Positions 1 through 64,000 of a stretch of 64,000 nucleotides of DNA are shown here, in pieces. The DNA is taken from the NCBI GenBank assembly GCA_902793375.1, contig CADBDE010000011.1:1-64000 (forward strand), given 5' to 3'. A program made the translations under genes and the position numbers. The notes below the pieces were generated by a model that had not been told where the DNA came from, searched no databases, and saw only the letters and a program-made list of their open reading frames with translations. Numbering within the stretch: position 1 is the first letter of the stretch; each line of letters opens with the position of its first letter. The DNA comes from an uncultured Erysipelotrichaceae bacterium (GTDB taxonomy: Bacteria > Bacillota_I > Bacilli_A > RF39 > UBA660).

Positions 1-1
1 T

Positions 2-703
2 ATGTCTAGTTTAAATCAACTTATTTCAGAAATTATTTCAATAACTGGAACTCCAAATAATGTTCCTGTTAGACGAAATATTAAGTATGCTATATTGCAT
101 ACTCGTAATGAGCTTATAAGACAAAGTTATGGAAATCATAGATATGTTGATAAAGGTTTAGAACAAAGATTTAGAATTTCCATAATCGATGTTCCTGACG
201 GAGATTTATTTGATACTGATAATTTGGGACTCCCCGTAAGGAAAAGAACTACATTTAAAGTGCCTAAACCTGTTAGGCTTGATAATAATCTTCCTTTCCA
301 AAGTGTTCGTACTGCTGGATATAACGGAAAAGAGATTGCTTTTGTAAGAGAACCTAGTGCTAAATATTATAAACATTTGCCAGGTTTTTGCTCTCAACAT
401 TGTTATGATTATATCAATGGATATATTTATATTTTTGGTGATGCTGATTATATTCCTGCTTTAGGTGCTATAATTATAGAATCACCTTTTGAAATGCCTC
501 ATTTAATTCCTGAAGAAACTGTTGAGAGTTTTAAAGATATAAGTGAATATGACCCTATTGATAACGAAACTATTTATGATGATGATGAATTTCTACTACC
601 TGAAGATATGGTAGAACAAATTAAAGCTCTTATTGTAGAAAGAAATGTTTTAAATAGTGTTCGTGAAACTAATGAAACTCCAAAAAGAAACTTAATTAAA
701 TAA
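2..703 (+). CDS. Tail ring / tail-tube adaptor protein (P22 gp4-like) candidate
   Basis: 233 aa, starting with ATG at the left edge of the window. The N-terminus (residues 1-60) is a helical head with an SLNQLISEI opening and an RNELIRQ segment, a pattern I associate with the crAss-like tail tubular/ring proteins that connect portal and tail. The C-terminus is acidic and ends in a helical segment. It is followed after 2 nt by the next structural gene, so it belongs to a translationally coupled tail operon. One CCCCGTAAGG element (229-244) lies inside and is read as L-P-V-R-K. The assignment rests on this N-terminal pattern and gene order; no catalytic motif is expected. Confidence 0.55.
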   Translation: MSSLNQLISEIISITGTPNNVPVRRNIKYAILHTRNELIRQSYGNHRYVDKGLEQRFRISIIDVPDGDLFDTDNLGLPVRKRTTFKVPKPVRLDNNLPFQSVRTAGYNGKEIAFVREPSAKYYKHLPGFCSQHCYDYINGYIYIFGDADYIPALGAIIIESPFEMPHLIPEETVESFKDISEYDPIDNETIYDDDEFLLPEDMVEQIKALIVERNVLNSVRETNETPKRNLIK

Positions 704-705
704 CT

Positions 706-1647
706 ATGAAATTACCATCCGCTGATTATTCTGCTGGTAAATATTTAGAAAGGTATCTAAATGTTTGTGCTATTAGGAGAAATGAAATAGCAATAGACTT
801 ATCAAAAGCTCAAGAGCATATTGCTGAAGCTAAAGAAGAATTAACTCCTAATATAGATAAAATAAATGATTTAGCAGAAGTTTGTATAGAAGATTCTATA
901 GAATATACAAAAGAACAAGTTGTTGAAAATTCATTAACTGAACAATTAATAACTAGTGCTATTTTTAAAGCTGTTAAAGCTGAAGATAGAGAAGTTTTAA
1001 AAACTGCGATAAAATATTTTAATGCTTTAAGAGAATACAATGATTGTAAAAATAAGATATTACATATTGATAATGTAGTTAAACGATTTAAAGCTAAAGG
1101 TGCTGAATTTAGAAAAATATTATATCATTATTATGGATGCGGCTTTACAAAATGTTTAACTGAAGGTTATGGATATAAATTTAATAATAATCTTGGTTAT
1201 GTAATGATTAAGAATATAAAAGATGGTAAAAAACAAAGATTGGATTGGGCTAAAACTAATGCTAATAAAAAGAAGTTTCAAGAACTTGGTTATAAATTGA
1301 AGACTAAAGATAATCCTAATGGTGTAGATTATAGAGTATATATTAGAGTTGAACAACATAAAGAATTATTCTTTTTTGGTCAATTCTTTAATAATTTAGA
1401 TTTTTGTATTGAACTAACTGAATATGTTGGTAAAACTTTAGTAAATGCTAGAGAACAATATAAAAATGCAAAAAATCCACAAGAAATACTTAGTACTGTA
1501 GATACTAGTATGAATTTTAAAGCTAAATTATCTTTATGTCTTGAAAAATTTCCTGGATTAAGACTTAAATATAATCGAGGAGATTATCAGAAATATAAAG
1601 CATTTATTAAAAATAAAACAATTAAAGTTAAATATAGAAATGAGTAA
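706..1647 (+). CDS. Hypothetical structural protein, helical
   Basis: 313 aa, Lys- and Asn-rich, with a long helical N-terminal half (residues 25-140, likely coiled coil: alternating E/K with regular Leu/Ile). I see no known enzymatic motif. It starts 2 nt after the preceding ring-protein candidate and its end overlaps the next gene by 8 nt, so all three are probably co-translated. By position between ring-protein candidates and the tail stabilisation protein it is probably a tail or neck component; that role is inferred from context only. Confidence 0.55.
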   Translation: MKLPSADYSAGKYLERYLNVCAIRRNEIAIDLSKAQEHIAEAKEELTPNIDKINDLAEVCIEDSIEYTKEQVVENSLTEQLITSAIFKAVKAEDREVLKTAIKYFNALREYNDCKNKILHIDNVVKRFKAKGAEFRKILYHYYGCGFTKCLTEGYGYKFNNNLGYVMIKNIKDGKKQRLDWAKTNANKKKFQELGYKLKTKDNPNGVDYRVYIRVEQHKELFFFGQFFNNLDFCIELTEYVGKTLVNAREQYKNAKNPQEILSTVDTSMNFKAKLSLCLEKFPGLRLKYNRGDYQKYKAFIKNKTIKVKYRNE

Positions 1648-2500
1648 TAATACTACTGTTGGTATTGAAAGGATTATCGCTAAGATAGATAATGATTTTA
1701 ATCTTGACAATAGTGATTGGATACCTAGAGTTGCTGCATGGTGTATTGATGCTATGTCGCAACTCGATGTGCTTAATAAAGTTAAAAAAAGAAAAAGACT
1801 TGAAGTACATAATCGTATTGCTGTAAATAATTGTAATATTGTTGATGATGATTTAGAAGTATATGATGAGAATGGTTGTAAAGTAGATAGATTAGAAGAT
1901 AAAAATTGTGGTTGCTTGTATCCAGCAGAAGATGATGATAATAGTAATAAAGACGATGATTGTAAAACTAATGGTGCTAGAACATTAGAGTATGGTGTAG
2001 AACATCCTTATAACTATGTTACAGAAGCTGTTCACACTAATGATTATGACCCACGAAATTGGCATGCTACTAGAACTATTCAAGTTCAAAGTCCTTACAG
2101 TGTTAAAAGAAGAAGTCGTAGCAATAAAGATTATGGACACAATTTTACTAAATTAGATGATAAACGAATTGAATTAGGATTTGATACAAGTTTTATAACT
2201 ATTGTAAATAAAGAAGTAGAAACTAAATATAGTGATACTTATAAAATTGAGCTTCCAGTAATTCCAGATAATGGTTTATTGCTAGAGGCTCTTGCTTATT
2301 ATTGCGTATATAAGTTTTTATGTCGTGGATATAAGCATCCTGTATTTAATCTTAATGCTAGTCAATATGGTACTAATCCATATTTTGAATGGATTAGACT
2401 TAAAGATCAAGCTAAACGAAGTGTTCTTAATGATAAAATAGATATTGATAAAGCTAGTTTTAGGTCATATTTCTTTGATAGCACTTTTCCTAAAAAATAA
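1640..2500 (+). CDS. Tail/ring structural protein candidate
   Basis: 286 aa. Residues 1-45 include a WIPRVAAWCIDAMSQLDV segment, a pattern typical of small tail-completion proteins that begin with a helical 'I-A-K-I-x-x-D' module. Middle residues 75-115 are Asp/Asn-rich and probably a flexible loop. The start overlaps the upstream stop by 8 nt, and the giant tail stabilisation gene follows 6 nt downstream. In crAss-like phages the gene directly upstream of the large tail stabilisation/muzzle protein is a ring protein, so I infer that role. No catalytic motif is visible. Confidence 0.5.
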   Translation: MSNNTTVGIERIIAKIDNDFNLDNSDWIPRVAAWCIDAMSQLDVLNKVKKRKRLEVHNRIAVNNCNIVDDDLEVYDENGCKVDRLEDKNCGCLYPAEDDDNSNKDDDCKTNGARTLEYGVEHPYNYVTEAVHTNDYDPRNWHATRTIQVQSPYSVKRRSRSNKDYGHNFTKLDDKRIELGFDTSFITIVNKEVETKYSDTYKIELPVIPDNGLLLEALAYYCVYKFLCRGYKHPVFNLNASQYGTNPYFEWIRLKDQAKRSVLNDKIDIDKASFRSYFFDSTFPKK

Positions 2501-2506
2501 AATATT

Positions 2507-5500
2507 ATGGTTGAAATTGTAAAACAACTTAATATAAATAGGCATCCTCGTGATTGTTCAGACTATAGTCTTGTTAGTGCAGGTAATATGAAACTTACAC
2601 ATGATAAACATAGTCTAACAAATGAGGAAGGAATTGAAAATAATTCTGTTATTAAAACAGCTATAGGTAATTCTATTATTGTTGGTATAATACCTACTTC
2701 TACAGAACTTGTTATTTTTACAAATACAAATAAAATATATAGATATAACGAAAGAACAAATACTTGTACTTTAGTTAATAGTAAATGGACTTGGTCTGGC
2801 GGTAAAATAAAAGGAACTTATACAACAAATGTAAATAATGATTTAATTATTGCTGTAGCTGAATATGATAAGCATGATAAATATAATACATCCTTTACGG
2901 GGAATCCCAAATATAATGGTGATGTGCCTTTAAAAATCATTAATCTTGATGATTCTGATGATATATTTATTGCAGGAAATTTAGCGTATGCTGCTTGTCC
3001 TATTGTTCCCTATGCTATAGCTACTTCTTTTGATTATAAAAATGGATATAGTTACAAAGGTTATTATGAATTTTATATTCGTTATAAAATAAGTAACAAT
3101 AATTATACTCAATGGTATCTTATTAATGGTAAGCCTTTAGTAGATGTTACATCGCTTAAACAGATAATGAGTTATGTTGTTACTGATAGATTTAATGAAG
3201 TAATTAGAAATAAAACAAGACTTACTAAATATTCTAGTGTAAGTAATGGTCATTATGATTTTGTATCAGAAGATAAAGATTTTTGTTCTGTTACTCTAGA
3301 AGTAAATCTTGATTTCATTAAAAATGCTGGTTGTCCAAACTATTCAGAATATCAATTAGCTTATGTTGTAACAAGTAAAACTTATAATAAATGTTATAGA
3401 ACTGATGATATTTCTATAAGTGAAACAAGTTATATTGTAAATCCTAAAACTGAAATAGAACAGTCCTCTGATGAACTTGTTTTAGATTATTATAATTATT
3501 ATAATGTAAGACAAATAACTAATTATAAAAATAGGGTTTATATTGCTGATTATAAAGAACATTCTTTAAATCCTAAAAATATGTCTGCTTATTTAAGTGG
3601 TATTACTTTGGGATGTAAAGAAGTAGATGCTATAACAGGTAGCGATGAAGGTGGTGGAGAAACTACTACTTATTGGAGAGGAACAATTAATTATGCTGGA
3701 GGTAATGCCCAAGTAGAAGATCCAACTGCTCATGTTCAGTTAGTAGAAGCAACTATTGATGGTGTAGATTATTTAGCTTATCCTTGTCAAAATATAACAT
3801 CCTCATACACAGAACTTGTTATTCATACAAATGATGGAGATATTACAACAAGAACTTCTATGGCTTATATCTTATTTGATAAAAGTCATCTTCTTGCAAG
3901 TGGTGATGGATATGCTGTAATTGTTGGACAAAATGCTTCATATAATAGATTAGGAACATATAGTGGAAGTGGTATTGAAATTGTAAATAATGTTAATTAT
4001 ATAACTGTTACAGGTTATCAAACAGAAGGTGGTACTGACCAACAATTTTCAATTAATGCTTTTCAAGGTAACTTTGAAGAACTGATTGGTGTTATTGACC
4101 CTAATACTGGAGGTCCAATACCTACAGCTACTGGAGAAGCTACAGCTACTCAACCTAAAGATTTATTAAATAATTATCTTATTCCTGACGAAAATTATGA
4201 TTTTTATATTAATTTTGTTGATATGTTTGGTCATATTAGTACAGGAATGAAATTAGATCCAGATGTTGTAGATACAGATAATAATTTCTATCATAATACA
4301 AATAATAACGGAGATAAGTATTTTACAACTAAAATACCTGCTAGTGGTTTAAAAGGTTATAGATTTACTATAGAATCAGCAAATGCTCTTAGTGGAGATT
4401 ATATTGCTGCTTTTATTAGTTATAGAAAGTTTGAGAAAAAGAATAAACTTACAGGTATCTCTTACGGGGGAACTAGATTTGCTAATGGTGTTATTAATTA
4501 TGAAGATAGAGTAGATATTGGTGTAGATTCTGCTAAAAAATTATATGCAGCTAATCCAACTGATTGGCATAATCTTTTATATAATACTTATAAAGCATTA
4601 GCTGGCGATGAAGTACAATATAGAAAATATAAAAGCTATTTTATTGAAAAAGGTTTAAATCCTTATAGCGGTATAACTCGAAATATCATACCAGAAATAA
4701 AAGTAGCTAATTCTGCTACAGCTGATAATATAGGTAGAGAAAGTTATATAAGAATTGCTAATTTAAAAGAAACTGATAGCTATAAGCCTTCAGATATTGC
4801 TGGTGTTAATCTTGTAACTTTGTTTAATGATAATCTTAATCCTTATGCTAATTCTGATAGAGAATTAATTCCTACAGCTTGCATTATAACAAATGATAAA
4901 GTTTATGATAACAATACAGGTTATAATGGATTTCTAGCATTTGACTCTGTTATAGTTTACTATGACGGAGGTTTTGTGTTAAATGGAACTGAGGGAAATA
5001 TTTATAATGCTCTAGGAAATCAAGTTATTAGTAATGATATTTTATTATATCCTGAAGGAACTCCTGCTGTTCAAATCGGAGATACTAAAAGTAACACTAA
5101 TAGTCATCCGTATGTTTGTTATATTTTTGCTTATTTCTGGGATTATCCTCTTCATGTAAGAGTATTTAATAATGCTCCTAGAGTAACAATGGCTGTTCCT
5201 GATGAAGAAGTTACTAATGCAGACGAAGGACAAGTAAAACATGTAGTTCAAACTATTGTAGAACCTAAAGATAGTATTGATTTATTTAAATATCCTCATC
5301 CTAATAAATCTGATGTTGGCAGTTTTAAAACACTTATAAGTTATAACGAAGAAGCATTAGATGTAACAGAATATGGTAAGACTGTTCGCAGAAGTGATGT
5401 TTTAGCAGACGAAACTGAAAATATCGCTTGGCGTAGATTCCCCGTAGAGGGATATAAAAACATTATTGAAAACAAAGGAATTATTACTAATCTTCTTGGA

Positions 5501-6514
5501 CTTGGTTATTATTTCTTTGTACATACTGAGCATAGTTTGTTTATGTTTGATATTGATGCTGCTATTCATACAGAAAATCAAGATATTAAAATGTATCAAC
5601 CTGATGTATTTGAAGTTGATTATAAAGAAATATTTACTTCAGAAAAAGGTTATGGTGGATTGCAAGATGATTTAGCTTGGTGTTCTGGTGAATTTGGATA
5701 TATCTTTTATAATAATGACAATCATAGATTTTATCGTTTTGATGGTGATAAACTTGTTGATATAGATACTATGATTGTGAATTATTTATTACATAATAAA
5801 CCTACTAATGTTAGATTTGCTGTAGATAGATTAAATAGTAGAATATTAATAAAAATGTATGATGGTACTGATAAAACTATAAGTTATGATTATCTTTTAA
5901 ATAGTTTTGTTAGTTGGCATAATTATAGTTTTTATCAAGCATTTAATACAAAAGTTAAAACATATTATATATACAATAATCTCAATAATGTTGCTCAATA
6001 CTCTCAAAAGAATTATGGTAATTATGTAAATTATGTTGCAAATAATTTTATACCTTTGCTAGTTAGTGGTACACAATGTAATTGTAATATTGATATAATT
6101 GTTAATACTGAATATGAAGCATTAAAAATGCTAGAATTTATTTCATATAATTGCCGTAAAGAAAATAATGCTTATAATACTGCTGAAATTCAAGATAGAA
6201 ATATTAGACTATTCCCATTTAGTGGTAATAAATTAAGAATATATAATGAAGATTGTGATAGTTTGGAAATGAATATTGAAACAACTAATGCTAGTTTTAA
6301 TAGATTGGAAAATTATAAAAAACCTTATTACGAATTAGCTAAATGGAATTTTAATTATTTTAGAGATAAAATACCAACACATCCTACAACAAATGGTAGT
6401 GATAAACTTAGAAGATTATTTGGTAATTATATTATATTTAAATTTACTTTTGTTAATGACGGTAATAAGATAGAATTTGAGAGTTTAGATTGTAAATTTA
6501 GTTTAAATAGATAA
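2507..6514 (+). CDS. Large tail stabilisation / muzzle protein candidate
   Basis: 1335 aa. The opening (NINRHPRDCSDYSLVSAGNM, then IIPTSTELVIFTN at about residues 60-72) looks like the beta-propeller type of P22 gp10-like tail stabilisation proteins annotated in crAss-like phages. In cryo-EM work on phiCrAss001 the protein at this position forms the tail 'muzzle'. Most of the sequence is beta-rich with repeated Tyr/Asn/Asp. It lies between ring-protein candidates and a glycine-zipper protein. Three dispersed CCTTACGGGG-type elements fall within it (2891, 4459, 5438), read as F-T-G-N-P, Y-G-G and F-P-V-E-G. The muzzle assignment is inferred from size, order and the N-terminal pattern. Confidence 0.6.
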   Translation: MVEIVKQLNINRHPRDCSDYSLVSAGNMKLTHDKHSLTNEEGIENNSVIKTAIGNSIIVGIIPTSTELVIFTNTNKIYRYNERTNTCTLVNSKWTWSGGKIKGTYTTNVNNDLIIAVAEYDKHDKYNTSFTGNPKYNGDVPLKIINLDDSDDIFIAGNLAYAACPIVPYAIATSFDYKNGYSYKGYYEFYIRYKISNNNYTQWYLINGKPLVDVTSLKQIMSYVVTDRFNEVIRNKTRLTKYSSVSNGHYDFVSEDKDFCSVTLEVNLDFIKNAGCPNYSEYQLAYVVTSKTYNKCYRTDDISISETSYIVNPKTEIEQSSDELVLDYYNYYNVRQITNYKNRVYIADYKEHSLNPKNMSAYLSGITLGCKEVDAITGSDEGGGETTTYWRGTINYAGGNAQVEDPTAHVQLVEATIDGVDYLAYPCQNITSSYTELVIHTNDGDITTRTSMAYILFDKSHLLASGDGYAVIVGQNASYNRLGTYSGSGIEIVNNVNYITVTGYQTEGGTDQQFSINAFQGNFEELIGVIDPNTGGPIPTATGEATATQPKDLLNNYLIPDENYDFYINFVDMFGHISTGMKLDPDVVDTDNNFYHNTNNNGDKYFTTKIPASGLKGYRFTIESANALSGDYIAAFISYRKFEKKNKLTGISYGGTRFANGVINYEDRVDIGVDSAKKLYAANPTDWHNLLYNTYKALAGDEVQYRKYKSYFIEKGLNPYSGITRNIIPEIKVANSATADNIGRESYIRIANLKETDSYKPSDIAGVNLVTLFNDNLNPYANSDRELIPTACIITNDKVYDNNTGYNGFLAFDSVIVYYDGGFVLNGTEGNIYNALGNQVISNDILLYPEGTPAVQIGDTKSNTNSHPYVCYIFAYFWDYPLHVRVFNNAPRVTMAVPDEEVTNADEGQVKHVVQTIVEPKDSIDLFKYPHPNKSDVGSFKTLISYNEEALDVTEYGKTVRRSDVLADETENIAWRRFPVEGYKNIIENKGIITNLLGLGYYFFVHTEHSLFMFDIDAAIHTENQDIKMYQPDVFEVDYKEIFTSEKGYGGLQDDLAWCSGEFGYIFYNNDNHRFYRFDGDKLVDIDTMIVNYLLHNKPTNVRFAVDRLNSRILIKMYDGTDKTISYDYLLNSFVSWHNYSFYQAFNTKVKTYYIYNNLNNVAQYSQKNYGNYVNYVANNFIPLLVSGTQCNCNIDIIVNTEYEALKMLEFISYNCRKENNAYNTAEIQDRNIRLFPFSGNKLRIYNEDCDSLEMNIETTNASFNRLENYKKPYYELAKWNFNYFRDKIPTHPTTNGSDKLRRLFGNYIIFKFTFVNDGNKIEFESLDCKFSLNR

Positions 6515-6515
6515 T

Positions 6516-6914
6516 ATGGAAAAATTTCATGGAAGACAAAAAGCTTTTCTTGGTGCTTTACTTGGTGGAGTAGGGGCTGTTGCAGGTAGTATTATACCTG
6601 GTGTAGGAACTGCATTAGGTGGTGCAATAGGTTCAGCTGTTGGAGGAATTGCTGATTCTGCAATTAATGCCAATAAACAAAGAAAAGCTGCAAATAGTCA
6701 AGCGAGAGCACAGCAATATCAAGTTAATATTAAAGAAGCTGAAAGTTTAAATAATGCACTTGCTAATACAGAATATCAAAAGAATTTTAGAGATAGATTT
6801 ACATTTGGTTTAGGTGGTAGAGTTAGAACTGATAATATGAATAATACACCTAAACCAGCTGTAATATTTAAAGACAGGACACCAAAATTACAAGTAGGTG
6901 GCTATGTAAGGTAA
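6516..6914 (+). CDS. Glycine-zipper virion protein
   Basis: 132 aa. Residues about 10-55 form a Gly/Ala-rich membrane-active segment with G-x3-G spacing (GALLGGVGAVAG, then GTALGGAIGSAVGG), the typical glycine zipper of phage ejection or internal proteins. A positively charged helical part (NKQRKAANSQARAQQYQ) follows. The C-terminus ends KLQVGGYVR. It starts 1 nt after the muzzle candidate. A role in membrane penetration during DNA delivery is inferred. A 110-bp gap with a conserved intergenic element follows. Confidence 0.6.
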   Translation: MEKFHGRQKAFLGALLGGVGAVAGSIIPGVGTALGGAIGSAVGGIADSAINANKQRKAANSQARAQQYQVNIKEAESLNNALANTEYQKNFRDRFTFGLGGRVRTDNMNNTPKPAVIFKDRTPKLQVGGYVR

Positions 6915-7024
6915 TTTCAACCGCTACAAGCGATTTTCTATACAAAGTAATACTAACTATCAGCTTTAAAAGAAAATGGCTTGTAGGGCTTTAAATTAAG
7001 TCATTTCATACAAATATATAGAAA
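6915..7024 (+). promoter_or_regulatory. Intergenic element with GCTTGTAGGGCTTTAAA motif
   Basis: This 110-bp spacer is one of the few sizeable gaps in the structural operon. It contains GGCTTGTAGGGCTTTAAA at about 6978-6995, nearly identical to the arm of the hairpin at 18547, and also present inverted at about 36804-36820. A short CGCTACAAGCG hairpin sits near 6923. Shared position just upstream of a gene start suggests a regulatory or RNA-processing role; no clear -33/-7 promoter pair is seen. Confidence 0.4.
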
Positions 7025-8083
7025 ATGTCAAATTTAATTACAAGAAACGGAAAACCTAATGTTATTAGAGGAGGTATTGCTAGACAATTTGCTCCAGGTT
7101 TATTTTATATGAATGGTAGAACTCATGCTAAAGGAGGTATTGATATTGGTAAAAATCCTAGAACTGGAGTTGAAGTAGAAAATGGGGAAGTTGTTCAATT
7201 AAATAAAAATGGTATGAGAGTGTTTAGTGCTATGCCATTCCTTACGGGGGAATCCCCTGCTAGTCTTGTTGCTAATGGTGCAGACCCAGATATTGTTTTT
7301 GCTGCACAAGAGAATTTTAAAGATAGATTTGGAATTAATGATGATGGTACAATGAAAGCTGAATATGGTTTAAAAGTAAGTACTAGAGGTGATGATGATA
7401 ATAAATATATGACTTTTAAACGCATGATTAATACTTTAGGTAAATTATATTATGATGCTAAAGTTAAGGCTGCAAACAAAAATAATGTTGATGAAGAAAC
7501 TATTTCTTATTATCCTTCATTAGAAACTGTACAATATATTAAAGGTAAAGAAGCATTTAGACCTAATATTTATCACGATGGTAAAGGTATTCCTACAATA
7601 GGATATGGTACTACTCAAAGTACTAAAGCTGGCAAAAATGCTTTTAAACTTTATGGAAAAACAGGAATGACTGAAGAACAAGCAAGTTCTGTTTTTAATG
7701 AAACTGTTAGAGAAATGCTACCAAATTTTATTTCTGCTACTCCTAATTTTAATAGATTAAATGATAATCAAAGAAATGCTCTTTTTAGTTATTATTATAA
7801 TGTTGGACATGGTGGTTATACTAGAAAGAGTCCTAAATTACAACAAGCATTAAAAGATTTTAATCTTGATGAAGTTGTTAATCAAATGGATTTTGGATAT
7901 TATGATACTAAAAATTCTGGTCTTAGAAAAAGAAGAGATGAAGAAAGAGCTTTGTTTAATATGAAAAGTATGGGCGGACAAACAAATAAAAATATAGCTG
8001 TTCAGATTCCTAAATCTCAAATTAAGATAATTAGAAAAATTAATTCTTCTAAAGCTAATTTTGTTGATATTAAAAAATCCTAA
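7025..8083 (+). CDS. Virion-associated lysozyme (GH24-like) with crAss structural N-domain
   Basis: 352 aa. Residues 1-115 form a domain with RGGIARQFAPG, FYMNGRTHAKGGIDIG and VENGEVV, seen in crAss structural proteins. Residues about 165-305 resemble GH24 (T4-type) muramidase: KGKEAF supplies the catalytic Glu region, YHDGKGIPTIGYGTT is the classical GxxTIGYG motif, and QRNALFSYYYNVG matches the family's 'Q-x-ALxSFxxNxG' block. It probably opens peptidoglycan during infection. Its stop overlaps the next ORF at a run of six A; one missing A would fuse the two frames (see the next gene). One element copy at 7238 reads F-L-T-G-E-S-P. Confidence 0.7.
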   Translation: MSNLITRNGKPNVIRGGIARQFAPGLFYMNGRTHAKGGIDIGKNPRTGVEVENGEVVQLNKNGMRVFSAMPFLTGESPASLVANGADPDIVFAAQENFKDRFGINDDGTMKAEYGLKVSTRGDDDNKYMTFKRMINTLGKLYYDAKVKAANKNNVDEETISYYPSLETVQYIKGKEAFRPNIYHDGKGIPTIGYGTTQSTKAGKNAFKLYGKTGMTEEQASSVFNETVREMLPNFISATPNFNRLNDNQRNALFSYYYNVGHGGYTRKSPKLQQALKDFNLDEVVNQMDFGYYDTKNSGLRKRRDEERALFNMKSMGGQTNKNIAVQIPKSQIKIIRKINSSKANFVDIKKS

Positions 8084-9692
8084 TCGTAAATATATCAAAG
8101 ATTGGGAATCAAATAAAGTTGCTACTCATAAACTTGGAGTGGGAAATGATATAAATGATAATGTTTATATATATCCAGAGGTTCAAGAAATTGATGGAAA
8201 ACTTATTGATTTTACAAGACCTCCTTATCATATTTTTGCTGGACAAGATTCTGCTGAACAGAGAGGCGATACTGTAAGAGTTGATAATATAGATGATGCT
8301 ATTGAATTTACACAAAATTATAAAAAATATTATCCAAATTTTGAGTATAAAATGGGTGTTCAAGAATTTGCAAGTAAAGTATTAGCAAATAAAGAAGATT
8401 ATAGTCCTGCTATGGTTAAAAAAGCTAATTTTGCTAGAAATGCTAGTAGATGGAAAAAACCTGTTGGAGGTATTATTTCTATTAACGGTAATGTTAAAAA
8501 TGGTTTAGTTTATACAGGCAGAGCTAAAGCTCCTTATGGAATAGGAAGATTCTTGTACGCTGAACCTAGTATATATGGTGCTTATTCTACAAATAAACCT
8601 GCTTTTACAATGCTAGGTATGCGTCCTGGATGGAGTCATACTTATAATGAACCTATTAATCCATTAGCAGATTTTGTTGTACCTAAAATAAATTTAACAG
8701 ATGCTGAAAAAAAAGCTATGGATGAGGTATTAAATCCTGTAGGTATTAGTGGTCAACGAGCACGCACTACAACAAGGACTTCTACAAATGGACAATCACA
8801 ATCTGTTGCAGATACCCCCGTATGGGATGATATTTTTAACGAAACTGTTATTGGTGAACGACCTGCTGTAAGTCCTAGAACTGGTAGACTTTCTGATAAT
8901 TATAAATTAACTATTCCTGATAGAATAATCAGGGGTGGTGAAATTACTCCTCCTGAATATAGAGCAGATATTACTAATGGTTATATTGATGGAAATTTTG
9001 ATGGAGAAGTATCTAAAGATAGACAACCTGAAACAGATACTACAGGTGGTGGATTTAATTTAAAAGATCCTGCTATTATTGGTGCTGGTATAAATATGTT
9101 AGGTACTCTTGGTAGTTATTTAATAAATAAAAATATATTAAATAAAGCAAGACCTAAACCTACTAATGTTAGATTAACTGCTCAAAAACTTAAAACTAGA
9201 TATAATATAAATCCTCAGTTAGATGAATTAAGAGAACAAGCTGCTGCTAATAATAGATTAATTAATAATAATACTGCTAGTTCAAGAACAGCTCTTGGTA
9301 GAATGAATTTGATTAATACTGCTCTTGGTAGAAGTCGTGCCGAACTTTATGGAAATAAAGAAAATAGAGAAACAGAATTAATTAATCAAGATATTCTTAA
9401 TTCACAGAATGTTGGTAATCAGCAAGCTATTTATAATGCTCAACTTAGAGCTGATTATCAAAATAGATTAGATGATTTTAATAGGTTAAAACTTGCAAAC
9501 AATAGTGCTTTATTTAGTGGACTTACTGGAGGTGTTAATAGTATTGTTGATGCTTTGTTAAGACAAAGATATTATAATAATACTATTGGCGCTATAGGTG
9601 CAAGAAATCCAAATGTAGATGCTAGAATATTTAGAGATGCTGGTGTCGATTGGAGTTTCATGTATCCATATTCTACTAGAAATCGTAGTTAA
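8061..9692 (+). CDS. Virion internal protein; probably the frameshifted continuation of the lysozyme protein
   Basis: 543 aa as an open frame. The only nearby start is a TTG inside the previous gene, and the first ATG lies about 290 nt further in, yet the residues before it (KYIKDWESNKVATHKLG, LIDFTRPPY, AEQRGDTVR) look genuinely coded. The two frames meet at AAAAAA (8072-8077), so a single-base slip or sequence error would make one protein of about 890 aa. Residues about 340-365 are hydrophobic (IIGAGINMLGTLGSYLI) and the C-terminal third is a long helix rich in Arg/Asn. I infer an ejected, membrane-interacting virion protein. Confidence 0.6.
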   Translation: MLILKNPNRKYIKDWESNKVATHKLGVGNDINDNVYIYPEVQEIDGKLIDFTRPPYHIFAGQDSAEQRGDTVRVDNIDDAIEFTQNYKKYYPNFEYKMGVQEFASKVLANKEDYSPAMVKKANFARNASRWKKPVGGIISINGNVKNGLVYTGRAKAPYGIGRFLYAEPSIYGAYSTNKPAFTMLGMRPGWSHTYNEPINPLADFVVPKINLTDAEKKAMDEVLNPVGISGQRARTTTRTSTNGQSQSVADTPVWDDIFNETVIGERPAVSPRTGRLSDNYKLTIPDRIIRGGEITPPEYRADITNGYIDGNFDGEVSKDRQPETDTTGGGFNLKDPAIIGAGINMLGTLGSYLINKNILNKARPKPTNVRLTAQKLKTRYNINPQLDELREQAAANNRLINNNTASSRTALGRMNLINTALGRSRAELYGNKENRETELINQDILNSQNVGNQQAIYNAQLRADYQNRLDDFNRLKLANNSALFSGLTGGVNSIVDALLRQRYYNNTIGAIGARNPNVDARIFRDAGVDWSFMYPYSTRNRS

Positions 9693-9707
9693 TTAAATAA
9701 TAATATT

Positions 9708-12338
9708 ATGCCAAGTTACGGATATAGACAAAATTACAGTGATTTATTTTTCACTCCTACATATAATCAACCTGTAGCACCTATTGATTTAGAGCAATTA
9801 GCTACTAGTTATGATACTCTTCAAAAAAGACATGATACAGCTGTTACAACATTAAGTAACTATAAAGAAGCTTTATCTGAACTTGATTTAAATCCTGCTG
9901 AATCTGAATATATAAATAATCTTGCTACAGAACTTGATAGAAGTTTAGTAGATAATGCTAATTATAATAATTTAGGTTTTGGATTAAATGCTTTGATTAA
10001 ACAATATGGAGATGTTATGTCTAATCAAGGTCTTCGTGGTAGATTAGATGCTCAAAAAAATTATAAAGCATATTTATCTAATCTTGAAGCTAATAAGACT
10101 CTTGATGAAGATACAAAAGCATATTATAGGGAACATAATAAATATTATTATAATCCTCAATTTGATGAACAAGGCAGAGAAATAAAAGGTGCAGAATGGC
10201 AACCTATTGAAAGAGAAACAGATACTGTTAATACAGCAGCATTAATGATACAAGCTATGCAGATGGCTGCTAAAGATTCTGGTGGTGGTGATACAGTTTA
10301 TTTCAAAGATGCTAATGGTCAATGGACTACAAATATTGATGCTTCTGCCGATGGTATGCCATATTATAAAACTCATGGTACCTATGAGAAATTAACAAAA
10401 GAAAAAATTAAAGCTGCTTATGAAACAGTAATTGCTAATACTCCTGGAGCAATGGCTAGTCTTGAACAAGATTATAAAGTTCAAAATTGGAAATATGATA
10501 AAAATGGAGATATTGGTGTAGGACCAACAACTGACGAAAAAGGTGTAAAACTTAATTTTAAACAATATTTAGATAAAAGATTTGATGGTTTTTATCAGTC
10601 TGCTACATATACTAAATATACCAATACTTTTACTCCTTTAACAGGTTTAAGTCTTGAAGCTAAATTGGCTCAGCAAGCAGCAAAAGATGCTGCTAAAAAT
10701 AACGGAGATTTTGCTAATATGATAGCTAATATGACAAATGTAACTCCTGGACGATATTATGTTAAACGAGATCAAGCTCTTCAAGGTGCTATTGGACAAA
10801 AAAGCGCATCACTTGAAAAGTTAAATAGTTTTGCTAAAAATGCAGGATTTGATTTTGATATAGCTAATGCTGATACTTCTTTTGATAAAATAGTTCAAAA
10901 TTATAAAAATAATAAACAAGCTATACCTGATGAATTATATGATGCTTATCAAACTTATAAAACCTCAATAGATAAGATTAATCAAATACTTCCAGATGGA
11001 TTATCTGATGATTATAAACAAAGATTGGAATGTATTTCAGCTTTGAATGTTGGTGCAGACTTATCTACTTTAAAAGATAATAATGGAAATTTAAACAAAT
11101 ATGTAGCTGAGTTTAGCAATTATATTAATTATTTATATAAAGATAATGATACATTTGAACTTCCAATTTATGGCAAAAATATTGATAAATTTGTAAGAGA
11201 AAATCCTAAATTTGAAAACGAGTATGGTATAAAATTACAATATAATGGTCAAAATAAGTTATTAGTTTTACCAAAAGAAAATGCTCAAAATATATATAAA
11301 GTAGCAAATGGTTTACAAGATTATTTCAGTAATTATAATTTTTCTGTTACTGGTGTTAGACCTAGAACTACAGCAACATCTTTATATAAAATTATAGGTT
11401 TATACAAACAAATAAATGAACCTGTTGAACTTATTTCATCAGAACAAACTTTAATCCCAACAAATAATGTTTCTATAGGAGATATTGCTGAAACTTGGGC
11501 AATAAATGCTGTTAATACTGGGAAATCTTCGGATATAGATAAAGCTAAAGAAAGTATTCAAGAGACATTATGGGGTAGTCTTACAAGTGGTATAAATAAT
11601 AATTATGGAGCTAGAATTAATTTAGGATATGGTGTAGATAATAATCCTATGAATTATGCTACTACTGGCAATCAAAGAGAAGCAATGCTTAGATTACTTG
11701 AATTAGCTATATCATCCGATAAAGAAAATGTTGGTATAAATGTTGATCAAAATACTTTTAATACAACAGGTACAATAACATTTACTGATAAAATGCTTGA
11801 AGATAGTCATTTTACAGCACTTATGAAAGCTGCTGGCATTAATGAAAAAGCTATTAGTGTAACATTTATTGCTGATAATTTATTTAATAATCAAGTTAAA
11901 AATCAAATGCTTAAAGACCCTAACTATGGTAGTAAACTTCAATTTTTCGAAGATAAAGCTGCTGGTGTTAGAGAATTTACTTCTCCTATAGGAACTACAA
12001 TTCAAACTGATGGAGAAAATTATTTATATGATGATGGATATGGGCAATATACGGTTAGTGAACAACAAGCTGTAAGTGCTTATACTGCTAATCAGATGTT
12101 TCATGATTTAGTTAAACTTTATGGAAATATTCTTGTTAGTAGCAATTCTAAACAACTTCCGCAACAATACGCTATTGGATTTGCAAATACTGTTTTGGAT
12201 ATAACAAAACGATTGTCACCGCAAGATAGTTCTGCTACAAGTTATAGTGAACTTTCTTCAGTAGGTAAAATACAATATCAAAAAATAGCTAATGCGTTAG
12301 ACGCAGAAGTAGATAAATATTATTTAACAAATGAGTAA
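9708..12338 (+). CDS. Large virion cargo protein candidate
   Basis: 876 aa, predicted mostly helical from its A/L/E/K/Q pattern, with an N-terminal aromatic stretch (MPSYGYRQNYSDLFF) followed by a coiled-coil-like region (residues 30-140). No enzyme motif is recognised. It lies just upstream of the two giant cargo proteins and ends 2 nt before the next ATG. In crAss-like phages the gene at this place encodes a protein carried inside the capsid or tail barrel and ejected with DNA; that role is inferred from gene order. Confidence 0.5.
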   Translation: MPSYGYRQNYSDLFFTPTYNQPVAPIDLEQLATSYDTLQKRHDTAVTTLSNYKEALSELDLNPAESEYINNLATELDRSLVDNANYNNLGFGLNALIKQYGDVMSNQGLRGRLDAQKNYKAYLSNLEANKTLDEDTKAYYREHNKYYYNPQFDEQGREIKGAEWQPIERETDTVNTAALMIQAMQMAAKDSGGGDTVYFKDANGQWTTNIDASADGMPYYKTHGTYEKLTKEKIKAAYETVIANTPGAMASLEQDYKVQNWKYDKNGDIGVGPTTDEKGVKLNFKQYLDKRFDGFYQSATYTKYTNTFTPLTGLSLEAKLAQQAAKDAAKNNGDFANMIANMTNVTPGRYYVKRDQALQGAIGQKSASLEKLNSFAKNAGFDFDIANADTSFDKIVQNYKNNKQAIPDELYDAYQTYKTSIDKINQILPDGLSDDYKQRLECISALNVGADLSTLKDNNGNLNKYVAEFSNYINYLYKDNDTFELPIYGKNIDKFVRENPKFENEYGIKLQYNGQNKLLVLPKENAQNIYKVANGLQDYFSNYNFSVTGVRPRTTATSLYKIIGLYKQINEPVELISSEQTLIPTNNVSIGDIAETWAINAVNTGKSSDIDKAKESIQETLWGSLTSGINNNYGARINLGYGVDNNPMNYATTGNQREAMLRLLELAISSDKENVGINVDQNTFNTTGTITFTDKMLEDSHFTALMKAAGINEKAISVTFIADNLFNNQVKNQMLKDPNYGSKLQFFEDKAAGVREFTSPIGTTIQTDGENYLYDDGYGQYTVSEQQAVSAYTANQMFHDLVKLYGNILVSSNSKQLPQQYAIGFANTVLDITKRLSPQDSSATSYSELSSVGKIQYQKIANALDAEVDKYYLTNE

Positions 12339-12340
12339 TT

Positions 12341-15300
12341 ATGCCAGATTTATTAACTGTTTTAAATAATGCTCAAAGTGAAGCTCCTGTCAATGCGGCA
12401 GGGGCTTCTCCTACTTATAATCCTTTTGAACAACTTAGAGAGGATTATTCTGAAAACGGATTAAGTAGAATACTTAATCAAGAAACTGGTGTTTCAAATA
12501 CACCTTTAAAAGTGGATAATATAGATAAATATGTCCCTTACGGGGTATATTTTAATGACATAGATACTGAAGCTGACATGAATCGTGTCAGAGCAGAAAA
12601 TCAATCTGTTGGTGAACAATTAGGTAGAATGCTTATTCAAACAGGTGCTGATAGAGTTGGTTTAGGTATACTTAGAGGTTTTAGTGATGTATTAGACCCA
12701 ATATATTCTCTTATTTCTGATGATGAATTACAAGATTATAGTAATCCTGTTAGTGCTAAAATCGAAGAATGGCAAAATGCTATTCGTGATAGATATGAAA
12801 TATATAGAAAAGACCCAAGTAAAGGTATAGATATATCTGATTTTGCTTGGTATATGAATGGACTTACTGATGTAGCTAGTACCGTTGCTTTATATGTTCC
12901 TGCTTGGGGAATTAGTAAAGCTGTAGGTTTAGCTGGAAAAGGTTTAAGTCTTGCTGGAAAAGCATTAAGAACTGCTGAAAGAGTAGGAGATGTTGGTTCA
13001 AAATTAGGTATTAGTGCTACAACTGCTAGAAATCTTAAAGAAGGTACAAAACTTTTAGGTCAAGCAGGTTTAATGAGAATTGGTGAAAATTATCAAGAAG
13101 CTCGTGAAGTATATAATGATATAAAAGATAATACAACACAATTACTTTCTAATATGTCTGCTGAAGAACGTGAAAAACTTTATAGTAGACGACCTGATTT
13201 TATTAATATGTCTGACGACGAAATTGCTACAAAACTTGCTGAAGATGGTGCTACTAATACTTTTATTGAAGATATGTTTCTTATAGGCTTTGATGCTTTA
13301 CAATTAAGAGCAATAGGAAATATGTGGAAAGGATTTACTAATAGAGCCACAAATACTGCTATTAAAGAAGCTCAAGCTAATGCTGTAAGAGGATTAGCTG
13401 GAGAAACTGCTGAAACTGCTACTGAAGAAGGTTTTAGAGGTATTAGTAGAAAATTCTCTAAATATATACCAACATTCAATACTTTAAAAGATTATGTTGG
13501 AGAATGGACTGAAGGTCTTGAAGAAGCATATCAATATGTTGCTCAAACTCATAATACTGCTGTAGCAAAAAGTATTATAAATAATAAAGAACACATTCCT
13601 ACTTTTAGTGATTATCTTACTGATAGTCAAATGTGGAATAGTGCTATTTGGGGTTTTATTGGTGGTGCTATGTTTCAAGGAATTATGACTGCTGGTCAAT
13701 CCGCAGTTGATAAAATAATGAAACGAGAAGATGCTGGAACTAAAGCTAGGATTGAAGAAATTAATGGTAGACAAGCTATTCTAAATAATTTACTTCAAGA
13801 TTTATCTGATGCTTATGAAAAACGAACTCCTAGATTAGATAACGAAGGCAATATTGTAAAGGATTCTAGAGGAGATACTATTTATGATGATTTAAGTGAT
13901 GAAGAAGCTGCTCTTAGAGTTGAAGAAATTAAAAATAAATATATTCTTGATTTAGTTTATAATGCAGCTAATAAAGGCAACTATGATTTATTAAAAGATA
14001 TGTTTAGTAGCAGACAAGCTAAGAAATATATTGATGATAATTTAAATAATCAAGAAAATTCAGAAGATTTTATTGCAGATGTTACTTCTAGAATGGATAG
14101 AGTATATAATACTTATCTTGAAGAACTAGAAAAAGCAGATTCTGCTGGCATAAAAAATCCTGGTACTGTTGAAAAAGTTGCTTATAGTAATGTTGTTAAA
14201 AGGAGTATGCTAAATGATTTAATTGATAGGGGTACAGCAATAAATGGACAAATTGATTCCCTTTACGGGGGATTAATAAATGGTGATACTTCTTCCCTTT
14301 CTCCTCTTGAACAAGGTATTCTTGCAGAAGCTGTTTCTGAATATAATGCTAAAGCTAGTCATAATATGCTTTCTAGTTATATTCAACAAATGGATACTAG
14401 AAAACAACAAAACGAACAATTACATAAAGCAGGTTTAATCGGTGATTTGGCTTTTGAAAGAGAACAAAAAAATATAGATGATACTGTTAACAAAGTTGCA
14501 GCACAATACGGAATAGTAAAAGATGGTAAAGTTTTAACAGATATAAATGAAATAAGAGAATTTATATCTAATCCTGATAATATTTTATTAAGTGGTACAA
14601 TAGATACTATAGAGCAATATAGTAAAGATTTATTAGCAAATTTAAATAATAGCCAAGTAAATAAATTACAACAAAATATTCTTAAGAGTCAAGTAATTAA
14701 TAAGAAAGAAGATTATCTTAAATCTGCTGAATATCACGAAAGACTTTATGAAGCTGCTAGAGAAGCGACATATCAGAGTGCTAAAAAAGCATTAGAAGAT
14801 ATTTATAATACTGCTGATAATATAGATGATGTTACAAATTATATTAAAACTAGAAATAGAGGAGGTTTAAGTGAACAAACAGCTAATGATATAACAACAG
14901 CTTATACAACAATGGCTAACTTTGTTAGCAGAGAACAAGACGAAGATGTTGAAAGAGATATAGATAATATTATAAAAGATGCTAAAGCAAAAAGAAATGC
15001 TCCAAGAGTTACTACTCCTCAAGGTGCTGTAACAACTCCAAAGCTAGATCTTAATGATAATGCTCAAGCTGCTACAAATCCTGGAACAAATACTACTCAA
15101 AGTAGTGTTGAAAATAATAATCCTGCTCCTGTAGTAGAACAAAATCCAGCTGTTGCAATTCCACAAACACCAACACCAGAAGAACAACTTGTTGCAGGTT
15201 CCCCCGTAGGGAATACATTAAATGATGACGAATCTCCTGCTCCTGACTTTGTAGAAAATAATAGTTTTGCTCAATTTGCAGAACAAGAACGACAAGAAGT

Positions 15301-18300
15301 TCGTAAAGAATTAGATATTCAGAAAAATGTTGCTAAAAGATTAAAAACTTATAAAGCAGAATTAAAAACTAGTAGTGCTTCTGAAATATATAATAAAATA
15401 CGACCAGAATTAGTAAATGATTTTGGTAAAGATTTTGTTGATGAAAATGAAAGAACTATTAATAGTTTTATTGAGAGCGCAAAAGCTTTACTTAATCTTG
15501 GTATAGAACCTGGTGTGTTTAGGTCAGCTGTAGATTTTGGAGAAATTTTATTTAATCCTACAAACGATAATGTTTTAGCATTATTAGATGAATATGCAGC
15601 TACAAGAAAAATAAATACTTTTAATGATAAAATTCCTATAAGTCTTCGTTCATTAATTAGATATATTTATAATAAAAATAAAACTATAGATCCTACTGTT
15701 GCATATCAATTATATGAAAATATTAGAAATGGTTTAGCTGCTAGTAGAGGAAAATTTAATATACGAGAAAATTTAAAAAATAAATATACACTTGAAGATA
15801 TTAAGACAATAATGTCTGAAAGTACAGAAGATCCTATTAAAATTGATTCTAGAATAAATTTAAATGCAGCAAACGAACCGTCTGCAAATTATGCTTTAGC
15901 TAAATTAAATGATGGTAGTCCTGTTACAGTTAGAAGAAATAAATATGGTAATGGTGTAGAATTTTTTGCTAGTGGTGCTAAAATAGGTTATAATATATTT
16001 AGAAAAACAAATGATGGTGTGGGATATAGTTACAAATCTCAAGATAAGATTGCAGGACAATCTTATTTTTCTTATAATTTATATAAAAATAACGGAGAAT
16101 ATAGTTCTACATTATTAGATGTTTTTGATATAATTATAAATAATAAGCCTGGCACATATAAAATAAATGGTCAAACTATAAATATAACAGAAAACGATAT
16201 TAATGAATTTAGAAGTGTTTTAGAGCTTAAAGGAAAACACATAACTGATGATATTTATGAAACATTAAAGAAAAATAAAGTTGTTGAATATATTTTCACA
16301 GCTAATATGATACCTGATGTATCTAAAAATGTTATAGTTGGTAATAATGGTAAAATAGGCTTATTTGAAAGATTATCTAATATTTTACAATATCCTATAG
16401 ATAATATTAGATTTGCTGATATTGACGATCCTTCTGTATTATTTGATAGTATTAAAGATTGGATTGCTAGAGAATATGAAAATTATGCTTATACTGAACA
16501 ATTATTTAATAAATTACAAATTAATCCTATAGTTCAAATACCTGTAAAAAGTCTTAATAGAGGTAAACCTCAATATAGTACTAATTTTGATACTCAATTA
16601 GTAGATGCTATTCCTCAAAGACTTCACAATTCAGTACAAGTTGTAAGACTAATTAACGGAGATAAAGTTTCAGAAGATGGAAAACTTATTAGACAACATA
16701 TCTCAGATAATGGAACTTCTTTACCTCATTATTTCCAAATAGCTTTACCTAATGGTACAAAATATCCAGAATTTGTTGATATATCGCAAGCAGAATGGAC
16801 TAATGAAGGATATGGTAAAGCTATTGCTGATGAATTATACAATTTGTTTATAAAACATTTAAATAGTGAAGATGAAAATTCTTATGATGATTTATATAAA
16901 CATTTAAAATCAATATTAGATATAGATGGTTTAATAATTGATAGTAAAATATATGAAGATAACGGAACTAAAGAAAATAATTATTCTAAGAAAATTATTA
17001 TAGGTTCTCCTACTGACGAAAAAGCTAAAATAGTAATATATAAATATAATAAAGATAATAGTGTTGCTCATAATATATCTGTTAAAATAGATAATGCAGA
17101 TAGTTATAATATATTATTAAAAGACAGTGAAGGAGTTAATAATATAATTAGAAATGCTATAACTCATATATTAACAGGTGCTAGATATAGTTTTCCTGCA
17201 GCTATTCTTGATTCTGGTATAAACGAAAATGTTAATGAATATATTAAAAAAACTGATACAGGATATGATTTAAAGATTGGAAGTATGTCAGAACATTATC
17301 CTACTTTTGCTAGTTTTATGATTGCAAATAAAACTGCCACAACCAATCTTAGAAAAATAACACATAAAAGAGGAAATCAAAGCGAAATAGAAGATAATTA
17401 TGATTATTTTGATAATAATGGATTTGTACCTAATAATAGAGCCGCTGCAAGATTAACTCTTGAACCTAATGTTAATGAATATGAAGCTATTACTGAAGAA
17501 GAACTTAAACGCCGTGAAAATACTGAAACAAATAGAATAGATGAAATAAATAAAATTATTAATGAAGGTAACAAAGAGGCTTATGAAATTCAAACTTTTG
17601 TAAATACTGTTTCTCCTAATTTTGCTAAAGCTGTATTTGATAAAGAATATTATGGTGTTTCCTTACGGGGAATCTTACCTTCTGAAATTGATATTAAGCC
17701 TAATGAATTATATAATAATGAACAAAATACTTCTGGTTTATATAATCCTACTATTGGAAGAATAACTTTATTTAAGCCTTACTTTGATAAAATAACATCT
17801 AATAATGGTGCTTATCAAGCAATGAGAATATTGCTTCACGAAAGTATTCATAAACAGATTAAAGATAATTCTATTCCTATAAATACAGCTACGATGAATA
17901 GTCGTATTGGAGAAGTTTGGAACGCTTTACAGAAAGCAATTAATGATGTGAATAGTTCTGAATATAAAGATTTAAAAAATGCTTACGGTGATAATGTTCA
18001 AGCTGTAATTAATAATTTAAGAGATAATTTACAAACTATTATTGATAATACTGGAGGCAATATTGCAAGTAGAAACGAAGAACTTATTGTTGAAGCTATA
18101 ACATCTAAAAATTTTAGTGATGTTTTAAATAATATAAATACTCCAAATGAAAAAGTTGGAGAGCCAAAAACTTTATTGCAAAAAATTTTGCAATTTATAA
18201 GAAATTTATTTAACTTTGGCAGAAACGGCAACAATAAGATAAAAGATGATACTCTTCTTGCTAAAGTATTTAATAGTTTTACTGAAGAAGTAAGTGCTAT

Positions 18301-18520
18301 TGACCAAAACCCCGTAATGGATGATACAATAATTGAAGATTATAATGATGATGGCTATGATGATGGCTATGATGATAATGCTGCTTTACTTAGTAGTGTT
18401 GATTTTGATAATATAGAAATTCCAAATAAAAACGCTTTAGCCAGTATCTTATCCGTTTCCGAAAATGCCTCTATGACCGAAATGCTTGAGCGTGGTGAGC
18501 TTCAAATGCGTTGCGTATAG
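12341..18520 (+). CDS. Giant virion protein with a zincin-type protease motif
   Basis: 2059 aa. Near the N-terminus (about 155-215) is the DFAWYMNGLTDVAS / YVPAWGISKAVGLAG block typical of crAss cargo proteins, with an amphipathic membrane-active stretch. A long helical middle follows, then a Pro/Asn-rich linker (about 885-960). HESIH at residues 1833-1837 fits the HExxH zinc-metalloprotease motif, and NEELIVEA (about 1912-1919) could give the third ligand. The C-terminus has a D-G-Y-D-D repeat followed by S-S-V-D-F-D-N (about 2018-2024), which recurs inside the downstream 4200-aa protein. Five dispersed elements lie within. It is probably ejected with the RNA polymerase; protease activity is a hypothesis. 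Confidence 0.6.
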   Translation: MPDLLTVLNNAQSEAPVNAAGASPTYNPFEQLREDYSENGLSRILNQETGVSNTPLKVDNIDKYVPYGVYFNDIDTEADMNRVRAENQSVGEQLGRMLIQTGADRVGLGILRGFSDVLDPIYSLISDDELQDYSNPVSAKIEEWQNAIRDRYEIYRKDPSKGIDISDFAWYMNGLTDVASTVALYVPAWGISKAVGLAGKGLSLAGKALRTAERVGDVGSKLGISATTARNLKEGTKLLGQAGLMRIGENYQEAREVYNDIKDNTTQLLSNMSAEEREKLYSRRPDFINMSDDEIATKLAEDGATNTFIEDMFLIGFDALQLRAIGNMWKGFTNRATNTAIKEAQANAVRGLAGETAETATEEGFRGISRKFSKYIPTFNTLKDYVGEWTEGLEEAYQYVAQTHNTAVAKSIINNKEHIPTFSDYLTDSQMWNSAIWGFIGGAMFQGIMTAGQSAVDKIMKREDAGTKARIEEINGRQAILNNLLQDLSDAYEKRTPRLDNEGNIVKDSRGDTIYDDLSDEEAALRVEEIKNKYILDLVYNAANKGNYDLLKDMFSSRQAKKYIDDNLNNQENSEDFIADVTSRMDRVYNTYLEELEKADSAGIKNPGTVEKVAYSNVVKRSMLNDLIDRGTAINGQIDSLYGGLINGDTSSLSPLEQGILAEAVSEYNAKASHNMLSSYIQQMDTRKQQNEQLHKAGLIGDLAFEREQKNIDDTVNKVAAQYGIVKDGKVLTDINEIREFISNPDNILLSGTIDTIEQYSKDLLANLNNSQVNKLQQNILKSQVINKKEDYLKSAEYHERLYEAAREATYQSAKKALEDIYNTADNIDDVTNYIKTRNRGGLSEQTANDITTAYTTMANFVSREQDEDVERDIDNIIKDAKAKRNAPRVTTPQGAVTTPKLDLNDNAQAATNPGTNTTQSSVENNNPAPVVEQNPAVAIPQTPTPEEQLVAGSPVGNTLNDDESPAPDFVENNSFAQFAEQERQEVRKELDIQKNVAKRLKTYKAELKTSSASEIYNKIRPELVNDFGKDFVDENERTINSFIESAKALLNLGIEPGVFRSAVDFGEILFNPTNDNVLALLDEYAATRKINTFNDKIPISLRSLIRYIYNKNKTIDPTVAYQLYENIRNGLAASRGKFNIRENLKNKYTLEDIKTIMSESTEDPIKIDSRINLNAANEPSANYALAKLNDGSPVTVRRNKYGNGVEFFASGAKIGYNIFRKTNDGVGYSYKSQDKIAGQSYFSYNLYKNNGEYSSTLLDVFDIIINNKPGTYKINGQTINITENDINEFRSVLELKGKHITDDIYETLKKNKVVEYIFTANMIPDVSKNVIVGNNGKIGLFERLSNILQYPIDNIRFADIDDPSVLFDSIKDWIAREYENYAYTEQLFNKLQINPIVQIPVKSLNRGKPQYSTNFDTQLVDAIPQRLHNSVQVVRLINGDKVSEDGKLIRQHISDNGTSLPHYFQIALPNGTKYPEFVDISQAEWTNEGYGKAIADELYNLFIKHLNSEDENSYDDLYKHLKSILDIDGLIIDSKIYEDNGTKENNYSKKIIIGSPTDEKAKIVIYKYNKDNSVAHNISVKIDNADSYNILLKDSEGVNNIIRNAITHILTGARYSFPAAILDSGINENVNEYIKKTDTGYDLKIGSMSEHYPTFASFMIANKTATTNLRKITHKRGNQSEIEDNYDYFDNNGFVPNNRAAARLTLEPNVNEYEAITEEELKRRENTETNRIDEINKIINEGNKEAYEIQTFVNTVSPNFAKAVFDKEYYGVSLRGILPSEIDIKPNELYNNEQNTSGLYNPTIGRITLFKPYFDKITSNNGAYQAMRILLHESIHKQIKDNSIPINTATMNSRIGEVWNALQKAINDVNSSEYKDLKNAYGDNVQAVINNLRDNLQTIIDNTGGNIASRNEELIVEAITSKNFSDVLNNINTPNEKVGEPKTLLQKILQFIRNLFNFGRNGNNKIKDDTLLAKVFNSFTEEVSAIDQNPVMDDTIIEDYNDDGYDDGYDDNAALLSSVDFDNIEIPNKNALASILSVSENASMTEMLERGELQMRCV

Positions 18521-18546
18521 GGTAGTTCAATTTATATATTTAAATC

Positions 18547-18590
18547 GCTTGTAGGGCTTTAAAATGAGTCCTACAAGCAAAACTTTTTAG
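18547..18590 (+). terminator. Hairpin between the two giant cargo genes
   Basis: GCTTGTAGGGCT (18547-18558) pairs with AGTCCTACAAGC (18567-18578) in a 12-bp stem with one G-U pair and an 8-nt loop, followed by AAAACTTTTT. It lies 9 nt before the 4200-aa gene, in one of the few gaps of this operon. It could be a leaky terminator, an RNase processing site or an mRNA-stabilising hairpin. The 5' arm sequence recurs at 6979 and, inverted, at about 36806. Confidence 0.6.
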
Positions 18591-18598
18591 AACAACTT

Positions 18599-21500
18599 AT
18601 GAAAGATTGTAGTATTAAACCTTATCAAGAAACAAAGGCTTGGGATGTTATTAAAGAGCTGGAACATAATGACGGTACAAGTGCTATAAAATTACTAAGT
18701 GCTGTTGTTTCAAAAGATTTTGTAGATTTTGTTAAAAAAGATGGTAGAGTTAATCTTGAAGTAGATAAAGTTAACTATGATTCTATAACAAATGCTTTTG
18801 AAGATGTTAATAAAAATACTGTAAAAAGTATTATTAGAAATTATAGAAAACAGAAATTTTTTGACCCAAAATATACTTCTACAATATCTGCATCTAGTGG
18901 TTTGTATACATTTGGTAGTAGAGAAGTTTTTGAAGATGCTAAGACTTTACTTTCAAATGTATTATTTAATATTTATTATAATGCTGACGAAAGAATTAGA
19001 AAAACTGAAGATTTTAGAAATGGAGCAATAAGAAAAGCTGTTAATCAGATAAATAGTAAAATAATAGATATTTATGCTGATATGACAAATGTTCCAAAAG
19101 ATAATAAAACTAGAATAGCTTTTAAACAAAAAAACTTTTATAAACAAGTACCTACTTCAAAGGGTGTTCCTACTAGAACATTTGATTTTGATAGGTTTGC
19201 TTCAGTTGTTAATTATGTTTACGAAAAAGGAAACGATATACAAAAGAATTATGCTGATTTAGCATTAACATTGAATAGTTATAATATTGGTGATGATTCA
19301 ATTAAAAGTTATTCTTCTAGATTTATGTCAGAAGTTTTAGCAAATAAAAAGATTTCTCAATTATTTGCTGTAGCTGATGAATTTGATATAGAAGATGTTG
19401 TTACTAGTACTATTTATGTTGATGAAGATCATATGGAAGACGGAATGTATGCTGATGAAACTGATGCTAGTACAAATCAGTGGCTTATGGATAGTATTAA
19501 ATCTTCTAGTGATAAATTTGCTTCTCAATTTACTAAATTATATTTTGAAAGTTTAATTAAACTTGCAAGTGTAGATAATAATTATCAAGATTATTATAGA
19601 AATAATTCTTTTGGTGCTGTTGAATTTCATAATTATTCTGATTGTAATAATCAATTATTAACAATAATGACAGAAAGAGGTGGTTTTAAATCTCTTGATG
19701 ATTTTATTGCAGCTTTAGATGAATATGGAGAAACAGTTCCTGAATATAGAGCATTTGCAAAAGTAGCAGATGATTTTTCTAAAGATAGAAATCTTGGTTA
19801 TAAAATATTTACAGATTTAAGAAATAAAGTTATAGATAAAGTAAGACTATCAATAATAGAAGATAATAATCCTATAGATGTTCATCAAGCTAATCCTACT
19901 AATAATAACGAAAATGCAAATACTTTTAAATTTACAAAAGATATTCAAAGCAGTATTTTCAAAGTAGAACATTATACTGTTTTACAAGGACTTAAAGAAA
20001 TTAAAAGTGCTTTAGAAAATAATGAAAAATTAACTAAAGGCAATATATCTGACCAAAGAAAAGCTATAACTGTAGAATATATTAAAACTGTATTTAAACA
20101 ATATTTTCCAAATATAGATACAAATATTATAGATTCTTATATAAAAAATAAAGATGTTATATACGATGCAGTAAATCAAAAGAATGTTGCTCCAGAAATT
20201 AAAAATATAAAGTCTTTATTAGAATATATCGAATCTATTGCACAAAGTGCTTTAAAAGATTTTAACGATTATAATATAAATGAACATCGAAGACAACAAG
20301 CTTTTGCAAATAATAGAGCTGTTCAACAAGGATTAGTAAATAGACCTTTAGAACAAATACCTGATAGAAAACTTATAAGTGATCCTCTTAATGCTAAAAT
20401 AGGAAAATTAGCTAGAGAATTATCCAAATATAGTACAACAAAAGCTGAATACACTTCAAAAAATATTGAAGGTAAACAACAATCTGATGCTACTTATAAT
20501 AATTTTATAAGTTTTGTAACAGGAGCATTTGAATCTGTAGAAAGTATAGATGCTTATGTTAGAAGTAAATTTAGAGGTAGTAATTTAAGATATAGTAATC
20601 TTGTCGGTAATCATAAATTATCGCCTTTTACTATAACTAAAGATTCTAACGATGTATATAATGTTTCTGCTAAGAAAACTAAATTGGATGGTAAAGAAAT
20701 CCCTCTTGCTGCTAGAATTATAAGAATGAAATTAATTGATGGTGTTGAAAATATAACTAGTGATGTTACTGCTGGCTATACTTCAATGTCTGATATTGAT
20801 TACATGGGTTTAGGACTAGCATCTTACATTAAAGGTATTAGAGATTATTCTGCATATTCCTCTTACGGGGAAACTTTAGATGGTGTAAAAACATATATTA
20901 TGCCTACACCTTCTGATGCACCTAAGAATTTTATGATTACTTTACCTAGTTATTCTGCTGGTAGTGAGCAAACAAACGCTGTTGCTAATATTATAAAAGC
21001 ACAAATATTTGAGGCTCTTAAATCTAGAATTAGAATTGGTAGAGCTAATTCAACTGCCGATTTAATAGATAATTATGACTATAAAAAGAATTGGAAAGTT
21101 AATAATTGGAAAGAACTAGACGGCAATATATTTAAGTTTGATAGATTATTTAATTTTGATAATTCTATTGACACAAAAGCTAGAATAGTTGAAATAATTG
21201 ATAAACATATAGGAAATTTAATGGATGATGTTGAGGCGTTGGCTTCAGCTATGAAATATGATGAAAATAATCATTATAGTGCAGAACTTCCTGTAAATAC
21301 TCAGGAGTTTATTAATGATATAAACAAATTAGCTAGAGAATGGATAAAAGTTGCTAAAGAACATGCTATGAGTATAAAAGAAAATTATACTCCTGTATTT
21401 GATGTTCTTAAAATTAATGATAATGATTATCAAGATTATTATGTTAATTTTTATATTGCACAAACCACTATTGATGATTTATTTAGAGGAGCGAAAGAAT

Positions 21501-24500
21501 TTTATAAAGATGCTCAAACTATTGCTAAACGAGATAAACAAATTCAAGCTGGCGGTAAAATGTATGGTGTTGTTGATTTAAATTCAATACAATCATATAT
21601 ACAAGAAGTTAGCAATACAGATGAAACACTATCTGTTAGTGGTACAAGAACTGAAAGAGGTGTTAATACTCCATTTAATTATACTGTAAAAGATTTAAAT
21701 GGAAATCCAGTTAAACTTCGTACAGGTTTTAATGCTATTACTATTAGGAATTCTGTTCGTTTTTCTAGTAATGCTGAAGGTATTTATAAACAACTTATAG
21801 ATGCTGGTAATAGTAAAGAAATTGCAGAAAAATTAGCTAAGCCTTTTGGTTATAATAACGACAATAATAAAGATAAAACAAAAACTAATGATGCTCAATC
21901 ATATATAACTATATGGGAAGCTGCAAGAAGAATTAAAGCTAGAGGAGATTTTAGCGATTATGCAGAACTTCTTGATAAACTTACTGATAAAACTACTCCA
22001 CTTGAAGAAATTGATAATGAACAACTTACTCAATTTATTCAAGTAATGAAACATTTTTATTATGACCAATATTATGATGAACGATATGATATGGAAGTTC
22101 CAAGACAAATTAAAAATGCAGAATTTGTCTTAATTCCTAAAATGTTAGGTCATTATGAAACAAATGCTAACGGTGAAGAAGTTTATATTGCAGATACATC
22201 TTTAGGAGAATTATTAAAATTAATGGCTGATAATGATATTGACCAAGTTAATACTCAAGAAACTAGTAAAGCATCAAATTATGATATTGTAGAATTTTGG
22301 GATGCAGATGGTAATTTGCCTAAAGATAGAGTTAATTCTCTAAATAAATATATTGCTGAAAGAAAAAAAGCTGGTTATAGTATTGTAAAACCTTTTAGTT
22401 ATTCACATTTATATATTCAGCAAGATGTTCCTCAGCATATGGAAGATGCTAAGAATAAAGCTGGTATTCAGATTATTAAGAAAATTCTTGATAATATTGA
22501 TGCTGCTTTTGTTAATTCAGGATTTACCGCTGAACAATTAAAAACACCAGAAGTACAAGCAGTTATAGAACTTAATAAAAAAGCTGTTCAAGCTAAACAA
22601 ACATTTATTGAAAACTATATTGCTAATATTCGTGAAGATTTTGAAAATCTTATGAAGCAATATGGTGTTAAATTTGACGCTGATGGTAATATTGAAGGTA
22701 GTCTTACAGGAGGTGTAAATTTTGAAAAAGTTTATGCTGCTGCTAGACAAGAATTAAATAGATTAGGTCAAGACAGTAATATGCTTGATTATGTAACTGA
22801 GATTAATGGTGAAACAATCATGCCTACATTTATGAATATTGTAGGTGCTAAAATTGAAAGTATTGCTAATGCTCAGTTCAATAGACTTATTACTAGACAG
22901 AAACTTCCTGGATGGCATGCTGCACAGGTTACTTCTGTTGGTATGGAAGGACTTGTTCAAAGGTTTAAAAAAGAAGATATAACTAAAGCTAGTGATGCTG
23001 AGAAAAAACTTGGTAAACGAGTAGAATTAGCTTATCATAAAGATAAAAATGTTGTAGAAATTCTTTTACCTGCTTGGACAAAAGATATTCTTGGTACTGA
23101 TATTGAAAATATTGATGAAGATGTTCTTGAAATGATTGGTTATCGTATTCCTACTGAAGGTAAACAATCTATAGCTGTTATGAAAGTTGTAGGATTTTTG
23201 CCAAAAAGTATGGGTTCAACAATAGTTGTTCCAGATGAATGGGTAACTCAAACAGGTTCAGACTTTGATGTTGATAGTGTATATGGTATTATCAAAGAAA
23301 CTTATAAAGATGAAGATGGTAAAGTTCATGTAGTTGATGAAAATCATGGAACTGCTAGGCAATTAAGAAATACAAGAATTGTTCAATCTATGATTGATAT
23401 TCTTAATAGTCCTATGGCTACTGCTGAAAATCTTTCTCGTTCTAATTTTGATGATATAACAGACGCTAATAAAGAAGTAGATAAATTAAAGAAAACTATA
23501 AAAAATAATGTTTCTCCTTATGCTTTAGAAACTCAAATAGCTTTTAGAAGAAATGCTATGGGTGGTGCTTCTCTTAAAGGTTTATCTGTCATGCTTGATA
23601 CAGCTTGTTCTGTATTTAGTGTATCTAAAGCATACTTTCCTAATTTAGGAATTAATATTGTTTATGAAGATGGTTTTCAAGAAAGACTTTATAGATTAGG
23701 CTGGTCTGAAAATAATAATTTAAATAGATATGGAGATATTATTACAGTAGCTAGTTCACACACTACTGCTCATATTCTTGATGCTGTCAAAGAAGGTAGT
23801 ATTGAAAATGAAAATGAATATACTTTTCAAGCATTTAAATTATTATTTAATTTAGGTGTTGATGCTAAAACTGCAATATTGTGGATTAGACAACCTGGAA
23901 TTAGTCAAATTGTTAAAACATATTTCGATAATAATTCTGTATTTGTTGATAGTAATGCTAATCCTATACAAGGTGCAATTAAATCTATTGCTGCTGAATT
24001 AGGCATAACTATTAATAAAAAACCTGTTACTCAATATACTCCTATTGATACAGTTGTAGATTTATTACAAGCAAAATATGGTACTCAATTTGAAGAATTA
24101 TTTAGAGATTATGGAGCTGGTAGTAAAATAAGTCTTAAAACTAATACATCAGAACAAGGTGTTTTAAAAATTAATGCACCTATGATGATTGATAGACTTA
24201 AAGAAGAAGGAAAATTTACTGATAAAACTAATAGATTGCTGTTTGATTTAGGTATGGTTATTAATTTCAATAATATTAATAAACAAGCAGCAATAATGAT
24301 GAATTATGCTAAAATTTTAAATACAGATAAATTTGGTGCTGCACAATCTATATATAGTACTAGAGAATATTTAAATAATATTAGTGAACTTATTTCTAAT
24401 GGTCAAGCAGAAGAAATATATTCTTCAGAAACTAACACTAACTTAGTTGAAGCTATATATCAAGGTTTTGAAAAAAGTTTAGATAGTGGTAAGATAGATA

Positions 24501-27500
24501 TTAATGCTTATTTTAAAAATAATAAAGCATCTGTTTATCCTATATTAAACGCATTTCTTAAATATTCTACTATGGCTTCTCTTGCAGTTAATTCACAACT
24601 CTTTTTAACTGAAGTTCCTAATACTTGGGGAGGCAGTGGTTTTTATGAAGCTGTGAATAATTTGAGAGATGTTATTATGAGATTTAATGAAACAACTTAT
24701 AATGAATTTAAAAAATTTGCTATAAGTTATTTTGCTAATACTGATATTGATTTCTTTAGTCATCAAATAAAACTTAACGATAAAAATAATATAGAAATAG
24801 ATAATATTGTGGACAACCCCGTAAAGGATATGTATAATGAATTTACACGCATATTTGGTTATGGAAGAGTTAACAATGAATTATTTGATATAGCGGATAT
24901 AAATAATGTTACTGAAGAAGAACTTAATAAATATAAACAATTAAGTCCTGCTGAAAAAGTTGAATTTATTAAACGACATTTAACTAATTCTACTAGAAAC
25001 ATATTTGATTATCTTGAGCCAAGACTTATTAATTATAGAACTTTAAGAGATACTGGAGATACTCCTCAAACTATTAGATTTACTGATAATTATATTGATA
25101 GAGAAGAACTATATAGACTATTTAAAGAAAGTTTTTATAATTCTAATCCTTTAATTAGACTTGCTGCTATAGATTTAATTAAATATGCTTTTGTTGCTGA
25201 AGGAAATAATTTCAGATATGGTAATGTATCAAAGATTATACCTAATGTAGTTTTATATGATGGTATAAATAAAGGTGCTACTGGAATAATAGATCCTTTA
25301 CGGGGAATCCCAACACAAGATACTATTATAACTAGATTTGTTGATAGCAATCTTTATGAAAAGTTTATTCAGAGTCATTCTAATAGCTTAGGATTAAAAA
25401 CTATTAAAGCTATTGTTGGTCCTAAAGGTAAACAAAGAGTAAATCTTAAAAGATATGTACCTAAAGGTTTTGATTATTTAAAGAGAAGTATTATATATAA
25501 ATATGATTTAAATAATTCTGATAATGTTAGACATCTTTCTGATTTAGGAATAGTTACAACTTATAAAGATGAAACTAGAGTTGCTCAAAATTATATAAAT
25601 GTATCATTTAATAATACTAAAACTCTATATAAAGTAATTAAAACAGATAGTAATCTTTTATATATTGTTCCTTTAAATAATTTACATTTAAATGAAGTTA
25701 CTGATTTTAGTACAGATAGTAGTTTAAATATACATCCTATTAGTAGATATTGGGAAAAGTTTATAGAAGTAGATGAAAGTACTACAGATGATGTTATGGA
25801 TTTGGAATCTGTAAAAGATTCTTTACCAGAAGTAAAAGAAAATACTACTATTTCTGAAATTTCTCCTAATTATATTGAAACTAAAATAGGAAATAAACCT
25901 GTAAATACAGGAAATATAGCTTTATTTGTTGATAACATTAATGCTAGATTAGGCAATGAACCTAATAAACAAACTGCTATTTTTTATAGTACAAATTATG
26001 AATTAAGAGAACAAACAAAAGATTCTAAAACAGGAAAACCTTCAACTAAAGGTATTCTTCAAGAAATATCTAATGGAGAAGATATAGTAAGATATATTGT
26101 TATTAGAAAAAAATTAAAGCCGAATGATATTAATAGTGATAGTGAATTAGCAAATTTTGTTAATACCTATAAATTAGAAAATTCTGATAATTTTTATCAA
26201 TTAATAAAATATAATCCAAAAGAAGTAGAACATATTGATGATGAATCTGCTGATTTAAGGTCTGCTGTTGATTTTGATAATCTCGATTTGGATATTACTA
26301 CAAAACTTGCTAAACAACAAGTAAATGATATTAAAAGAAGAAGTACTAATGATGAACAAGCTAATATAATTTTCAATAGAATTCAAAGTATAGGTATTGA
26401 CCCAGAATCTATTGAAAGTATAGAGCTTAATTCAGGTGAGATTATCAAACAATCTATTCGTTATTATAGTGCTAAAGCTAGAGAACTTGATAGAAAACTT
26501 AAGAATTTTGCTAGAACAGGTCTTGCTGTAAACGATCCTAGACTTATTGAACAACTTAAAGAAAATTCCGCTCTTCGTAAAAGTTATCTTGAATTGTATC
26601 TTGATGCTGTTACTTTTGGTAAATCATTTAATCTTATAAACGATATTCCTCTTGATAATTTTACTGAAGATTCTCAACGAGATATAAGACAGATTCGAGA
26701 AGCAATAAATGATGTGAAAAATAATATTTTACTTAAAGAAATGAGTGATATTATTTTGAAAAATATTTATGAACCTTTAAGTACAAATATTAATATTACA
26801 GAAGAAATTGCTAGTCTTAAAGACTATATATTTAAAGACGGAAATTTACCAGATAGACTATTTCAAGACGCACAAGAATTAGGTATTCCTCTTGTACAAA
26901 TTATTTTAAAACAAGCATGGAATAGAGTTGCAGCTGAAAAGATGAAAAATGAAAAAGAAGTAGTTGATACAATGAGAGAAATAAATAAACTCATTGATGA
27001 TGCTGCTAAAAATGGTACTCCTGTTAATTGGGATAAAATTATTAGTACCACTACTGGTAGATTCTTAGTAGATTTTGATGAAAAATGGTTTGAAGATTAT
27101 AAAAAATTAACTGAAAAAGTTAGTGATTTAAGATTTGATAAAGGTATTTATGATAAAGAATATCTTAAAGCTAAACAAGAACTTAATGTTTGGCTAAATG
27201 AAAACAGCCATCAAAAATATGTTTCTGATTATTATAAACGAATTAATGATAATGTAGCACCAATGCTTGAAGATGATGCTATAGATGTATATATAGAATA
27301 TCTTAAATTAAAAGATAGAAAAAATGAACTACTCAAAATGAGTAGAACAGAACGAAGTGTTGATGAACAAATAGAATTAGATAATATTAATAAACAAATA
27401 TATCAATTAATGAATTATATAGATGAATTTGGCGATGTTAAACCGAATTCTATCGGTAATCAAAAATTGACTAATTTTGTTAATAATTATAATTCTATAA

Positions 27501-30500
27501 AAGCTGAATATTTTACTCAAGAAACTCGTGAAGGTTTTGAGGATGATTTAAGATATTATCTTGATATTATTAGAAGAAAAGAAATTCGTAATGCTGCTGG
27601 ACAATTAGTTTCATCTGAAGCAGACTTAATGCTTGATAGAGAATATGCTGATGCTAAACGATGGCTAGCTGAAAATACTAGAAGAGTTATTGACCCTGAC
27701 TTTAGAAAAAAGATTAGTGAAGCATTTGCTACATTAAGACAACAAAAAGGAGGAAATGGCAAAGTAATTGCTGCTGATGATATATTTAAAAAATATTCAA
27801 AGAATGAAAAATATTATGATTATAAAGGAACTATTAACGGTTCTTTATTTACTGATGCTGAAGTAGAAGAAATTAGAAATGCTCAAATACAACAATTTGC
27901 TAATTTTGCAAACGATAGAAATACTGGTGAAGCTAGACTTATACGAAATAGAAGTGGTATAGATATTATATTTAATGATAAATTTTATTCTGGATTAAGA
28001 CCTGATTCTTTGAGTAAAGAAACAGTAGATTCTATTAGAAGTACAGTAGACGATATTAATAAAATTTTAATTAATGCTCGTCATAGTGATGGTAGAATTT
28101 ATTTAAGCGATTTATCTATTGAACAACTTAAAGAATTAGATAGACTATATAAAATATATCATTCCTTACGGGGTTTCTATAAAACATCTACTGATAAGAA
28201 AGTTGGTAAATTCTTTGCAGAAAATGTAGAAGTTAAAACAGATAATACGCCATTTGATTATGATAAAGTAAGAATAGAAAACGGTAGCTATAGTAAAGAA
28301 TATTATGATGCTTGGAAAGCTGTAGCTTATGGTCATGAATATGATGAAGATGGACAACCTGTAGGAAATAAATTAAATGATACTCCTAATGAAGATATTT
28401 ATGGATTTCTTGTACCAAAAGAATTAGTAGAAGATGAAAATGGTAATTTCTTAGGTAAAGGTTCTCAATTTGTTGATAAAGAGAAAACTGCTGCTAAAAG
28501 ATTTATTAATAGTGCTATTGAATTTACTCCTACAGAATATTATTATAAAGCTCGTCAAGAAGCATCTGATGCTGGAAAACTTGCTGAATTTGAAGCTAAA
28601 AATTTGGTTTATAATCCTTATAGTGATAGATTTGAGCCTATTCGTATTTGGACTCAATTAAATCTTAAACCAAGTTATGCTTATGCTGAAACTTTTGGAC
28701 CTAATTATAATAATACTGTATCTACTCCTTATCAAGATACAATAAATGAAGATTATCATAGATATAGTTATAAATATAATGGCTCTGAAAAATATAAAAA
28801 AGATTATAAGAGAACATCTTATGAAGAAGCTATTAGTAAATTAATGATTGACAAATATTATAAATTTGCTCAATATAATCCAACAGGATATAATTTTACT
28901 AGCAATCTTATGTTCCCCCGTAAGGGAGTTGCAGATGGTTCTATGATTAATCGAGTTAAACAACTTTTAAATACTTTTGGCTTTGGTTATACTATTGCTG
29001 ATGATAGATTTGAAACTAACAGTATTGGCTTTGAATATGATAGGTTAAATAACTTACCTATGATGGAATATCTAAAAGGTAAGGGTACAATGGAATATAA
29101 AGAACAACCAAAGAGAAAAGATTATATAGATGAACGTGATTATCAAAATAAAGTAAAAGAAGTTAGAGAATATAATAGAATCGCTAAGGCAAATAATGAT
29201 AAAATAGATGTAGCTTTAATGAGTCATGATTACAAAGCTATTTTTGAAGAATTTCTCAAAAAAGCTATTCAAGTTAATGCTGTAGAAGATACAAAACTTG
29301 ATATATATTATTTGCTTGAATGGTTACGCCACAATGAAGCAGCACAAGTTAGTGGTTTTGGAAACCTTCTTAGAGATAAATTTAATTCTGCAAAAGATTT
29401 AAATGTACCTGCTACTAAACCTGCTACTGTTGCAATAGAAATGGTAGAAAGATGGGCTAGAAGATTTTTATTTGATGAATTTAAAAGAAAAAATAGATTT
29501 GATGCTTTAGCTGGTTTTGCTCAAAACTTTACTTCTACTAAATATATGATGCTGAATATACCTGGAGGTATTGGTAATGTTTCAACTGGTACTTATAATA
29601 TAATGCAAGAAAGAACAGCAGGAGAATTTTTTGGACATAGTGAATGGGAAAACGCTAAATTTAAATATTATGTTCAAAATATCCCAGCATTTATAAGAAA
29701 TAGAACTAGAGGAGAAAGTGATAATCTTATGGATGCTGTTATAAAGATGATGAATATTATTGATTATAATGATATTACTGAAATAAGTCGCGAAGGAAAT
29801 TATACAGAACTTATGAAAAAACTTCGTGATAGTGCGTATAGTACTCAAAGTGCTGGTGAACATTTTTTGCAAAATACTGCTATGATAGCTATGATGCTAA
29901 GTAATAGGATTTATACTGATTCTAATGGAAAAACTGTTATAGGAAGTATTCATGATTATACTCGTGATGTGCATTTCAGAGCTATGGAACAGATTTTAGC
30001 AGATAATGAAAATTTGGCTAAACTTTATAAGAATTTTAAAAATGGAATTCTTAGAGATGAAAATAAAAGAAAAGATGTTCTATGGTTTAAAACTGACATT
30101 AATGGAGAATTTTTAAGAATGATTGGTAAAGATAAATCAATGCAAAAGTATGCAGAAATTTATCAAAATAAAATAAAAGAACTTACTAATAATCTTAAAA
30201 AAGATTTTGAAACTAAACCTAGAGTAATTGACCAATTTGAATTAGATATACCAGATAAAGGTATTGCTCAAATAAAGAAAGATAGTCCATTAACTTGGGA
30301 ATTACTTGGAGAATTTAAAGGTAAAGTTGTTTCTGTTAATAAAAAGATTAATGGTATATATGATAAACTTGGAGCAGGCGGTATAGAGAGTATGTGGGTA
30401 TTTGGTAGTTTGGCTATGCAATATCATAAGCATATTTATATGAATATTATGAAACGCTATAGAACTACTGGATATTGGAATGAAAGTCGTCAAGCTGTAG

Positions 30501-31201
30501 AACGAGGATATATTACTGATTTGTGGAATTTTGCTACTGCTGAATTTAAAGATTTTAAAAAGAACGCTATAGCTAGAAATGGTAATGATGAAGATAATCA
30601 ATTACATTTTGTTGAGGCTGTTCAAGAATTATGTAGAGCAACTATTGATACTATACTCAATGCTAAATTTAGATATAATACCATGAATCCTCATCAAAGA
30701 GCTAATATTAGAAGAGCTGTTGGAACATTATACTATATGCTTGGTGGTTTAGCTTTAGGTTTTGGTGCTAGTTTTGCATTACTTGCTATGGGTGGAGATG
30801 ATGACGATGATGATGCAATGACTTTACTTGCTAATCTTGCTCTTTATGAAGCTGATGATATATTAACTCAAACTCAGGCATTTGCTGGAGGTTTAATTTC
30901 TTCTACTGATAAACTTTGGAGTAATCCTGTAGCTGTACTTTCTTCTGTTGAAGAATTAGGTAAACTTGCAGGTTTTGCAGCAAAGATGGTAACTCAAGGA
31001 GAAGAGTTTAATATGTATTATACTAATGGTCGATATAAAGGTGAAAATAAATTTAAAGTTTTGTTATTAAAACAAGTTCCTATTTATTCTCGTCTTGATA
31101 GATTATTTGATTTGAATAGAAATAATAGTTATTATAAACTTGGTGATAATCTTATGAATTTCATTCCTGTTAAAGATATTACAGAATGGATTATGGAATA
31201 A
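18599..31201 (+). CDS. Giant virion protein containing the crAss YonO-like RNA polymerase
   Basis: 4200 aa. Residues about 1490-1565 carry the catalytic double-psi barrel: YRIPTEGKQSIAVMKVVGF, FLPKSMGSTIVVPDEW, then D1555-F-D-V-D1559, the DxDxD magnesium-binding signature of YonO-like single-chain polymerases. In phage phi14:2 a protein with this signature (gp66) is the injected early RNA polymerase. Around residue 2550 is R-S-A-V-D-F-D-N, matching the C-terminus of the preceding protein. The C-terminal 1600 aa are helical, with a membrane segment near 4043-4065 followed by a G-G-D6 acid patch. In relatives this content is spread over several genes, so this looks like a fusion or polyprotein. 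It ends the structural operon. Confidence 0.85.
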   Translation: MKDCSIKPYQETKAWDVIKELEHNDGTSAIKLLSAVVSKDFVDFVKKDGRVNLEVDKVNYDSITNAFEDVNKNTVKSIIRNYRKQKFFDPKYTSTISASSGLYTFGSREVFEDAKTLLSNVLFNIYYNADERIRKTEDFRNGAIRKAVNQINSKIIDIYADMTNVPKDNKTRIAFKQKNFYKQVPTSKGVPTRTFDFDRFASVVNYVYEKGNDIQKNYADLALTLNSYNIGDDSIKSYSSRFMSEVLANKKISQLFAVADEFDIEDVVTSTIYVDEDHMEDGMYADETDASTNQWLMDSIKSSSDKFASQFTKLYFESLIKLASVDNNYQDYYRNNSFGAVEFHNYSDCNNQLLTIMTERGGFKSLDDFIAALDEYGETVPEYRAFAKVADDFSKDRNLGYKIFTDLRNKVIDKVRLSIIEDNNPIDVHQANPTNNNENANTFKFTKDIQSSIFKVEHYTVLQGLKEIKSALENNEKLTKGNISDQRKAITVEYIKTVFKQYFPNIDTNIIDSYIKNKDVIYDAVNQKNVAPEIKNIKSLLEYIESIAQSALKDFNDYNINEHRRQQAFANNRAVQQGLVNRPLEQIPDRKLISDPLNAKIGKLARELSKYSTTKAEYTSKNIEGKQQSDATYNNFISFVTGAFESVESIDAYVRSKFRGSNLRYSNLVGNHKLSPFTITKDSNDVYNVSAKKTKLDGKEIPLAARIIRMKLIDGVENITSDVTAGYTSMSDIDYMGLGLASYIKGIRDYSAYSSYGETLDGVKTYIMPTPSDAPKNFMITLPSYSAGSEQTNAVANIIKAQIFEALKSRIRIGRANSTADLIDNYDYKKNWKVNNWKELDGNIFKFDRLFNFDNSIDTKARIVEIIDKHIGNLMDDVEALASAMKYDENNHYSAELPVNTQEFINDINKLAREWIKVAKEHAMSIKENYTPVFDVLKINDNDYQDYYVNFYIAQTTIDDLFRGAKEFYKDAQTIAKRDKQIQAGGKMYGVVDLNSIQSYIQEVSNTDETLSVSGTRTERGVNTPFNYTVKDLNGNPVKLRTGFNAITIRNSVRFSSNAEGIYKQLIDAGNSKEIAEKLAKPFGYNNDNNKDKTKTNDAQSYITIWEAARRIKARGDFSDYAELLDKLTDKTTPLEEIDNEQLTQFIQVMKHFYYDQYYDERYDMEVPRQIKNAEFVLIPKMLGHYETNANGEEVYIADTSLGELLKLMADNDIDQVNTQETSKASNYDIVEFWDADGNLPKDRVNSLNKYIAERKKAGYSIVKPFSYSHLYIQQDVPQHMEDAKNKAGIQIIKKILDNIDAAFVNSGFTAEQLKTPEVQAVIELNKKAVQAKQTFIENYIANIREDFENLMKQYGVKFDADGNIEGSLTGGVNFEKVYAAARQELNRLGQDSNMLDYVTEINGETIMPTFMNIVGAKIESIANAQFNRLITRQKLPGWHAAQVTSVGMEGLVQRFKKEDITKASDAEKKLGKRVELAYHKDKNVVEILLPAWTKDILGTDIENIDEDVLEMIGYRIPTEGKQSIAVMKVVGFLPKSMGSTIVVPDEWVTQTGSDFDVDSVYGIIKETYKDEDGKVHVVDENHGTARQLRNTRIVQSMIDILNSPMATAENLSRSNFDDITDANKEVDKLKKTIKNNVSPYALETQIAFRRNAMGGASLKGLSVMLDTACSVFSVSKAYFPNLGINIVYEDGFQERLYRLGWSENNNLNRYGDIITVASSHTTAHILDAVKEGSIENENEYTFQAFKLLFNLGVDAKTAILWIRQPGISQIVKTYFDNNSVFVDSNANPIQGAIKSIAAELGITINKKPVTQYTPIDTVVDLLQAKYGTQFEELFRDYGAGSKISLKTNTSEQGVLKINAPMMIDRLKEEGKFTDKTNRLLFDLGMVINFNNINKQAAIMMNYAKILNTDKFGAAQSIYSTREYLNNISELISNGQAEEIYSSETNTNLVEAIYQGFEKSLDSGKIDINAYFKNNKASVYPILNAFLKYSTMASLAVNSQLFLTEVPNTWGGSGFYEAVNNLRDVIMRFNETTYNEFKKFAISYFANTDIDFFSHQIKLNDKNNIEIDNIVDNPVKDMYNEFTRIFGYGRVNNELFDIADINNVTEEELNKYKQLSPAEKVEFIKRHLTNSTRNIFDYLEPRLINYRTLRDTGDTPQTIRFTDNYIDREELYRLFKESFYNSNPLIRLAAIDLIKYAFVAEGNNFRYGNVSKIIPNVVLYDGINKGATGIIDPLRGIPTQDTIITRFVDSNLYEKFIQSHSNSLGLKTIKAIVGPKGKQRVNLKRYVPKGFDYLKRSIIYKYDLNNSDNVRHLSDLGIVTTYKDETRVAQNYINVSFNNTKTLYKVIKTDSNLLYIVPLNNLHLNEVTDFSTDSSLNIHPISRYWEKFIEVDESTTDDVMDLESVKDSLPEVKENTTISEISPNYIETKIGNKPVNTGNIALFVDNINARLGNEPNKQTAIFYSTNYELREQTKDSKTGKPSTKGILQEISNGEDIVRYIVIRKKLKPNDINSDSELANFVNTYKLENSDNFYQLIKYNPKEVEHIDDESADLRSAVDFDNLDLDITTKLAKQQVNDIKRRSTNDEQANIIFNRIQSIGIDPESIESIELNSGEIIKQSIRYYSAKARELDRKLKNFARTGLAVNDPRLIEQLKENSALRKSYLELYLDAVTFGKSFNLINDIPLDNFTEDSQRDIRQIREAINDVKNNILLKEMSDIILKNIYEPLSTNINITEEIASLKDYIFKDGNLPDRLFQDAQELGIPLVQIILKQAWNRVAAEKMKNEKEVVDTMREINKLIDDAAKNGTPVNWDKIISTTTGRFLVDFDEKWFEDYKKLTEKVSDLRFDKGIYDKEYLKAKQELNVWLNENSHQKYVSDYYKRINDNVAPMLEDDAIDVYIEYLKLKDRKNELLKMSRTERSVDEQIELDNINKQIYQLMNYIDEFGDVKPNSIGNQKLTNFVNNYNSIKAEYFTQETREGFEDDLRYYLDIIRRKEIRNAAGQLVSSEADLMLDREYADAKRWLAENTRRVIDPDFRKKISEAFATLRQQKGGNGKVIAADDIFKKYSKNEKYYDYKGTINGSLFTDAEVEEIRNAQIQQFANFANDRNTGEARLIRNRSGIDIIFNDKFYSGLRPDSLSKETVDSIRSTVDDINKILINARHSDGRIYLSDLSIEQLKELDRLYKIYHSLRGFYKTSTDKKVGKFFAENVEVKTDNTPFDYDKVRIENGSYSKEYYDAWKAVAYGHEYDEDGQPVGNKLNDTPNEDIYGFLVPKELVEDENGNFLGKGSQFVDKEKTAAKRFINSAIEFTPTEYYYKARQEASDAGKLAEFEAKNLVYNPYSDRFEPIRIWTQLNLKPSYAYAETFGPNYNNTVSTPYQDTINEDYHRYSYKYNGSEKYKKDYKRTSYEEAISKLMIDKYYKFAQYNPTGYNFTSNLMFPRKGVADGSMINRVKQLLNTFGFGYTIADDRFETNSIGFEYDRLNNLPMMEYLKGKGTMEYKEQPKRKDYIDERDYQNKVKEVREYNRIAKANNDKIDVALMSHDYKAIFEEFLKKAIQVNAVEDTKLDIYYLLEWLRHNEAAQVSGFGNLLRDKFNSAKDLNVPATKPATVAIEMVERWARRFLFDEFKRKNRFDALAGFAQNFTSTKYMMLNIPGGIGNVSTGTYNIMQERTAGEFFGHSEWENAKFKYYVQNIPAFIRNRTRGESDNLMDAVIKMMNIIDYNDITEISREGNYTELMKKLRDSAYSTQSAGEHFLQNTAMIAMMLSNRIYTDSNGKTVIGSIHDYTRDVHFRAMEQILADNENLAKLYKNFKNGILRDENKRKDVLWFKTDINGEFLRMIGKDKSMQKYAEIYQNKIKELTNNLKKDFETKPRVIDQFELDIPDKGIAQIKKDSPLTWELLGEFKGKVVSVNKKINGIYDKLGAGGIESMWVFGSLAMQYHKHIYMNIMKRYRTTGYWNESRQAVERGYITDLWNFATAEFKDFKKNAIARNGNDEDNQLHFVEAVQELCRATIDTILNAKFRYNTMNPHQRANIRRAVGTLYYMLGGLALGFGASFALLAMGGDDDDDDAMTLLANLALYEADDILTQTQAFAGGLISSTDKLWSNPVAVLSSVEELGKLAGFAAKMVTQGEEFNMYYTNGRYKGENKFKVLLLKQVPIYSRLDRLFDLNRNNSYYKLGDNLMNFIPVKDITEWIME

Positions 31202-31228
31202 GAAGATATTAATAGAAATAATAATAGT

Positions 31229-31266
31229 AAAGGTGTGTGGCTGACTGGTCATACACCTTTATTTTT
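31229..31266 (+). terminator. Intrinsic terminator of the structural operon
   Basis: AAAGGTGT (31229-31236) pairs with ACACCTTT (31253-31260) and is followed by ATTTTTG. It lies 28 nt after the stop of the 4200-aa gene and faces the convergent minus-strand operon. Confidence 0.8.
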
Positions 31267-31383
31267 GCATACACCTTTGTAGGCTTTCACATTTGGCTTG
31301 TATGGCATTATTTTTAAAAAGTAATATAAACTATCATCCAAAGAAAAATAAACGATTGTAGGGCAAAATTTTACCATAATTAA

Positions 31384-31448
31384 ATCCCCCGTAAGGAATG
31401 TAATTAATAGCTGTTTTATCAACTATATCACATCCTTTACGGGGAATC
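31384..31448. repeat. Inverted pair of CCTTACGGGG elements
   Basis: ATCCCCCGTAAGGAAT at 31384-31399 faces ATCCTTTACGGGGAATC at 31432-31448. Flanks are also related (AATTAA before the first; TTAATT after the second), giving an imperfect inverted repeat of about 25 nt per arm around a 32-nt centre. This is one of two places where the element occurs as a close, opposed pair outside genes. Confidence 0.8.
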
Positions 31449-31477
31449 TTAATTGCTCTTGTTGCAGGCACAACATT

Positions 31478-31526
31478 AAAAAAAATAACCTACTAACACA
31501 AGTATTATAACTCATATTAGTAGGTT
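31478..31526 (-). terminator. Intrinsic terminator of the minus-strand operon
   Basis: AACCTACTAA (31487-31496) and TTAGTAGGTT (31517-31526) form a perfect 10-bp stem. On the minus strand it is followed by a U-rich run (A-run at 31478-31485 on the plus strand). It lies 10 nt beyond the stop of the last minus-strand gene. Confidence 0.85.
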
Positions 31527-31535
31527 TATTTATAA

Positions 31536-31883
31536 TTATTGCTTGTTATCTTTACTTGTTATTTTGCTACTTTTAGATTGCTTAACTTTATTATTTGCTT
31601 TAATCATATTAGCAACATCCATTTTAATTACATCGGTAATATCCATAATAGTTTGTAACCGAAGTTTAATAACATCAGAATTTGAACAAATAGCAGCATG
31701 ATTCTTTTGAATAAGTTTATCTAAAGTTTCTAAATATTTGATAATTTGAACAAAAGTTTTTTCTTGTGATTCATAAATAATATCAACTTGTTTTATAACT
31801 TTATCAACTTTATTACATATAGATACACATAATAATACTAATATGATAAGTAATGCTGTAATGAATATTAATAAAAGTTTCAT
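31536..31883 (-). CDS. Small membrane-anchored coiled-coil protein
   Basis: 115 aa. Residues 3-23 are a strongly hydrophobic segment (LLLIFITALLIILVLLCVSI), either a signal anchor or uncleaved signal. The rest is a hydrophilic helical domain with heptad-like Ile/Leu spacing and a Lys/Ser-rich tail. It is the last gene of the minus-strand block and overlaps the upstream thioredoxin-fold gene by 4 nt (ATGA). The function is unknown. Confidence 0.65.
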   Translation of the reverse strand: MKLLLIFITALLIILVLLCVSICNKVDKVIKQVDIIYESQEKTFVQIIKYLETLDKLIQKNHAAICSNSDVIKLRLQTIMDITDVIKMDVANMIKANNKVKQSKSSKITSKDNKQ

Positions 31884-32158
31884 AATTTTAATGTTTTAAG
31901 TTTGTCAATAATTTTAATAATATAATCTTCAGGATATGTGCCTTCAAGAGCTGCAATTTCTTTAAAATCATCCATTATAATAACTGTAGGAAAAACTTTT
32001 ATTTCTCTTTTAGGTATGTCTAAAGCATCATATTTTTCTTTAGTTATTTTTTTAAAATGGATTTTGGCTGTAGTATTATTAATAGCACTTAATAATATAT
32101 TATTCATAATTCTACAGGCCTCACAATTAGTTTTAGTATAGAAAAAAATCTTAATCAT
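31880..32158 (-). CDS. Glutaredoxin/thioredoxin-like protein with C-E-A-C
   Basis: 92 aa, a normal length for a minimal glutaredoxin. Beta-strand IKIFFYT is followed by the active site C-E-A-C at residues 14-17, and FPTVIIMDD supplies the cis-proline strand. It probably reduces disulphides, for example of a host ribonucleotide reductase. It overlaps its neighbours on both sides (4 and 8 nt). The next gene upstream is a second thioredoxin-fold protein that has lost the usual Cys pair. Confidence 0.7.
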   Translation of the reverse strand: MIKIFFYTKTNCEACRIMNNILLSAINNTTAKIHFKKITKEKYDALDIPKREIKVFPTVIIMDDFKEIAALEGTYPEDYIIKIIDKLKTLKL

Positions 32159-32426
32159 TTTCTATAAATTGTTTAAGAAAATCATAAATAATATCTTCTT
32201 GTACTAAACCATAAAGATGTTCATTATTACAAGTAATACAAGGAGCATCAAATATATTTAATTTATCTGCTTTTGAAGCATCAGCAGGAATATATAAGTC
32301 TAGGAGAGTTATAGTAAAATTATTTTTTGATTGTTCATTAATTTTATTAACAACATTAATTAAATTTTTATGTGTTGTTCTAGAACTAAAACAATCATTA
32401 AATATAGACATATATACATTTATCAT
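32151..32426 (-). CDS. Thioredoxin-fold protein, active site altered
   Basis: 91 aa. It shares the layout of the next gene (N-terminal strand, helix, strand, cis-Pro region), but the expected CxxC place reads C-F-S-S-R. A second possible pair, C-I-T-C, falls in the cis-Pro region (DAPCITCNNEHLYGL). It probably arose by duplication of a glutaredoxin and is either specialised or redox-inactive. Its start overlaps the dUTPase stop by 4 nt. Confidence 0.55.
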   Translation of the reverse strand: MINVYMSIFNDCFSSRTTHKNLINVVNKINEQSKNNFTITLLDLYIPADASKADKLNIFDAPCITCNNEHLYGLVQEDIIYDFLKQFIEND

Positions 32427-33067
32427 TTCACTGCACCTCCTGTAGAACCAAATCCTCCAGCACCTCTATCTGTATCACCTAATTCTTCAACAGAACTTAC
32501 TTCTTCCCAAACTATATTTTGCCTACCTCTTACAATTATTTGACAACAACGATCTTTTCCATCACAATTATAAGGTAAAGTATTAACATCTTCTTTTAAT
32601 TTGAATAGAATATCATCAAATATTTCTCTAGCATTATTCTCCATTGTTATATTATTGGCAATAATTTGAAGCAAATGAAGAATATCACTATTAGTTCTAT
32701 TCTTAAAGATAATTAATAATTCACCTCGATAACCAAAATCTAAAGTACCAGGAGCATTTGGAATATACCAATTAGATTTAGTAATATTACTTCTTGGTCT
32801 AATAGACATTTCTGTAGGTACATATGCAACAGTATCAACAGAAATATTTTCAGGAACAAAAGGTAAAGCAAAAGCTAATCCTGTATGATAGATAACTCTA
32901 TCTTTTTTCTCATCAACTTCTGCACAAATAGGATATATGTCCATGCAAGCATCTCCCATTTTACCATATTTAGGTAAAATAGGAGAAATAGTATCTTCAC
33001 CTACAATAATTTCTCTATCTTCGGTGACAAGTTTAATTTTTTCAAGTTTGCAAACTTTTACTTTCAT
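32423..33067 (-). CDS. dut: dUTP diphosphatase (dUTPase), trimeric type
   Basis: 214 aa. All five trimeric dUTPase motifs are visible: GDACMDIY (38-45), RPRSN (90-94), GTLDFGYRGE (107-116), RCCQIIVR (motif 4), and the glycine-rich C-terminal arm DRGAGGFGSTG. It converts dUTP to dUMP, keeping uracil out of DNA and feeding ThyX encoded upstream in the same block. It is longer than the usual 140-150 aa because of an insert of about 45 residues between motifs 3 and 4. It overlaps the next gene by 4 nt. Confidence 0.9.
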   Translation of the reverse strand: MKVKVCKLEKIKLVTEDREIIVGEDTISPILPKYGKMGDACMDIYPICAEVDEKKDRVIYHTGLAFALPFVPENISVDTVAYVPTEMSIRPRSNITKSNWYIPNAPGTLDFGYRGELLIIFKNRTNSDILHLLQIIANNITMENNAREIFDDILFKLKEDVNTLPYNCDGKDRCCQIIVRGRQNIVWEEVSSVEELGDTDRGAGGFGSTGGAVK

Positions 33068-33070
33068 AAT

Positions 33071-33280
33071 TTAAACTAAAATAATAACACCATAATGTTT
33101 TTCTTCAACTCCTATTACAGGAGTCATTAAAGAATCGTCATTTGTTTCGACAAAAACTTTTTTATGAGAATCTTTAATTTCTTGGAGTTGTTCAATTAAT
33201 TCTTCTACATTAAGTTCCATAGCATATTCCGTTTTAATATCAACAATTCTATTCATTGTTAACAATTCAGTATTTGTCAT
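33071..33280 (-). CDS. Small conserved-context protein, unknown
   Basis: 69 aa, acidic, with a helical segment (ELNVEELIEQLQEIKDSH) followed by strands (KKVFVETND, HYGVIILV). It is tightly packed between DUF932 (4-nt overlap) and dut (3-nt gap). I do not recognise the family. Confidence 0.55.
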   Translation of the reverse strand: MTNTELLTMNRIVDIKTEYAMELNVEELIEQLQEIKDSHKKVFVETNDDSLMTPVIGVEEKHYGVIILV

Positions 33281-34362
33281 ATAGCAAGATTAAGAGCGTT
33301 ATCAAAAGCTTTTGCAATATTTCTACTACGATCCCCGTAAAGGAGAGAATCCATTCTTTTATCAGCAACAGTAGATGTATCTACATTGCTATAATATCCA
33401 CTAATAGCGTTAGCTGCACCCCAAGCAGTACCAATGATTTCTTTTTGACCAGCACCTTCAAAATAATATTCCCAAGTAGAAGTTATAGCATTTAATTTTC
33501 TAGTACTCAAACCTATATCATAAAATGCTCCACCATCACGAGCAATAATTTGACCATAAGTATGTCCTGTAAATTTGAGTTTTTCTAATTCTTCGCTAGT
33601 CATAAAATGTTCACAAATATATTTAGCAGCAGTACCGTCTGAAATTTTAATTTCAGCTAATTGGTCAGCAACAGTTTTAAATTGAATACCTTGTTGTTTA
33701 GCAATACCTAATACTTCATGAGCAATAGTAATAGTTTTGTGAACAGATTTAGTATGTTTAATATTTATAATATTTGTAGCAGTTCTAATAGCAGCATTTA
33801 ATGTATTTTGGCAAACAATTCTGATAGGAGTAAATAAAATATTAACACCACTACTCCCATTATGACTATTGGTAAAAACAAGATATTGATCAATAGGGTC
33901 ACCATGAACCGTAAAAGTATCAGGAATTTTAGCACTAACAAAAATACGGCTTCCATTACCAAAATAACCAGCAGTTTGCCAAATAGCAGAATCTTTTCCA
34001 ATAACATCATCAAAGAATTTAAAAGCATCTGAATTTTGAACAACTGTATATTTTTGTTTAACAATACCAAGAGGAATATTTTTATCCTTACGATATGTAG
34101 CAAACATATCTTCTACAGGATTATAAATATCTTTACCATGAAAGTGACTATCAGGTGAAAGTTTTTTACTTTCAGAAATAACATCTAGAAATTCATCACT
34201 TCCAGCAGGATATTCAATAGGCATTTTAGCAAACAATTCTGCTTTACCTACTTCCCAATTAAGTCCAGCAGCCTCCATAACTTCGGAGGCTGTTTTACAT
34301 TGTTCTACATTTTTAGTTCCAACAAAACTCCATGGAACTCCTCTAACTGAAAATCTTGACAT
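33277..34362 (-). CDS. DUF932 family protein
   Basis: 361 aa. The arrangement GIVKQKYTVVQNSDAFKFFD followed by SAKIPDTFTVHGDPIDQYLV and the RIVCQNTLNAA block is characteristic of DUF932 (phage/plasmid-like TIGR03299), a family of unknown biochemical function often encoded beside recombination and replication genes. The C-terminus has the conserved W-G-A-x-N-A-I-S-G-Y-Y region. It directly abuts the Gp157-like gene. One element at 33331 reads L-L-Y-G-D. Confidence 0.8.
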   Translation of the reverse strand: MSRFSVRGVPWSFVGTKNVEQCKTASEVMEAAGLNWEVGKAELFAKMPIEYPAGSDEFLDVISESKKLSPDSHFHGKDIYNPVEDMFATYRKDKNIPLGIVKQKYTVVQNSDAFKFFDDVIGKDSAIWQTAGYFGNGSRIFVSAKIPDTFTVHGDPIDQYLVFTNSHNGSSGVNILFTPIRIVCQNTLNAAIRTATNIINIKHTKSVHKTITIAHEVLGIAKQQGIQFKTVADQLAEIKISDGTAAKYICEHFMTSEELEKLKFTGHTYGQIIARDGGAFYDIGLSTRKLNAITSTWEYYFEGAGQKEIIGTAWGAANAISGYYSNVDTSTVADKRMDSLLYGDRSRNIAKAFDNALNLAI

Positions 34363-35157
34363 TTACTTAATAATTAAAGAGTTATTTTTACATTCAGTAG
34401 TATATTTATTAATAATATGATTTTTAAGCATAGTTTTAATCATATCTTTATTAGGTGTAGCAGAAATATTTGTAGGAGTTAAAGCATCAGATTGATGATT
34501 AAGATAAGTATTCATAAAATCCCAGTTTTCTGCTTTAGCTATTGCTGTTAAAGGAAAACTACCTTCAACTTTAACGATAATATTATCTAAATCGCTTTCG
34601 GTAAACAATTCACCATATTGTTCTTTTAATTTAGCTGCATCTTCAGGAAATTTAGATTTATAAAATCTATTTATAACATTTGTTACAACTTCACCAGTAA
34701 ATCCGTCTGCTGCCGTAGGATCAGTCATGTCATTATTCCAAAGACCAGCAAGCCAATCTACAAAACATTCAAGTATTTGATTAATAGTACCTAGATTATA
34801 ATCATAACTAGTTGTTTGTTTAGTATATAATTTACAAGTTGGCAAATCTACAACTTTATTTCCACTTTTACCTGTATCACCAAAGTTTTCAACAGCAAAT
34901 AACATTGCTTTATTAAGGCGTTCTATAACATTTTCTTTGGTTTTCTTAATTAAATCAATTCTGCTCTTTTCTTTTTTACAAGCATCAATATCGGATTTAT
35001 ATTTATTTACAACATTAACATAAGCAGATAGTTTTTCTTTAAAATCGCCTTCTAATATTTTTAATTTTTCTTCAAGTTCTGGAGTCAATTCTCCTCCATT
35101 ATCTTCAAGTTCATTAAAAATATCAACTAATTCTTGTTCAATATTAAATAAATTCAT
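34363..35157 (-). CDS. Gp157-like coiled-coil protein
   Basis: 264 aa. Residues about 1-110 form a long coiled coil with the KYKSDIDACKKEKSRIDLIKK pattern and an ERLNKAM segment, matching the siphovirus Gp157-like family (PF05565), which is linked to phage recombination/replication clusters. The C-terminal half is less typical. It overlaps a small zinc-ribbon-like gene by 14 nt upstream and abuts DUF932 downstream. The family assignment is from pattern recognition. Confidence 0.6.
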   Translation of the reverse strand: MNLFNIEQELVDIFNELEDNGGELTPELEEKLKILEGDFKEKLSAYVNVVNKYKSDIDACKKEKSRIDLIKKTKENVIERLNKAMLFAVENFGDTGKSGNKVVDLPTCKLYTKQTTSYDYNLGTINQILECFVDWLAGLWNNDMTDPTAADGFTGEVVTNVINRFYKSKFPEDAAKLKEQYGELFTESDLDNIIVKVEGSFPLTAIAKAENWDFMNTYLNHQSDALTPTNISATPNKDMIKTMLKNHIINKYTTECKNNSLIIK

Positions 35158-35353
35158 TAGCAGTTATAATTTTAATAGGATTACTTTTAATTTTACCACA
35201 TATAGAACATCTTGTGATTATATTTCTTCCAACAATAGTTCCATTAACAGTTTTCATGAGTTCATCAGCATAAATTTCATATCTATGAGCGCCAAGTCTA
35301 CAAGGAATAAGAGAAGGTTTTATTTCTCTTACGGGGGTGTTATTATTTTCCAT
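35144..35353 (-). CDS. Small zinc-ribbon-like protein
   Basis: 69 aa. A lone Cys/His group (C-R-L-G-A-H, residues 18-23) and a C-S-I-C-G-K knuckle (49-54) could bind one zinc ion. Element copy 35325 reads N-N-T-P-V-R near the N-terminus. It ends inside the start of the Gp157-like gene (14-nt overlap). The function is unknown. Confidence 0.55.
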   Translation of the reverse strand: MENNNTPVREIKPSLIPCRLGAHRYEIYADELMKTVNGTIVGRNIITRCSICGKIKSNPIKIITANEFI

Positions 35354-35354
35354 A

Positions 35355-35574
35355 TTATTTTATAATAAGATGTTTAAGTTTTTCTATAGTAAGAGAATCT
35401 ACTTTATTATTAAATTTTTTACAATTATGTTCATGTAAATCTGTAGCAAGTTTTCCACAACAACAAAATAATGGTTGTTGCATAGACAATTCAGCAAAAA
35501 ACTTCACTTCTTGTTCTACAGAAAATTTCTTTATGATTATCAATAAGATATTTTATTTTATCTTCTTTAGTCAT
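35355..35574 (-). CDS. Small Cys-rich protein, apparent frameshift near the start
   Basis: The open frame 35355-35543 (62 aa) has only a TTG start and carries FCCCGK plus a C-x7-H/C cluster. An ATG at 35574, 2 nt after the ThyX stop and in the normal operon position, opens a +1-displaced frame (MTKEDKIKYLIDNHKEI) that stops soon after. Joining the two around 35520-35530 would give one protein of about 72 aa. A frameshift, a sequence error or two tiny genes are all possible. Function unknown; a zinc-binding role is plausible. Confidence 0.4.
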
Positions 35575-35575
35575 A

Positions 35576-36487
35576 TCATACTTCAATACCAATATTATAA
35601 AATTCTTTTTTAATAAGTTCACCAATAACTCTAGCATCAGGATGTGGACGACCTGTAGTACCATATAATCTTAAATCAAGAATATGTTTCCATTCTTTAA
35701 GAGAATAAGTATAAACACATTTAGTTGTAGTAACAAGAGGAAGAACTTTACGGGCATCTTCTTTAGCAAATCCCATATTCAACAATCCTATATAACTATC
35801 AAAGCCATCTTGACAATAATTAAGAAAAGTATTTATATCATAATTTCCATATTTAGTAGTTGTAATCAAAGGTATAATAAGATTTCCATCTTTATCATAA
35901 CAATCTCCATTATGAAATTCTACTTCATCTAATGTAATATTATAAAAATGACTTTCACAAATACTTCCTTGTTCAACATATCTTGTAGATTGTTCAGCAA
36001 TATTATTAGGACTTACTCTATTTAATTCTCTACTAATATCAATACTAGTTTGAATAAACATTGTATATCTTATAACATCTTCAGTCCATTTACCTTGTGA
36101 CTTAATAAAATCTTCTGTAACTAAATATTCTTCAATATCAAAATCATAAGTATTTAAAAGTTGTTCTCTTATATAATCATAATATTGAAGATTTGTAGAA
36201 ACACAAATATCATTATAATTACTACAAGCAACTGCACAATATGGATTATTAAGAAAATTCTCTCTAATAATCCTTAAACTTATTCCAGCTACACAATCAG
36301 TAAAATTAAGATAAATACTCCAATGTCTTAACATACTAAGATGATTGTTATGTATAAGACCATTAACAAATTTTTCATTGTTTGTAGTTCTATCACTAGC
36401 ATAACAAACTCTAGCACATTTGGCAATATGGTCAAACTTATTTTCTCCTTGTGCCCAATACTCAACTTTAGGTTTAACAATTTTCAT
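35576..36487 (-). CDS. thyX: Flavin-dependent thymidylate synthase
   Basis: 303 aa. AEQSTRYV (164-171) is the ThyX signature tail, and the C-terminal block LPLVTTTKCVYTYSLKEW...LDLR is typical of the family. It makes dTMP from dUMP with FAD and methylene-tetrahydrofolate. The classical RHR that normally precedes the signature reads R-V-S (157-159) here, so nucleotide or flavin contacts may differ or activity may be altered. It overlaps DUF3310 by 14 nt upstream. It pairs functionally with dut. Confidence 0.85.
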   Translation of the reverse strand: MKIVKPKVEYWAQGENKFDHIAKCARVCYASDRTTNNEKFVNGLIHNNHLSMLRHWSIYLNFTDCVAGISLRIIRENFLNNPYCAVACSNYNDICVSTNLQYYDYIREQLLNTYDFDIEEYLVTEDFIKSQGKWTEDVIRYTMFIQTSIDISRELNRVSPNNIAEQSTRYVEQGSICESHFYNITLDEVEFHNGDCYDKDGNLIIPLITTTKYGNYDINTFLNYCQDGFDSYIGLLNMGFAKEDARKVLPLVTTTKCVYTYSLKEWKHILDLRLYGTTGRPHPDARVIGELIKKEFYNIGIEV

Positions 36488-36713
36488 TTTGTTCTTCTGT
36501 TAATTCAATTAATTTATTAAGATACCAATTTGCTTTTTTAACATCTTCTAAACCATTTTTATTTTTACATCTAAAAATATATTTAAAAGCATTTCCTAAG
36601 CAAAAATCCATTACAACTTGTTTTCCTAAAGCTGCTTCCATAGCATCTATACACTCAATTCCGCCTTGAGTATAATGACTAGGATGATTAACTTTATCCT
36701 CTTTTTTATCCAT
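36474..36713 (-). CDS. DUF3310 protein (phage nucleotide kinase-like)
   Basis: 79 aa. VNHPSHYTQGGIECIDAM followed by FCLGNAFKYIFRCKNKNG and the KANWYLNKLIE helix is the complete DUF3310 pattern, a small family found beside phage nucleotide metabolism genes. It is first in a minus-strand transcript: a Bacteroides-type promoter lies 29-60 nt upstream. It overlaps thyX by 14 nt, consistent with a nucleotide-metabolism operon DUF3310-thyX-...-dut. Confidence 0.85.
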   Translation of the reverse strand: MDKKEDKVNHPSHYTQGGIECIDAMEAALGKQVVMDFCLGNAFKYIFRCKNKNGLEDVKKANWYLNKLIELTEEQNENC

Positions 36714-36741
36714 AAGAATTATTTTAAAGAATTAATTTCTA

Positions 36742-36773
36742 CAAATATAATAATAAAAATTAAATACTACAAA
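36742..36773 (-). promoter_or_regulatory. Bacteroides-type promoter for the DUF3310-thyX-dut operon
   Basis: On the minus strand, TTTG (36773-36770), 20-nt spacing, then TATATTTG (36749-36742), matching the Bacteroides -33 TTTG / -7 TAnnTTTG consensus. It lies 29 nt before the DUF3310 start codon. Confidence 0.75.
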
Positions 36774-36803
36774 TAATTTTTATAAAAAATTCCTGGTTTT
36801 TGA

Positions 36804-36856
36804 TTTAAAATAAAGCCCTACAAGCAATTATAATGCTTTTATATAGGGTAGTTTAA
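36804..36856. repeat. Inverted copy of the GCTTGTAGGGCTTTA element with GGGTAGTTTAA
   Basis: TAAAGCCCTACAAGC (36806-36820) is the complement of the element at 6979 and 18547. Nearby ATAGGGTAGTTTAAC resembles ATAGGGTAGTTCAAT just before the 18547 hairpin. Both parts recur together, so this is a composite intergenic element. Confidence 0.5.
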
Positions 36857-36932
36857 CTTTACTATAAAATGCTCTCTCCGTTTAAATCTGAAAGCCTACG
36901 AGGGTATTTTTCAGCAGTTTACAGCCGATACA

Positions 36933-36964
36933 AAATAAAAAGCCGTATCAGTTAGATACGGCTT
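36933..36964 (-). terminator. Intrinsic terminator after the ligase operon
   Basis: AAGCCGTATC (36940-36949) pairs with GATACGGCTT (36955-36964), a perfect 10-bp stem. On the minus strand it is followed by TTTTATTTTG. It overlaps the last codons of the 119-aa gene ending at 36963. Confidence 0.85.
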
Positions 36965-37322
36965 ATATATTAAGTTTAAAAATACTATAATCATCTGTAG
37001 TTTTTTCTAGTTTTAAATCAACATTATAATCATAACCTTTATAAGCATTTACAAATACATTTCTGAAAGAATTAGGCTTATATTTTACTCTGCCATATTT
37101 ATCTTTAATCATTCTTACAGCTTTATCATGAATTTTATTTTCGCTTAATATTAAAATTAAACTAGAACCTTCTTTAGTATTATCATATGCTTCTACAACA
37201 TATTTAAAATCTTTGAATTGTACCCCCGTAAGGAATACAATATTTTCTTTGGCATAATACCAAGATTTTTTCTTATCTACTTTATTGCTTAATACCTCAT
37301 ATAAATAATCTATTTCATTCAT
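36963..37322 (-). CDS. Hypothetical early protein
   Basis: 119 aa, mixed alpha/beta, rich in Lys and Tyr. The segment SLILILSENKIHDKAVRMIKDKYG looks like a strand-helix unit. One element (37222) reads F-L-T-G-V. It overlaps the ligase stop by 4 nt and is last before a strong terminator. The family is not recognised. Confidence 0.6.
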   Translation of the reverse strand: MNEIDYLYEVLSNKVDKKKSWYYAKENIVFLTGVQFKDFKYVVEAYDNTKEGSSLILILSENKIHDKAVRMIKDKYGRVKYKPNSFRNVFVNAYKGYDYNVDLKLEKTTDDYSIFKLNI

Positions 37323-38563
37323 TTAATTATACAGTCTTTAACATGAAAAGGTACTTTTTGCACCCCAGCTCTTTCTCCATAATTAAGATGAACAAATTTA
37401 CCAATATATTTTTCTTTATTGTAAAGAACTTCTTGTTGATCTTCATGAGAAACACTCAAACGAGTTTCAAATACATTATCGTTTATATCATTTCTACAAA
37501 CAATTATTGGTAAATCTCGTTTATCTTCTTTTATAATATCAATTATTTCAAAATCACCTTCGTTTGTAGCTTTAAACTTTTCCATATAATTTGCTCGACG
37601 ACGACCAAATTGATATTCAACATCAGGATTTCTAAGAATTAAACCTTCAAAACCTAAATCTATAAATTTGTTTCTATATTCAATAGCTTGTTCATTATTA
37701 ACAATTTCAATACTTGGAAGTGTTACAATAGTAGAAGTACAATTTAAATGTTGTTCTGGATGAACAAATTCATGTATATATCTACCAAGCATATCTGAAC
37801 TTTCTCTAATTAAATCTCTATAATGTTGAGAAACATTTTCTATAGCTAAATCATAACACCAATATTGAAGTTTTTTATTACCAGCAGATTTAGGATCTTT
37901 AACAAAATGATTAATTTCATTTACTGAATATCCAGGAACATATAATTCTCCATCAAGAATATAATTTTCGTCAAGCATTTTCTTAATAAGAGGAGGCGGA
38001 AGTAAGATAAGAAGTTTTTCTTCTAAATCTTCAAGACTATTCCAATAAATACCTTCTCTACTTTGAAATTTTAGTCTTACAGGTCTAAACATATCATTTG
38101 TTTGATATGCACTAATAAAACATCTAAGACCATTAATTTTCCATTGACCATACATAGTAGAAACTTTATTCCAACAATTACCATTATAAGTTTTAGCAAG
38201 CATTGCTAATAAAGCACCACTATTATTATTAGTCAGATTAGTTTTAAGATATGTTTTGCAGAAATTAATAAAATCTTGACTATTTAAATTTTCAGCAGGA
38301 TGTTCTCTCATATCAGCAAATTCAGATAATGAAATATATCCTTGTTTTCTTTTTTCGTTAATTCTTGAAGCAATTTCTTTATCAATAATTTCAGAAATAG
38401 TTTTACCTTTCATTGTTAGTGGATACATCTCCTTACGGGGAGTCCCACCAAGAATACCGTATGTAACACTTATTGTTGGTTGTTTATTACCGCTATTTAT
38501 ATCTTCATAAACACCCCAATAAAGAACTTGATTATTATTATTTTTCTTATACAATAGGTCCAT
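37319..38563 (-). CDS. ATP-dependent DNA ligase
   Basis: 414 aa. Nucleotidyltransferase motifs are in order: W-K-I-N-G-L-R with the adenylated Lys at 142, LDGELYVPG (motif III), EGLILRNP (motif IV) and EKFKA (motif V). A C-terminal OB-fold part follows, with FVHLNYGER and VPFHVKDC. It seals nicks during replication. The N-terminal 60 residues (VLYWGVYEDINSG...) resemble the WGR-like module found in some phage ligases. It overlaps genes on both sides. One element (38428) reads G-G-T-P-R-K. Confidence 0.85.
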   Translation of the reverse strand: MDLLYKKNNNNQVLYWGVYEDINSGNKQPTISVTYGILGGTPRKEMYPLTMKGKTISEIIDKEIASRINEKRKQGYISLSEFADMREHPAENLNSQDFINFCKTYLKTNLTNNNSGALLAMLAKTYNGNCWNKVSTMYGQWKINGLRCFISAYQTNDMFRPVRLKFQSREGIYWNSLEDLEEKLLILLPPPLIKKMLDENYILDGELYVPGYSVNEINHFVKDPKSAGNKKLQYWCYDLAIENVSQHYRDLIRESSDMLGRYIHEFVHPEQHLNCTSTIVTLPSIEIVNNEQAIEYRNKFIDLGFEGLILRNPDVEYQFGRRRANYMEKFKATNEGDFEIIDIIKEDKRDLPIIVCRNDINDNVFETRLSVSHEDQQEVLYNKEKYIGKFVHLNYGERAGVQKVPFHVKDCIIK

Positions 38564-39008
38564 TTACAAGAAATTTAAATCCTCTTTTAATTTTTTCTAC
38601 TTTTTCTGCTCTTTCTTGAGCAATTCTTTTACCATCAACTTCTTTATGTTTAGGTTTATTTTTTCTTCTAACATATTTATCATCTAATTCGTCAAAATCA
38701 ATAGGTGGATTAAGTTTTTCAAATTCTAGATTATTATTATGTCTTTCTTCTATAAGTCTTAGATATTGTTCTTTATCAGTACCTTCATATAAAGAAAGCC
38801 AGTAATATAATTCTCCAAGTTGGCATTTATAAAAATCATTAATAGTTTGATTTCTACGCCAACCTCTTTTAGTATCTACTATTACAGTACAATCTAGCCA
38901 AAAATAATTACTTTTAAAACATTCTTCAAAACCATGTTTATCTAATCTTGTTTTAAGTTCAATTTGTTTTTTGGCATCAGGTCTTATAATATATTTACCA
39001 TCTATCAT
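38547..39008 (-). CDS. Hypothetical protein next to ligase
   Basis: 153 aa. It has a hydrophobic core with FWLDCTVIVDTKRGWRRNQTI, a possible nuclease-like or nucleotide-binding strand pair, and a basic Lys/Arg-rich C-terminal third (VRRKNKPKHKEVDGKRIAQ). It overlaps the ligase by 17 nt and the upstream small gene by 14 nt. It could assist nucleic-acid binding, but no family is recognised. Confidence 0.55.
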   Translation of the reverse strand: MIDGKYIIRPDAKKQIELKTRLDKHGFEECFKSNYFWLDCTVIVDTKRGWRRNQTINDFYKCQLGELYYWLSLYEGTDKEQYLRLIEERHNNNLEFEKLNPPIDFDELDDKYVRRKNKPKHKEVDGKRIAQERAEKVEKIKRGFKFLVNGPIV

Positions 39009-39219
39009 AAGTTTCTTCTTCTATATTATCATTTTTACTAATTATAAAAGATATATTACTTTCTTTTACTCCTAATTTATCAAATAATTTATCTAAAAAT
39101 TTATCAAAATCTTCACATTCATTAGCTTCTTTTAGAAGTTCACCTTCAAGATTTATTTTGTACACCGTATCTGTACAAAAATCCATTATCCAAATATATT
39201 TAACCTCCATATTATACAT
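38995..39219 (-). CDS. Small acidic hypothetical protein
   Basis: 74 aa, acidic (clusters of E and D), with strands YIWIMDF and ISFIISKND around a helix (CEDFDKFLDKLFDKLG). It overlaps both neighbours (8 and 14 nt), indicating tight translational coupling. The function is unknown. Confidence 0.5.
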   Translation of the reverse strand: MYNMEVKYIWIMDFCTDTVYKINLEGELLKEANECEDFDKFLDKLFDKLGVKESNISFIISKNDNIEEETYDRW

Positions 39220-39640
39220 CTAAAGTTTTAGGACATTTGAAAATAATAATTCTTTTAGGCTTTCCTAATAGAAGATGATTATATTCAAACCAAGTAATAG
39301 GGTCAAAAGTTGGATACATTTTAGGAGTATTATTTTCTATAGTTACTTGTCCTGTATTTAAATCAAGATTAGAATATATCCAGCCTCCATCTTCTGGAAC
39401 AATACTACCTATTCTATCTATTTTATTTAAATCATCGTCTGAAAAATTAACTTCTCCATAAACATATATTTGACCTTTTTGGATAGTGGTATCATTTATT
39501 TTAAAGCATAATTCTTTATCAATTTCTGCTTCTTGTTTTTCTGTAATAGGCATCATTAATACTTTAGATAAGATACCTCTATCATTAAAAATAGATAGTA
39601 TTATCTTCTTTCGGATTCCATTCAGGTTTATCACTTTCAT
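39212..39640 (-). CDS. Hypothetical early protein
   Basis: 142 aa. It is beta-rich with KGQIYVYGEVNFSD and GGWIYSNLDLNTGQVTIEN. The ATG at 39640 overlaps the primase by 56 nt; the in-frame Met at codon 29 (about 39556) lies after the primase stop and is a likely alternative start. The function is unknown; position after the primase suggests a replication accessory role. Confidence 0.5.
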   Translation of the reverse strand: MKVINLNGIRKKIILSIFNDRGILSKVLMMPITEKQEAEIDKELCFKINDTTIQKGQIYVYGEVNFSDDDLNKIDRIGSIVPEDGGWIYSNLDLNTGQVTIENNTPKMYPTFDPITWFEYNHLLLGKPKRIIIFKCPKTLDV

Positions 39641-40778
39641 AATTTTCTCTAATATAATACAAAACTTCTTCTAGTAATTGATTAATTGTATTTATTGAAT
39701 ATTTAGATATTAATTCACTAAAATCTTTTGCATCATATTCTTTAGGAATTAATATTGGTATTATTCCAAAATTATCTCTAAGCCAAATTGCTTCTTTATA
39801 CCCAGTTCTATCATTATCCATAAAACTTATTATAGAATTTACTTTTCTTTTAGTTCTATTACATAACCAATTATATTCTTCTTCAGTAAGTCTATAAGTT
39901 TCATGGGGTATATTTACAACAGCAACATTATTTATAACATCCCCGTAAGGAATGGTATCTAAATAAGAGCCTAATGATAATCTATCTTTAGTAGATTTAG
40001 TAATGATGATATAATCATATTCTATGGGTTCGATTAGATTAATACCTTCAAGACAATTAACATTTGTAATAAATCTAACTTCTTTTTCATCTCTTCCTCT
40101 ACGGGGGAAATATAATTTTATATTACTAATACCTTTTGTATCATTTCCTAAATAATAAGCATAACATAAATCTTTTGGATTTTTATCATAAAAATATTTA
40201 GGCATAGGATTAACATTTCTATTTATATAATATTGGTCAACTGCATAAATAAAATGAGTATTGAGATAATTTAAAGAAACTCCTATATTATTCCAATAAT
40301 CTTTATCATCTTTATTCCAAGGTCTTGTAACAACTTCTATTATATTTTTTGTTTGTCTAATTGTATTTAGACTTATTTTTACTTCTCCGTTTAAATTAGT
40401 ATCTTTTTTAGTTCCATAAAACACATCGCTAAACATATAAACGATATGTTGTAAAACTAATTGAAAATCATATTTATTTGAAACATCTAAATTTCTTTTG
40501 ACAATATTTGAAATAACAGTAGCTGCACAATCAATACAATCACCCCACCAAAATCCTGCAAAATCTCTACCTTTTAATTTTCCTCGATTATCATATTTAA
40601 AACCAAAACTAGGATGTAAATCTTCTCTAAAAGGACTATTTATTAATTTACCTTTTTCTATACACCAACTAATAGTTTCTACTGGTATATTTGTGTAAGC
40701 ACTAAAAATAGCAATTTGACTTATTTTATTAAAAATAGTTTGTTTAGTAATTTGACAATTATTAACACCTCTAGCCAT
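39585..40778 (-). CDS. DnaG-like primase (TOPRIM)
   Basis: 397 aa from the ATG giving MARGVNNCQ; an upstream ATG at 40844 would start inside the terminator hairpin and add a hydrophobic leader, so I reject it. The N-terminal part resembles the primase zinc-finger region (SPFREDLHPSFGF, GDCIDCA) but with an altered ligand set. The TOPRIM part has YIIITKSTKDRLSL (Glu place changed to Lys-Ser) and FMDNDRTGY (D-x-D), followed by DAKDFSEL. It makes RNA primers. Its promoter overlaps the upstream gene's terminator. Elements at 39938 and 40094 read I-P-Y-G-D and F-P-R-R-G. Confidence 0.7.
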   Translation of the reverse strand: MARGVNNCQITKQTIFNKISQIAIFSAYTNIPVETISWCIEKGKLINSPFREDLHPSFGFKYDNRGKLKGRDFAGFWWGDCIDCAATVISNIVKRNLDVSNKYDFQLVLQHIVYMFSDVFYGTKKDTNLNGEVKISLNTIRQTKNIIEVVTRPWNKDDKDYWNNIGVSLNYLNTHFIYAVDQYYINRNVNPMPKYFYDKNPKDLCYAYYLGNDTKGISNIKLYFPRRGRDEKEVRFITNVNCLEGINLIEPIEYDYIIITKSTKDRLSLGSYLDTIPYGDVINNVAVVNIPHETYRLTEEEYNWLCNRTKRKVNSIISFMDNDRTGYKEAIWLRDNFGIIPILIPKEYDAKDFSELISKYSINTINQLLEEVLYYIRENYESDKPEWNPKEDNTIYF

Positions 40779-40795
40779 ATCAATAGTTTTAAAAT

Positions 40796-40834
40796 AAAAA
40801 AGCGTAATAAGCACAAATATAATGCTTATTACGC
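40796..40834 (-). terminator. Terminator of the SSB-like gene
   Basis: GCGTAATAAGCA (40802-40813) pairs perfectly with TGCTTATTACGC (40823-40834); on the minus strand a TTTTTT run follows. The loop contains most of the -7 box of the next promoter. Confidence 0.85.
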
Positions 40835-40845
40835 TAATAATCAAG
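40814..40845 (-). promoter_or_regulatory. Bacteroides-type promoter for the primase, embedded in a terminator
   Basis: Minus-strand CTTG (40845-40842), 20 nt, then TATATTTG (40821-40814), a match to the TTG/TAnnTTTG consensus. The -7 box sits in the loop of the SSB-like gene's terminator, 36 nt before the primase ATG. Confidence 0.65.
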
Positions 40846-40863
40846 AAATTTCAAAAATTTATT

Positions 40864-41817
40864 TTAAAATGGCAAATCACTAGCACCAACATTTTGAGGA
40901 GCAGCAGGGTTAAAAGCAACTTCTGTACCAAATCCACCAGGAGCAGTTCCCATAGGCATACTAGGAATACCTCCCATTTGTGCAGCACCAGGAGCAGCAG
41001 GAGCACCTAAATTAGGTTGTTTAGCAGCAACTTGTTGGAATCTAATAGATTCTTTAATAGGGTCAACTTTGATAGTTGGTGCTTTAGAATTGTCATATAA
41101 TTCTAAGCAACCTTCTCCAATGAATGTTGGCAATCCTAAATCACCATAATTACTATCACTTGGTTTAGAACCTACAACAGGACTCCATTCTCCTTTATTT
41201 TTAGTAAATCTAAGTAGTTTAATCCAACATTTCTTAGTAGGACCATAATAAGGATTACCATTATTGTTCATAAGAGCAACAAAATTAGTAAATACCTTAT
41301 CATAAGATGCAGCAACTACAGCTGGATCAACACTTACATAATCGCCATTATCATCAAAATCTTCAAAATCAAGACCAAGCATAAGTTCTTCTTCCTCTGT
41401 CATTTCTCTCTTGCCTTTGAGAACAAATACATCATAAATATGCTTTAACCATCTAAAGATATTATCTACTTGCCAAGCAGCTTTTCCACCAGGAATAGTA
41501 TCTACATTGCTAGGAACTACAAAGAAACTCTTTGTATAATATTTAGCAGTGCTAGGGTCAGTACCATTACTAAATGTAATATGTAAACTAGGTACTTCTA
41601 CTCCAGCAAACCATGCAAGACTACTATCATCTTTAGCAATACCTTTTCTTACTTCAAGACTTTCAATAAAACCTACAAATAATCCATTACTTGGATTTGC
41701 ATCAGTCTTTTCATCAAACTTCTTACGAGATGTAGCTCTAGTAGCATTACTAACACCTCTACGAATTTTCTTAGGTGCTGCAACAGCAGCTTGTTTTTCA
41801 TTATTTTCTGTCGACAT
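40864..41817 (-). CDS. Single-stranded DNA-binding protein candidate
   Basis: 317 aa. A globular N-terminal domain (about 1-240) is followed by a Pro/Gly/Ala-rich flexible tail (GAPAAPGAAQMGG...) ending in A-S-D-L-P-F. This is the layout and acidic aromatic tip of bacterial and phage SSBs, which use it to recruit partners. Its own terminator and its position between primase and other replication genes fit. The globular part is not a recognisable E. coli-type OB fold by eye, so the call rests mainly on tail and context. Confidence 0.6.
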   Translation of the reverse strand: MSTENNEKQAAVAAPKKIRRGVSNATRATSRKKFDEKTDANPSNGLFVGFIESLEVRKGIAKDDSSLAWFAGVEVPSLHITFSNGTDPSTAKYYTKSFFVVPSNVDTIPGGKAAWQVDNIFRWLKHIYDVFVLKGKREMTEEEELMLGLDFEDFDDNGDYVSVDPAVVAASYDKVFTNFVALMNNNGNPYYGPTKKCWIKLLRFTKNKGEWSPVVGSKPSDSNYGDLGLPTFIGEGCLELYDNSKAPTIKVDPIKESIRFQQVAAKQPNLGAPAAPGAAQMGGIPSMPMGTAPGGFGTEVAFNPAAPQNVGASDLPF

Positions 41818-41841
41818 AAAAAATAATAATTAATAGTTAAT

Positions 41842-41885
41842 AAAAATATAGCCGTAATCAGTGTTATAAACACCAACTACGGCTA
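41842..41885 (-). terminator. Terminator after the 263-aa early protein
   Basis: TAGCCGTAATCAGTGTT (41849-41865) and AACACCAACTACGGCTA (41869-41885) form a long stem with one internal mismatch; on the minus strand TATTTTTATT follows. Confidence 0.8.
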
Positions 41886-41920
41886 CACATTTTCTTGTTG
41901 GTTAATCAAAGACGAACAAT

Positions 41921-42712
41921 TTACTCAGCAGCTTCCTCAGCCTTCTCACGACCTGACTTCTCATCAGTATAATCGCCAAGAATTGCAACCTGAACATTAA
42001 CATCCTCATAACCGTTATTAACGGTAATAGTCTGAATGTCATCCAAATCTACAGAATAAGCACGATTAAACTTATCTTCACAATCACCACGCAGCTTCTT
42101 ATAAGTTGCAGAATCAGTAAAGTTAAGATTCAGTTCAGAACCAGTAAGACCAGCAGCATTAGCCAACTTAGAACCCTTATAACGGTCAACTTCGTCAGCA
42201 CTTACACAAGCAGACAGAACTTCAATCTGCTCTTCCTTAGTCTGAGCAGCTTCAATAGCAGCCTTCAATTCCTCATCGTCAGATGCCATAGCAGAAGCAT
42301 AAATTTCATCAAACTGAGTTTCAGCAATCTTCTTCTTATCTTCCTTAGTAAGACGCTCTTTAGTCTTAAGAGGAGTACCAGTCTTATCTTTCATAAGATA
42401 ACCAGCACCGATAGCCCAAACATCGAACTCATCGTGAACAGCCTTACGACCCTCATAAGTAGACAGGTCAAGACCATTAGCGTTAGCAAATGCAACAACA
42501 TCAGGATTATTAGCCTGAATAGCAGCATCAACTTCTGCGATATTGTTAATAAACATTGCATAACCACCATGCTTCAAACCAAGAGCTTTACTCAGTGGAG
42601 CAGTAACACGGAAATTACCATTAGTAGTAGTAACAATCAGCTTTGGATCAACTGCAACATTTCTCTGACCAGCGTTTACAACGCTAAAACCAAACTTAGA
42701 AAAATTCTTCAT
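41921..42712 (-). CDS. Abundant early protein, unknown
   Basis: 263 aa. The opening NFRVTAPLSKALGLKHGGYAMFI faintly resembles AbrB-like swapped-hairpin DNA-binding segments; that is only a guess. The remainder is acidic and helical with a charged E/K tail. Codon use differs from neighbours: more AAG, AAC, CTG, CGT and a clearly higher GC content, typical of highly expressed genes or recent acquisition. It has its own terminator. A DNA-organising role is possible but unproved. Confidence 0.5.
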   Translation of the reverse strand: MKNFSKFGFSVVNAGQRNVAVDPKLIVTTTNGNFRVTAPLSKALGLKHGGYAMFINNIAEVDAAIQANNPDVVAFANANGLDLSTYEGRKAVHDEFDVWAIGAGYLMKDKTGTPLKTKERLTKEDKKKIAETQFDEIYASAMASDDEELKAAIEAAQTKEEQIEVLSACVSADEVDRYKGSKLANAAGLTGSELNLNFTDSATYKKLRGDCEDKFNRAYSVDLDDIQTITVNNGYEDVNVQVAILGDYTDEKSGREKAEEAAE

Positions 42713-42763
42713 AACTTTATAAAATTAAAAAGGGTTAATAATATGACCATAATGGTCGTTAAT

Positions 42764-43669
42764 TTAATCAATTTGTTCATAATCGGCATCACTTATAGGA
42801 ATATGATTAATGTGTTTAAGTTCTTCCACAGTATATAGTCCCATAAGTAAATCATCTGCAATATCTCTAGCACCATACATAAAAGCTCTATTTTGCAGCA
42901 TTATTCTAAGATACTTAACATAAGTTTCTTTAGTTAATAATCCAGCAGCAACAGCTTCACTATATAGAAACTTTCCTATTGCAGTAACATCTCTATCGCC
43001 GACTTTACGATAGAAACGATAACTTGATACATAATCAATAGGTACAGCAGGAACTCTATATATAGGTATTTTCTTTTCAGCTATAAGTTTTTTAGCTTCT
43101 TCAGCATTGGCGGCAATAGCATAATTAGCATTTAGCATATAATCTTTATATAAATTACCATTCCAATCTTTAAAATACCTAACAGGATAAATGTAAATTC
43201 CATCGGGATTACTTTTAGCTTTTTCTTTAGCTTCACTTACAGATTTACATTTAACACAATCAATAGGCAATATTGCCTCGCTATAAACATTATTACCATC
43301 TGTATATTCATACAGAGGGCGATAATCTTCAACACAATCCCAGCTCACCCTACCTTTGATAAGTAATGCTTTAGCAATGTGAACATCAGTACCAGGTTTT
43401 CCACCAATACTATACATATGTTCAGCACAAGCACTAAAAGGAAGATTAAGTTCTTGTGCTTTAAACATAATTGCAAGTCCTTCTTCTACAGTTTTATAAT
43501 TTCCCTTACCACTTTTAAGATAATTAGTAAGAAAAACTTTAGCTTTAGCAATACCTGCATCACTAAATAAATCTATAGTATTGACAGAAGAAACAAGACT
43601 AATGTCATCTTTCTTTTCAATAGTAGCTACATCAGTAGCTTTTCCAGTTTCATTGTTCATCTTTGTCAA
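42764..43669 (-). CDS. RecT-like single-strand annealing protein candidate
   Basis: 301 aa. The block GLAIMFKAQELNLPF...MYSIGGKPGTDVHIAKALL matches the RecT-family 'A-x-E-L-G-L-P-P...Y-x-I-x-G-K-P-x-x-S' core, and the C-terminal NRAFMYGARDIADDLLMGLYTVEEL matches the usual family end. It would anneal homologous strands, together with the PD-(D/E)XK nuclease encoded on the other strand. A strong Bacteroides promoter lies 23 nt upstream. Confidence 0.6.
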   Translation of the reverse strand: MTKMNNETGKATDVATIEKKDDISLVSSVNTIDLFSDAGIAKAKVFLTNYLKSGKGNYKTVEEGLAIMFKAQELNLPFSACAEHMYSIGGKPGTDVHIAKALLIKGRVSWDCVEDYRPLYEYTDGNNVYSEAILPIDCVKCKSVSEAKEKAKSNPDGIYIYPVRYFKDWNGNLYKDYMLNANYAIAANAEEAKKLIAEKKIPIYRVPAVPIDYVSSYRFYRKVGDRDVTAIGKFLYSEAVAAGLLTKETYVKYLRIMLQNRAFMYGARDIADDLLMGLYTVEELKHINHIPISDADYEQID

Positions 43670-43691
43670 AGGTCACTTATTAATTACACTG

Positions 43692-43722
43692 CAAATATAC
43701 AAAATTTAGTTTATATACCAAA
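43692..43722 (-). promoter_or_regulatory. Bacteroides-type promoter for the RecT-like gene
   Basis: Minus-strand TTTG (43722-43719), exactly 19 nt, then TATATTTG (43699-43692). It is the cleanest consensus promoter in the window, 23 nt before the start codon and after the stop of the SF2-like gene. Confidence 0.85.
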
Positions 43723-43757
43723 ACTTTTAAAGAAAAAATTATCTGCTATATTAAAAT

Positions 43758-45095
43758 TTATTTAAATGTACTCCTAATTTTATTTATTTCTTTTTCCTCA
43801 ATAGTTTTAGCTGTATATAATGTGAAAATTTGTATCTCACTGCTATTTGGTACTACATCAGAAAATCTATTTTTAAAATCTTCAAATGTCATAGACGGAG
43901 AAGTAAATATAATAGCATCAATAGCACAAGCTAATTTATTTGAAGAAGTATTTTTAATAGATAAAATATCTATTTTACCGCTAGTAAAAATATTAAATCT
44001 TTTAAGATTATCAGTAGAAATATATTTAGTACCTACAATTTTTATAGCACCTTTTTTAAGTCCAGTTTTATAAGTAACAGGTCTACCATAATCATCAAGT
44101 AATTTCATATTAGGAATACAATCATGATAATTACCACAGAATGTAAAATATTTACTAGACCAATTAGCAGTAACATATTCAGAAACTTTATAAGCAAATT
44201 CTCCTCTTTTACTACAAATTATTATTTTCTTATTTCTAGCTTCTATTTTTTCTAAAATATCAACAATAGTTTTTAATTTTTCATCATTATCAGTAGCAAG
44301 TTTAGATCTTTCTCTAATAATATCATAACAAGTATGTGCTCTTTGCTCAAGTATAGTTGGATTAAATGCATTATCTATTTCTGCATTAAAAGGAATTGTC
44401 ATATCAAGATGTTCACTCCAACCATTATCATAAGCTATTTGTTCAATAAAACTTTTAGCAGATATATTTCCTTTTCCTTGTCTAGCATATTCTATATTAT
44501 CAAAATTTCCAAATATTTGAATAGTATCAGAAATATAATTACTATATTTATCATATTTTTCTCGTAGTTCATCATTGGCAAATTCAACAGCTATGTCTTC
44601 TTCCTTTACGGGGGTTATATTAATTAAGTTCTTAACATCTGTAGCATCTATAGTATTTACCGCAGGAAGATTTTTATAAATTTTACCAAGTTGTTCAATA
44701 GGAATATTAATCTTATTTAACAGCATTAATTTAAACTGAGCATTAGCAAATATAGTTTCAATTTCAGAACACCATTCATTCTTACCTTGAGCTATAACAA
44801 TATCATAATGATATTTCCATTTAGAAACAATATAAGAAAAAGTAATAATACTTAATGTTTGATAAACTAAATTTTCATTTTTTACAGCATTTAAAATTAA
44901 ACTTCTTTTTGATATATCATCGACCACTATAAGTATTTTAATTTTATTATTTTTAGCGGTCATTCTTTTGAGCAAATTTACAATAAGTTCAATATAATCA
45001 AGAGGTGGAACACAGGTAACAACACCTTTACCTTTATTATCTAAACCCCAACGATTAATGATTTTATCATAAGAAACTTCTAATATCTTTTTCAT
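43758..45095 (-). CDS. SF2/SNF2-like helicase protein, Walker A apparently lost
   Basis: 445 aa. Its two-lobe layout looks like SF2: lobe 1 with strands KILIVVDD and YDIVIAQGKNEW (place of the DExx box), lobe 2 with KIIICSKRGEF and AIDAIIFTSPSMTFEDFKNRFSD, resembling motif VI context. I find no GxGKT/S Walker A and no DExx, so ATPase activity is doubtful. crAss-like phages usually carry an active SNF2 helicase here. It shares one base (TAATG) with the polymerase stop. One element (44601) reads I-T-P-V-K. Confidence 0.5.
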   Translation of the reverse strand: MKKILEVSYDKIINRWGLDNKGKGVVTCVPPLDYIELIVNLLKRMTAKNNKIKILIVVDDISKRSLILNAVKNENLVYQTLSIITFSYIVSKWKYHYDIVIAQGKNEWCSEIETIFANAQFKLMLLNKINIPIEQLGKIYKNLPAVNTIDATDVKNLINITPVKEEDIAVEFANDELREKYDKYSNYISDTIQIFGNFDNIEYARQGKGNISAKSFIEQIAYDNGWSEHLDMTIPFNAEIDNAFNPTILEQRAHTCYDIIRERSKLATDNDEKLKTIVDILEKIEARNKKIIICSKRGEFAYKVSEYVTANWSSKYFTFCGNYHDCIPNMKLLDDYGRPVTYKTGLKKGAIKIVGTKYISTDNLKRFNIFTSGKIDILSIKNTSSNKLACAIDAIIFTSPSMTFEDFKNRFSDVVPNSSEIQIFTLYTAKTIEEKEINKIRSTFK

Positions 45096-46145
45096 TAGAA
45101 TAATGTATTAAAAGATTCTGAATATTTCTTAATCTTACTCTTGCCTTTACCTTTAGGAGTAATACCAAGTTTAATAGGATTAATTATTTTCATACATTCA
45201 AGATAATAATATTTATAATTAATATCTCTTAGTTCTATAGGTTTATCATCTAAAGTATTTAATATTGTTACTACTTGATTAGCTGCTAAATTAGATTTTG
45301 ATACACTTTCATAAGCATCAACATCATTATTTACTTTAAATAAACATACACCATGATTAGAAATATAATATCTAACATATCGTTGATATTCTTCTCTAAC
45401 TATTCCTTCGTTTGTAGCATATTCTATTTCTACATGAAATTGTCTGCCTACATTTTGTGTTTTACAAAAATCAAGAATATTTGTAGCAGATTGTAAAGTT
45501 TTCATTATAGGAACATTATTCAAAAAGAACTCTTTAACAGCTTCTGCTACAATAGGCATATCATAACCTTTACTTAAATCTATAGCATACATTAAAGGAT
45601 TTAATGCACCTTTAGTTTCTAATTCAAGTTTATTTACACCTTTTTTACTAACTCTAAATTGACTTAAATAATTATTTACATCTCTAGAAATAAGACATTC
45701 ATAATAATCTGTATCAAATTTAAGTTTAGTTATTTTTTCCCAATTTTCTTTAATAACATTATATTTCTCAATATCTCGTTTATAAAGTTTAACAACAATA
45801 CCATCTGTATTAGCACTAAGAACATGTATTCCGTTTAACTCTAACTCTTCAATTAACATTAAAATCATTAATTGACCGTTAATAGTTACTTTAAGAACTG
45901 CAAGTCTGTCATAAATATCTCCATATTCAAAACCTAATTTTCCATATATAGAATTAATGACAATTTTTAGCACTAATGCAAGAATATCTTTAGGAATACC
46001 TTCATATGTATCTTCATCCCAATGTTTAACTTTAATACGAGTTTGTCGCATCCAATCAATACAATTACAAAATGCAGATGCATTCATATGCTCAGGTGCA
46101 ACACGATGCATAGCCATAATACTAGGATACATAGCCACATCTTGT
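45095..46145 (-). CDS. Family B DNA polymerase, exon 2 (polymerase domain)
   Basis: The exon begins after the group I intron and continues VAMYPSIM (motif A, with the palm Asp just before), KIVINSIYGKLGFEYGD (motif B, Kx3NSxYG) and SANTDGIVVK (motif C, with N-T-D in place of D-T-D). About 350 aa of palm and thumb remain. This enzyme replicates the phage genome. The open frame alone could start only at a GTG within motif A, so it must be joined to exon 1 by splicing. Its stop shares a base with the next gene's ATG. Confidence 0.85.
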
Positions 46146-46165
46146 CCTACAACTTTCGCTGTAGA

Positions 46166-46885
46166 TTAGACTATATCTTTAAATTTATAATTTCTTCTTT
46201 TTTCAAAACCATCAATCACAATATTATTATTTTCATCAACATATCTCCAAATACAACTATATGCAGAAGCTTTACTACCATTACAAACACCACGTATTGG
46301 TTGTATTTTATAAGTAGGATTTTCAGCAATTATATCTTTCCAATTATCATATATTTTAATAAGGTGCATATGTTTGTCAAATTGAGCAAATCTATTTGCA
46401 CATCTTTTGGACATTTTATCTCTATATTCTTTAGTTTTATGAGAATCTTTTGAAACTTTTTTGTGCATTTCTCTTAATTCTTCTGTAATAAAATATCCAC
46501 TTATTTTTTCATTATATATATTATCAATACCTTTTTTTATTTGATATTCTTTTTCTTTTAAAAGAAGATTTGAATTTGTTTCTTCCAAACAATTAACCTC
46601 AAAACCATCAAACCCATATATATTATAATCTTCTTGTAATTTTTTATTTCTATGTTTATTTAAACGAAGTTCACTAAAATGTTTTTGAACTCTATGTGCT
46701 ATATTAGAACTTGCTCCAATATATACTTTCTGAGTTTCTTTACATTTTATTTCATAAATACCAGAAATAAATAATTTAGAAAATGTACCATAAGGAATAG
46801 TTTGATTAGATCTAATATCTCCATAACCTTTTCTAATATTGTTACTCTTTTTCTCAATATTAGGTTTAAAATTAAAATGTACCAT
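46166..46885 (-). CDS. GIY-YIG intron homing endonuclease
   Basis: 239 aa. GIY at 42-44, YIG at 55-57 and catalytic Arg at 65 in the order typical of GIY-YIG nucleases, then a linker, and a C-terminal DNA-binding part (DKHMHLIKIYDNWKDI, then RGVCNGSKASAYSCIWRY) of NUMOD/IENR1 type. It would cut intronless polymerase alleles to spread the intron. Its stop overlaps the P7 3' strand, as seen in compact phage introns. It has its own Bacteroides-type promoter within the intron. Confidence 0.9.
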   Translation of the reverse strand: MVHFNFKPNIEKKSNNIRKGYGDIRSNQTIPYGTFSKLFISGIYEIKCKETQKVYIGASSNIAHRVQKHFSELRLNKHRNKKLQEDYNIYGFDGFEVNCLEETNSNLLLKEKEYQIKKGIDNIYNEKISGYFITEELREMHKKVSKDSHKTKEYRDKMSKRCANRFAQFDKHMHLIKIYDNWKDIIAENPTYKIQPIRGVCNGSKASAYSCIWRYVDENNNIVIDGFEKRRNYKFKDIV

Positions 46886-46916
46886 AATAACTTTATATTT
46901 AAAAATTATAACGATA

Positions 46917-46948
46917 CAAAGATAGTTGGATTTTTGGATATAAACAAA
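46917..46948 (-). promoter_or_regulatory. Promoter inside the intron for the homing endonuclease
   Basis: Minus-strand TTTG (46948-46945), 20 nt, then TATCTTTG (46924-46917), matching TTTG-N19/20-TAnnTTTG, 31 nt before the endonuclease ATG. It would allow expression independent of the spliced polymerase transcript. Confidence 0.7.
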
Positions 46949-47183
46949 TTTTCATTATAAATTTATCTCCCATTTCGCAAAATTATTGATAAGATAATTT
47001 CACTACGATTTTCATCTAGTCGTTGAACCTTACTTACAATGTAAGTCTTGGCTGCGGATTGTCCAATATTAACTCTTGTTACTATACCTTCTGCGTTACC
47101 AGTTGCCATATTATTAAAATATTTAGTAAGTTAATCTCTAAGGATTTTCCCGCAATTAAGGAGATTACGACACAAATAATTTT

Positions 47184-48399
47184 ATGTCGGCATGGATATA
47201 AGCAAAGTCATCATCATTTTCGAGTACCCCCGTAGGAGAATCTATCCATTTTCCTCTATTGCTAGACCATAGTTCTACTGGATTATAATTTCTTTACTAA
47301 AAGCATCTTTAGAAGTTCTATAAATAATAACTTTTTTCATTTCTTCAAGCATATCTTGAAGTTCTTTAGTTTTAAAACTAATAAAAGGAAATATAACTCT
47401 TTTAAAAGCCATAGCAGTTCTTTCAGTCTTTTGACCTCTCCATTGTTCTGGCTGAAGTCCACTAAATTTAGAATAAAATTTAGTAAATAGAATATCTGCC
47501 ATATTACTTCTAGAAGAATTTAATACATTTACTCCATAAGCATTAGAAATATTATATCTAGACTTTATTTCATCAGAATATAATCTTACTATTTCACAAA
47601 CAATAAATACATCATTTTTATTATAATGCATCATATCTGGAATATATTCTGGAAGAATACATCTATCCCATTTATCAATAAGATTATTTACTTGTTCTAA
47701 TCTAAGTCCTTTAGTAGAGCCTTCATTATAATATTTATAATATTCTTCTTCATTAATAGGAGGCATTTCATACTCTAATAATTCATACCATTGTAAATTA
47801 ATAGAGGTTTGTTTTAAACCTTTAGGAACACCTATTCTATTACCTTCTTTATCTACAATAGTGCTTGCTTTATCAAGATGAAATATTCTCATAACATCTA
47901 TACCTTGATATGGCAGATTATATTTCTTTAGACTATTTAGATAAAAATCATTTTTACCAAAACTTCTATCATTTTGACTACTAATAATTAATTTACTAGT
48001 ATCATATAGTTTTAATAATAATTCTTTAGTACTAGTTACTCTTTTATAATTGACAAGAAATGCAGCAATCATAAGATTATCATAATTATATGAATTATAT
48101 CCATATAAATCAAATCTTACTTTTAATACATCATTATCAATTATAGGAGAACATTTATTTATAAAATCAACTAAAGGTAAAAGTTGACTATCATCAGTAT
48201 CAGTGATATAAAATTGCCAACATTTTACAGTAGCAAGTCTTCTTTTAATTTCTTCTACACTAATACATTGTACTAAAGGTACAGGTTTTCCATTCTTAAC
48301 ACAATCAGCAAATACTTTAAGATAATCATTGATAGAAATAAATGTAATACTAAAGAAATTTTTTAAAACTTCAACATCAAATCCTATACAATGTATCAT
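47184..48399 (-). CDS. Family B DNA polymerase, exon 1 (exonuclease domain), with a frame break
   Basis: The open frame 48399-47275 (374 aa) holds the 3'-5' exonuclease motifs: FDVEVLKN (Exo I, D-x-E), YGYNSYNYDNLM (Exo II) and HYNKNDVFIV (Exo III), and ends SKEII-IQ-stop. In the -1 frame, coding continues from about 47290 to the intron (ELWSSNRGKWIDSPTG, then DDDFAYIHAD), matching the family segment just before motif A. So a -1 shift, or an indel error, is needed between 47275 and 47296. An element (47226-47240) lies within the shifted part. The upstream helicase gene ends 1 nt away. Confidence 0.75.
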
Positions 48400-48400
48400 A

Positions 48401-49810
48401 TTACTTATACAATAAGATTAATTTATTTTTTGCTCTACTACAAGCTACATAAATTCTTCTAAGCATATCTTCTGTATCTTTAAATAAAGAACCGTTATTA
48501 GTATAAATCATATCTTTAATATCAACATACACATTATTATATGTTGAACCCTGTGATTTATGACTAGTAATCGCAAAACCATAATCAATATCTTTATCAA
48601 ATATGATTTTACCCATACTATCTTTTACCACATTTAAGGTAAGATATTCTTTTTTAAAGTTAAAATATGCTTTCCAAGCATTAGCCTTATCATTAGCGTT
48701 TCTAGCATTATTGGCAATACTTATAAGATTTTGTAATACTTGATAATATTTTTGATAAGTATAATTATCTTTATGGTCAATAATAAACATAGTAGGAGTT
48801 ATTTCTCCACCATATATTTTTTGAAACCTAACAAGATAACCTTTAAATTTATATGAATTATCTACAGTATCGATAATATCATGTACAATATATTCTTCAG
48901 AATTTAATAATATTGTATCATTGAATTTATCTACTATAGTTTGATAACTCATAAATAAATCATTTTTATCTATAATATCACTAATATCACCAATAATAGA
49001 TTTTCTTACAAAATTATTCCATTGATTTACTCTATCATTTTTATAAGCAATAATCTTATGTAATGCTACATCTTTTGTATAATCTTCGCTTTGAAAATTA
49101 TACTGTACTAATTCTGCAAAACGATTAGTATCTACAATACAATAACCTTCATTATTTTCATCAAATTTTTCTGGTACTTTAGTTATTTCTGTAAAGAATT
49201 TATAAGTTTTATTTTCAATATCTTTTCTTAATATTGCTAAAAGATTAGAAATAGGATTTGTTTTTTCTTGTCTAACAATTTGATTAAGATTAAAAACTTT
49301 ACTTACAAATTTAAATGCAGGAATATCTTTTTCATTAACAGGATTTAATTGCTTTGCATCTCCAGTAAATATAACTTTAATTTCAGCTTTTCTACAATAA
49401 TTATTAATATATTTAACTAATGCAGAATTAAGCATAGAAGCCTCATCAATTATAAGTAATTGTGTATTACCAAGTCTTGTTTTACCAACAGGTTTAAATA
49501 AAGGTTTATTTGGATCAAAGTAATCTAAATCAACTGTAAGTCTAAAACCAAATACAGATTGAATAGTATGAATATCTCTTTTACCAATAGCTTCACCTAA
49601 AACTCTACAAGCCTTATGTGTGGGAGCACAACAAGTAATTGTACTCCCACTTAACCCACAATTCATTATAACATATCTAAGAGCAAAAGTTTTTCCTGTT
49701 CCTGCTGGTCCAGTTAAAGCAACACTAATTTTATTTTCATCCCATTTAGATTGAATAAAATTAATTAAACCTTCAATAGCAACTTGTTGATCTCTAGTAA
49801 ATGTTATCAT
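48401..49810 (-). CDS. SF1B helicase, Dda/RecD-like
   Basis: 469 aa. Walker A GPAGTGKT at 34-41, CAPTHKACRVL (motif Ia), DEAS at 122-125 (Walker B), FTGDAKQL (motif III), then SHKSQGSTYNNVYVD (motif V) and RRIYVACSRAKNKL (motif VI). It unwinds DNA 5'-3' at the replication fork or during recombination, like T4 Dda. It is packed end to end with the polymerase and the upstream gene. It is complete, with all motifs intact. Confidence 0.9.
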   Translation of the reverse strand: MITFTRDQQVAIEGLINFIQSKWDENKISVALTGPAGTGKTFALRYVIMNCGLSGSTITCCAPTHKACRVLGEAIGKRDIHTIQSVFGFRLTVDLDYFDPNKPLFKPVGKTRLGNTQLLIIDEASMLNSALVKYINNYCRKAEIKVIFTGDAKQLNPVNEKDIPAFKFVSKVFNLNQIVRQEKTNPISNLLAILRKDIENKTYKFFTEITKVPEKFDENNEGYCIVDTNRFAELVQYNFQSEDYTKDVALHKIIAYKNDRVNQWNNFVRKSIIGDISDIIDKNDLFMSYQTIVDKFNDTILLNSEEYIVHDIIDTVDNSYKFKGYLVRFQKIYGGEITPTMFIIDHKDNYTYQKYYQVLQNLISIANNARNANDKANAWKAYFNFKKEYLTLNVVKDSMGKIIFDKDIDYGFAITSHKSQGSTYNNVYVDIKDMIYTNNGSLFKDTEDMLRRIYVACSRAKNKLILLYK

Positions 49811-50206
49811 TTAATATATATTAGGATTAATACATTTCTTAATTTTAAATTTAGGACTTTCAAGAGGTTTTTTGATAATATCCCCCCAACAAGGAAGACC
49901 AACAGCAAAAGGTGCATATCTACTATCCATAGCAACTCTATCTTCACATTCTCTACGAATAATTCGTATTCTGTGACCATATTTATCTCTATAATTTTGC
50001 AGCCATACCTCTTTTTTGCCTTTACAATCGTAACTATCATCAGTTATAGGATATGATTTATCTTCTACTTTAACTCTGATAGTATTATTTTCGTCTTTAA
50101 TGACTATTCCTCTAACATCTTTTTCAAGAGTTTCATAATTTGTAGTAGTTCTACTTCTAGTAGATTTTTCAACTACTTTAAATGCACCAAAGACAAAATG
50201 TGCCAT
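49811..50206 (-). CDS. Hypothetical protein upstream of helicase
   Basis: 131 aa. Beta-rich N-terminus (AHFVFGAFKVVEKSTRSR, VRGIVIKDENNTIRVKVED) and a basic middle (KYGHRIRIIRRECEDR). It directly abuts the helicase gene, so probably acts in replication, but no family is recognised. Confidence 0.55.
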   Translation of the reverse strand: MAHFVFGAFKVVEKSTRSRTTTNYETLEKDVRGIVIKDENNTIRVKVEDKSYPITDDSYDCKGKKEVWLQNYRDKYGHRIRIIRRECEDRVAMDSRYAPFAVGLPCWGDIIKKPLESPKFKIKKCINPNIY

Positions 50207-50210
50207 AATA

Positions 50211-50501
50211 TTATAATTCTATTCGTTTGATATTAACACTCATATTGCCTATATCTTTCTTTCGTTTAGGCTTATTATAAAGTGTTTTATCATCGTCATC
50301 TTCCTTTACGGGGGAACTTGCAGGTTTATTATCTAACCAAGTTTGTGTATATCCACAATAATGACAAAGATAATCAACTTTACCCCAAGAGCCATTACCT
50401 AATACACCTCTTGGTACTGAAATAACTTTCATTTTTGTATCAACTACACATTTCTTTTCTGCAAGACTTTTAATTACACTTGCTTCATCATACTTTTTCA
50501 T
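50211..50501 (-). CDS. Small zinc-ribbon-like protein
   Basis: 96 aa. CHYCGYTQTW (residues about 46-55) is a half zinc knuckle; a further Cys near residue 18 may complete it. An acidic stretch E-D-D-D-D follows, and element 50301 reads S-S-P-V-K just before it. The basic NKPKRKKD segment could bind nucleic acid. The function is unknown. Confidence 0.5.
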   Translation of the reverse strand: MKKYDEASVIKSLAEKKCVVDTKMKVISVPRGVLGNGSWGKVDYLCHYCGYTQTWLDNKPASSPVKEDDDDKTLYNKPKRKKDIGNMSVNIKRIEL

Positions 50502-50522
50502 ATTTTACGCAATTTTAAAGGG

Positions 50523-50897
50523 TTATTTTTTATTGTTAAGAATTTTATCTTCAAATGCTTTACAATCAGCATATAGTTTTTCAGTTGCTAAATTAGCAGC
50601 TCCAGCGGCTTTGTTAAAGTCAAAACCTTGTTGAATACATATTTTAAATATGTCACATCTAAAATATTTCCAAAAAGTTACAACATCAGTATTATTATTT
50701 ATATCATTAATAGCTTTTTGCATAATAGTTATTGGAAAACCTATTGATTCATCTTTAGGCTTATCTTCCAATAATTCTATTTCATCTTCAGCATAAGCAT
50801 TAAAATTATCATCAAGATAAAAAGTTTTACCACTATCAGCATTTTTTCGAACTTCAACTTCAACAATTTCTCCTGTATCTTTAATTTTTACTTTCAT
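50523..50897 (-). CDS. Hypothetical protein
   Basis: 124 aa. The N-terminus (MKVKIKDTGEIVEVEV...DDNFNAYAEDEIELLED) is a small beta domain of the type found in many gut-phage proteins. The C-terminus is helical (KYFRCDIFKICIQQGFDFNKAAG). It lies 3 nt from the next gene upstream. No function assigned. Confidence 0.5.
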   Translation of the reverse strand: MKVKIKDTGEIVEVEVRKNADSGKTFYLDDNFNAYAEDEIELLEDKPKDESIGFPITIMQKAINDINNNTDVVTFWKYFRCDIFKICIQQGFDFNKAAGAANLATEKLYADCKAFEDKILNNKK

Positions 50898-50900
50898 AAC

Positions 50901-51851
50901 TTATTCTTCGTAACTATTTTCAATTATTACATGAGGCTTATCACAATTACAAGTTAATTCTGTAATTTCTTCCCATTTATCTTTAGGATATAAATCACTA
51001 GTTATAAGTTCTGCATTATCTACAGATGTTATTATAATATGTCCATTTTCTTGCCTAAGACAATCAAATAATCTATCATATTTTCTAGCAGCAATTTCAA
51101 AAGCTTCATCTAAATTATTAGCAGCAACTAATATTCCACCACCACTATAAGGTAATTGAGCATTACAACCAAATACTTTCATATTATTCTTTTTATTTGG
51201 TTCAACTTTATTGGTAGGATTATATGTAATATCGTGAATTTTTCCATCAACCTTGCTTACATACCAATTACTTGCTTTAAAGTCAAGAACAGGCTTCTGC
51301 TTACCTTGCTTTTCAACATATTTACCGTATTCTGTTGGAGCATTTGCATTATCTTCTTTTGGACAATGTTCTTGAGTAAACAAACAATAAAGTTGTCTTG
51401 GTGTAATATGAAACTTTTGGTTTAGAATATTATCACTCCTACCAATGTAATTATCATTACCAACATATTCAAACCAATAAGAATTATCTTCTTTAAATAC
51501 ATCAAATGATTTTCTGCACTTGATGAAACGCCCACTTACAAAATTATACTTTTCTTTTTCGGCAACTTCATAAGATACTGTGTCTACTTTACCTTGTTTT
51601 TCAAGTTCATCTTTAGCATCACTTATACCTTTCAGGTAAGCATCATCAATATCTTTCTTAGTATAACCTTGCTTTTCAAGCCAAGCAATAGCATCTATAA
51701 GACTGATACCGCAGAAGCCTATATTATTTGCTTTTTGCTGTAATTTACAATATTTAATAAGTGTTTTTCTAATCTTTTCATCCTCATTACCTACATTGCT
51801 AAGTGTTGCCGCTAAAGTTAGTGCAGCAGGTTTTATAATGTTTTTCTTCAT
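50901..51851 (-). CDS. Gut-phage 'LEKQG' repeat-type protein
   Basis: 316 aa. AWLEKQGY and YVEKQGKQKPVLDFKASNWYVSKVDGKIHDI match a widespread but uncharacterised Bacteroides phage/prophage family with E-K-Q-G linkers and a small FKxxxWxVSKxDGKIHxI beta domain. Residues 1-70 are helical. A C-terminal module (AANNLDEAFEIAARKYDRL) looks like a separate domain. It overlaps the downstream-type paralogue gene by 4 nt. The role is unknown. Confidence 0.5.
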   Translation of the reverse strand: MKKNIIKPAALTLAATLSNVGNEDEKIRKTLIKYCKLQQKANNIGFCGISLIDAIAWLEKQGYTKKDIDDAYLKGISDAKDELEKQGKVDTVSYEVAEKEKYNFVSGRFIKCRKSFDVFKEDNSYWFEYVGNDNYIGRSDNILNQKFHITPRQLYCLFTQEHCPKEDNANAPTEYGKYVEKQGKQKPVLDFKASNWYVSKVDGKIHDITYNPTNKVEPNKKNNMKVFGCNAQLPYSGGGILVAANNLDEAFEIAARKYDRLFDCLRQENGHIIITSVDNAELITSDLYPKDKWEEITELTCNCDKPHVIIENSYEE

Positions 51852-52207
51852 ATTATATTAAATTCTTTTAACATATCTTCTATTTCAATTGTATCATCTT
51901 TATAAACATCTAATAGATATTTCATAAATTTAATTCTATCATCATTGTTATTAAACCATACTTCTCCACTTCTAGGAGTTGTAGCATTAAAATGTTTAAT
52001 AGCTACTTCTCTATTAAAAGCAGGAAATATTTTATTAAGATTTTCAGAAATATTTCTGTATACTTTAGATATATCAGAAACATTTATATTTATAGATATA
52101 CTATCAAGAATAGCTGTAGTTAAAGCAGGACATATAAAAGAAACATATCCACCATCATTATCAAGTATAGGCTCAGCAGTCTTTTTTAATATATCAATTC
52201 TTTTCAT
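51848..52207 (-). CDS. Early protein, paralogue of the adjacent upstream gene
   Basis: 119 aa. Its C-terminal block V-W-F-N-N-N-D-D-R-I-K-F followed by LLDVYKDD closely matches I-W-F-S-N-N-K-D-R-A-G-F / LIDVYKDD of the next gene upstream, so the two come from a tandem duplication. The N-terminal halves have diverged. It overlaps both neighbours by 4 nt (ATGA-type). The function is unknown. Confidence 0.6.
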   Translation of the reverse strand: MKRIDILKKTAEPILDNDGGYVSFICPALTTAILDSISININVSDISKVYRNISENLNKIFPAFNREVAIKHFNATTPRSGEVWFNNNDDRIKFMKYLLDVYKDDTIEIEDMLKEFNII

Positions 52208-52536
52208 AATATTTTATTATTTTCTATAAGTTTTTTATATTTCTTTTTTATATCTGTTTTATCATCTTTATAAACATCTATTAAATGGTCAAGAAAGCCA
52301 GCCCTATCTTTATTATTACTAAACCATATATAATTATCATTAGGGTTTGCAAAACCTGCCTCTAAAGCATATTTATAATTAAATTTTGGAAGTAATTCTG
52401 GTATAATTTCATCAGCTTTACTATATTGCACTTCAAGATTATCATGTATACTTTGTTTAATAGCTATACATAAATAATCTGCAAGTGGTATAAATAATAT
52501 CTTTTTAGCATATCTTAAAATAGTAACTCTTCTCAT
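52204..52536 (-). CDS. Early protein, tandem paralogue
   Basis: 110 aa. It shares the WFxNNxDRxxFxxxLxDVYKDD block with the following gene (residues about 68-92). A basic Lys-rich C-terminus (DIKKKYKKLIE) differs from the acidic one of its partner. The function is unknown. Confidence 0.6.
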   Translation of the reverse strand: MRRVTILRYAKKILFIPLADYLCIAIKQSIHDNLEVQYSKADEIIPELLPKFNYKYALEAGFANPNDNYIWFSNNKDRAGFLDHLIDVYKDDKTDIKKKYKKLIENNKIL

Positions 52537-52548
52537 AGTATTAACTTT

Positions 52549-52644
52549 TTAGGGATTCCCCGTAAGGAAAGCAATATAAATAACAACTTCAATACAAACA
52601 AAATAAACAATAAGAGCAATGATAAATTTAATGCAAACTTTCAT
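52549..52644 (-). CDS. 31-aa single-pass membrane peptide
   Basis: An ATG at 52644 opens a 31-codon frame that is almost entirely hydrophobic (FIIALIVYFVCIEVVIYIA) and ends F-L-T-G-N-P-stop, where the last codons are encoded by a CCTTACGGGG element (52555-52569). It overlaps the preceding gene's end by 17 nt and ends 12 nt before the next gene's start, normal spacing for this operon. Confidence 0.5.
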   Translation of the reverse strand: MKVCIKFIIALIVYFVCIEVVIYIAFLTGNP

Positions 52645-52879
52645 ATCTCCTATCATAATGTCTTTTTATAGAAACATTATTTTTTAAATCTATGTCAGTA
52701 TTAAGTTTATCATAATAAATAATAGCCTTATAAGTTTTTCGCTCATCATTGTTTCTAAATATGATTCTACAATCTTTAGTATAGAAAGTTACATCAAGAA
52801 TAACATTTTGTTTTTCTGTAACTTTATTTATTATATCTTGTAATCTATTTTGCAAATCTTTTCCTATATTTATATACAT
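52628..52879 (-). CDS. Small hypothetical protein
   Basis: 83 aa, alpha/beta (GKDLQNRLQDIINKVTEKQ helix, then VILDVTFYTKDCRIIFRN strands), basic C-terminus. No family recognised. A large inverted repeat lies just upstream (52920-52986). Confidence 0.5.
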   Translation of the reverse strand: MYINIGKDLQNRLQDIINKVTEKQNVILDVTFYTKDCRIIFRNNDERKTYKAIIYYDKLNTDIDLKNNVSIKRHYDRRYESLH

Positions 52880-52919
52880 AAAATACTATAAATTTATAAG
52901 AAATTAATTCAAATAAGGC

Positions 52920-52986
52920 TCTACAAAGGCTTAAAATATTTGAGGTGATTAATTTATCATCTTTAATATAAAACCTTTGTAGAAGC
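52920..52986. repeat. Long-loop inverted repeat upstream of the 83-aa gene
   Basis: CTACAAAGGCTTAAAATAT (52922-52940 approx.) is complementary to ATATAAAACCTTTGTAG near 52970-52986, separated by about 30 nt. It is followed by a GC-rich patch (AGCCGTAGGGCT near 53000) related to the GCTTGTAGGGCT family. It lies in the 130-bp leader between two early genes and may be a terminator or leader structure. Confidence 0.5.
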
Positions 52987-53009
52987 CACGCAGACAAGCC
53001 GTAGGGCTA

Positions 53010-53312
53010 TTATACTGGGATTTTGCAGTAACGGCGACAAATGTAGTCAGCGGCTGCAAATAGTTCGCACTCATCTTTCATAATAACACCATTAGGAGTA
53101 ATAATAGTATATGTAATAACAGTAAATTGACTTTTATTATTACTACTTATAATATATCTAAATGATATATGATTAATTACACCTAATCGTACATTATTTT
53201 CAGGAATTTTTCCATAAATGAAACCAACAATATCACCAATCTTATATTTGGCATTTTCCTTTAGATATTGTTCTTCCATTTCTTGTTCTTTTAAATCTTG
53301 TTCGTTGTCCAT
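53010..53312 (-). CDS. Early protein with small beta-barrel-like domain
   Basis: 100 aa. Residues 20-75 (KYKIGDIVGFIYG...LGVINHISFRYIIS...TVITYTIITPNG) look like a KOW/SH3-type barrel, a form common in small phage regulators. An acidic N-terminus and a CRRYCK end flank it. Its leader contains a terminator-like hairpin and the GNRA-hairpin array (53386-53646). Confidence 0.5.
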   Translation of the reverse strand: MDNEQDLKEQEMEEQYLKENAKYKIGDIVGFIYGKIPENNVRLGVINHISFRYIISSNNKSQFTVITYTIITPNGVIMKDECELFAAADYICRRYCKIPV

Positions 53313-53332
53313 GATATTATATTATTTATTAT

Positions 53333-53377
53333 AAAATAAAACCCACAGAAAGCAATAATAATATCACTCTCTGTGGG
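53333..53377 (-). terminator. Terminator-like hairpin in the 53010-53312 leader
   Basis: CCCACAG (53342-53348) pairs with CTGTGGG (53371-53377), extended by AAAG/CTCT partly; the minus strand continues with TTTTATTTTA. It ends the transcript of the 63-aa gene or attenuates the next one. Confidence 0.7.
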
Positions 53378-53385
53378 ATAATAAA

Positions 53386-53646
53386 TACTACTTTTACAAG
53401 CAATACTTAAAACAAAAACAAAATTCATCTAAAATTCACAAAAGCGTTTACTTGACTTAGGTCTATACTTTCACAAGCATTATCACGACCTTAACAATGT
53501 TTAACTCAATATGTTTAACTTTAAAAAGGGTAAAAAGATTCATCTTAAAAACCTATACTACTTTCACAAGCAATATAGGTAGATTCTGATTCATGTATAA
53601 AAACATCGGACTATAGGTCTATAGTTTCACAACTATTTTTATGACC
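53386..53646 (-). ncRNA. Array of four GNRA-tetraloop hairpins
   Basis: In the transcribed (minus) strand four hairpins share the core GCTT-GTGA-AAGT: 53646-53616 (ATAGTT-GTGA-AACTAT inside GGTC/GACC), 53580-53551 (inside ACCTATA/TATAGGT), 53490-53460 (ATGCTT-GTGA-AAGTAT inside GGTC/GACC) and about 53410-53386 (GCTT-GTAA-AAGT inside AAGTA/TATTT). All loops fit GNRA. Stem bases differ between copies but pairing is kept, which suggests RNA structure rather than chance. They lie in the 364-bp leader between two early genes, spaced 60-90 nt apart. Short ORFs ending at some hairpin stops are an alternative reading. Confidence 0.65.
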
Positions 53647-53676
53647 GCCATTGAGTATATAATCAACAATAAACCT

Positions 53677-53868
53677 CTAATTATAATAACCATAAATATC
53701 TTCTCCAATTTCTTCATCTGGAGTTTGTTCAGGTTCAAATGCAATATCATCAATATCCTTATCAAAAGTTTCTCGATGAATTTCAATACCTTCTTCAATG
53801 TTGTCAAACTGAGTAGTATCTTCTATCTGAACATCTACAAAATCTGGTTGTAAATAACTTTTACTCAT
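53677..53868 (-). CDS. Small acidic early protein
   Basis: 63 aa, strongly acidic (D/E clusters), probably unstructured in part, ending D-I-Y-G-Y-Y-N. It overlaps the upstream gene by 4 nt (ATGA). Highly acidic small early phage proteins sometimes mimic DNA or inhibit host enzymes, but nothing specific is visible here. Confidence 0.6.
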   Translation of the reverse strand: MSKSYLQPDFVDVQIEDTTQFDNIEEGIEIHRETFDKDIDDIAFEPEQTPDEEIGEDIYGYYN

Positions 53869-54287
53869 TTTTCTTCTGTTAGTTTTAAATCCTTATCATC
53901 AATATACTCTTTAATAACCTTTGTGAAGTTATCCATTGCATTATTAATGCCCTCAATAATACAATTAATAACCCACTCTTTGTTATATGTATAATCATGG
54001 TTTAAACCAGCACAAGAAACTGTAAATTTATTCCATGCAAAAGTTACATATAACTTATCATCTTCTTTGTACAATTTAGCTGCTTTAAGAGCAGCAACAA
54101 TACTCAATGCTGTAAAATGACGAATATCGGCATTAAGTTTAATCTTCTTGACAAGGTTAGTAGTAACTTCATCAATCTGATACTTATTAATAACACTTCC
54201 TTTACGGGGAGTCTTATTATATTTCTTAGCACTTGTAGCATCTTTAGCTACATCAACTACAACTTGTTTTTCTGCGTTATTTTCCAT
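53865..54287 (-). CDS. Early protein, unknown
   Basis: 140 aa. Lys/Ala-rich N-terminus with element 54197 read as N-K-T-P-R-K-G-S, then a compact alpha/beta body (IRHFTALSIVAALKAAKL, LYVTFAWNKFTVSCAG). Codon use is somewhat GC-richer than average. A Bacteroides-type promoter lies about 27 nt upstream. It is translationally coupled to the 63-aa gene. Confidence 0.55.
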   Translation of the reverse strand: MENNAEKQVVVDVAKDATSAKKYNKTPRKGSVINKYQIDEVTTNLVKKIKLNADIRHFTALSIVAALKAAKLYKEDDKLYVTFAWNKFTVSCAGLNHDYTYNKEWVINCIIEGINNAMDNFTKVIKEYIDDKDLKLTEEK

Positions 54288-54313
54288 ATCAATTAAATGT
54301 TTAAAATTTTTAG

Positions 54314-54345
54314 CAAATATAAATATATTACCTTAATAAAGCAAT
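54314..54345 (-). promoter_or_regulatory. Bacteroides-type promoter for the 140-aa early gene
   Basis: Minus-strand TATATTTG (54321-54314) with ATTG 20 nt upstream (54345-54342), a near-consensus -7 and weak -33. Confidence 0.6.
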
Positions 54346-54372
54346 AGTTTTTTTAATTTTAACTAAAATTAA

Positions 54373-54448
54373 CAATCGCTACCTTGTCCTTGATTAGTAT
54401 GAACATTACATGGCTAAAAAGGCTTATCAAGAACAAGAATAGCGATTG
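54373..54448. repeat. Imperfect inverted repeat of about 25 nt per arm
   Basis: CAATCGCTACCTTGTCC... (54373-54397) is nearly complementary to ...AAGAATAGCGATTG (54423-54448) around a 25-nt loop. The right arm contains TTATCAAGAACAA, shared with the 55.8-56.0 kb repeats. It lies between a terminator and a promoter in an early intergenic gap and could fold as a strong RNA stem or be a binding site. Confidence 0.65.
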
Positions 54449-54455
54449 CAATATT

Positions 54456-54491
54456 AGTTTTAATTATAGTGGTATTTCTACCACTATAATT
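54456..54491 (-). terminator. Terminator of the 189-aa early gene
   Basis: AATTATAGTGGTA (54462-54474) pairs perfectly with TACCACTATAATT (54479-54491), a 13-bp stem with a 4-nt loop, 3 nt after the gene's stop; TTAAAACT follows on the minus strand. Confidence 0.85.
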
Positions 54492-54493
54492 GT

Positions 54494-55063
54494 TTACTCT
54501 GCATCATCTTCCATCAGCATTACATCAAAGATTTTAGAGAGTTGTTTCATACCAGTGTTGCTCAATGTAATTTTAACAACATGATTAATGATAACATCAT
54601 GGTCAAATACTTGCTCAACACCATTACGAGAGAATGGATTGGTATAAGGTTCACCAGCTGCAACTTCCTGCTGTATAATATCAATAGTAGCAGCAGTTAA
54701 AATCATAGCCATAACCTTAGGCTTTTCGATTAGAATATTAGCAGCCCAAGCTGTTTCTTCTGAATCTTTTAGCAATGCACCAATAGCATAATTACTACTA
54801 AAAATGATATTACTATCACTTTTAGAATAATTACCACTCTCATCACTCAACATAGCTGGAACTTGTCTGTTAAGATTAATGCCTAATCTTACATAGTTAT
54901 CAAATTTTGTTACACTTACTGAACGAACAGTAAGTTTATTAACTCTCTGACAACCTTGCTTAATAAGTTCAGCTACGATTTCTTTAACATCGTAATTAAC
55001 GGGAGTAGTAATAACATCATTTACTACAGTTGCTTCAGCAACATTCTTTACATTTTCTTCCAT
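54494..55063 (-). CDS. Early protein, unknown, GC-richer codons
   Basis: 189 aa, compact alpha/beta with SVSVTKFDNYVRLGINLNRQVPAML and a long central helix (ETAWAANILIEKPKVMAMILTAATIDIIQQEVA). It has its own strong terminator. GC-richer codon choice suggests high expression. No family recognised. Confidence 0.55.
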   Translation of the reverse strand: MEENVKNVAEATVVNDVITTPVNYDVKEIVAELIKQGCQRVNKLTVRSVSVTKFDNYVRLGINLNRQVPAMLSDESGNYSKSDSNIIFSSNYAIGALLKDSEETAWAANILIEKPKVMAMILTAATIDIIQQEVAAGEPYTNPFSRNGVEQVFDHDVIINHVVKITLSNTGMKQLSKIFDVMLMEDDAE

Positions 55064-55090
55064 AATAAAATAAGTTTAAATAGTTAATAA

Positions 55091-55216
55091 TTAAATAATA
55101 AATAAATGTATAATGTAGAATAATACTACAATCGAAACCAATACGGATAATATAAACATTATCCATGCCCAAAATATTAAAAACTTTTGGACTTTATTTA
55201 GATTTATTTTTTTCAT
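55091..55216 (-). CDS. 41-aa membrane protein
   Basis: ATG at 55216 opens 41 codons with a single hydrophobic span (FLIFWAWIMFILSVLVSIVV) after a short basic N-terminus. Its start overlaps the end of the 58-aa membrane gene by 23 nt. It is probably co-translated with that gene; together they may form a small membrane pair. Too short for homology judgement. Confidence 0.45.
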   Translation of the reverse strand: MKKINLNKVQKFLIFWAWIMFILSVLVSIVVLFYIIHLFII

Positions 55217-55370
55217 AATTTTTATTTTCAATTTCTGTGCCTATAATATAGGTACTTATCATTATAGAAATACACACAAAATATGTGTTATTGTCAATAG
55301 CTTTATCAAGTAAAGCAAACAATAAACATATAACAAATACACCATAAATAAGAAGATTACTTATTTTCAT
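55194..55370 (-). CDS. 58-aa membrane protein
   Basis: I choose ATG 55370 (MKISNLLIYG) over the longer frame from 55469, whose extra N-terminus overlaps the preceding small gene. Two hydrophobic spans (LLIYGVFVICLLFALL, YFVCISIMISTYIIG) are followed by a charged tail. The function is unknown. Confidence 0.5.
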   Translation of the reverse strand: MKISNLLIYGVFVICLLFALLDKAIDNNTYFVCISIMISTYIIGTEIENKNYEKNKSK

Positions 55371-55458
55371 AGCAAAATCAATATTATTAAAAGTTAAAAA
55401 CCATAGTAGCCTATTTATGCTAAATAACAATGTTATAAAACAGTGTTTAAAAACAATG

Positions 55459-55620
55459 TTATAAAACATATTTTTTGAGAATAGCTATAAAAGCAATAGG
55501 TTCGGCAGGAATATTATCTTGAATAATATAAGGAGGAAAAGAAGAGGGAAAATAAAGTGTTGGAAAGGTATTAGTACCACTAACAACACCACCAACACTT
55601 CCTTTAATTATAAATCCCAT
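55459..55620 (-). CDS. 53-aa Pro/aromatic-rich small protein
   Basis: An ATG at 55620 overlaps the stop of the previous gene by 13 nt. The protein is Gly/Val-rich at first (GSVGGVVSGTNTF) then Pro/aromatic-rich (LYFPSSFPPYII). The overlap typical of this operon supports it. The function is unknown. Confidence 0.4.
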   Translation of the reverse strand: MGFIIKGSVGGVVSGTNTFPTLYFPSSFPPYIIQDNIPAEPIAFIAILKKYVL

Positions 55621-55784
55621 TCTCTCATAGCTTCATCAGGCGTTAAACCCGATTCAATTTCGTTTAAAACTTCCCAAACAAGTTTATATTCTATAACAAC
55701 ATTTATTTGTTCTTTTGTAAAACCTGCTTTTGCAAGTTCATCTCTTGCAGTTGTTTCATTTTTTAATTCTTTTATACTTTTCAT
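55608..55784 (-). CDS. 58-aa helical early protein
   Basis: ATG at 55784 opens 58 codons: an E/K-rich first helix (KSIKELKNETTARDELAKAG), FTKEQINVVIEYKLVWEVLNEI and GLTPDEAMREWDL. The composition is that of a real small soluble helical protein. Unknown family. Confidence 0.55.
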   Translation of the reverse strand: MKSIKELKNETTARDELAKAGFTKEQINVVIEYKLVWEVLNEIESGLTPDEAMREWDL

Positions 55785-55833
55785 AATATCAATATTTTTT
55801 ATTTAAACATTATCAATAATAAATTGTTATTCT

Positions 55834-56043
55834 TTATCAAGAACAACATCGGAATTAGTTTCGTATGGATGAGTAAAATGTTTTTGATAATTATATTTAT
55901 TTCTATTATTGGCATCGTTGTGAAATAATATTAACAACATCAATAATAGAAACTTATCAAGAACAATAGCAAGGTTAGTTTCCTATGGTTGAGTCTATAT
56001 TAGTTTCATTTGGACGAGTATGATTAGTTTCGTAAGGATGAGT
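55834..56043. repeat. Short early-region repeats (TTAGTTTCGTATGGATGAGT family)
   Basis: Consensus RTTAGTTTCNTATGGATGAGT occurs at 55854-55874, 55974-55994, 55999-56019 and 56023-56043, with a diverged fifth copy at 56629-56649. Two copies are preceded by TTATCAAGAACAA (about 55836 and 55954), which also occurs at 54424. On the minus strand the copies could encode T-H-P-Y-E-T-N, but no start codon precedes them and stops interrupt them, so I treat them as DNA or RNA repeats. Confidence 0.75.
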
Positions 56044-56050
56044 AAGATTA

Positions 56051-56082
56051 AAAATAAAGGCGGCAGTCCTAAGACCACCGCC
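56051..56082 (-). terminator. Terminator of the 156-aa early gene
   Basis: GGCGGCAGTC (56059-56068) pairs with GACCACCGCC (56073-56082) with one G-U-type pair; TTTATTTTT follows on the minus strand. Strong GC stem in an AT-rich genome. Confidence 0.85.
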
Positions 56083-56090
56083 AATACATA

Positions 56091-56561
56091 TTACAACATC
56101 TTGAGATACTCTGGTGACAAACCCATCGTCTGTCCCCACTGCAACTTCAGTGTCATATTACCTATTGCAGATAATACAACTTCATTGACATTGTATCGAA
56201 CGCCGTCATACTGTGCAACATAGCCTTCAGCGATTTCTTCACCTGCGGCAAATTCGATAGGCTCAACATCGATAACACTACCGTTGAGAACACAAGTTGC
56301 AGCAGCAATTCTTCTATCTGTATTAGCAGAATCGAGAACTACATTAATTGCATCCTGTGCAGACATACCAGCAATCTCAGAACCTTTGACAACATTGTGC
56401 AGTGCACGACGCCATTCTTTAAGGCTAAGATTAATAGTATCACCTTCAGCGATAACATAAGAGTTATTTACTAACCTGCGACCAATAATCTGAGCATCCG
56501 CAAGCCTAATGCATACATCACCACTCTGAGTAGGTGAAACACTCTTAATTGTAGCTTTCAT
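56091..56561 (-). CDS. First major early protein, unknown
   Basis: 156 aa. It opens ATIKSVSPTQSGDVCIRLADAQI, with several beta strands, then LSLKEWRRALHNV and an Ala-rich helix. Codon use is strikingly GC-richer than the genome (frequent AAC, GAC, CTG, GCG), like highly expressed genes. It has a strong terminator and is the first long gene on the minus side of the divergent region. Its strand-rich pattern allows a small nucleic-acid-binding fold, but I do not recognise a family. Confidence 0.55.
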   Translation of the reverse strand: MKATIKSVSPTQSGDVCIRLADAQIIGRRLVNNSYVIAEGDTINLSLKEWRRALHNVVKGSEIAGMSAQDAINVVLDSANTDRRIAAATCVLNGSVIDVEPIEFAAGEEIAEGYVAQYDGVRYNVNEVVLSAIGNMTLKLQWGQTMGLSPEYLKML

Positions 56562-56583
56562 ATCAATAATTTATTAAGTTATA

Positions 56584-56805
56584 CTAAGTAGGTAAGCTAC
56601 ACCTACAGACATCACTTTGATGTCCAAGATTAGTATCTTGTGGATGAGTGATAGACTGACTTCCTAGAGTTCTATTAATAAAAGCATGCTTATCTATATT
56701 TCCGCCATTTTCAAAAATACTATCTTCAACAGGCGGGGGACTTTCATTTTTATCACGAAGCCCAGGGGTTGTTCTAATCAGGCGCACTCTCGCATTTATA
56801 TACAT
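56584..56805 (-). CDS. Possible small leader gene with THPQDTN repeat
   Basis: 73 aa, MYINARVRLIRTTPGLRDKN... then Pro/acidic (SPPPVEDS) and a C-terminal T-H-P-Q-D-T-N...C-R-C. The GC is higher than surroundings. Its end contains the fifth copy of the early repeat. It lies just upstream of the 156-aa gene. It may be a real first gene or a chance frame. Confidence 0.35.
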   Translation of the reverse strand: MYINARVRLIRTTPGLRDKNESPPPVEDSIFENGGNIDKHAFINRTLGSQSITHPQDTNLGHQSDVCRCSLPT

Positions 56806-57090
56806 AATTTCACTTATACTCCCAGCCCCTTCTCTTTTATTTTAATTTCATTTTGATTTTTACCTTTATTACTCTCCTTTATTTTTAATCTAATTTTTAT
56901 TTCTAATTTCTTTATTTTCTTTAATATTGTTAATATTTTTAATTCCAACTTTACATTTATTATTTTTACCTCTTTCAACATCATCTACATTAATATTTTT
57001 ACCTTTATTATCTTTTATTTTAATAATTATTTCTACAATTTAAATAATGCAACTGCTGTTATTGTTACAATAATTAGAGTTAATTTTGGG

Positions 57091-57205
57091 AATCCCCGTA
57101 AGGAATGTATTATAACTACTACTTCCGCTATTACTGCTTTTGCTAATATTAATAATAAAGCTGTTAATGCAAATTGTTGTATTATTGCTTCCCTTACGGG
57201 GGAAG
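57091..57205. repeat. Inverted pair of CCTTACGGGG elements in the divergent region
   Basis: AATCCCCGTAAGGAATGT (57091-57108) faces TTCCCTTACGGGGGAAG (57189-57205), with TGTATTAT next to both. This is the second intergenic facing pair; the other is in the convergent junction. Confidence 0.75.
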
Positions 57206-57431
57206 CGGAGCGTAACGATAGTGGAGCGTAGCGAGCTCGAAATGGTTGTATTATTACTATTGTAATTATTATAATTATTGTTTATATTTATATTATTGTT
57301 ATTATTAATTTTATTACTATTTTTAATTATAAAGTCTTTTTAAAAGTTGTCTATATTACTATATATTATTATATATAAATATAAATATAAATAACTATAT
57401 AAATATAATTATTTATATTTATATTTATAAT

Positions 57432-57492
57432 ATGCGTGTGTGTGCGTGTGTACCTTATATATTACGCGTATGTGCGTATGTGCGTGCGTGTG
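57432..57492. repeat. Alternating purine-pyrimidine (GTGCGTGTG) tract
   Basis: About 60 bp of TGCGTGTGTG-like alternating sequence next to an A+T-only stretch, strongly different from the rest of the genome. It can adopt Z-form and may mark an origin or replication-related site. The 62-codon frame through it looks like chance. Confidence 0.6.
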
Positions 57493-57771
57493 CGAATTAT
57501 AATAGGTCGTTTTTGAATATAGAAATTATTATTGCTTTTGATATTGATTTTATTGCTAATTTTAAACATATTGAAATTAGTGGTACAAAGCCCTGCTGGG
57601 CTACGCGGACAAACTTATAGCGATGTGGATATTGATGATGGAGAATTTAATAGAAAATCATAGAGATTTATGGAATGTTAATTGTGAAAAAATGTTAAAG
57701 TCATTAATTTATTTGTATATTTCGTATAAATGTATTAATATTGCATTAGTGATTTGAATCGTGATGTAGAT

Positions 57772-57876
57772 ATGGAAAAAGATATTGAAATTAGTATTAT
57801 TGTTAAACCTATTAAACTTATTAGTAATAAGAAAAAATCTAAACTTAAATGGGGAGGAATTAATTTAGATAAATAA
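57772..57876 (+). CDS. 34-aa small protein at the head of the late block
   Basis: MEKDIEISIIVKPIKLISNK..., Lys-rich, ending W-G-G-I-N-L-D-K. It is the first frame of the plus-strand block, 18 nt before the next gene, which supports translation. Confidence 0.45.
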   Translation: MEKDIEISIIVKPIKLISNKKKSKLKWGGINLDK

Positions 57877-57894
57877 CTTAAAATAATTAGTATT

Positions 57895-58398
57895 ATGGCA
57901 AATTTTAAAAACATTAATGAAAGTGTGATTTTTCACATTCCTGAAACAAAAGAAGAAATTACTAGAGAGTATGTTGACGAAGTTCTTAAAGAGGTAAAAC
58001 TTAGTGAACATTATGCTATTGTGGGACTTATTTATATGGGAAGTCTTGCTGAATTAACTAGTGTTAAATCTACAAAAATTAGCGTTATTCCTATTCTTTG
58101 TAAATTTAATTCTGATAAGTTTAAAGATGAAGATATTATGCAAACTGTTTGTGTAGATAGAAGTTCTATTGAAAGAGCAAATCAGTTGTATAATGTTAAA
58201 AATGAAATAGGTCTTGCATCTATAGCTAATTTCCTAAGAGAAAATAAAATAAATATTTTAGGTAAAGGTTATAATGCAGTAGCTATTGAATTTAAAGTTA
58301 TGCCTGTTACAGATATTAAGGCTATAATTGGTAAAAGTGATAAACATAAAAATTTCTTTAAACATACTCAAAGTTTACCTAATACAGCAAATTCATGA
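57895..58398 (+). CDS. Hypothetical protein, late block
   Basis: 167 aa, alpha/beta with HYAIVGLIYMGSLAELT and KISVIPILCKFNSD. It overlaps the next gene by 4 nt. It lies several genes upstream of the terminase. No family recognised. Confidence 0.55.
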   Translation: MANFKNINESVIFHIPETKEEITREYVDEVLKEVKLSEHYAIVGLIYMGSLAELTSVKSTKISVIPILCKFNSDKFKDEDIMQTVCVDRSSIERANQLYNVKNEIGLASIANFLRENKINILGKGYNAVAIEFKVMPVTDIKAIIGKSDKHKNFFKHTQSLPNTANS

Positions 58399-58922
58399 GT
58401 ATTGAAAGGCACAATAGTGATTTAGATATACCTAATGAAAATATTGTTGTCTGCAAAGATATTGATGATATTCTAGATGATTTAAATCTTTCTCCTGATG
58501 ATAGAGAAATCTATAAAGATGTAATTAAAATATCAGAAGAAATGATGTATGAGGGCTTTCAAGAAGGTCTATGTATAGCTATACCTTATGTTTGTAGAGT
58601 AATGAAAAATGCTGGAAGGAAAAATCTAAATAAAAATAGAAAAGAACTTTTTGGCAATGGAATTAGTAAACTTACAATGTTAGGTAAGCTATACAGAAAA
58701 CCTTTTGATGATGCTGAAAAAAGACAGAAAGAAATAAGAGAAATTAATGCTAATAATAAACTAGAAATAAGAAAGAAAAAAGCTATGAAAAAGAATAGTA
58801 AATTTAAATTTAATATAGGTATAGAAACTAAACTTAAAGTTACTGATTATAACTTTAGAAAAAATTATGTTAAGCCTGGAACTTTTCAATTTGTAAACAA
58901 AAATGGCAAGAATAACACTTGA
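58395..58922 (+). CDS. Hypothetical basic protein, late block
   Basis: 175 aa. Acidic N-terminal third (DDILDDLNLSPDDREIYKDV), a Lys-rich middle (ELRKKKAMKKNSKFKF-like) and a GTFQFVNKNGK end. It overlaps both neighbours (4 and 20 nt). It could be a head or scaffold-related helper; only context suggests this. Confidence 0.5.
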   Translation: MSIERHNSDLDIPNENIVVCKDIDDILDDLNLSPDDREIYKDVIKISEEMMYEGFQEGLCIAIPYVCRVMKNAGRKNLNKNRKELFGNGISKLTMLGKLYRKPFDDAEKRQKEIREINANNKLEIRKKKAMKKNSKFKFNIGIETKLKVTDYNFRKNYVKPGTFQFVNKNGKNNT

Positions 58923-59505
58923 AAGAATACTTACTATTGATAGTACAGGTATGCCTAAAGCTCCTAGTATTACGCAAATTCTTGATAAGGATGTAAAAGC
59001 TCTTTGGATAAGAGATAAATCTCCAGATAAATCTATGTATATTAAAGAAGCTGGAGTTATTTATTATCTTGCTGATCCAAAAAGTCCACCTAAACAACAA
59101 GGATTGAGTGACAACGAAGCTATTAAAATGGCTATTGATAATTATGATTTACCTAAAGATTATTTACCTGACGATATTGTTTGGAAGGTAGTTAAAAAAT
59201 ATGCTGAACAAGCTGCAGGACCAGCTATGAAAGCTATTATATCTCTTCGTAAATCTTTACATAATGTTACAATAGCTAGTGACAAAATAAATGAACTTTT
59301 GAACGATAAATTAACTAACGGTATAGGTGATAATGATATTGCTGTAACTATTAGTTATATTGATAGTATTAATAAGAAAATTACTGATATACCTAATCTT
59401 TTAGCAGCATTAAGAAAAGCAGAAGATGAATGTCTTAATGAACAAGAAACTATGACTGCTAGAGGTGGTGTTCAAATTAGTTCATCAATGATTGAGGAGG
59501 AATAA
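58903..59505 (+). CDS. Hypothetical late protein
   Basis: 200 aa, helical with a PSITQILDKDVKALWIRD opening and acidic end (SSSMIEEE). It starts inside the previous gene by 20 nt. Its last codons contain the GAGGAGGAA purine tract that precedes the nuclease start. In crAss-like phages this place holds a small packaging-related protein; not proven here. Confidence 0.5.
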   Translation: MARITLERILTIDSTGMPKAPSITQILDKDVKALWIRDKSPDKSMYIKEAGVIYYLADPKSPPKQQGLSDNEAIKMAIDNYDLPKDYLPDDIVWKVVKKYAEQAAGPAMKAIISLRKSLHNVTIASDKINELLNDKLTNGIGDNDIAVTISYIDSINKKITDIPNLLAALRKAEDECLNEQETMTARGGVQISSSMIEEE

Positions 59506-59506
59506 T

Positions 59507-60508
59507 ATGGAATTACTAGATAAAAGATATGAACAAGTTCGTCTTTATTTTGACCCTCAACCTCATAAATATACTGATACTCTAGGCAATGAATATCTTA
59601 GTATGACAACTCTTGTCCATAGATATGCTCCTAAATTTGAAAAAGAATATTGGCTTAAAAAGAAAGCTAAAGAACTAGGTATTAGTGAAAAAGAACTTGC
59701 TAAACAATGGCAAGTTATTACTGATGAAGCTTGTGATAGAGGAACTGCTAAACATGATGGACTTGAGAAAGGTATCAAAGGTGCTAGTAAATTCAAACAA
59801 GCTATAAGGTATCTTGATGATTTAGATGAAGGAGAAATGATTACTGTAGCTGATATTCCTAATTTTAATGCAGAATATAAACTTCTTGATTTAGATCAAT
59901 TCATAGAACATACTGATAATAAATATCCAGATATTTATATTGCTTTTAAAAAATATACTGATGCTGGATATAAGATATATGCAGAAATAGGAATGTTTTT
60001 AATTGATTATCTTATAAGCGGAACTATTGATGTTCTTCTTATTAGAGATGATGGATTTATAATTGGAGATTGGAAAACAAATAGAGGAGGTCTTATATTT
60101 GAATCAGGTTATTATCGTAAAGATAAAAGTCAAAAGCCTGCTCAAATGACTAATGAATGGATTAGAAAAGATGAAAGTCTTTTGCCTCCAGCTAATAGTC
60201 TTCCTAATTGTAACGGTAGTCTTTATACTTTACAAACTTCTGGATATGCTTATGCTGTTGAAAGAATATTAAATTTACCTTGTAGAGGTATTTGGCTTTG
60301 TCATATAGATTGCGATTTTATTCTTAACGAATATGGTATGCCTAGAAGATTTGAAGATGGCTTGTATCATATTAAGAATAATCCTGTTGAAAAAACAAAG
60401 TTTTATGTTATGCCTTATAGAAAAGATGTTATTAGAGCGTTACTAGAAGATAGAGCTAAAGAACTTAAAGCTATTAAAATTAATAAACAATTTAGTCTTG
60501 GTGTATGA
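59507..60508 (+). CDS. PD-(D/E)XK nuclease (RecB/Cas4-like exonuclease)
   Basis: 333 aa from ATG 59507, which has a good GAGGAGG ribosome-binding site; the TTG at 59492 is rejected. Motifs: GTAKHDGLEKG (motif I region), AEIGMF...ISGTIDVL (catalytic Asp in G-T-x-D), GDWKTNRGG (D-x-K), and a QTSGYAYAVER helix. It is a RecB-type PD-(D/E)XK nuclease, likely trimming DNA ends for recombination (with the RecT-like protein) or packaging. It overlaps the lipoprotein gene by 4 nt. Confidence 0.8.
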   Translation: MELLDKRYEQVRLYFDPQPHKYTDTLGNEYLSMTTLVHRYAPKFEKEYWLKKKAKELGISEKELAKQWQVITDEACDRGTAKHDGLEKGIKGASKFKQAIRYLDDLDEGEMITVADIPNFNAEYKLLDLDQFIEHTDNKYPDIYIAFKKYTDAGYKIYAEIGMFLIDYLISGTIDVLLIRDDGFIIGDWKTNRGGLIFESGYYRKDKSQKPAQMTNEWIRKDESLLPPANSLPNCNGSLYTLQTSGYAYAVERILNLPCRGIWLCHIDCDFILNEYGMPRRFEDGLYHIKNNPVEKTKFYVMPYRKDVIRALLEDRAKELKAIKINKQFSLGV

Positions 60509-60816
60509 AAAAGTTAATGATTGTATTATTTATGTGTATCCTTTACGGGGGATGTAAAAATAATGTTCCTGAACCAACTATTGTATATATTCCCGTAGAA
60601 GATACTATTAATGCAGTTAAAGTTGTTAATTTAACTGAAGAACTTCATAGAACTAGAGATAGTCTTAATGCTTATAAAAATGATACTGCTATAAGCGAAG
60701 AATTATTTATTGCTAAATTTAAATTAGAAAAGATTAAATATTATAATGACATTGCTGCTAAAGGTAATAATATAAAATTTCTTAGAGGTTGGATTAATAG
60801 AACTTTAGAAGAATAA
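60505..60816 (+). CDS. Small lipoprotein
   Basis: 103 aa. The signal peptide MKKLMIVLFMCILYGGC ends in a lipobox, with Cys-17 as the lipidation site. The L-Y-G-G of the lipobox is encoded by a CCTTACGGGG element (60538-60553). The mature part is a helix with EELHRTRDSLNAYKN. It lies in the lysis region and may be an outer-membrane spanin-like or superinfection-related lipoprotein; the role is inferred. Confidence 0.7.
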   Translation: MKKLMIVLFMCILYGGCKNNVPEPTIVYIPVEDTINAVKVVNLTEELHRTRDSLNAYKNDTAISEELFIAKFKLEKIKYYNDIAAKGNNIKFLRGWINRTLEE

Positions 60817-60819
60817 ATT

Positions 60820-60927
60820 ATGACAAATATGATTGTTCCAGTTGAATATCTCGTTTTAAATATTTGTTGTGGTTATGATAATGATGGAGATGATATAACA
60901 GATTTTCCAGATAATAAAAGAAATTAA
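60820..60927 (+). CDS. 35-aa small protein
   Basis: An ATG at 60820, 4 nt after the lipoprotein stop, opens 35 codons (MTNMIVPVEYLVLN, then CCGYDNDGDDITDFPDN). Spacing to the endolysin start is 3 nt, so it fits the operon. Function unknown. Confidence 0.45.
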   Translation: MTNMIVPVEYLVLNICCGYDNDGDDITDFPDNKRN

Positions 60928-60930
60928 ATT

Positions 60931-61347
60931 ATGGCAAATTTTGAATTGGCTTTTGAGCGTACTATGAAAAACGAAGGGGTTTATTCTAATGACCCTGATG
61001 ATGCAGGTAAAGAAACTTGTTTTGGAATTAGTAGAAAATATCATCCTAATTGGGCTGGATGGAAAACTGTAGATGCTTTTAAAAAAAGTTTTACTACAAG
61101 AACTAGTTTAACTAATGCCCTTAAAGGAAATAATGTGTTGCTTAGTCTTGTTAGAAAATTTTATAAAGAAAATTTTTGGGATTGCTTTGAACTTGATGAT
61201 TGTAAAAGTAATAATACTGCATATTTAATGTTTGATACTGCTGTTAATATGGGTAAGGCTCAAGCTATTAAATTAGCTCAAAGAGCATTAGGTCTAAAAG
61301 AAACTGGTAGGTGGAGTTTGAAATTATTGAACGAATTAGTAAAATAA
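60931..61347 (+). CDS. GH108 endolysin (N-acetylmuramidase)
   Basis: 138 aa. NEGVYSNDPDDAGKETCFGISRK... carries the catalytic Glu (residue 14) in the family's E-G-G-Y-like motif, here E-G-V-Y, and FDTAVNMGKAQA is the conserved C-terminal block of GH108/peptidoglycan-binding 3 proteins. It degrades host peptidoglycan at lysis. It is a separate enzyme from the virion lysozyme (7025). It stands with spanin-like genes. Confidence 0.8.
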   Translation: MANFELAFERTMKNEGVYSNDPDDAGKETCFGISRKYHPNWAGWKTVDAFKKSFTTRTSLTNALKGNNVLLSLVRKFYKENFWDCFELDDCKSNNTAYLMFDTAVNMGKAQAIKLAQRALGLKETGRWSLKLLNELVK

Positions 61348-61362
61348 TAAAAGTATAGAGTC

Positions 61363-61644
61363 ATGAAGAAGCTGTTAATAATAGTATTAATATTGCAGAT
61401 AATAATTTGTCTATTCCTTTTATTTTCAGTTATAGTTACGCAAGGCAAACAAAATGCTGGCACAACTACTGTTCAAGATACTGTAATTAATAGAGTTCGG
61501 ATTGACTCTATACATATTTTAATTACAAAACAAGAAAGTATTATTAATAGAATAAATATAAAAGAAAAGTATGAAATTGAAAAAGCTATTAATAGTAACG
61601 ATAGTGATGTTGTTAAGCTGTTTAAAGAGCTGGTCGCAGAATAG
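61363..61644 (+). CDS. Spanin-like inner-membrane protein
   Basis: 93 aa. N-terminal hydrophobic span (LIIVLILQIIICLFLLFSVIV) then a helical periplasmic part, layout of an i-spanin. Its final 74 nt overlap the next ORF in another frame, as nested spanin pairs often do. Function inferred from layout and position after the endolysin. Confidence 0.55.
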   Translation: MKKLLIIVLILQIIICLFLLFSVIVTQGKQNAGTTTVQDTVINRVRIDSIHILITKQESIINRINIKEKYEIEKAINSNDSDVVKLFKELVAE

Positions 61645-61963
61645 TGATTATAACATATCCCTTACGGGGGATTCCATAATGGTTGCTATTAGTGATTTAC
61701 GAATTGTGAATACTAAATTAATAACTGCTAAATATAATGCTGAAAGACTTGCTGTTAAGGATAGTATTATAAATTATCAAAATCAAAAATATGAAGCATT
61801 GAATGTAGAAGTTAAATCTTTACAAGATAAACTACATAATACAAATGTTTTAAACGAAACTTTGAAAAAAGATGTTGAAAAAGTAAATAAAAGAAACAAA
61901 ATATTGAGCGGTATTAGTGGTGGTGCTATTGCCGCTTTTATAGTTTGTTTGTTAATAAAATAA
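61571..61963 (+). CDS. Spanin-like coiled-coil protein with C-terminal anchor
   Basis: 130 aa. Signal-like N-terminus (LLIVTIVMLLSCLKSWSQ, possible lipobox Cys), long coiled coil (residues 55-108) and a C-terminal hydrophobic end (GAIAAFIVCLLIK). It overlaps the previous gene in frame +1. Element 61657 reads S-L-T-G-D-S. It could be a holin/spanin component; whether the N- or C-terminal segment is the membrane anchor is unclear. Confidence 0.55.
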   Translation: MKLKKLLIVTIVMLLSCLKSWSQNSDYNISLTGDSIMVAISDLRIVNTKLITAKYNAERLAVKDSIINYQNQKYEALNVEVKSLQDKLHNTNVLNETLKKDVEKVNKRNKILSGISGGAIAAFIVCLLIK

Positions 61964-61967
61964 AGAT

Positions 61968-64000
61968 ATGTCTAAGGAAATTTATCCATTTCTTGAATAT
62001 ATATTAGAACCAGATAAAGATAAAAGATATAAGCATGCTAAAGATTGTGGATTTTATGACCCTCATGATAATTTTCTAATTGGTGATAGCGGCGGATTTC
62101 TTTTAAATATTAAACCTGGTAAATTTGTAAATACTTATTTGCTACATGAACCTGCTGATTTCTTTAGAAAAGAAGGAGTGTTTACTCCATATAGAGTAGA
62201 TAGTATTCCTCATAGACAATTTAGAAAGCGTGAAGCGTATAAAAGAAAATATGGTTTTTCTGCTCCTTGTTGGCAAAATCCAGATGGTAGTATAGAAGAT
62301 GTTTGGATAACTGGAGGTCATTATAATTTCTTGAATTATACAAGAATGGAAATGGTTGATGAATCTACAGTTATTATGACTAATGGTAAAGCTACTGCTA
62401 GAAAATATAAAGATTTTCCAAATTTTGTTGATGCCCAATATTGGACATGGCAAGTAATGAAATTTGCTGAAAATAATGGTTTTCATCTTATTATAGATAA
62501 AACTCGTCGTGGTGGTTTTTCATATATTATGGCTAGTGATAGTGCTAATGAGATAAATCTTTCTAAGCACAAAGTAGTTATTCATGTAGCTTATGATAAT
62601 AAATACCTAATTAAAAAAGGTGGTCTTTCAGATTTCTCTATTGATACTCTTAGATTTTATGAAGAAAAGACTCCTTTTAAAAGAGGTATATTTAGTCCAA
62701 CTAAAGAAGAATTTAAACTAGGATATAGACTTTCAACTGGTGTTGAGGCTTCTGATGATTGGGATAGTTCTTTATTTTCTGTTAGTGCTTTTCAAAATCC
62801 AGATTGTGCTATTGGTAAAGATGCTGTTAAAATTAAAGTAGAAGAGTTATCTACAATGGATAATTTTGATGCTTTTATGACTGTAACTGAACCAACAATG
62901 ACAGTAGGTAGTCGTATTACAGGATGTTTAATGTGTTGGGGAACTGCTACTGCTACTAATATGGATACATTTGAAAAGAACTTTTATGCTCCTAAAAACT
63001 TCGGTTTTATGCCATTTGAAAATGTTTGGGATAAAGATGCTAGAAATGAAATATGTGGTTTCTTTAAACCTTATTGTTGGGGGCTTGAAGGTGAACTTGA
63101 AGATGGAAGAAAAGGATATGATAAAGACGGTAATAGTGATCTAGAAGTTGGTCTTCAAATTGCTTTTAAAGAACGAGAAGCTAAACGAAAAGATGCTAAA
63201 ACTTTTTCAGATTATATTAATTATTTAGGTCAACGAGCTATATATCCTGCTGAATCTTTTAATTCTACTAGTGAAAATATATTTAGTAGTGATGGATTAA
63301 ATGATTGGGAAAATAAACTTCGTGTTGATAGTAGTTATAAGTTTTATATTGATGGACAACTTTCTATGACAAATGGTGTTGTTTCTTTCAAATCAAATGA
63401 AAGAATAAGAAGAGAAAATCCTGATATTAAAACTTATGATTGGATTCAAGGAGTTCCTAGAAAAAATAATGAAGATCCTCATGGATGTACTAGAGTTTGG
63501 TTTCCTCCTGAACCAGAAGAAGTTATGACAAATGGTGGAAATACAATAAAAACTATACCTCCTGGTACTTATGTTGCTATATATGACCCTGTTGGACTTG
63601 AAAAAGATAAAAAAGAATTAACTGATAGACATTCTCTAAATGCTATGTTTGTATATGAAATGCCTAGAGAATTAAATGGATATAAAATGAAATTATGTGC
63701 TGCAAGAGTTGGTCGTCTTGATAAACTTGAAGATGATGATTATGAATTTTATAAATTATGTGTTTGGTATAATTGTATTGGTACTGCTCTTGTAGAAATA
63801 AATCGTGGTGAAACAGTTTCTAATTTTAGAAGATGGAAAGCTACAAAATATCTTGCTCATGAACCATTATATGTATGGGATGCAAGTGTCGGAGAAAAAG
63901 TCGGTTCTGCTTATGGATATAGTATAAGTACACAAAAGAAAGTTGATGGTCTTCGATTATTAAAAGAATTATTATATACAGTTATAGGAAAAGATGAGTT
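61968..64000 (+). CDS. terL: Terminase large subunit, partial (runs off the window)
   Basis: At least 677 aa, cut by the window end. DKTRRGGFS near residue 177 is the Walker A-like motif of crAss terminases (R-rich P-loop), and GTYVAIYDPVG near 530 begins the nuclease domain with its first Asp. The rest (PCWQNPDGSIEDVWITGGHY...) matches crAss-like TerL style. It cuts and pumps DNA into the capsid. It starts 4 nt after the spanin-like stop. Portal and capsid genes should follow outside the window. Confidence 0.85.
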   Translation, partial: MSKEIYPFLEYILEPDKDKRYKHAKDCGFYDPHDNFLIGDSGGFLLNIKPGKFVNTYLLHEPADFFRKEGVFTPYRVDSIPHRQFRKREAYKRKYGFSAPCWQNPDGSIEDVWITGGHYNFLNYTRMEMVDESTVIMTNGKATARKYKDFPNFVDAQYWTWQVMKFAENNGFHLIIDKTRRGGFSYIMASDSANEINLSKHKVVIHVAYDNKYLIKKGGLSDFSIDTLRFYEEKTPFKRGIFSPTKEEFKLGYRLSTGVEASDDWDSSLFSVSAFQNPDCAIGKDAVKIKVEELSTMDNFDAFMTVTEPTMTVGSRITGCLMCWGTATATNMDTFEKNFYAPKNFGFMPFENVWDKDARNEICGFFKPYCWGLEGELEDGRKGYDKDGNSDLEVGLQIAFKEREAKRKDAKTFSDYINYLGQRAIYPAESFNSTSENIFSSDGLNDWENKLRVDSSYKFYIDGQLSMTNGVVSFKSNERIRRENPDIKTYDWIQGVPRKNNEDPHGCTRVWFPPEPEEVMTNGGNTIKTIPPGTYVAIYDPVGLEKDKKELTDRHSLNAMFVYEMPRELNGYKMKLCAARVGRLDKLEDDDYEFYKLCVWYNCIGTALVEINRGETVSNFRRWKATKYLAHEPLYVWDASVGEKVGSAYGYSISTQKKVDGLRLLKELLYTVIGKDE

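Follow-up and report, generated by a model that had tools for sequence, protein, structure and literature searches.

The 64,000 bases examined here (the window) come from the contig of a crAss-like phage close to Crudevirinae (Intestiviridae) and carry 33 copies of an oriented site of about 16–20 bp, spaced strand by strand so that each strand is evenly tiled regardless of genes. We tentatively favour the reading that the phage uses each copy as a strand-specific recognition site when it replicates its DNA, and most likely as a dedicated site for priming (single-strand initiation).

The core TACGGGG occurred 33 times in the window against 0.27 expected under an order-2 Markov model, and TTACGGGG occurred 28 times against 0.09. 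An earlier note on this DNA had reported at least 33 hugely over-represented copies, 19 forward and 14 reverse, and both statements were reproduced. The constant core, however, was TACGGGG rather than CCTTACGGGG, which had been proposed and which had 14 exact copies in the window and none in 100 dinucleotide shuffles. A weight-matrix scan of the entire 74.9 kb contig gave the same 35 sites, of which 33 fall in the window and two beyond it, with scores of 17.3–32.9 bits at a threshold of 11.8 (Table 1). With ORFs of at least 80 aa as the gene set, 14 window sites were sense, 12 antisense and seven intergenic, the last lying within 7,444 intergenic bases of the 64,000. In 300 codon-preserving shuffles the genes contained 0.20 copies on average and never more than 2, against the 26 observed, so the motif withstood the check set beforehand for refuting it. 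Reading in every frame held for the sense copies, which fell in all three phases, but antisense copies occupied only two because YTACGGGG would read a stop codon in the third. The use of all three sense phases and both orientations agrees with the earlier view that selection acts on DNA, not protein. A promoter reading was not supported, as the balance of sense and antisense sites and the 26 of 33 lying inside genes followed neither upstream position nor gene direction.

The longest site-free gaps in the window were 40.1–44.6 kb (4.5 kb) and 20.9–24.8 kb (4.0 kb); the interval of 8.8–12.5 kb (3.7 kb), previously singled out as the only long gap, is shorter than both. Per-genome mean fold z-scores of the sites ranged from −0.98 to +0.91 with DNA parameters and from −2.21 to −0.21 with RNA parameters, weakly bearing out the supposed near-palindrome, and a palindrome reading is not convincing. 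An assembly artefact is unlikely as the source of the motif, because versions particular to other genera occur in public records that are independent of this one. The metagenome-assembled genome containing the window had no copy of TTACGGGG beyond contigs C11 and C31, and it is probably not the host.

Table 1. Iterated sites (weight-matrix scan) and candidate reader genes, in window coordinates
Feature	Position	Strand	Remarks
Site	230..243	-	TACGGGG core
Site	2891..2904	+	
Site	4458..4471	+	
Site	5438..5451	-	
Site	7238..7251	+	Same-orientation Delmidovirus site within 30 nt (1/2 mappable genomes)
Site	8814..8827	-	
Site	12534..12547	+	
Site	14259..14272	+	
Site	15200..15213	-	
Site	17659..17672	+	
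Site	18308..18321	-	Lowest score (17.3 bits)
Site	20859..20872	+	
Site	24815..24828	-	
Site	25294..25307	+	
Site	28162..28175	+	
Site	28914..28927	-	
Site	31385..31398	-	Left of divergent intergenic pair (45 bp apart); cumulative GC-skew maximum (30-32 kb)
Site	31433..31446	+	Right of divergent intergenic pair with 31385..31398
Site	33331..33344	-	
Site	35325..35338	+	Intergenic
Site	37222..37235	-	
Site	38429..38442	+	
DnaG/T7-type primase gene	39585..40844	-	Proposed candidate reader; phrog_12622, E 1.1e-87
Site	39939..39952	-	Within primase gene; kept in 7/9 mappable genomes
Site	40095..40108	+	Antisense in primase gene
Conserved protein gene	41921..42712	-	Between SSB and RecT genes; speculative candidate reader
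Site	44602..44615	+	Antisense in SNF2-type ATPase gene; kept in 9/9 mappable genomes
Site	47226..47239	-	Intergenic; adjoins homing-endonuclease insertion in PolB gene
Site	50302..50315	+	
Site	52556..52569	-	Intergenic
Site	54198..54211	+	
Site	57092..57105	-	Left of divergent intergenic pair (95 bp apart); cumulative GC-skew minimum (56-58 kb)
Site	57190..57203	+	Right of divergent intergenic pair with 57092..57105
Site	60539..60552	+	
Site	61658..61671	+	

Across ten Intestiviridae genomes (269 sites), only 10 same-strand pairs lay within 2 kb of each other against 42.6 ± 4.6 expected from strand relabelling, and none of 2000 relabellings gave a count as low; opposite-strand pairs within the same distance numbered 76. 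The pooled SD of same-strand intervals was 0.46, against 0.77 after relabelling and 0.93 for uniform placement (0/2000 each), and that of the window was 0.37 against 0.73 after relabelling (0/5000). Taken one by one, nine of the ten genomes fell below relabelling at p < 0.05, and Hacihdavirus alone gave p 0.063. Mean same-strand spacing was 3.5–15 kb, with the largest gaps in Hacihdavirus (up to 38 kb), Wotdevirus (27 kb) and Rudgehvirus (25 kb), where the seeds may have missed variant copies. Both strands carried sites in every genome, and 20 minus sites had a plus site within 150 bp against 6.3 expected by rotation, the closest pairs being down to 25–45 bp apart. This per-strand regularity is a new observation; it is the main regularity of the sites and was absent from the earlier note. 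Since each strand is tiled evenly, the reader should be strand-specific and act on DNA, and such spacing is what a process working on single strands needs. An undirected repeat of the HIP1 or uptake-sequence kind does not account for neighbours that avoid each other on the same strand but not on opposite strands. Sites were equally common on the two strands to both sides of the points where the GC skew switches; therefore, a single bidirectional origin with sites on the lagging strand only was not seen.

An iterated site was present in all ten Intestiviridae genomes, at some 17–35 copies per genome, with an information content of 25–34 bits and a genus-specific spelling (core TACGGGG, TAYGGGGG, TACAGGGG or TACGGGC). 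Of the 493 positions mapped from one genus to another (as ordered pairs), 195 had a same-orientation site within 30 nt, against 3.6 expected, and one had a reversed site; at the remainder the site was not kept. Position and orientation are thus conserved for some sites; with this, and with a hairpin that is not stable in all genera, a tiny mobile palindrome was not supported. The primase-gene site at 39939..39952 had site-like sequence in 26 of 28 IMG/VR loci. Two Bacteroides phages, crAss002 and Rudgehvirus jaberico, differ in core, making it less likely that the host dictates the site. The motif was absent from crAss001 (Steigviridae), and neither Suoliviridae record had a comparable one.

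The composition of the site would fit priming. Among 278 sites picked by their 3′ half only, 249 had 5′-YTA at the core (CTA in 127, TTA in 122), and the six bases preceding the core A were pyrimidines in 96–98%. Deviations from the genome consensus within this tract were again pyrimidines 204 times out of 253, against 33% expected. In Carjivirus, CCA replaced CTA in 15 of 31 sites. Our best guess is that the tract is the template for an all-purine primer; alternatively, it could arise from G-U pairing within a hairpin. Excerpts of PMC5204125 name CTA and TTA as trinucleotides at which some DnaG primases initiate; the primers of these enzymes begin with purines. The window encodes a primase of this type, and its structure model matched T7 gp4 chains in the PDB (E 1.6e-5). 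The other, speculative candidate reader was found in 39 of 39 set records having this gene cluster; its model (pLDDT 89) had no PDB match at E ≤ 0.001.

DnaB_C was found in none of the ten Intestiviridae records, nor in the Crevaviridae record or on contigs C11 and C31 of the assembly containing the window, whereas both Suoliviridae records had it. In crAss001, which is without the motif, DnaB_C was likewise not matched at E ≤ 0.001, although a replicative helicase is annotated there; the contrast in DnaB therefore depends on two records. Of the roles offered in the earlier note, that of a binding site in replication finds support here. In the priming reading, the strand carrying the site would become single-stranded, and the primase, alone or with a partner, would start RNA synthesis opposite the pyrimidine tract, giving a primer of purines. 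The fixed grid, separate and even on each strand, would then set the starts of discontinuous or complementary-strand synthesis, and would be used by Intestiviridae phages, in which no DnaB-type helicase was found. We infer that the primase is the reader, the primer the product and the strand as written the template. A broader reading is possible but less probable: the family would copy its DNA via a fixed per-strand grid of long start sites that replaces a DnaB-tied primase, with the spelling drifting in concert across a genome's copies and with a reader, and with an unrelated spelling serving the same purpose in Crevaviridae.

Several points stand against priming. Okazaki fragments in bacteria are 1–2 kb, and a same-strand spacing of 3.5–15 kb is long for them. 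To our knowledge, the site is far more specific than any known primase motif. Sites occur on both strands either side of the skew switches, Carjivirus has CCA, and neither in the primase nor in five other replication proteins did any column follow the motif variants more than it did random groups. The T7 primase motif holds about 2.5 bits, as given in an excerpt of PMC11109968.

The same even per-strand tiling and gene indifference would also be predicted for a Chi-like oriented site at which a phage-encoded helicase-nuclease or translocase coming from a DNA end is switched or stopped, with recombination-dependent replication restarting close by; losses from either end would be limited by regular spacing on each strand. 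The gene content (a RecT-like annealing protein, a Gam-like protein, an SF1 helicase with an exonuclease V-like match, an SNF2-type ATPase and a PD-(D/E)XK exonuclease) fits this mechanism, and the SNF2-type ATPase gene holds one of the most conserved sites, which says nothing on the reader. Still, we consider it unlikely, given the differing cores of the two Bacteroides phages, a length (16–20 bp, 25–34 bits) much beyond known Chi and the lack of any protein column tracking the variants. A reader that binds double-stranded DNA in an architectural, segregation or packaging role would be consistent with the high information content and the intergenic enrichment (7/33 sites), but by itself it leaves unexplained why only same-strand neighbours avoid each other and why C and T, without the purines, exchange freely; it is improbable.

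Site-specific nicking as in T5-like, phiKMV-like and tf phages, here on both strands, is quite improbable despite the same phenomenology in the tf/LUZ24 group (excerpts of PMC3517423). In the known phages, as far as these excerpts go, such sites occupy one strand only, whereas here both strands carry them equally, and closely apposed opposite-strand sites count against nicking because nicks on both strands so near each other would be liable to sever AT-rich genomic DNA. We give least credence to a single-stranded hairpin that the phage's giant RNA polymerase would read to yield transcripts or primers. N4 virion RNA polymerase reads hairpin promoters, the pyrimidine tract can form G-U pairs with the G tract, strand-specificity fits and mean RNA z-scores were −1.2 to −2.2 in seven of ten genomes; however, they were −0.2 to −0.8 in Fohxhuevirus, Whopevirus and Hacihdavirus, DNA-parameter scores were about −1 to +0.9, Whopevirus spells GGGCC without a matching change in the 5′ arm, and antisense copies as frequent as sense ones argue against ordinary promoters.

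The oriented signal points to a use in copying or recombining the DNA of crAss-like phages, which are among the most abundant human gut viruses and whose replication mode is described as unknown in an excerpt of PMC10136315. Strand-resolved, genome-wide sites at known positions make that mode directly testable, and the concerted evolution of a genome's copies with their reader offers a natural experiment in DNA-recognition change. The genus-level spelling could serve as a signature for annotating crAss contigs, and even spacing on single strands, which needs nothing but sequence to be seen, may aid the search for such sites in further phages.

HIP1, uptake sequences and REP/REPIN are likewise highly iterated short sequences; we know of no report of per-strand tiling among them, and REP/REPIN are palindromes found mainly between genes, in contrast to the window sites, of which 26 of 33 lie within genes. 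Chi sites are oriented, iterated and act per strand, but their short sequence is dictated by the enzyme of the host, in contrast to long sites differing among phages of one host genus. Plasmid and phage ssi and PAS sites are single-strand initiation sites known as single elements and not known to form a genome-wide grid. DnaG/T7-type priming sites share the pyrimidine template, CTA/TTA and strand-specificity with the crAss sites, and such a primase is encoded; known primase motifs, however, are about 3 nt and dense, whereas these sites are 16–20 nt and thousands of bases apart. In the tf/LUZ24 group, according to excerpts of PMC3517423, an iterated oriented consensus (TACT/RTGMC in tf) occupies similar positions among relatives, and the main recognition sequence differs between tf and its relatives. 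As far as these excerpts go, the nick sites of T5-like, phiKMV-like and tf/LUZ24-like phages have in common with the crAss sites an iterated oriented consensus, similar positions in relatives and a shifting spelling. The nick sites lie on one strand, whereas the crAss sites are longer, lie on both strands and are evenly spaced on each.

The TACGGGG core occurred 33 times in the window against 0.27 expected copies, and the expectation behind the earlier note, that codon-preserving shuffling would not reproduce such an excess, held (26 copies within genes versus a mean of 0.20 in 300 shuffles). The logo built from 38 sites of the phage contig (C11) and a smaller contig of the same assembly (C31) was TyCyT-TACGGGG-r (24.9 bits), and a weight-matrix scan of C11 recovered the same 35 sites, all scoring at least 17.3 bits (threshold, 11.8). 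Relative to gene direction, 14 sites in the window were sense, 12 antisense and 7 intergenic, and on this orientation a promoter was rejected. The site had also been described as read in every frame; this was true of the sense sites, which occupied all three phases, but not of the antisense sites, which were confined to the two phases without a stop codon. The proposed near-palindrome or hairpin, folded with DNA and RNA parameters, was unconvincing across genera. Short GCGGAGCG.../GAGCGTAGCG-type repeats were located directly 3' of intergenic sites, both in the window and in Carjivirus (see table).

The window comprises bases 1-64000 of contig C11 (74,902 bases, in a 1.59 Mb assembly) and carried a crAss-like phage gene set, including a family B DNA polymerase, primase, RecT-like protein, Dda-like helicase and Gam-like protein, and a giant 4,200-aa ORF occupied the position of the RNA polymerase gene. 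The primase shares ~55% identity with the Carjivirus and Delmidovirus enzymes, which puts the window near Crudevirinae of Intestiviridae. No nucleotide match to window 1-12000 was found in phage records at megablast sensitivity, searches of viral contigs returned no close relatives of the window ligase and primase, and close relatives of the primase of the Crevaviridae genome cr127_1 were absent from the viral contigs searched; a primase alignment used as the query did retrieve relatives in viral contigs. The word TTACGGGG was present 31 times in the assembly, with 28 copies on C11, 3 on C31 (6.7 kb) and none on the 29 other contigs. C31 may represent a further fragment of this phage. The remainder of the assembly probably does not derive from the phage's host, because crAss-like primase loci recurred in many low-GC MAGs with a Bacilli, Clostridia, Tenericutes or archaeon label, suggesting binning by base composition. 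Loci L056-L066 came from records with these labels and one Chitinophaga isolate, and the host labels are probably due to misbinning or contamination of public genomes. The DNA polymerase gene was split (45095-48399, minus strand), apparently by insertion of an intron or intein. The palindromic words AAGCTT, AGATCT, CTTAAG, ATGCAT and GAATTC were strongly under-represented in window 1-64000 (AAGCTT: 16 vs 105, both strands counted), as might be seen under restriction pressure.

The ten named Intestiviridae records (nine genera) each had their own version of the motif among their most over-represented words, and the genus versions contained 25–34 bits each. Since these words supplied the core pattern for each relative, enrichment in the relatives is built in; this choice did not select for spacing, orientation or position. 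For Carjivirus, weight-matrix iteration drifted to other repeats (35 hits vs 16 seed sites), and the seed pattern was used instead. Among Intestiviridae-type primase loci from IMG/VR (10–21 kb), a motif-like 8-mer exceeded expectation more than 50-fold in 20 of 28 and did not do so in 8. In 19 loci with a Steigviridae/Suoliviridae-type primase, classed by primase type alone, no 8-mer with at least 4 copies rose above 36-fold, and halves of two Suoliviridae genomes held nothing comparable to the motif. The whole crAss001 genome had one outstanding 8-mer family (GACTCGAA, 6 copies, 71-fold), which is putatively tRNA sequence. Genome cr127_1 (NC_055886) carried an unrelated longer motif, TGGCCACAAGGGCGAGAGG..TTCCGA; CAAGGGCG occurred 9 times in its 83 kb on both strands, and some motif copies formed opposite-strand pairs 170–190 bp apart.

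Motif versions and located features (positions in the window unless another record is named)
Feature	Record	Position	Strand	Logo or remark
Motif	Carjivirus			ATCCTC-yACGGGG-rGT
Motif	Delmidovirus			TCCTC-TACGGGG-rGT
Motif	Diorhovirus			TTCCTy-TACGGGGG
Motif	crAss002			CTCCTy-TAyGGGGG-AA
Motif	Hacihdavirus			TCTTC-TACGGGGG-AGC
Motif	Wotdevirus			TTC-TACGGGGG-nG
Motif	Fohxhuevirus			CTTT-TACGGGGs-GGCT
Motif	Rudgehvirus			TCCTy-TACAGGGG-A
Motif	Whopevirus			CTy-TACGGGCm-AG
Iterated motif	cr127_1 (L053)	1773-42235, and 59328	both	
Family B DNA polymerase gene	window	45095-46138 and 47275-48399	-	both pieces match phrog_1252
GIY-YIG-type homing endonuclease ORF	window	46166-46885	-	between the two DNA polymerase pieces
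Protein X	window	41921-42712	-	
Site in primase gene	window	39947	-	
Site in SNF2-type ATPase gene	window	44607	+	
Short repeats	window	57195-57240	+	
Short repeats	Carjivirus (L011)	6026-6060 and 28177-28210		

The sites were evenly spaced along each strand considered separately. Among pairs less than 2 kb apart in ten genomes (269 sites), 10 were same-strand and 76 opposite-strand; strand relabelling gave 42.6 ± 4.6 same-strand pairs, and none of 2000 trials went as low as 10. Pooled over the genomes, normalised same-strand intervals had an SD of 0.46 versus 0.77 when relabelled and 0.93 when uniform (0/2000 each), but these pooled probabilities are too strong because the genomes share ancestry, and single-genome tests are safer. 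Taken singly, the interval SD was below relabelling at p < 0.05 in nine of ten genomes (the exception being Hacihdavirus, p 0.063) and below uniform at the same level in all ten, and the window alone gave 0.37 versus 0.73 and 0.93, respectively (0/5000 each). There was no avoidance between opposite-strand sites; a plus site lay within 150 bp of 20 minus sites, with 6.3 expected by rotation. Cumulative GC skew and gene direction both switched at 30–32 kb and 56–58 kb of the window, and each switch region contained one of two divergent site pairs (45 and 95 bp apart, both intergenic). Long one-strand stretches without sites were found in Hacihdavirus (38 kb), Wotdevirus (27 kb) and Rudgehvirus (25 kb).

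Whether positions are conserved or move between relatives, a question raised in the earlier note, received a divided answer. Of 493 positions mapped between genera through protein alignments, 195 had a same-orientation site within 30 nt, where random placement predicts 3.6, and 1 had an opposite-orientation site; the remainder were not kept. These 493 are ordered pairs of 11 records, with Whopevirus as two pieces, and count conserved sites more than once. The sites in the primase and SNF2-type ATPase genes were kept in 7/9 and 9/9 mappable genomes, respectively, and other window sites were mostly not kept. With a looser pattern, a site-like sequence was present at the homologous primase place in 26 of 28 IMG/VR loci, against ~2.5 expected from the mean density of that pattern; L038 lacked it, and L047 ends before the place. 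The peptide there falls within an indel-rich stretch, and two different frames run through the site (Y-G or L-R/L-Q); thus protein constraint explains this conservation at most in part.

A site that is used when its strand is exposed or traversed alone would be expected to tile each strand evenly, regardless of the other strand and of genes. The site therefore very probably serves a strand-specific DNA process. Lagging- or complementary-strand initiation, for which the site would act as a start, fits this pattern and is favoured, although the same would be expected if the site exerted Chi-like control over a strand-specific enzyme or were nicked site-specifically. Priming itself is a tentative assignment, somewhat short of an even chance. 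In its support, when sites were selected on the 3' half alone, 249 of 278 carried 5'-YTA (127 CTA, 122 TTA), with CCA at 15, each of them a Carjivirus site. The six bases preceding the A were pyrimidines in 96–98%, and 204 of 253 deviations in this stretch still gave a pyrimidine, compared with 33% predicted from composition. Some DnaG primases use CTA and TTA as initiation trinucleotides, and purines start DnaG primers (PMC5204125). In addition, the structural model of the primase matched T7 gp4; a profile search of the primase alignment against PDB sequences had no match at E <= 0.1. Both Suoliviridae records contained DnaB_C, which was not found in the 10 Intestiviridae records, in the Crevaviridae record or on C11/C31, a contrast that is thin because crAss001 had no DnaB_C match despite an annotated helicase. 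Against priming, the length of the site far exceeds what a primase requires (the T7 primase motif is given as ~2.5 bits in PMC11109968), the spacing between sites is long, and the two strands carry sites equally to either side of the GC-skew switches.

No protein reader was identified when alignment columns of six replication proteins (primase, SSB, protein X, RecT, SNF2-type ATPase and helicase) were compared with the motif variants for co-variation, nothing rising above random groups in a test without loci L048 and L022 and with classes assigned without L012, L023, L047 and non-Intestiviridae loci. Protein X, encoded between the SSB and RecT genes, was conserved in 39/39 records of the set that have this cluster, and its model was confident (pLDDT 89). 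Its N-terminal FRITxxVSKALGLxxGDYVMF resembles, by eye, AbrB-like domains. This identity was not relied on, as Pfam (E <= 0.1), a profile search of PDB sequences (E below 0.03), Foldseek against PDB (E <= 0.001) and VIA-align 2 on Foldseek's own matches (nothing above Z 2.8) gave no support.

No report of the motif was found in the open-licence literature among the matches listed. As a kind, the crAss site adjoins phage nick sites, ssi sites and Chi. To our knowledge, independent tiling of two strands with a long, genus-specific spelling is not known from any of these. The closest in behaviour are the nick sites of T5, phiKMV and tf, which lie on one strand (PMC3517423), whereas crAss sites lie on both.

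Follow-up and report, generated by a model that had tools for sequence, protein, structure and literature searches.

Introduction

The closest described systems to the locus analysed here are found in crAss-like phages. In crAss001, gp47, gp49 and gp50 were identified as virion cargo by mass spectrometry, and this cargo must partly unfold to pass constrictions of less than 50 Å (PMC10172136). The crAss001 virion contains inter-subunit disulfides in tail and portal-vertex proteins, and structural work treats the way in which crassviruses eject proteins as an open question (PMC10172136). The window studied here (the whole stretch of 64,000 nucleotides that was analysed) encodes two giant proteins, z and R, the latter a fusion of an RNA polymerase, R1, and a second subunit, R2. 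They are homologous to p-crAssphage gp44/gp45 and crAss001 gp47/gp49/gp50, which are arranged in the same gene order. In p-crAssphage gp45 a zincin had already been annotated, as is found in z of the window, whereas crAss001 differs from the window in carrying z, R1 and R2 as three separate genes.

Zincin-like peptidases have been proposed to process polyvalent proteins, which are described, in the passages devoted to them, as large proteins of several domains that enter the host at infection and contain an HExxH protease, proposed to autoprocess them, and in this they are like z (Iyer et al., 2017, PMC5512222). Those passages give no recognition sequence and do not deal with crAss phages, whereas here candidate sites were found, one of them outside the protease-bearing protein. 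The virion RNAP of phage N4 is, like R, giant and injected, and it contains an MPTase domain; unlike R, it is a T7-like single-subunit enzyme. According to the same passages it is packaged uncut (PMC5512222). A further likeness is offered by the prohead proteases of T4, phiKZ and SPN3US, which cut packaged head proteins at a short motif and remove targeting propeptides (PMC10052503), but these belong to another protease class than the z zincin and act mostly on N-terminal propeptides, with no part in the separation of RNAP subunits that is proposed here. Our search of the open literature turned up nothing about zincins of crAss phages, cut sites, covarying sites or terminal cysteines, an earlier mention being possible, and the crAss002 paper contains no mention of mass spectrometry or proteomics terms. 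The present analysis places testable candidate cut sites, at residue level, in the giant polymerase proteins of gut phages that are very abundant. It also outlines the probable mature form of the polymerase and of its partner, and offers a way in which proteins of this size could pass through a phage tail in order.

Results and Discussion

The Phage Locus and Its Two Giant Proteins

The window contig (C11; assembly total 1.59 Mb) carries a Crassvirales phage. Its gene order (ring and stabilization proteins of the tail, followed by cargo proteins, by z and R, and then by replication genes on the opposite strand) agrees with the Crassvirales type when compared with BK010471 and MT774381; a CrAss_Ring_1 match in the window was below the cut-off. 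The virion-cargo protein z (2059 aa; positions 12341–18520, + strand) was assigned from its ORF, tblastn and the BK010471 annotation, and is the homologue of crAss001 gp47 and of p-crAssphage gp45, labelled in BK010471 as "RNAP associated protein fused to zincin protease"; its residues 26–887 show 25–32% identity to crAss-like phages in tblastn. R (4200 aa; 18599–31201, + strand) was assigned by tblastn and by the BK010471 annotation of its homologue p-crAssphage gp44, "RNAP catalytic subunit fused to unknown RNAP subunit". It comprises the virion RNA polymerase R1 (approximately residues 1–2555) and the second RNAP subunit R2 (approximately 2556–4200), and shares 30–34% identity with Intestiviridae across 78–93% of the query (tblastn). 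The RNAP active-site motif GSDFDVD, of DxDxD type, is located at R 1553–1559 (23255–23275, + strand). By RNAP-core homology and this motif, z and R fit Crassvirales virion RNAP proteins, with identity to named Crassvirales of just ~25–34%. Neither protein gave a significant match against Pfam, PHROGs, NCBIfam or PDB sequences. The C-terminal 116 aa of z, used alone as query against viral contigs, retrieved no relatives, and therefore the RNAP core was taken as query instead.

A Repeated Peptide in Predicted Linkers

The original prediction drew attention to a peptide, SxVDFDN, repeated in z and R, and exactly two matches to it were found over all six frames of the window. They constitute two candidate cut sites on the + strand: SSVDFDN (z 2018–2024; 18392–18412), in a predicted disordered linker, and SAVDFDN (R 2555–2561; 26261–26281), in a low-pLDDT linker at the R1/R2 joint, both of them proposed also from the covariation described below. 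A weaker third copy noticed in the middle of z (SAVDF at nt 15524) is part of a third candidate site, RSAVDFGE (z 1061–1068; 15521–15544, + strand), proposed from its homologous position in relatives and a permutation test. The acidic stretches mentioned together with the repeat were also present (DDGYDDGYDD and HIDDESAD). In the window alone, the bare repeat was not significant, because its top 10-residue pair (SSVDFDNIEI/SAVDFDNLDL) scored 39, a score of at least 39 was reached somewhere in both whole proteins in 13/60 trials with shuffled z, and the real z and R hold another pair scoring 44. When only the z end and the R joint were compared, 9/20,000 shuffles reached 39, these regions having been picked after the repeat was seen.

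An AlphaFold model of z 1620–2059 showed a confident helical HExxH core, then a low stretch and then a small helix-strand tail. The low stretch (pLDDT <50 at local residues 341–406, z 1960–2025) contains the C-terminal site and, before it, an acidic linker predicted to be disordered (z 1960–2017; 18218–18391, + strand; pLDDT <50). The site is followed by a C-terminal tail (z 2025–2059; 18413–18517, + strand) that is conserved in the alignments and, in the model, includes a helix; it has a G-x-I-x-F-x-C end. In a model of R 2376–2795, the site (local residues 180–186) falls inside a low-confidence segment (local 165–187, R 2540–2562; pLDDT <50), preceded by a moderate-confidence alpha/beta domain and followed by a confident helical bundle. 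The models thus support a position of both sites at domain edges, in low-confidence linkers; since the mean pLDDT was just ~59, this placement counts as support, short of proof. In Steigviridae R1 and R2 are separate genes (crAss001 gp50|gp49), and because this gene boundary aligns to approximately R 2512, at most ~45 residues from the R site, the earlier placement of the polymerase boundary near residue 2550 is sound. The R copy of the peptide lies at an R1/R2 boundary. The z copy is not itself the protein end, a conserved tail of ~35 residues following it.

Covariation of the Peptides Among Relatives

Covariation was analysed in 30 genomes on segments of fixed length, so that no peptide was chosen by eye: the C-terminal 90 aa of z were set against the 140 aa that precede R2, using as score the best ungapped 10-mer and comparing the within-genome mean with that of permuted partners. 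The z C-terminal and R-joint peptides gave a within-genome mean of 27.0 versus 23.3 (sd 0.62) for permuted partners and none of 20,000 permutations reached it, these counts ignoring relatedness, and permutation among relatives making the test conservative. The result was reproduced with 29 genomes, and four control stretches of R showed no covariation signal. In Intestiviridae-type genomes both peptides vary from phage to phage yet agree inside each phage, as in the z end/R middle pairs of p-crAssphage (FSSVDDD/YSSVDDQ), cr271 (HSSITE/HSSVTE), cr11 (FSAVSED/YSAISEE), ctbg_1 (RLSTAPLIE/RYSIAPLID) and crAss002 (DSAISDN/ESALVDN). Some genomes (cr8_1, cr3_1 and L043) were without clear sites.

The third place, located ~640–930 aa upstream of HExxH, was also compared with the other two, and 36 and 1 of 20,000 permutations reached the observed values. 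At the homologous position, crAss002 has LESAISDND, ctbg_1 RYSTAPLIEP and p-crAssphage LYSSVQDN, and three-site sets can be read in ctbg_1 (RYSTAPLIEP/RLSTAPLIEP/RYSIAPLIDE), crAss002 (ESAISDND/DSAISDNY/ESALVDND) and L039 (QSVIEES/ESVIEES/ESTIEEV). Among four z-internal control comparisons, two were flat and two mildly positive (HExxH-450; 66 and 160 of 5000), and for this reason the mid-z site is the weakest of the three; part of its signal may reflect within-genome sequence bias. With the caveat of these controls, several sites sharing one recognition sequence that covaries across relatives were found, as in viral-type polyproteins, and such covariation, seen at three homologous positions, is consistent with protease sites that evolve together.

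No covariation was detected in other lineages between the R1 C-terminus and the z-R1 linker (594/5000), nor between the z and R1 C-termini of split phages without HExxH (939/5000), and site evidence is therefore confined to the lineage with fused R1-R2. The expectation that relatives would show the peptide at gene ends was thus only loosely borne out: split relatives have no statistically matched peptide, and crAss001 provides suggestive end peptides in FSSLTQDI of gp50 and YSSLSDSM of gp47.

The Zincin Domain of z

The HESIH zinc-protease motif attributed to z was located at z 1833–1837 (17837–17851, + strand), and HExxH was found in 38/38 Intestiviridae-like/cr127 z proteins examined. In an alignment of the C-terminal region of 17 z proteins (A4), just five residues were invariant: both His and the Glu of HExxH, a second Glu farther downstream, and the terminal Cys. 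That Glu (column E295 of A4; z 1914, in EELIVEA; 18080–18082, + strand) is the candidate third zinc ligand, and z thus has the sequence pattern of zincin-like MPTases, in which HExxH is complemented by a Glu ligand farther downstream, on a second helix. The model of the protease resembles LF-type and ArdC metallopeptidases weakly: the match to the LF protease domain has Z 5.8 and an rmsd of 6.1 Å, and Z is 5.4 for a phage M1 ejectosome protein and 4.5 for ArdC. It is this class of peptidase to which Iyer et al. assigned a proposed role in the processing of polyvalent proteins (PMC5512222), and the features of z agree with that proposal.

Distribution of HExxH among IMG/VR loci was 22/22 where R1 and R2 are fused, 13/27 where z and R1 are fused, 0/4 where all three are fused and 2/26 where all are split; it was also present in 4/7 named Steigviridae-type phages. 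Zincin presence does not track fusion in general, and the counts for z-R1 fused and fully fused phages led us to reject the idea that every fused joint requires a zincin. Cleavage would not be universal either, given the four fully fused z-R1-R2 phages without HExxH.

Two peculiarities were observed in z proteins of relatives. In that of L044 HExxH occurs twice, at distances of 853 and 184 residues from the protein end, and in Obtuvirinae an ART-PolyVal ADP-ribosyltransferase domain (PF18760) is located between the zincin and the C-terminal site (z 2561–2698 in cr271_1, L007; z 2359–2481 in ctcc615, L005).

Proposed Processing of z and R

We consider it probable that z and R are virion-cargo polyproteins cut by the z zincin at three flexible joints bearing a phage-specific recognition peptide. 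One cut, at ~z 1062, would part the N-terminal half of z from its protease half; a second, at ~z 2018, would detach the conserved C-terminal tail from the protease domain; and the third, at ~R 2555, would separate the RNA polymerase R1 from its partner subunit R2. The expected products are z-N (~1060 aa), z-protease (~955 aa), the tail (~40 aa), R1 (~2555 aa) and R2 (~1645 aa). Comparison among relatives gives good support to processing by the fused zincin, in which R would be split near residue 2555. The sites, their covariation, their placement at domain edges and the conserved active site come directly from the computation, and from them we infer that the joints are cut, that the zincin is responsible, and that it acts either in the virion or post-injection. 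The original prediction had already linked an upstream zincin and the repeated peptide to polyprotein processing; covariation, the invariant active site and the R1/R2 boundary now argue for it, with cleavage and its enzyme as the deduced part.

Any common reader of the peptides would produce equal covariation. They could accordingly be docking motifs, with the zincin or another cargo protein binding the three linkers and so keeping z, R1 and R2 together without cutting, and in N4 the MPTase region of the virion RNAP is needed for encapsidation, yet the protein is uncut, as stated in the relevant passages of Iyer et al. (PMC5512222). We regard docking as rather unlikely, because both main sites fall where linkers connect large domains and the active site of the protease does not vary. 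A smaller likelihood, distinctly low, is given to cutting of these sites by another enzyme, such as a head maturation or host protease, the zincin acting elsewhere. Giant phages do use a prohead protease on packaged head proteins (PMC10052503), but here the peptides covary with the genome, the zincin is part of the same polypeptide and is never missing from the lineage with fused R1-R2, and a Pfam scan of ten other window ORFs detected no second protease. A chance repeat in low-complexity acidic linkers, with no functional link, would suit the window pair alone, which is within the whole-protein shuffles (13/60), but it is already disfavoured and highly improbable, as composition-keeping permutations across genomes never reach the observed value.

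Terminal Cysteines and Gene Layout

The only cysteine of z is, by sequence count, Cys2058, next to last of its 2059 residues (18512–18514, + strand). R has four cysteines in all, one of them at position 4 (18608–18610, + strand; alignments), facing the C-terminal Cys of z. Cysteine makes up ~0.2% of these cargo proteins. A Cys is present within the last 4 residues of z in 38/38 genomes and within the first 8 residues of R in 36/37, the exception being crAss002. In the latter, MSC offers gp33 (L011 15243) an in-frame start that lies 32 codons after the annotated one; it is the start used in the sister phage cr107 and fits the N-terminal cysteine rule.

Three layouts were found: z | R1-R2 in Intestiviridae, z-R1 | R2 in Suoliviridae and z | R1 | R2 in Steigviridae. 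Terminal cysteines were counted in 128 dereplicated IMG/VR loci. The classes were delimited by how long the ORF is around the match to the RNAP, and the Fisher values ignore phylogeny. R1 carries a C-terminal Cys in 74/77 cases when R2 is separate versus 0/30 when R2 is fused, and an N-terminal Cys in 77/81 when z is separate versus 4/26 when z is fused. R2 has an N-terminal Cys in 72/74 and a C-terminal one in 1/69. Both partners have it at 53/54 z|R1 joints and 72/73 R1|R2 joints, versus 4/656 and 65/3986 in internal controls. Split gene ends thus carry a terminal Cys, and fused joints and free chain ends are without it. In crAss001, gp47 has one cysteine, C-terminal at residue 2339, gp49 one, N-terminal at residue 5, and gp50 three, two of them terminal at residues 5 and 2404. 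Four long N-terminal fusions start with Cys, and their upstream neighbour is Cys-ended in 2/4 (L064 and L114).

Some further observations concern the same genes. The four ORFs upstream of z (window 6516–12338; 132, 352, 543 and 876 aa) contain 0, 0, 0 and 1 cysteines, and most other window ORFs 0.5–3.3% Cys; these likely cargo proteins are cysteine-depleted. In L109, L113, L116 and L132, z-R1-R2 is apparently one ORF of ~5500–5640 aa, without HExxH or terminal cysteines.

We tentatively propose, as a reading with somewhat less than an even chance, that the z-R1-R2 cargo is one linear chain in every lineage, Cys-Cys end-joined where genes are split and cut at its linkers. A Cys pair occurs where the peptide bond is absent, and we read it most simply as a substitute for that bond. 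The C-terminal Cys of the upstream protein would join the N-terminal Cys of the downstream one, most simply by a disulfide; the leading z would pull R1 and R2 through the tail, and once in the host cell the disulfide joints would come apart on reduction. At the covarying sites the zincin would cut the peptide joints and also the tail beside the Cys: a cut at the R joint would leave R1 and R2 separate, and one at the C-terminal site of z would release z from its Cys-bearing tail. Alternatives to a disulfide are that the Cys pairs form a shared metal site or act in thiol-based docking. Native chemical ligation was considered and judged unlikely, because other residues precede the N-terminal Cys, the first position not being Cys.

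RNAP Genes of Other Relatives

In seven relatives (L060, L070 and L162–L166) the R1 ORF breaks at or right beside GSDFDxDK, and gaps of ~240–950 nt follow before the next large ORF. This suggests intervening sequences in catalytic codons; Rfam analysis of L060, L070, L163, L164 and L165 revealed no known intron. The z-R1 gene of cr4_1 (L050 13524–26999) contains 38 in-frame stops under table 11, and its RNAP core translates with TAG=Q, which is consistent with stop recoding.
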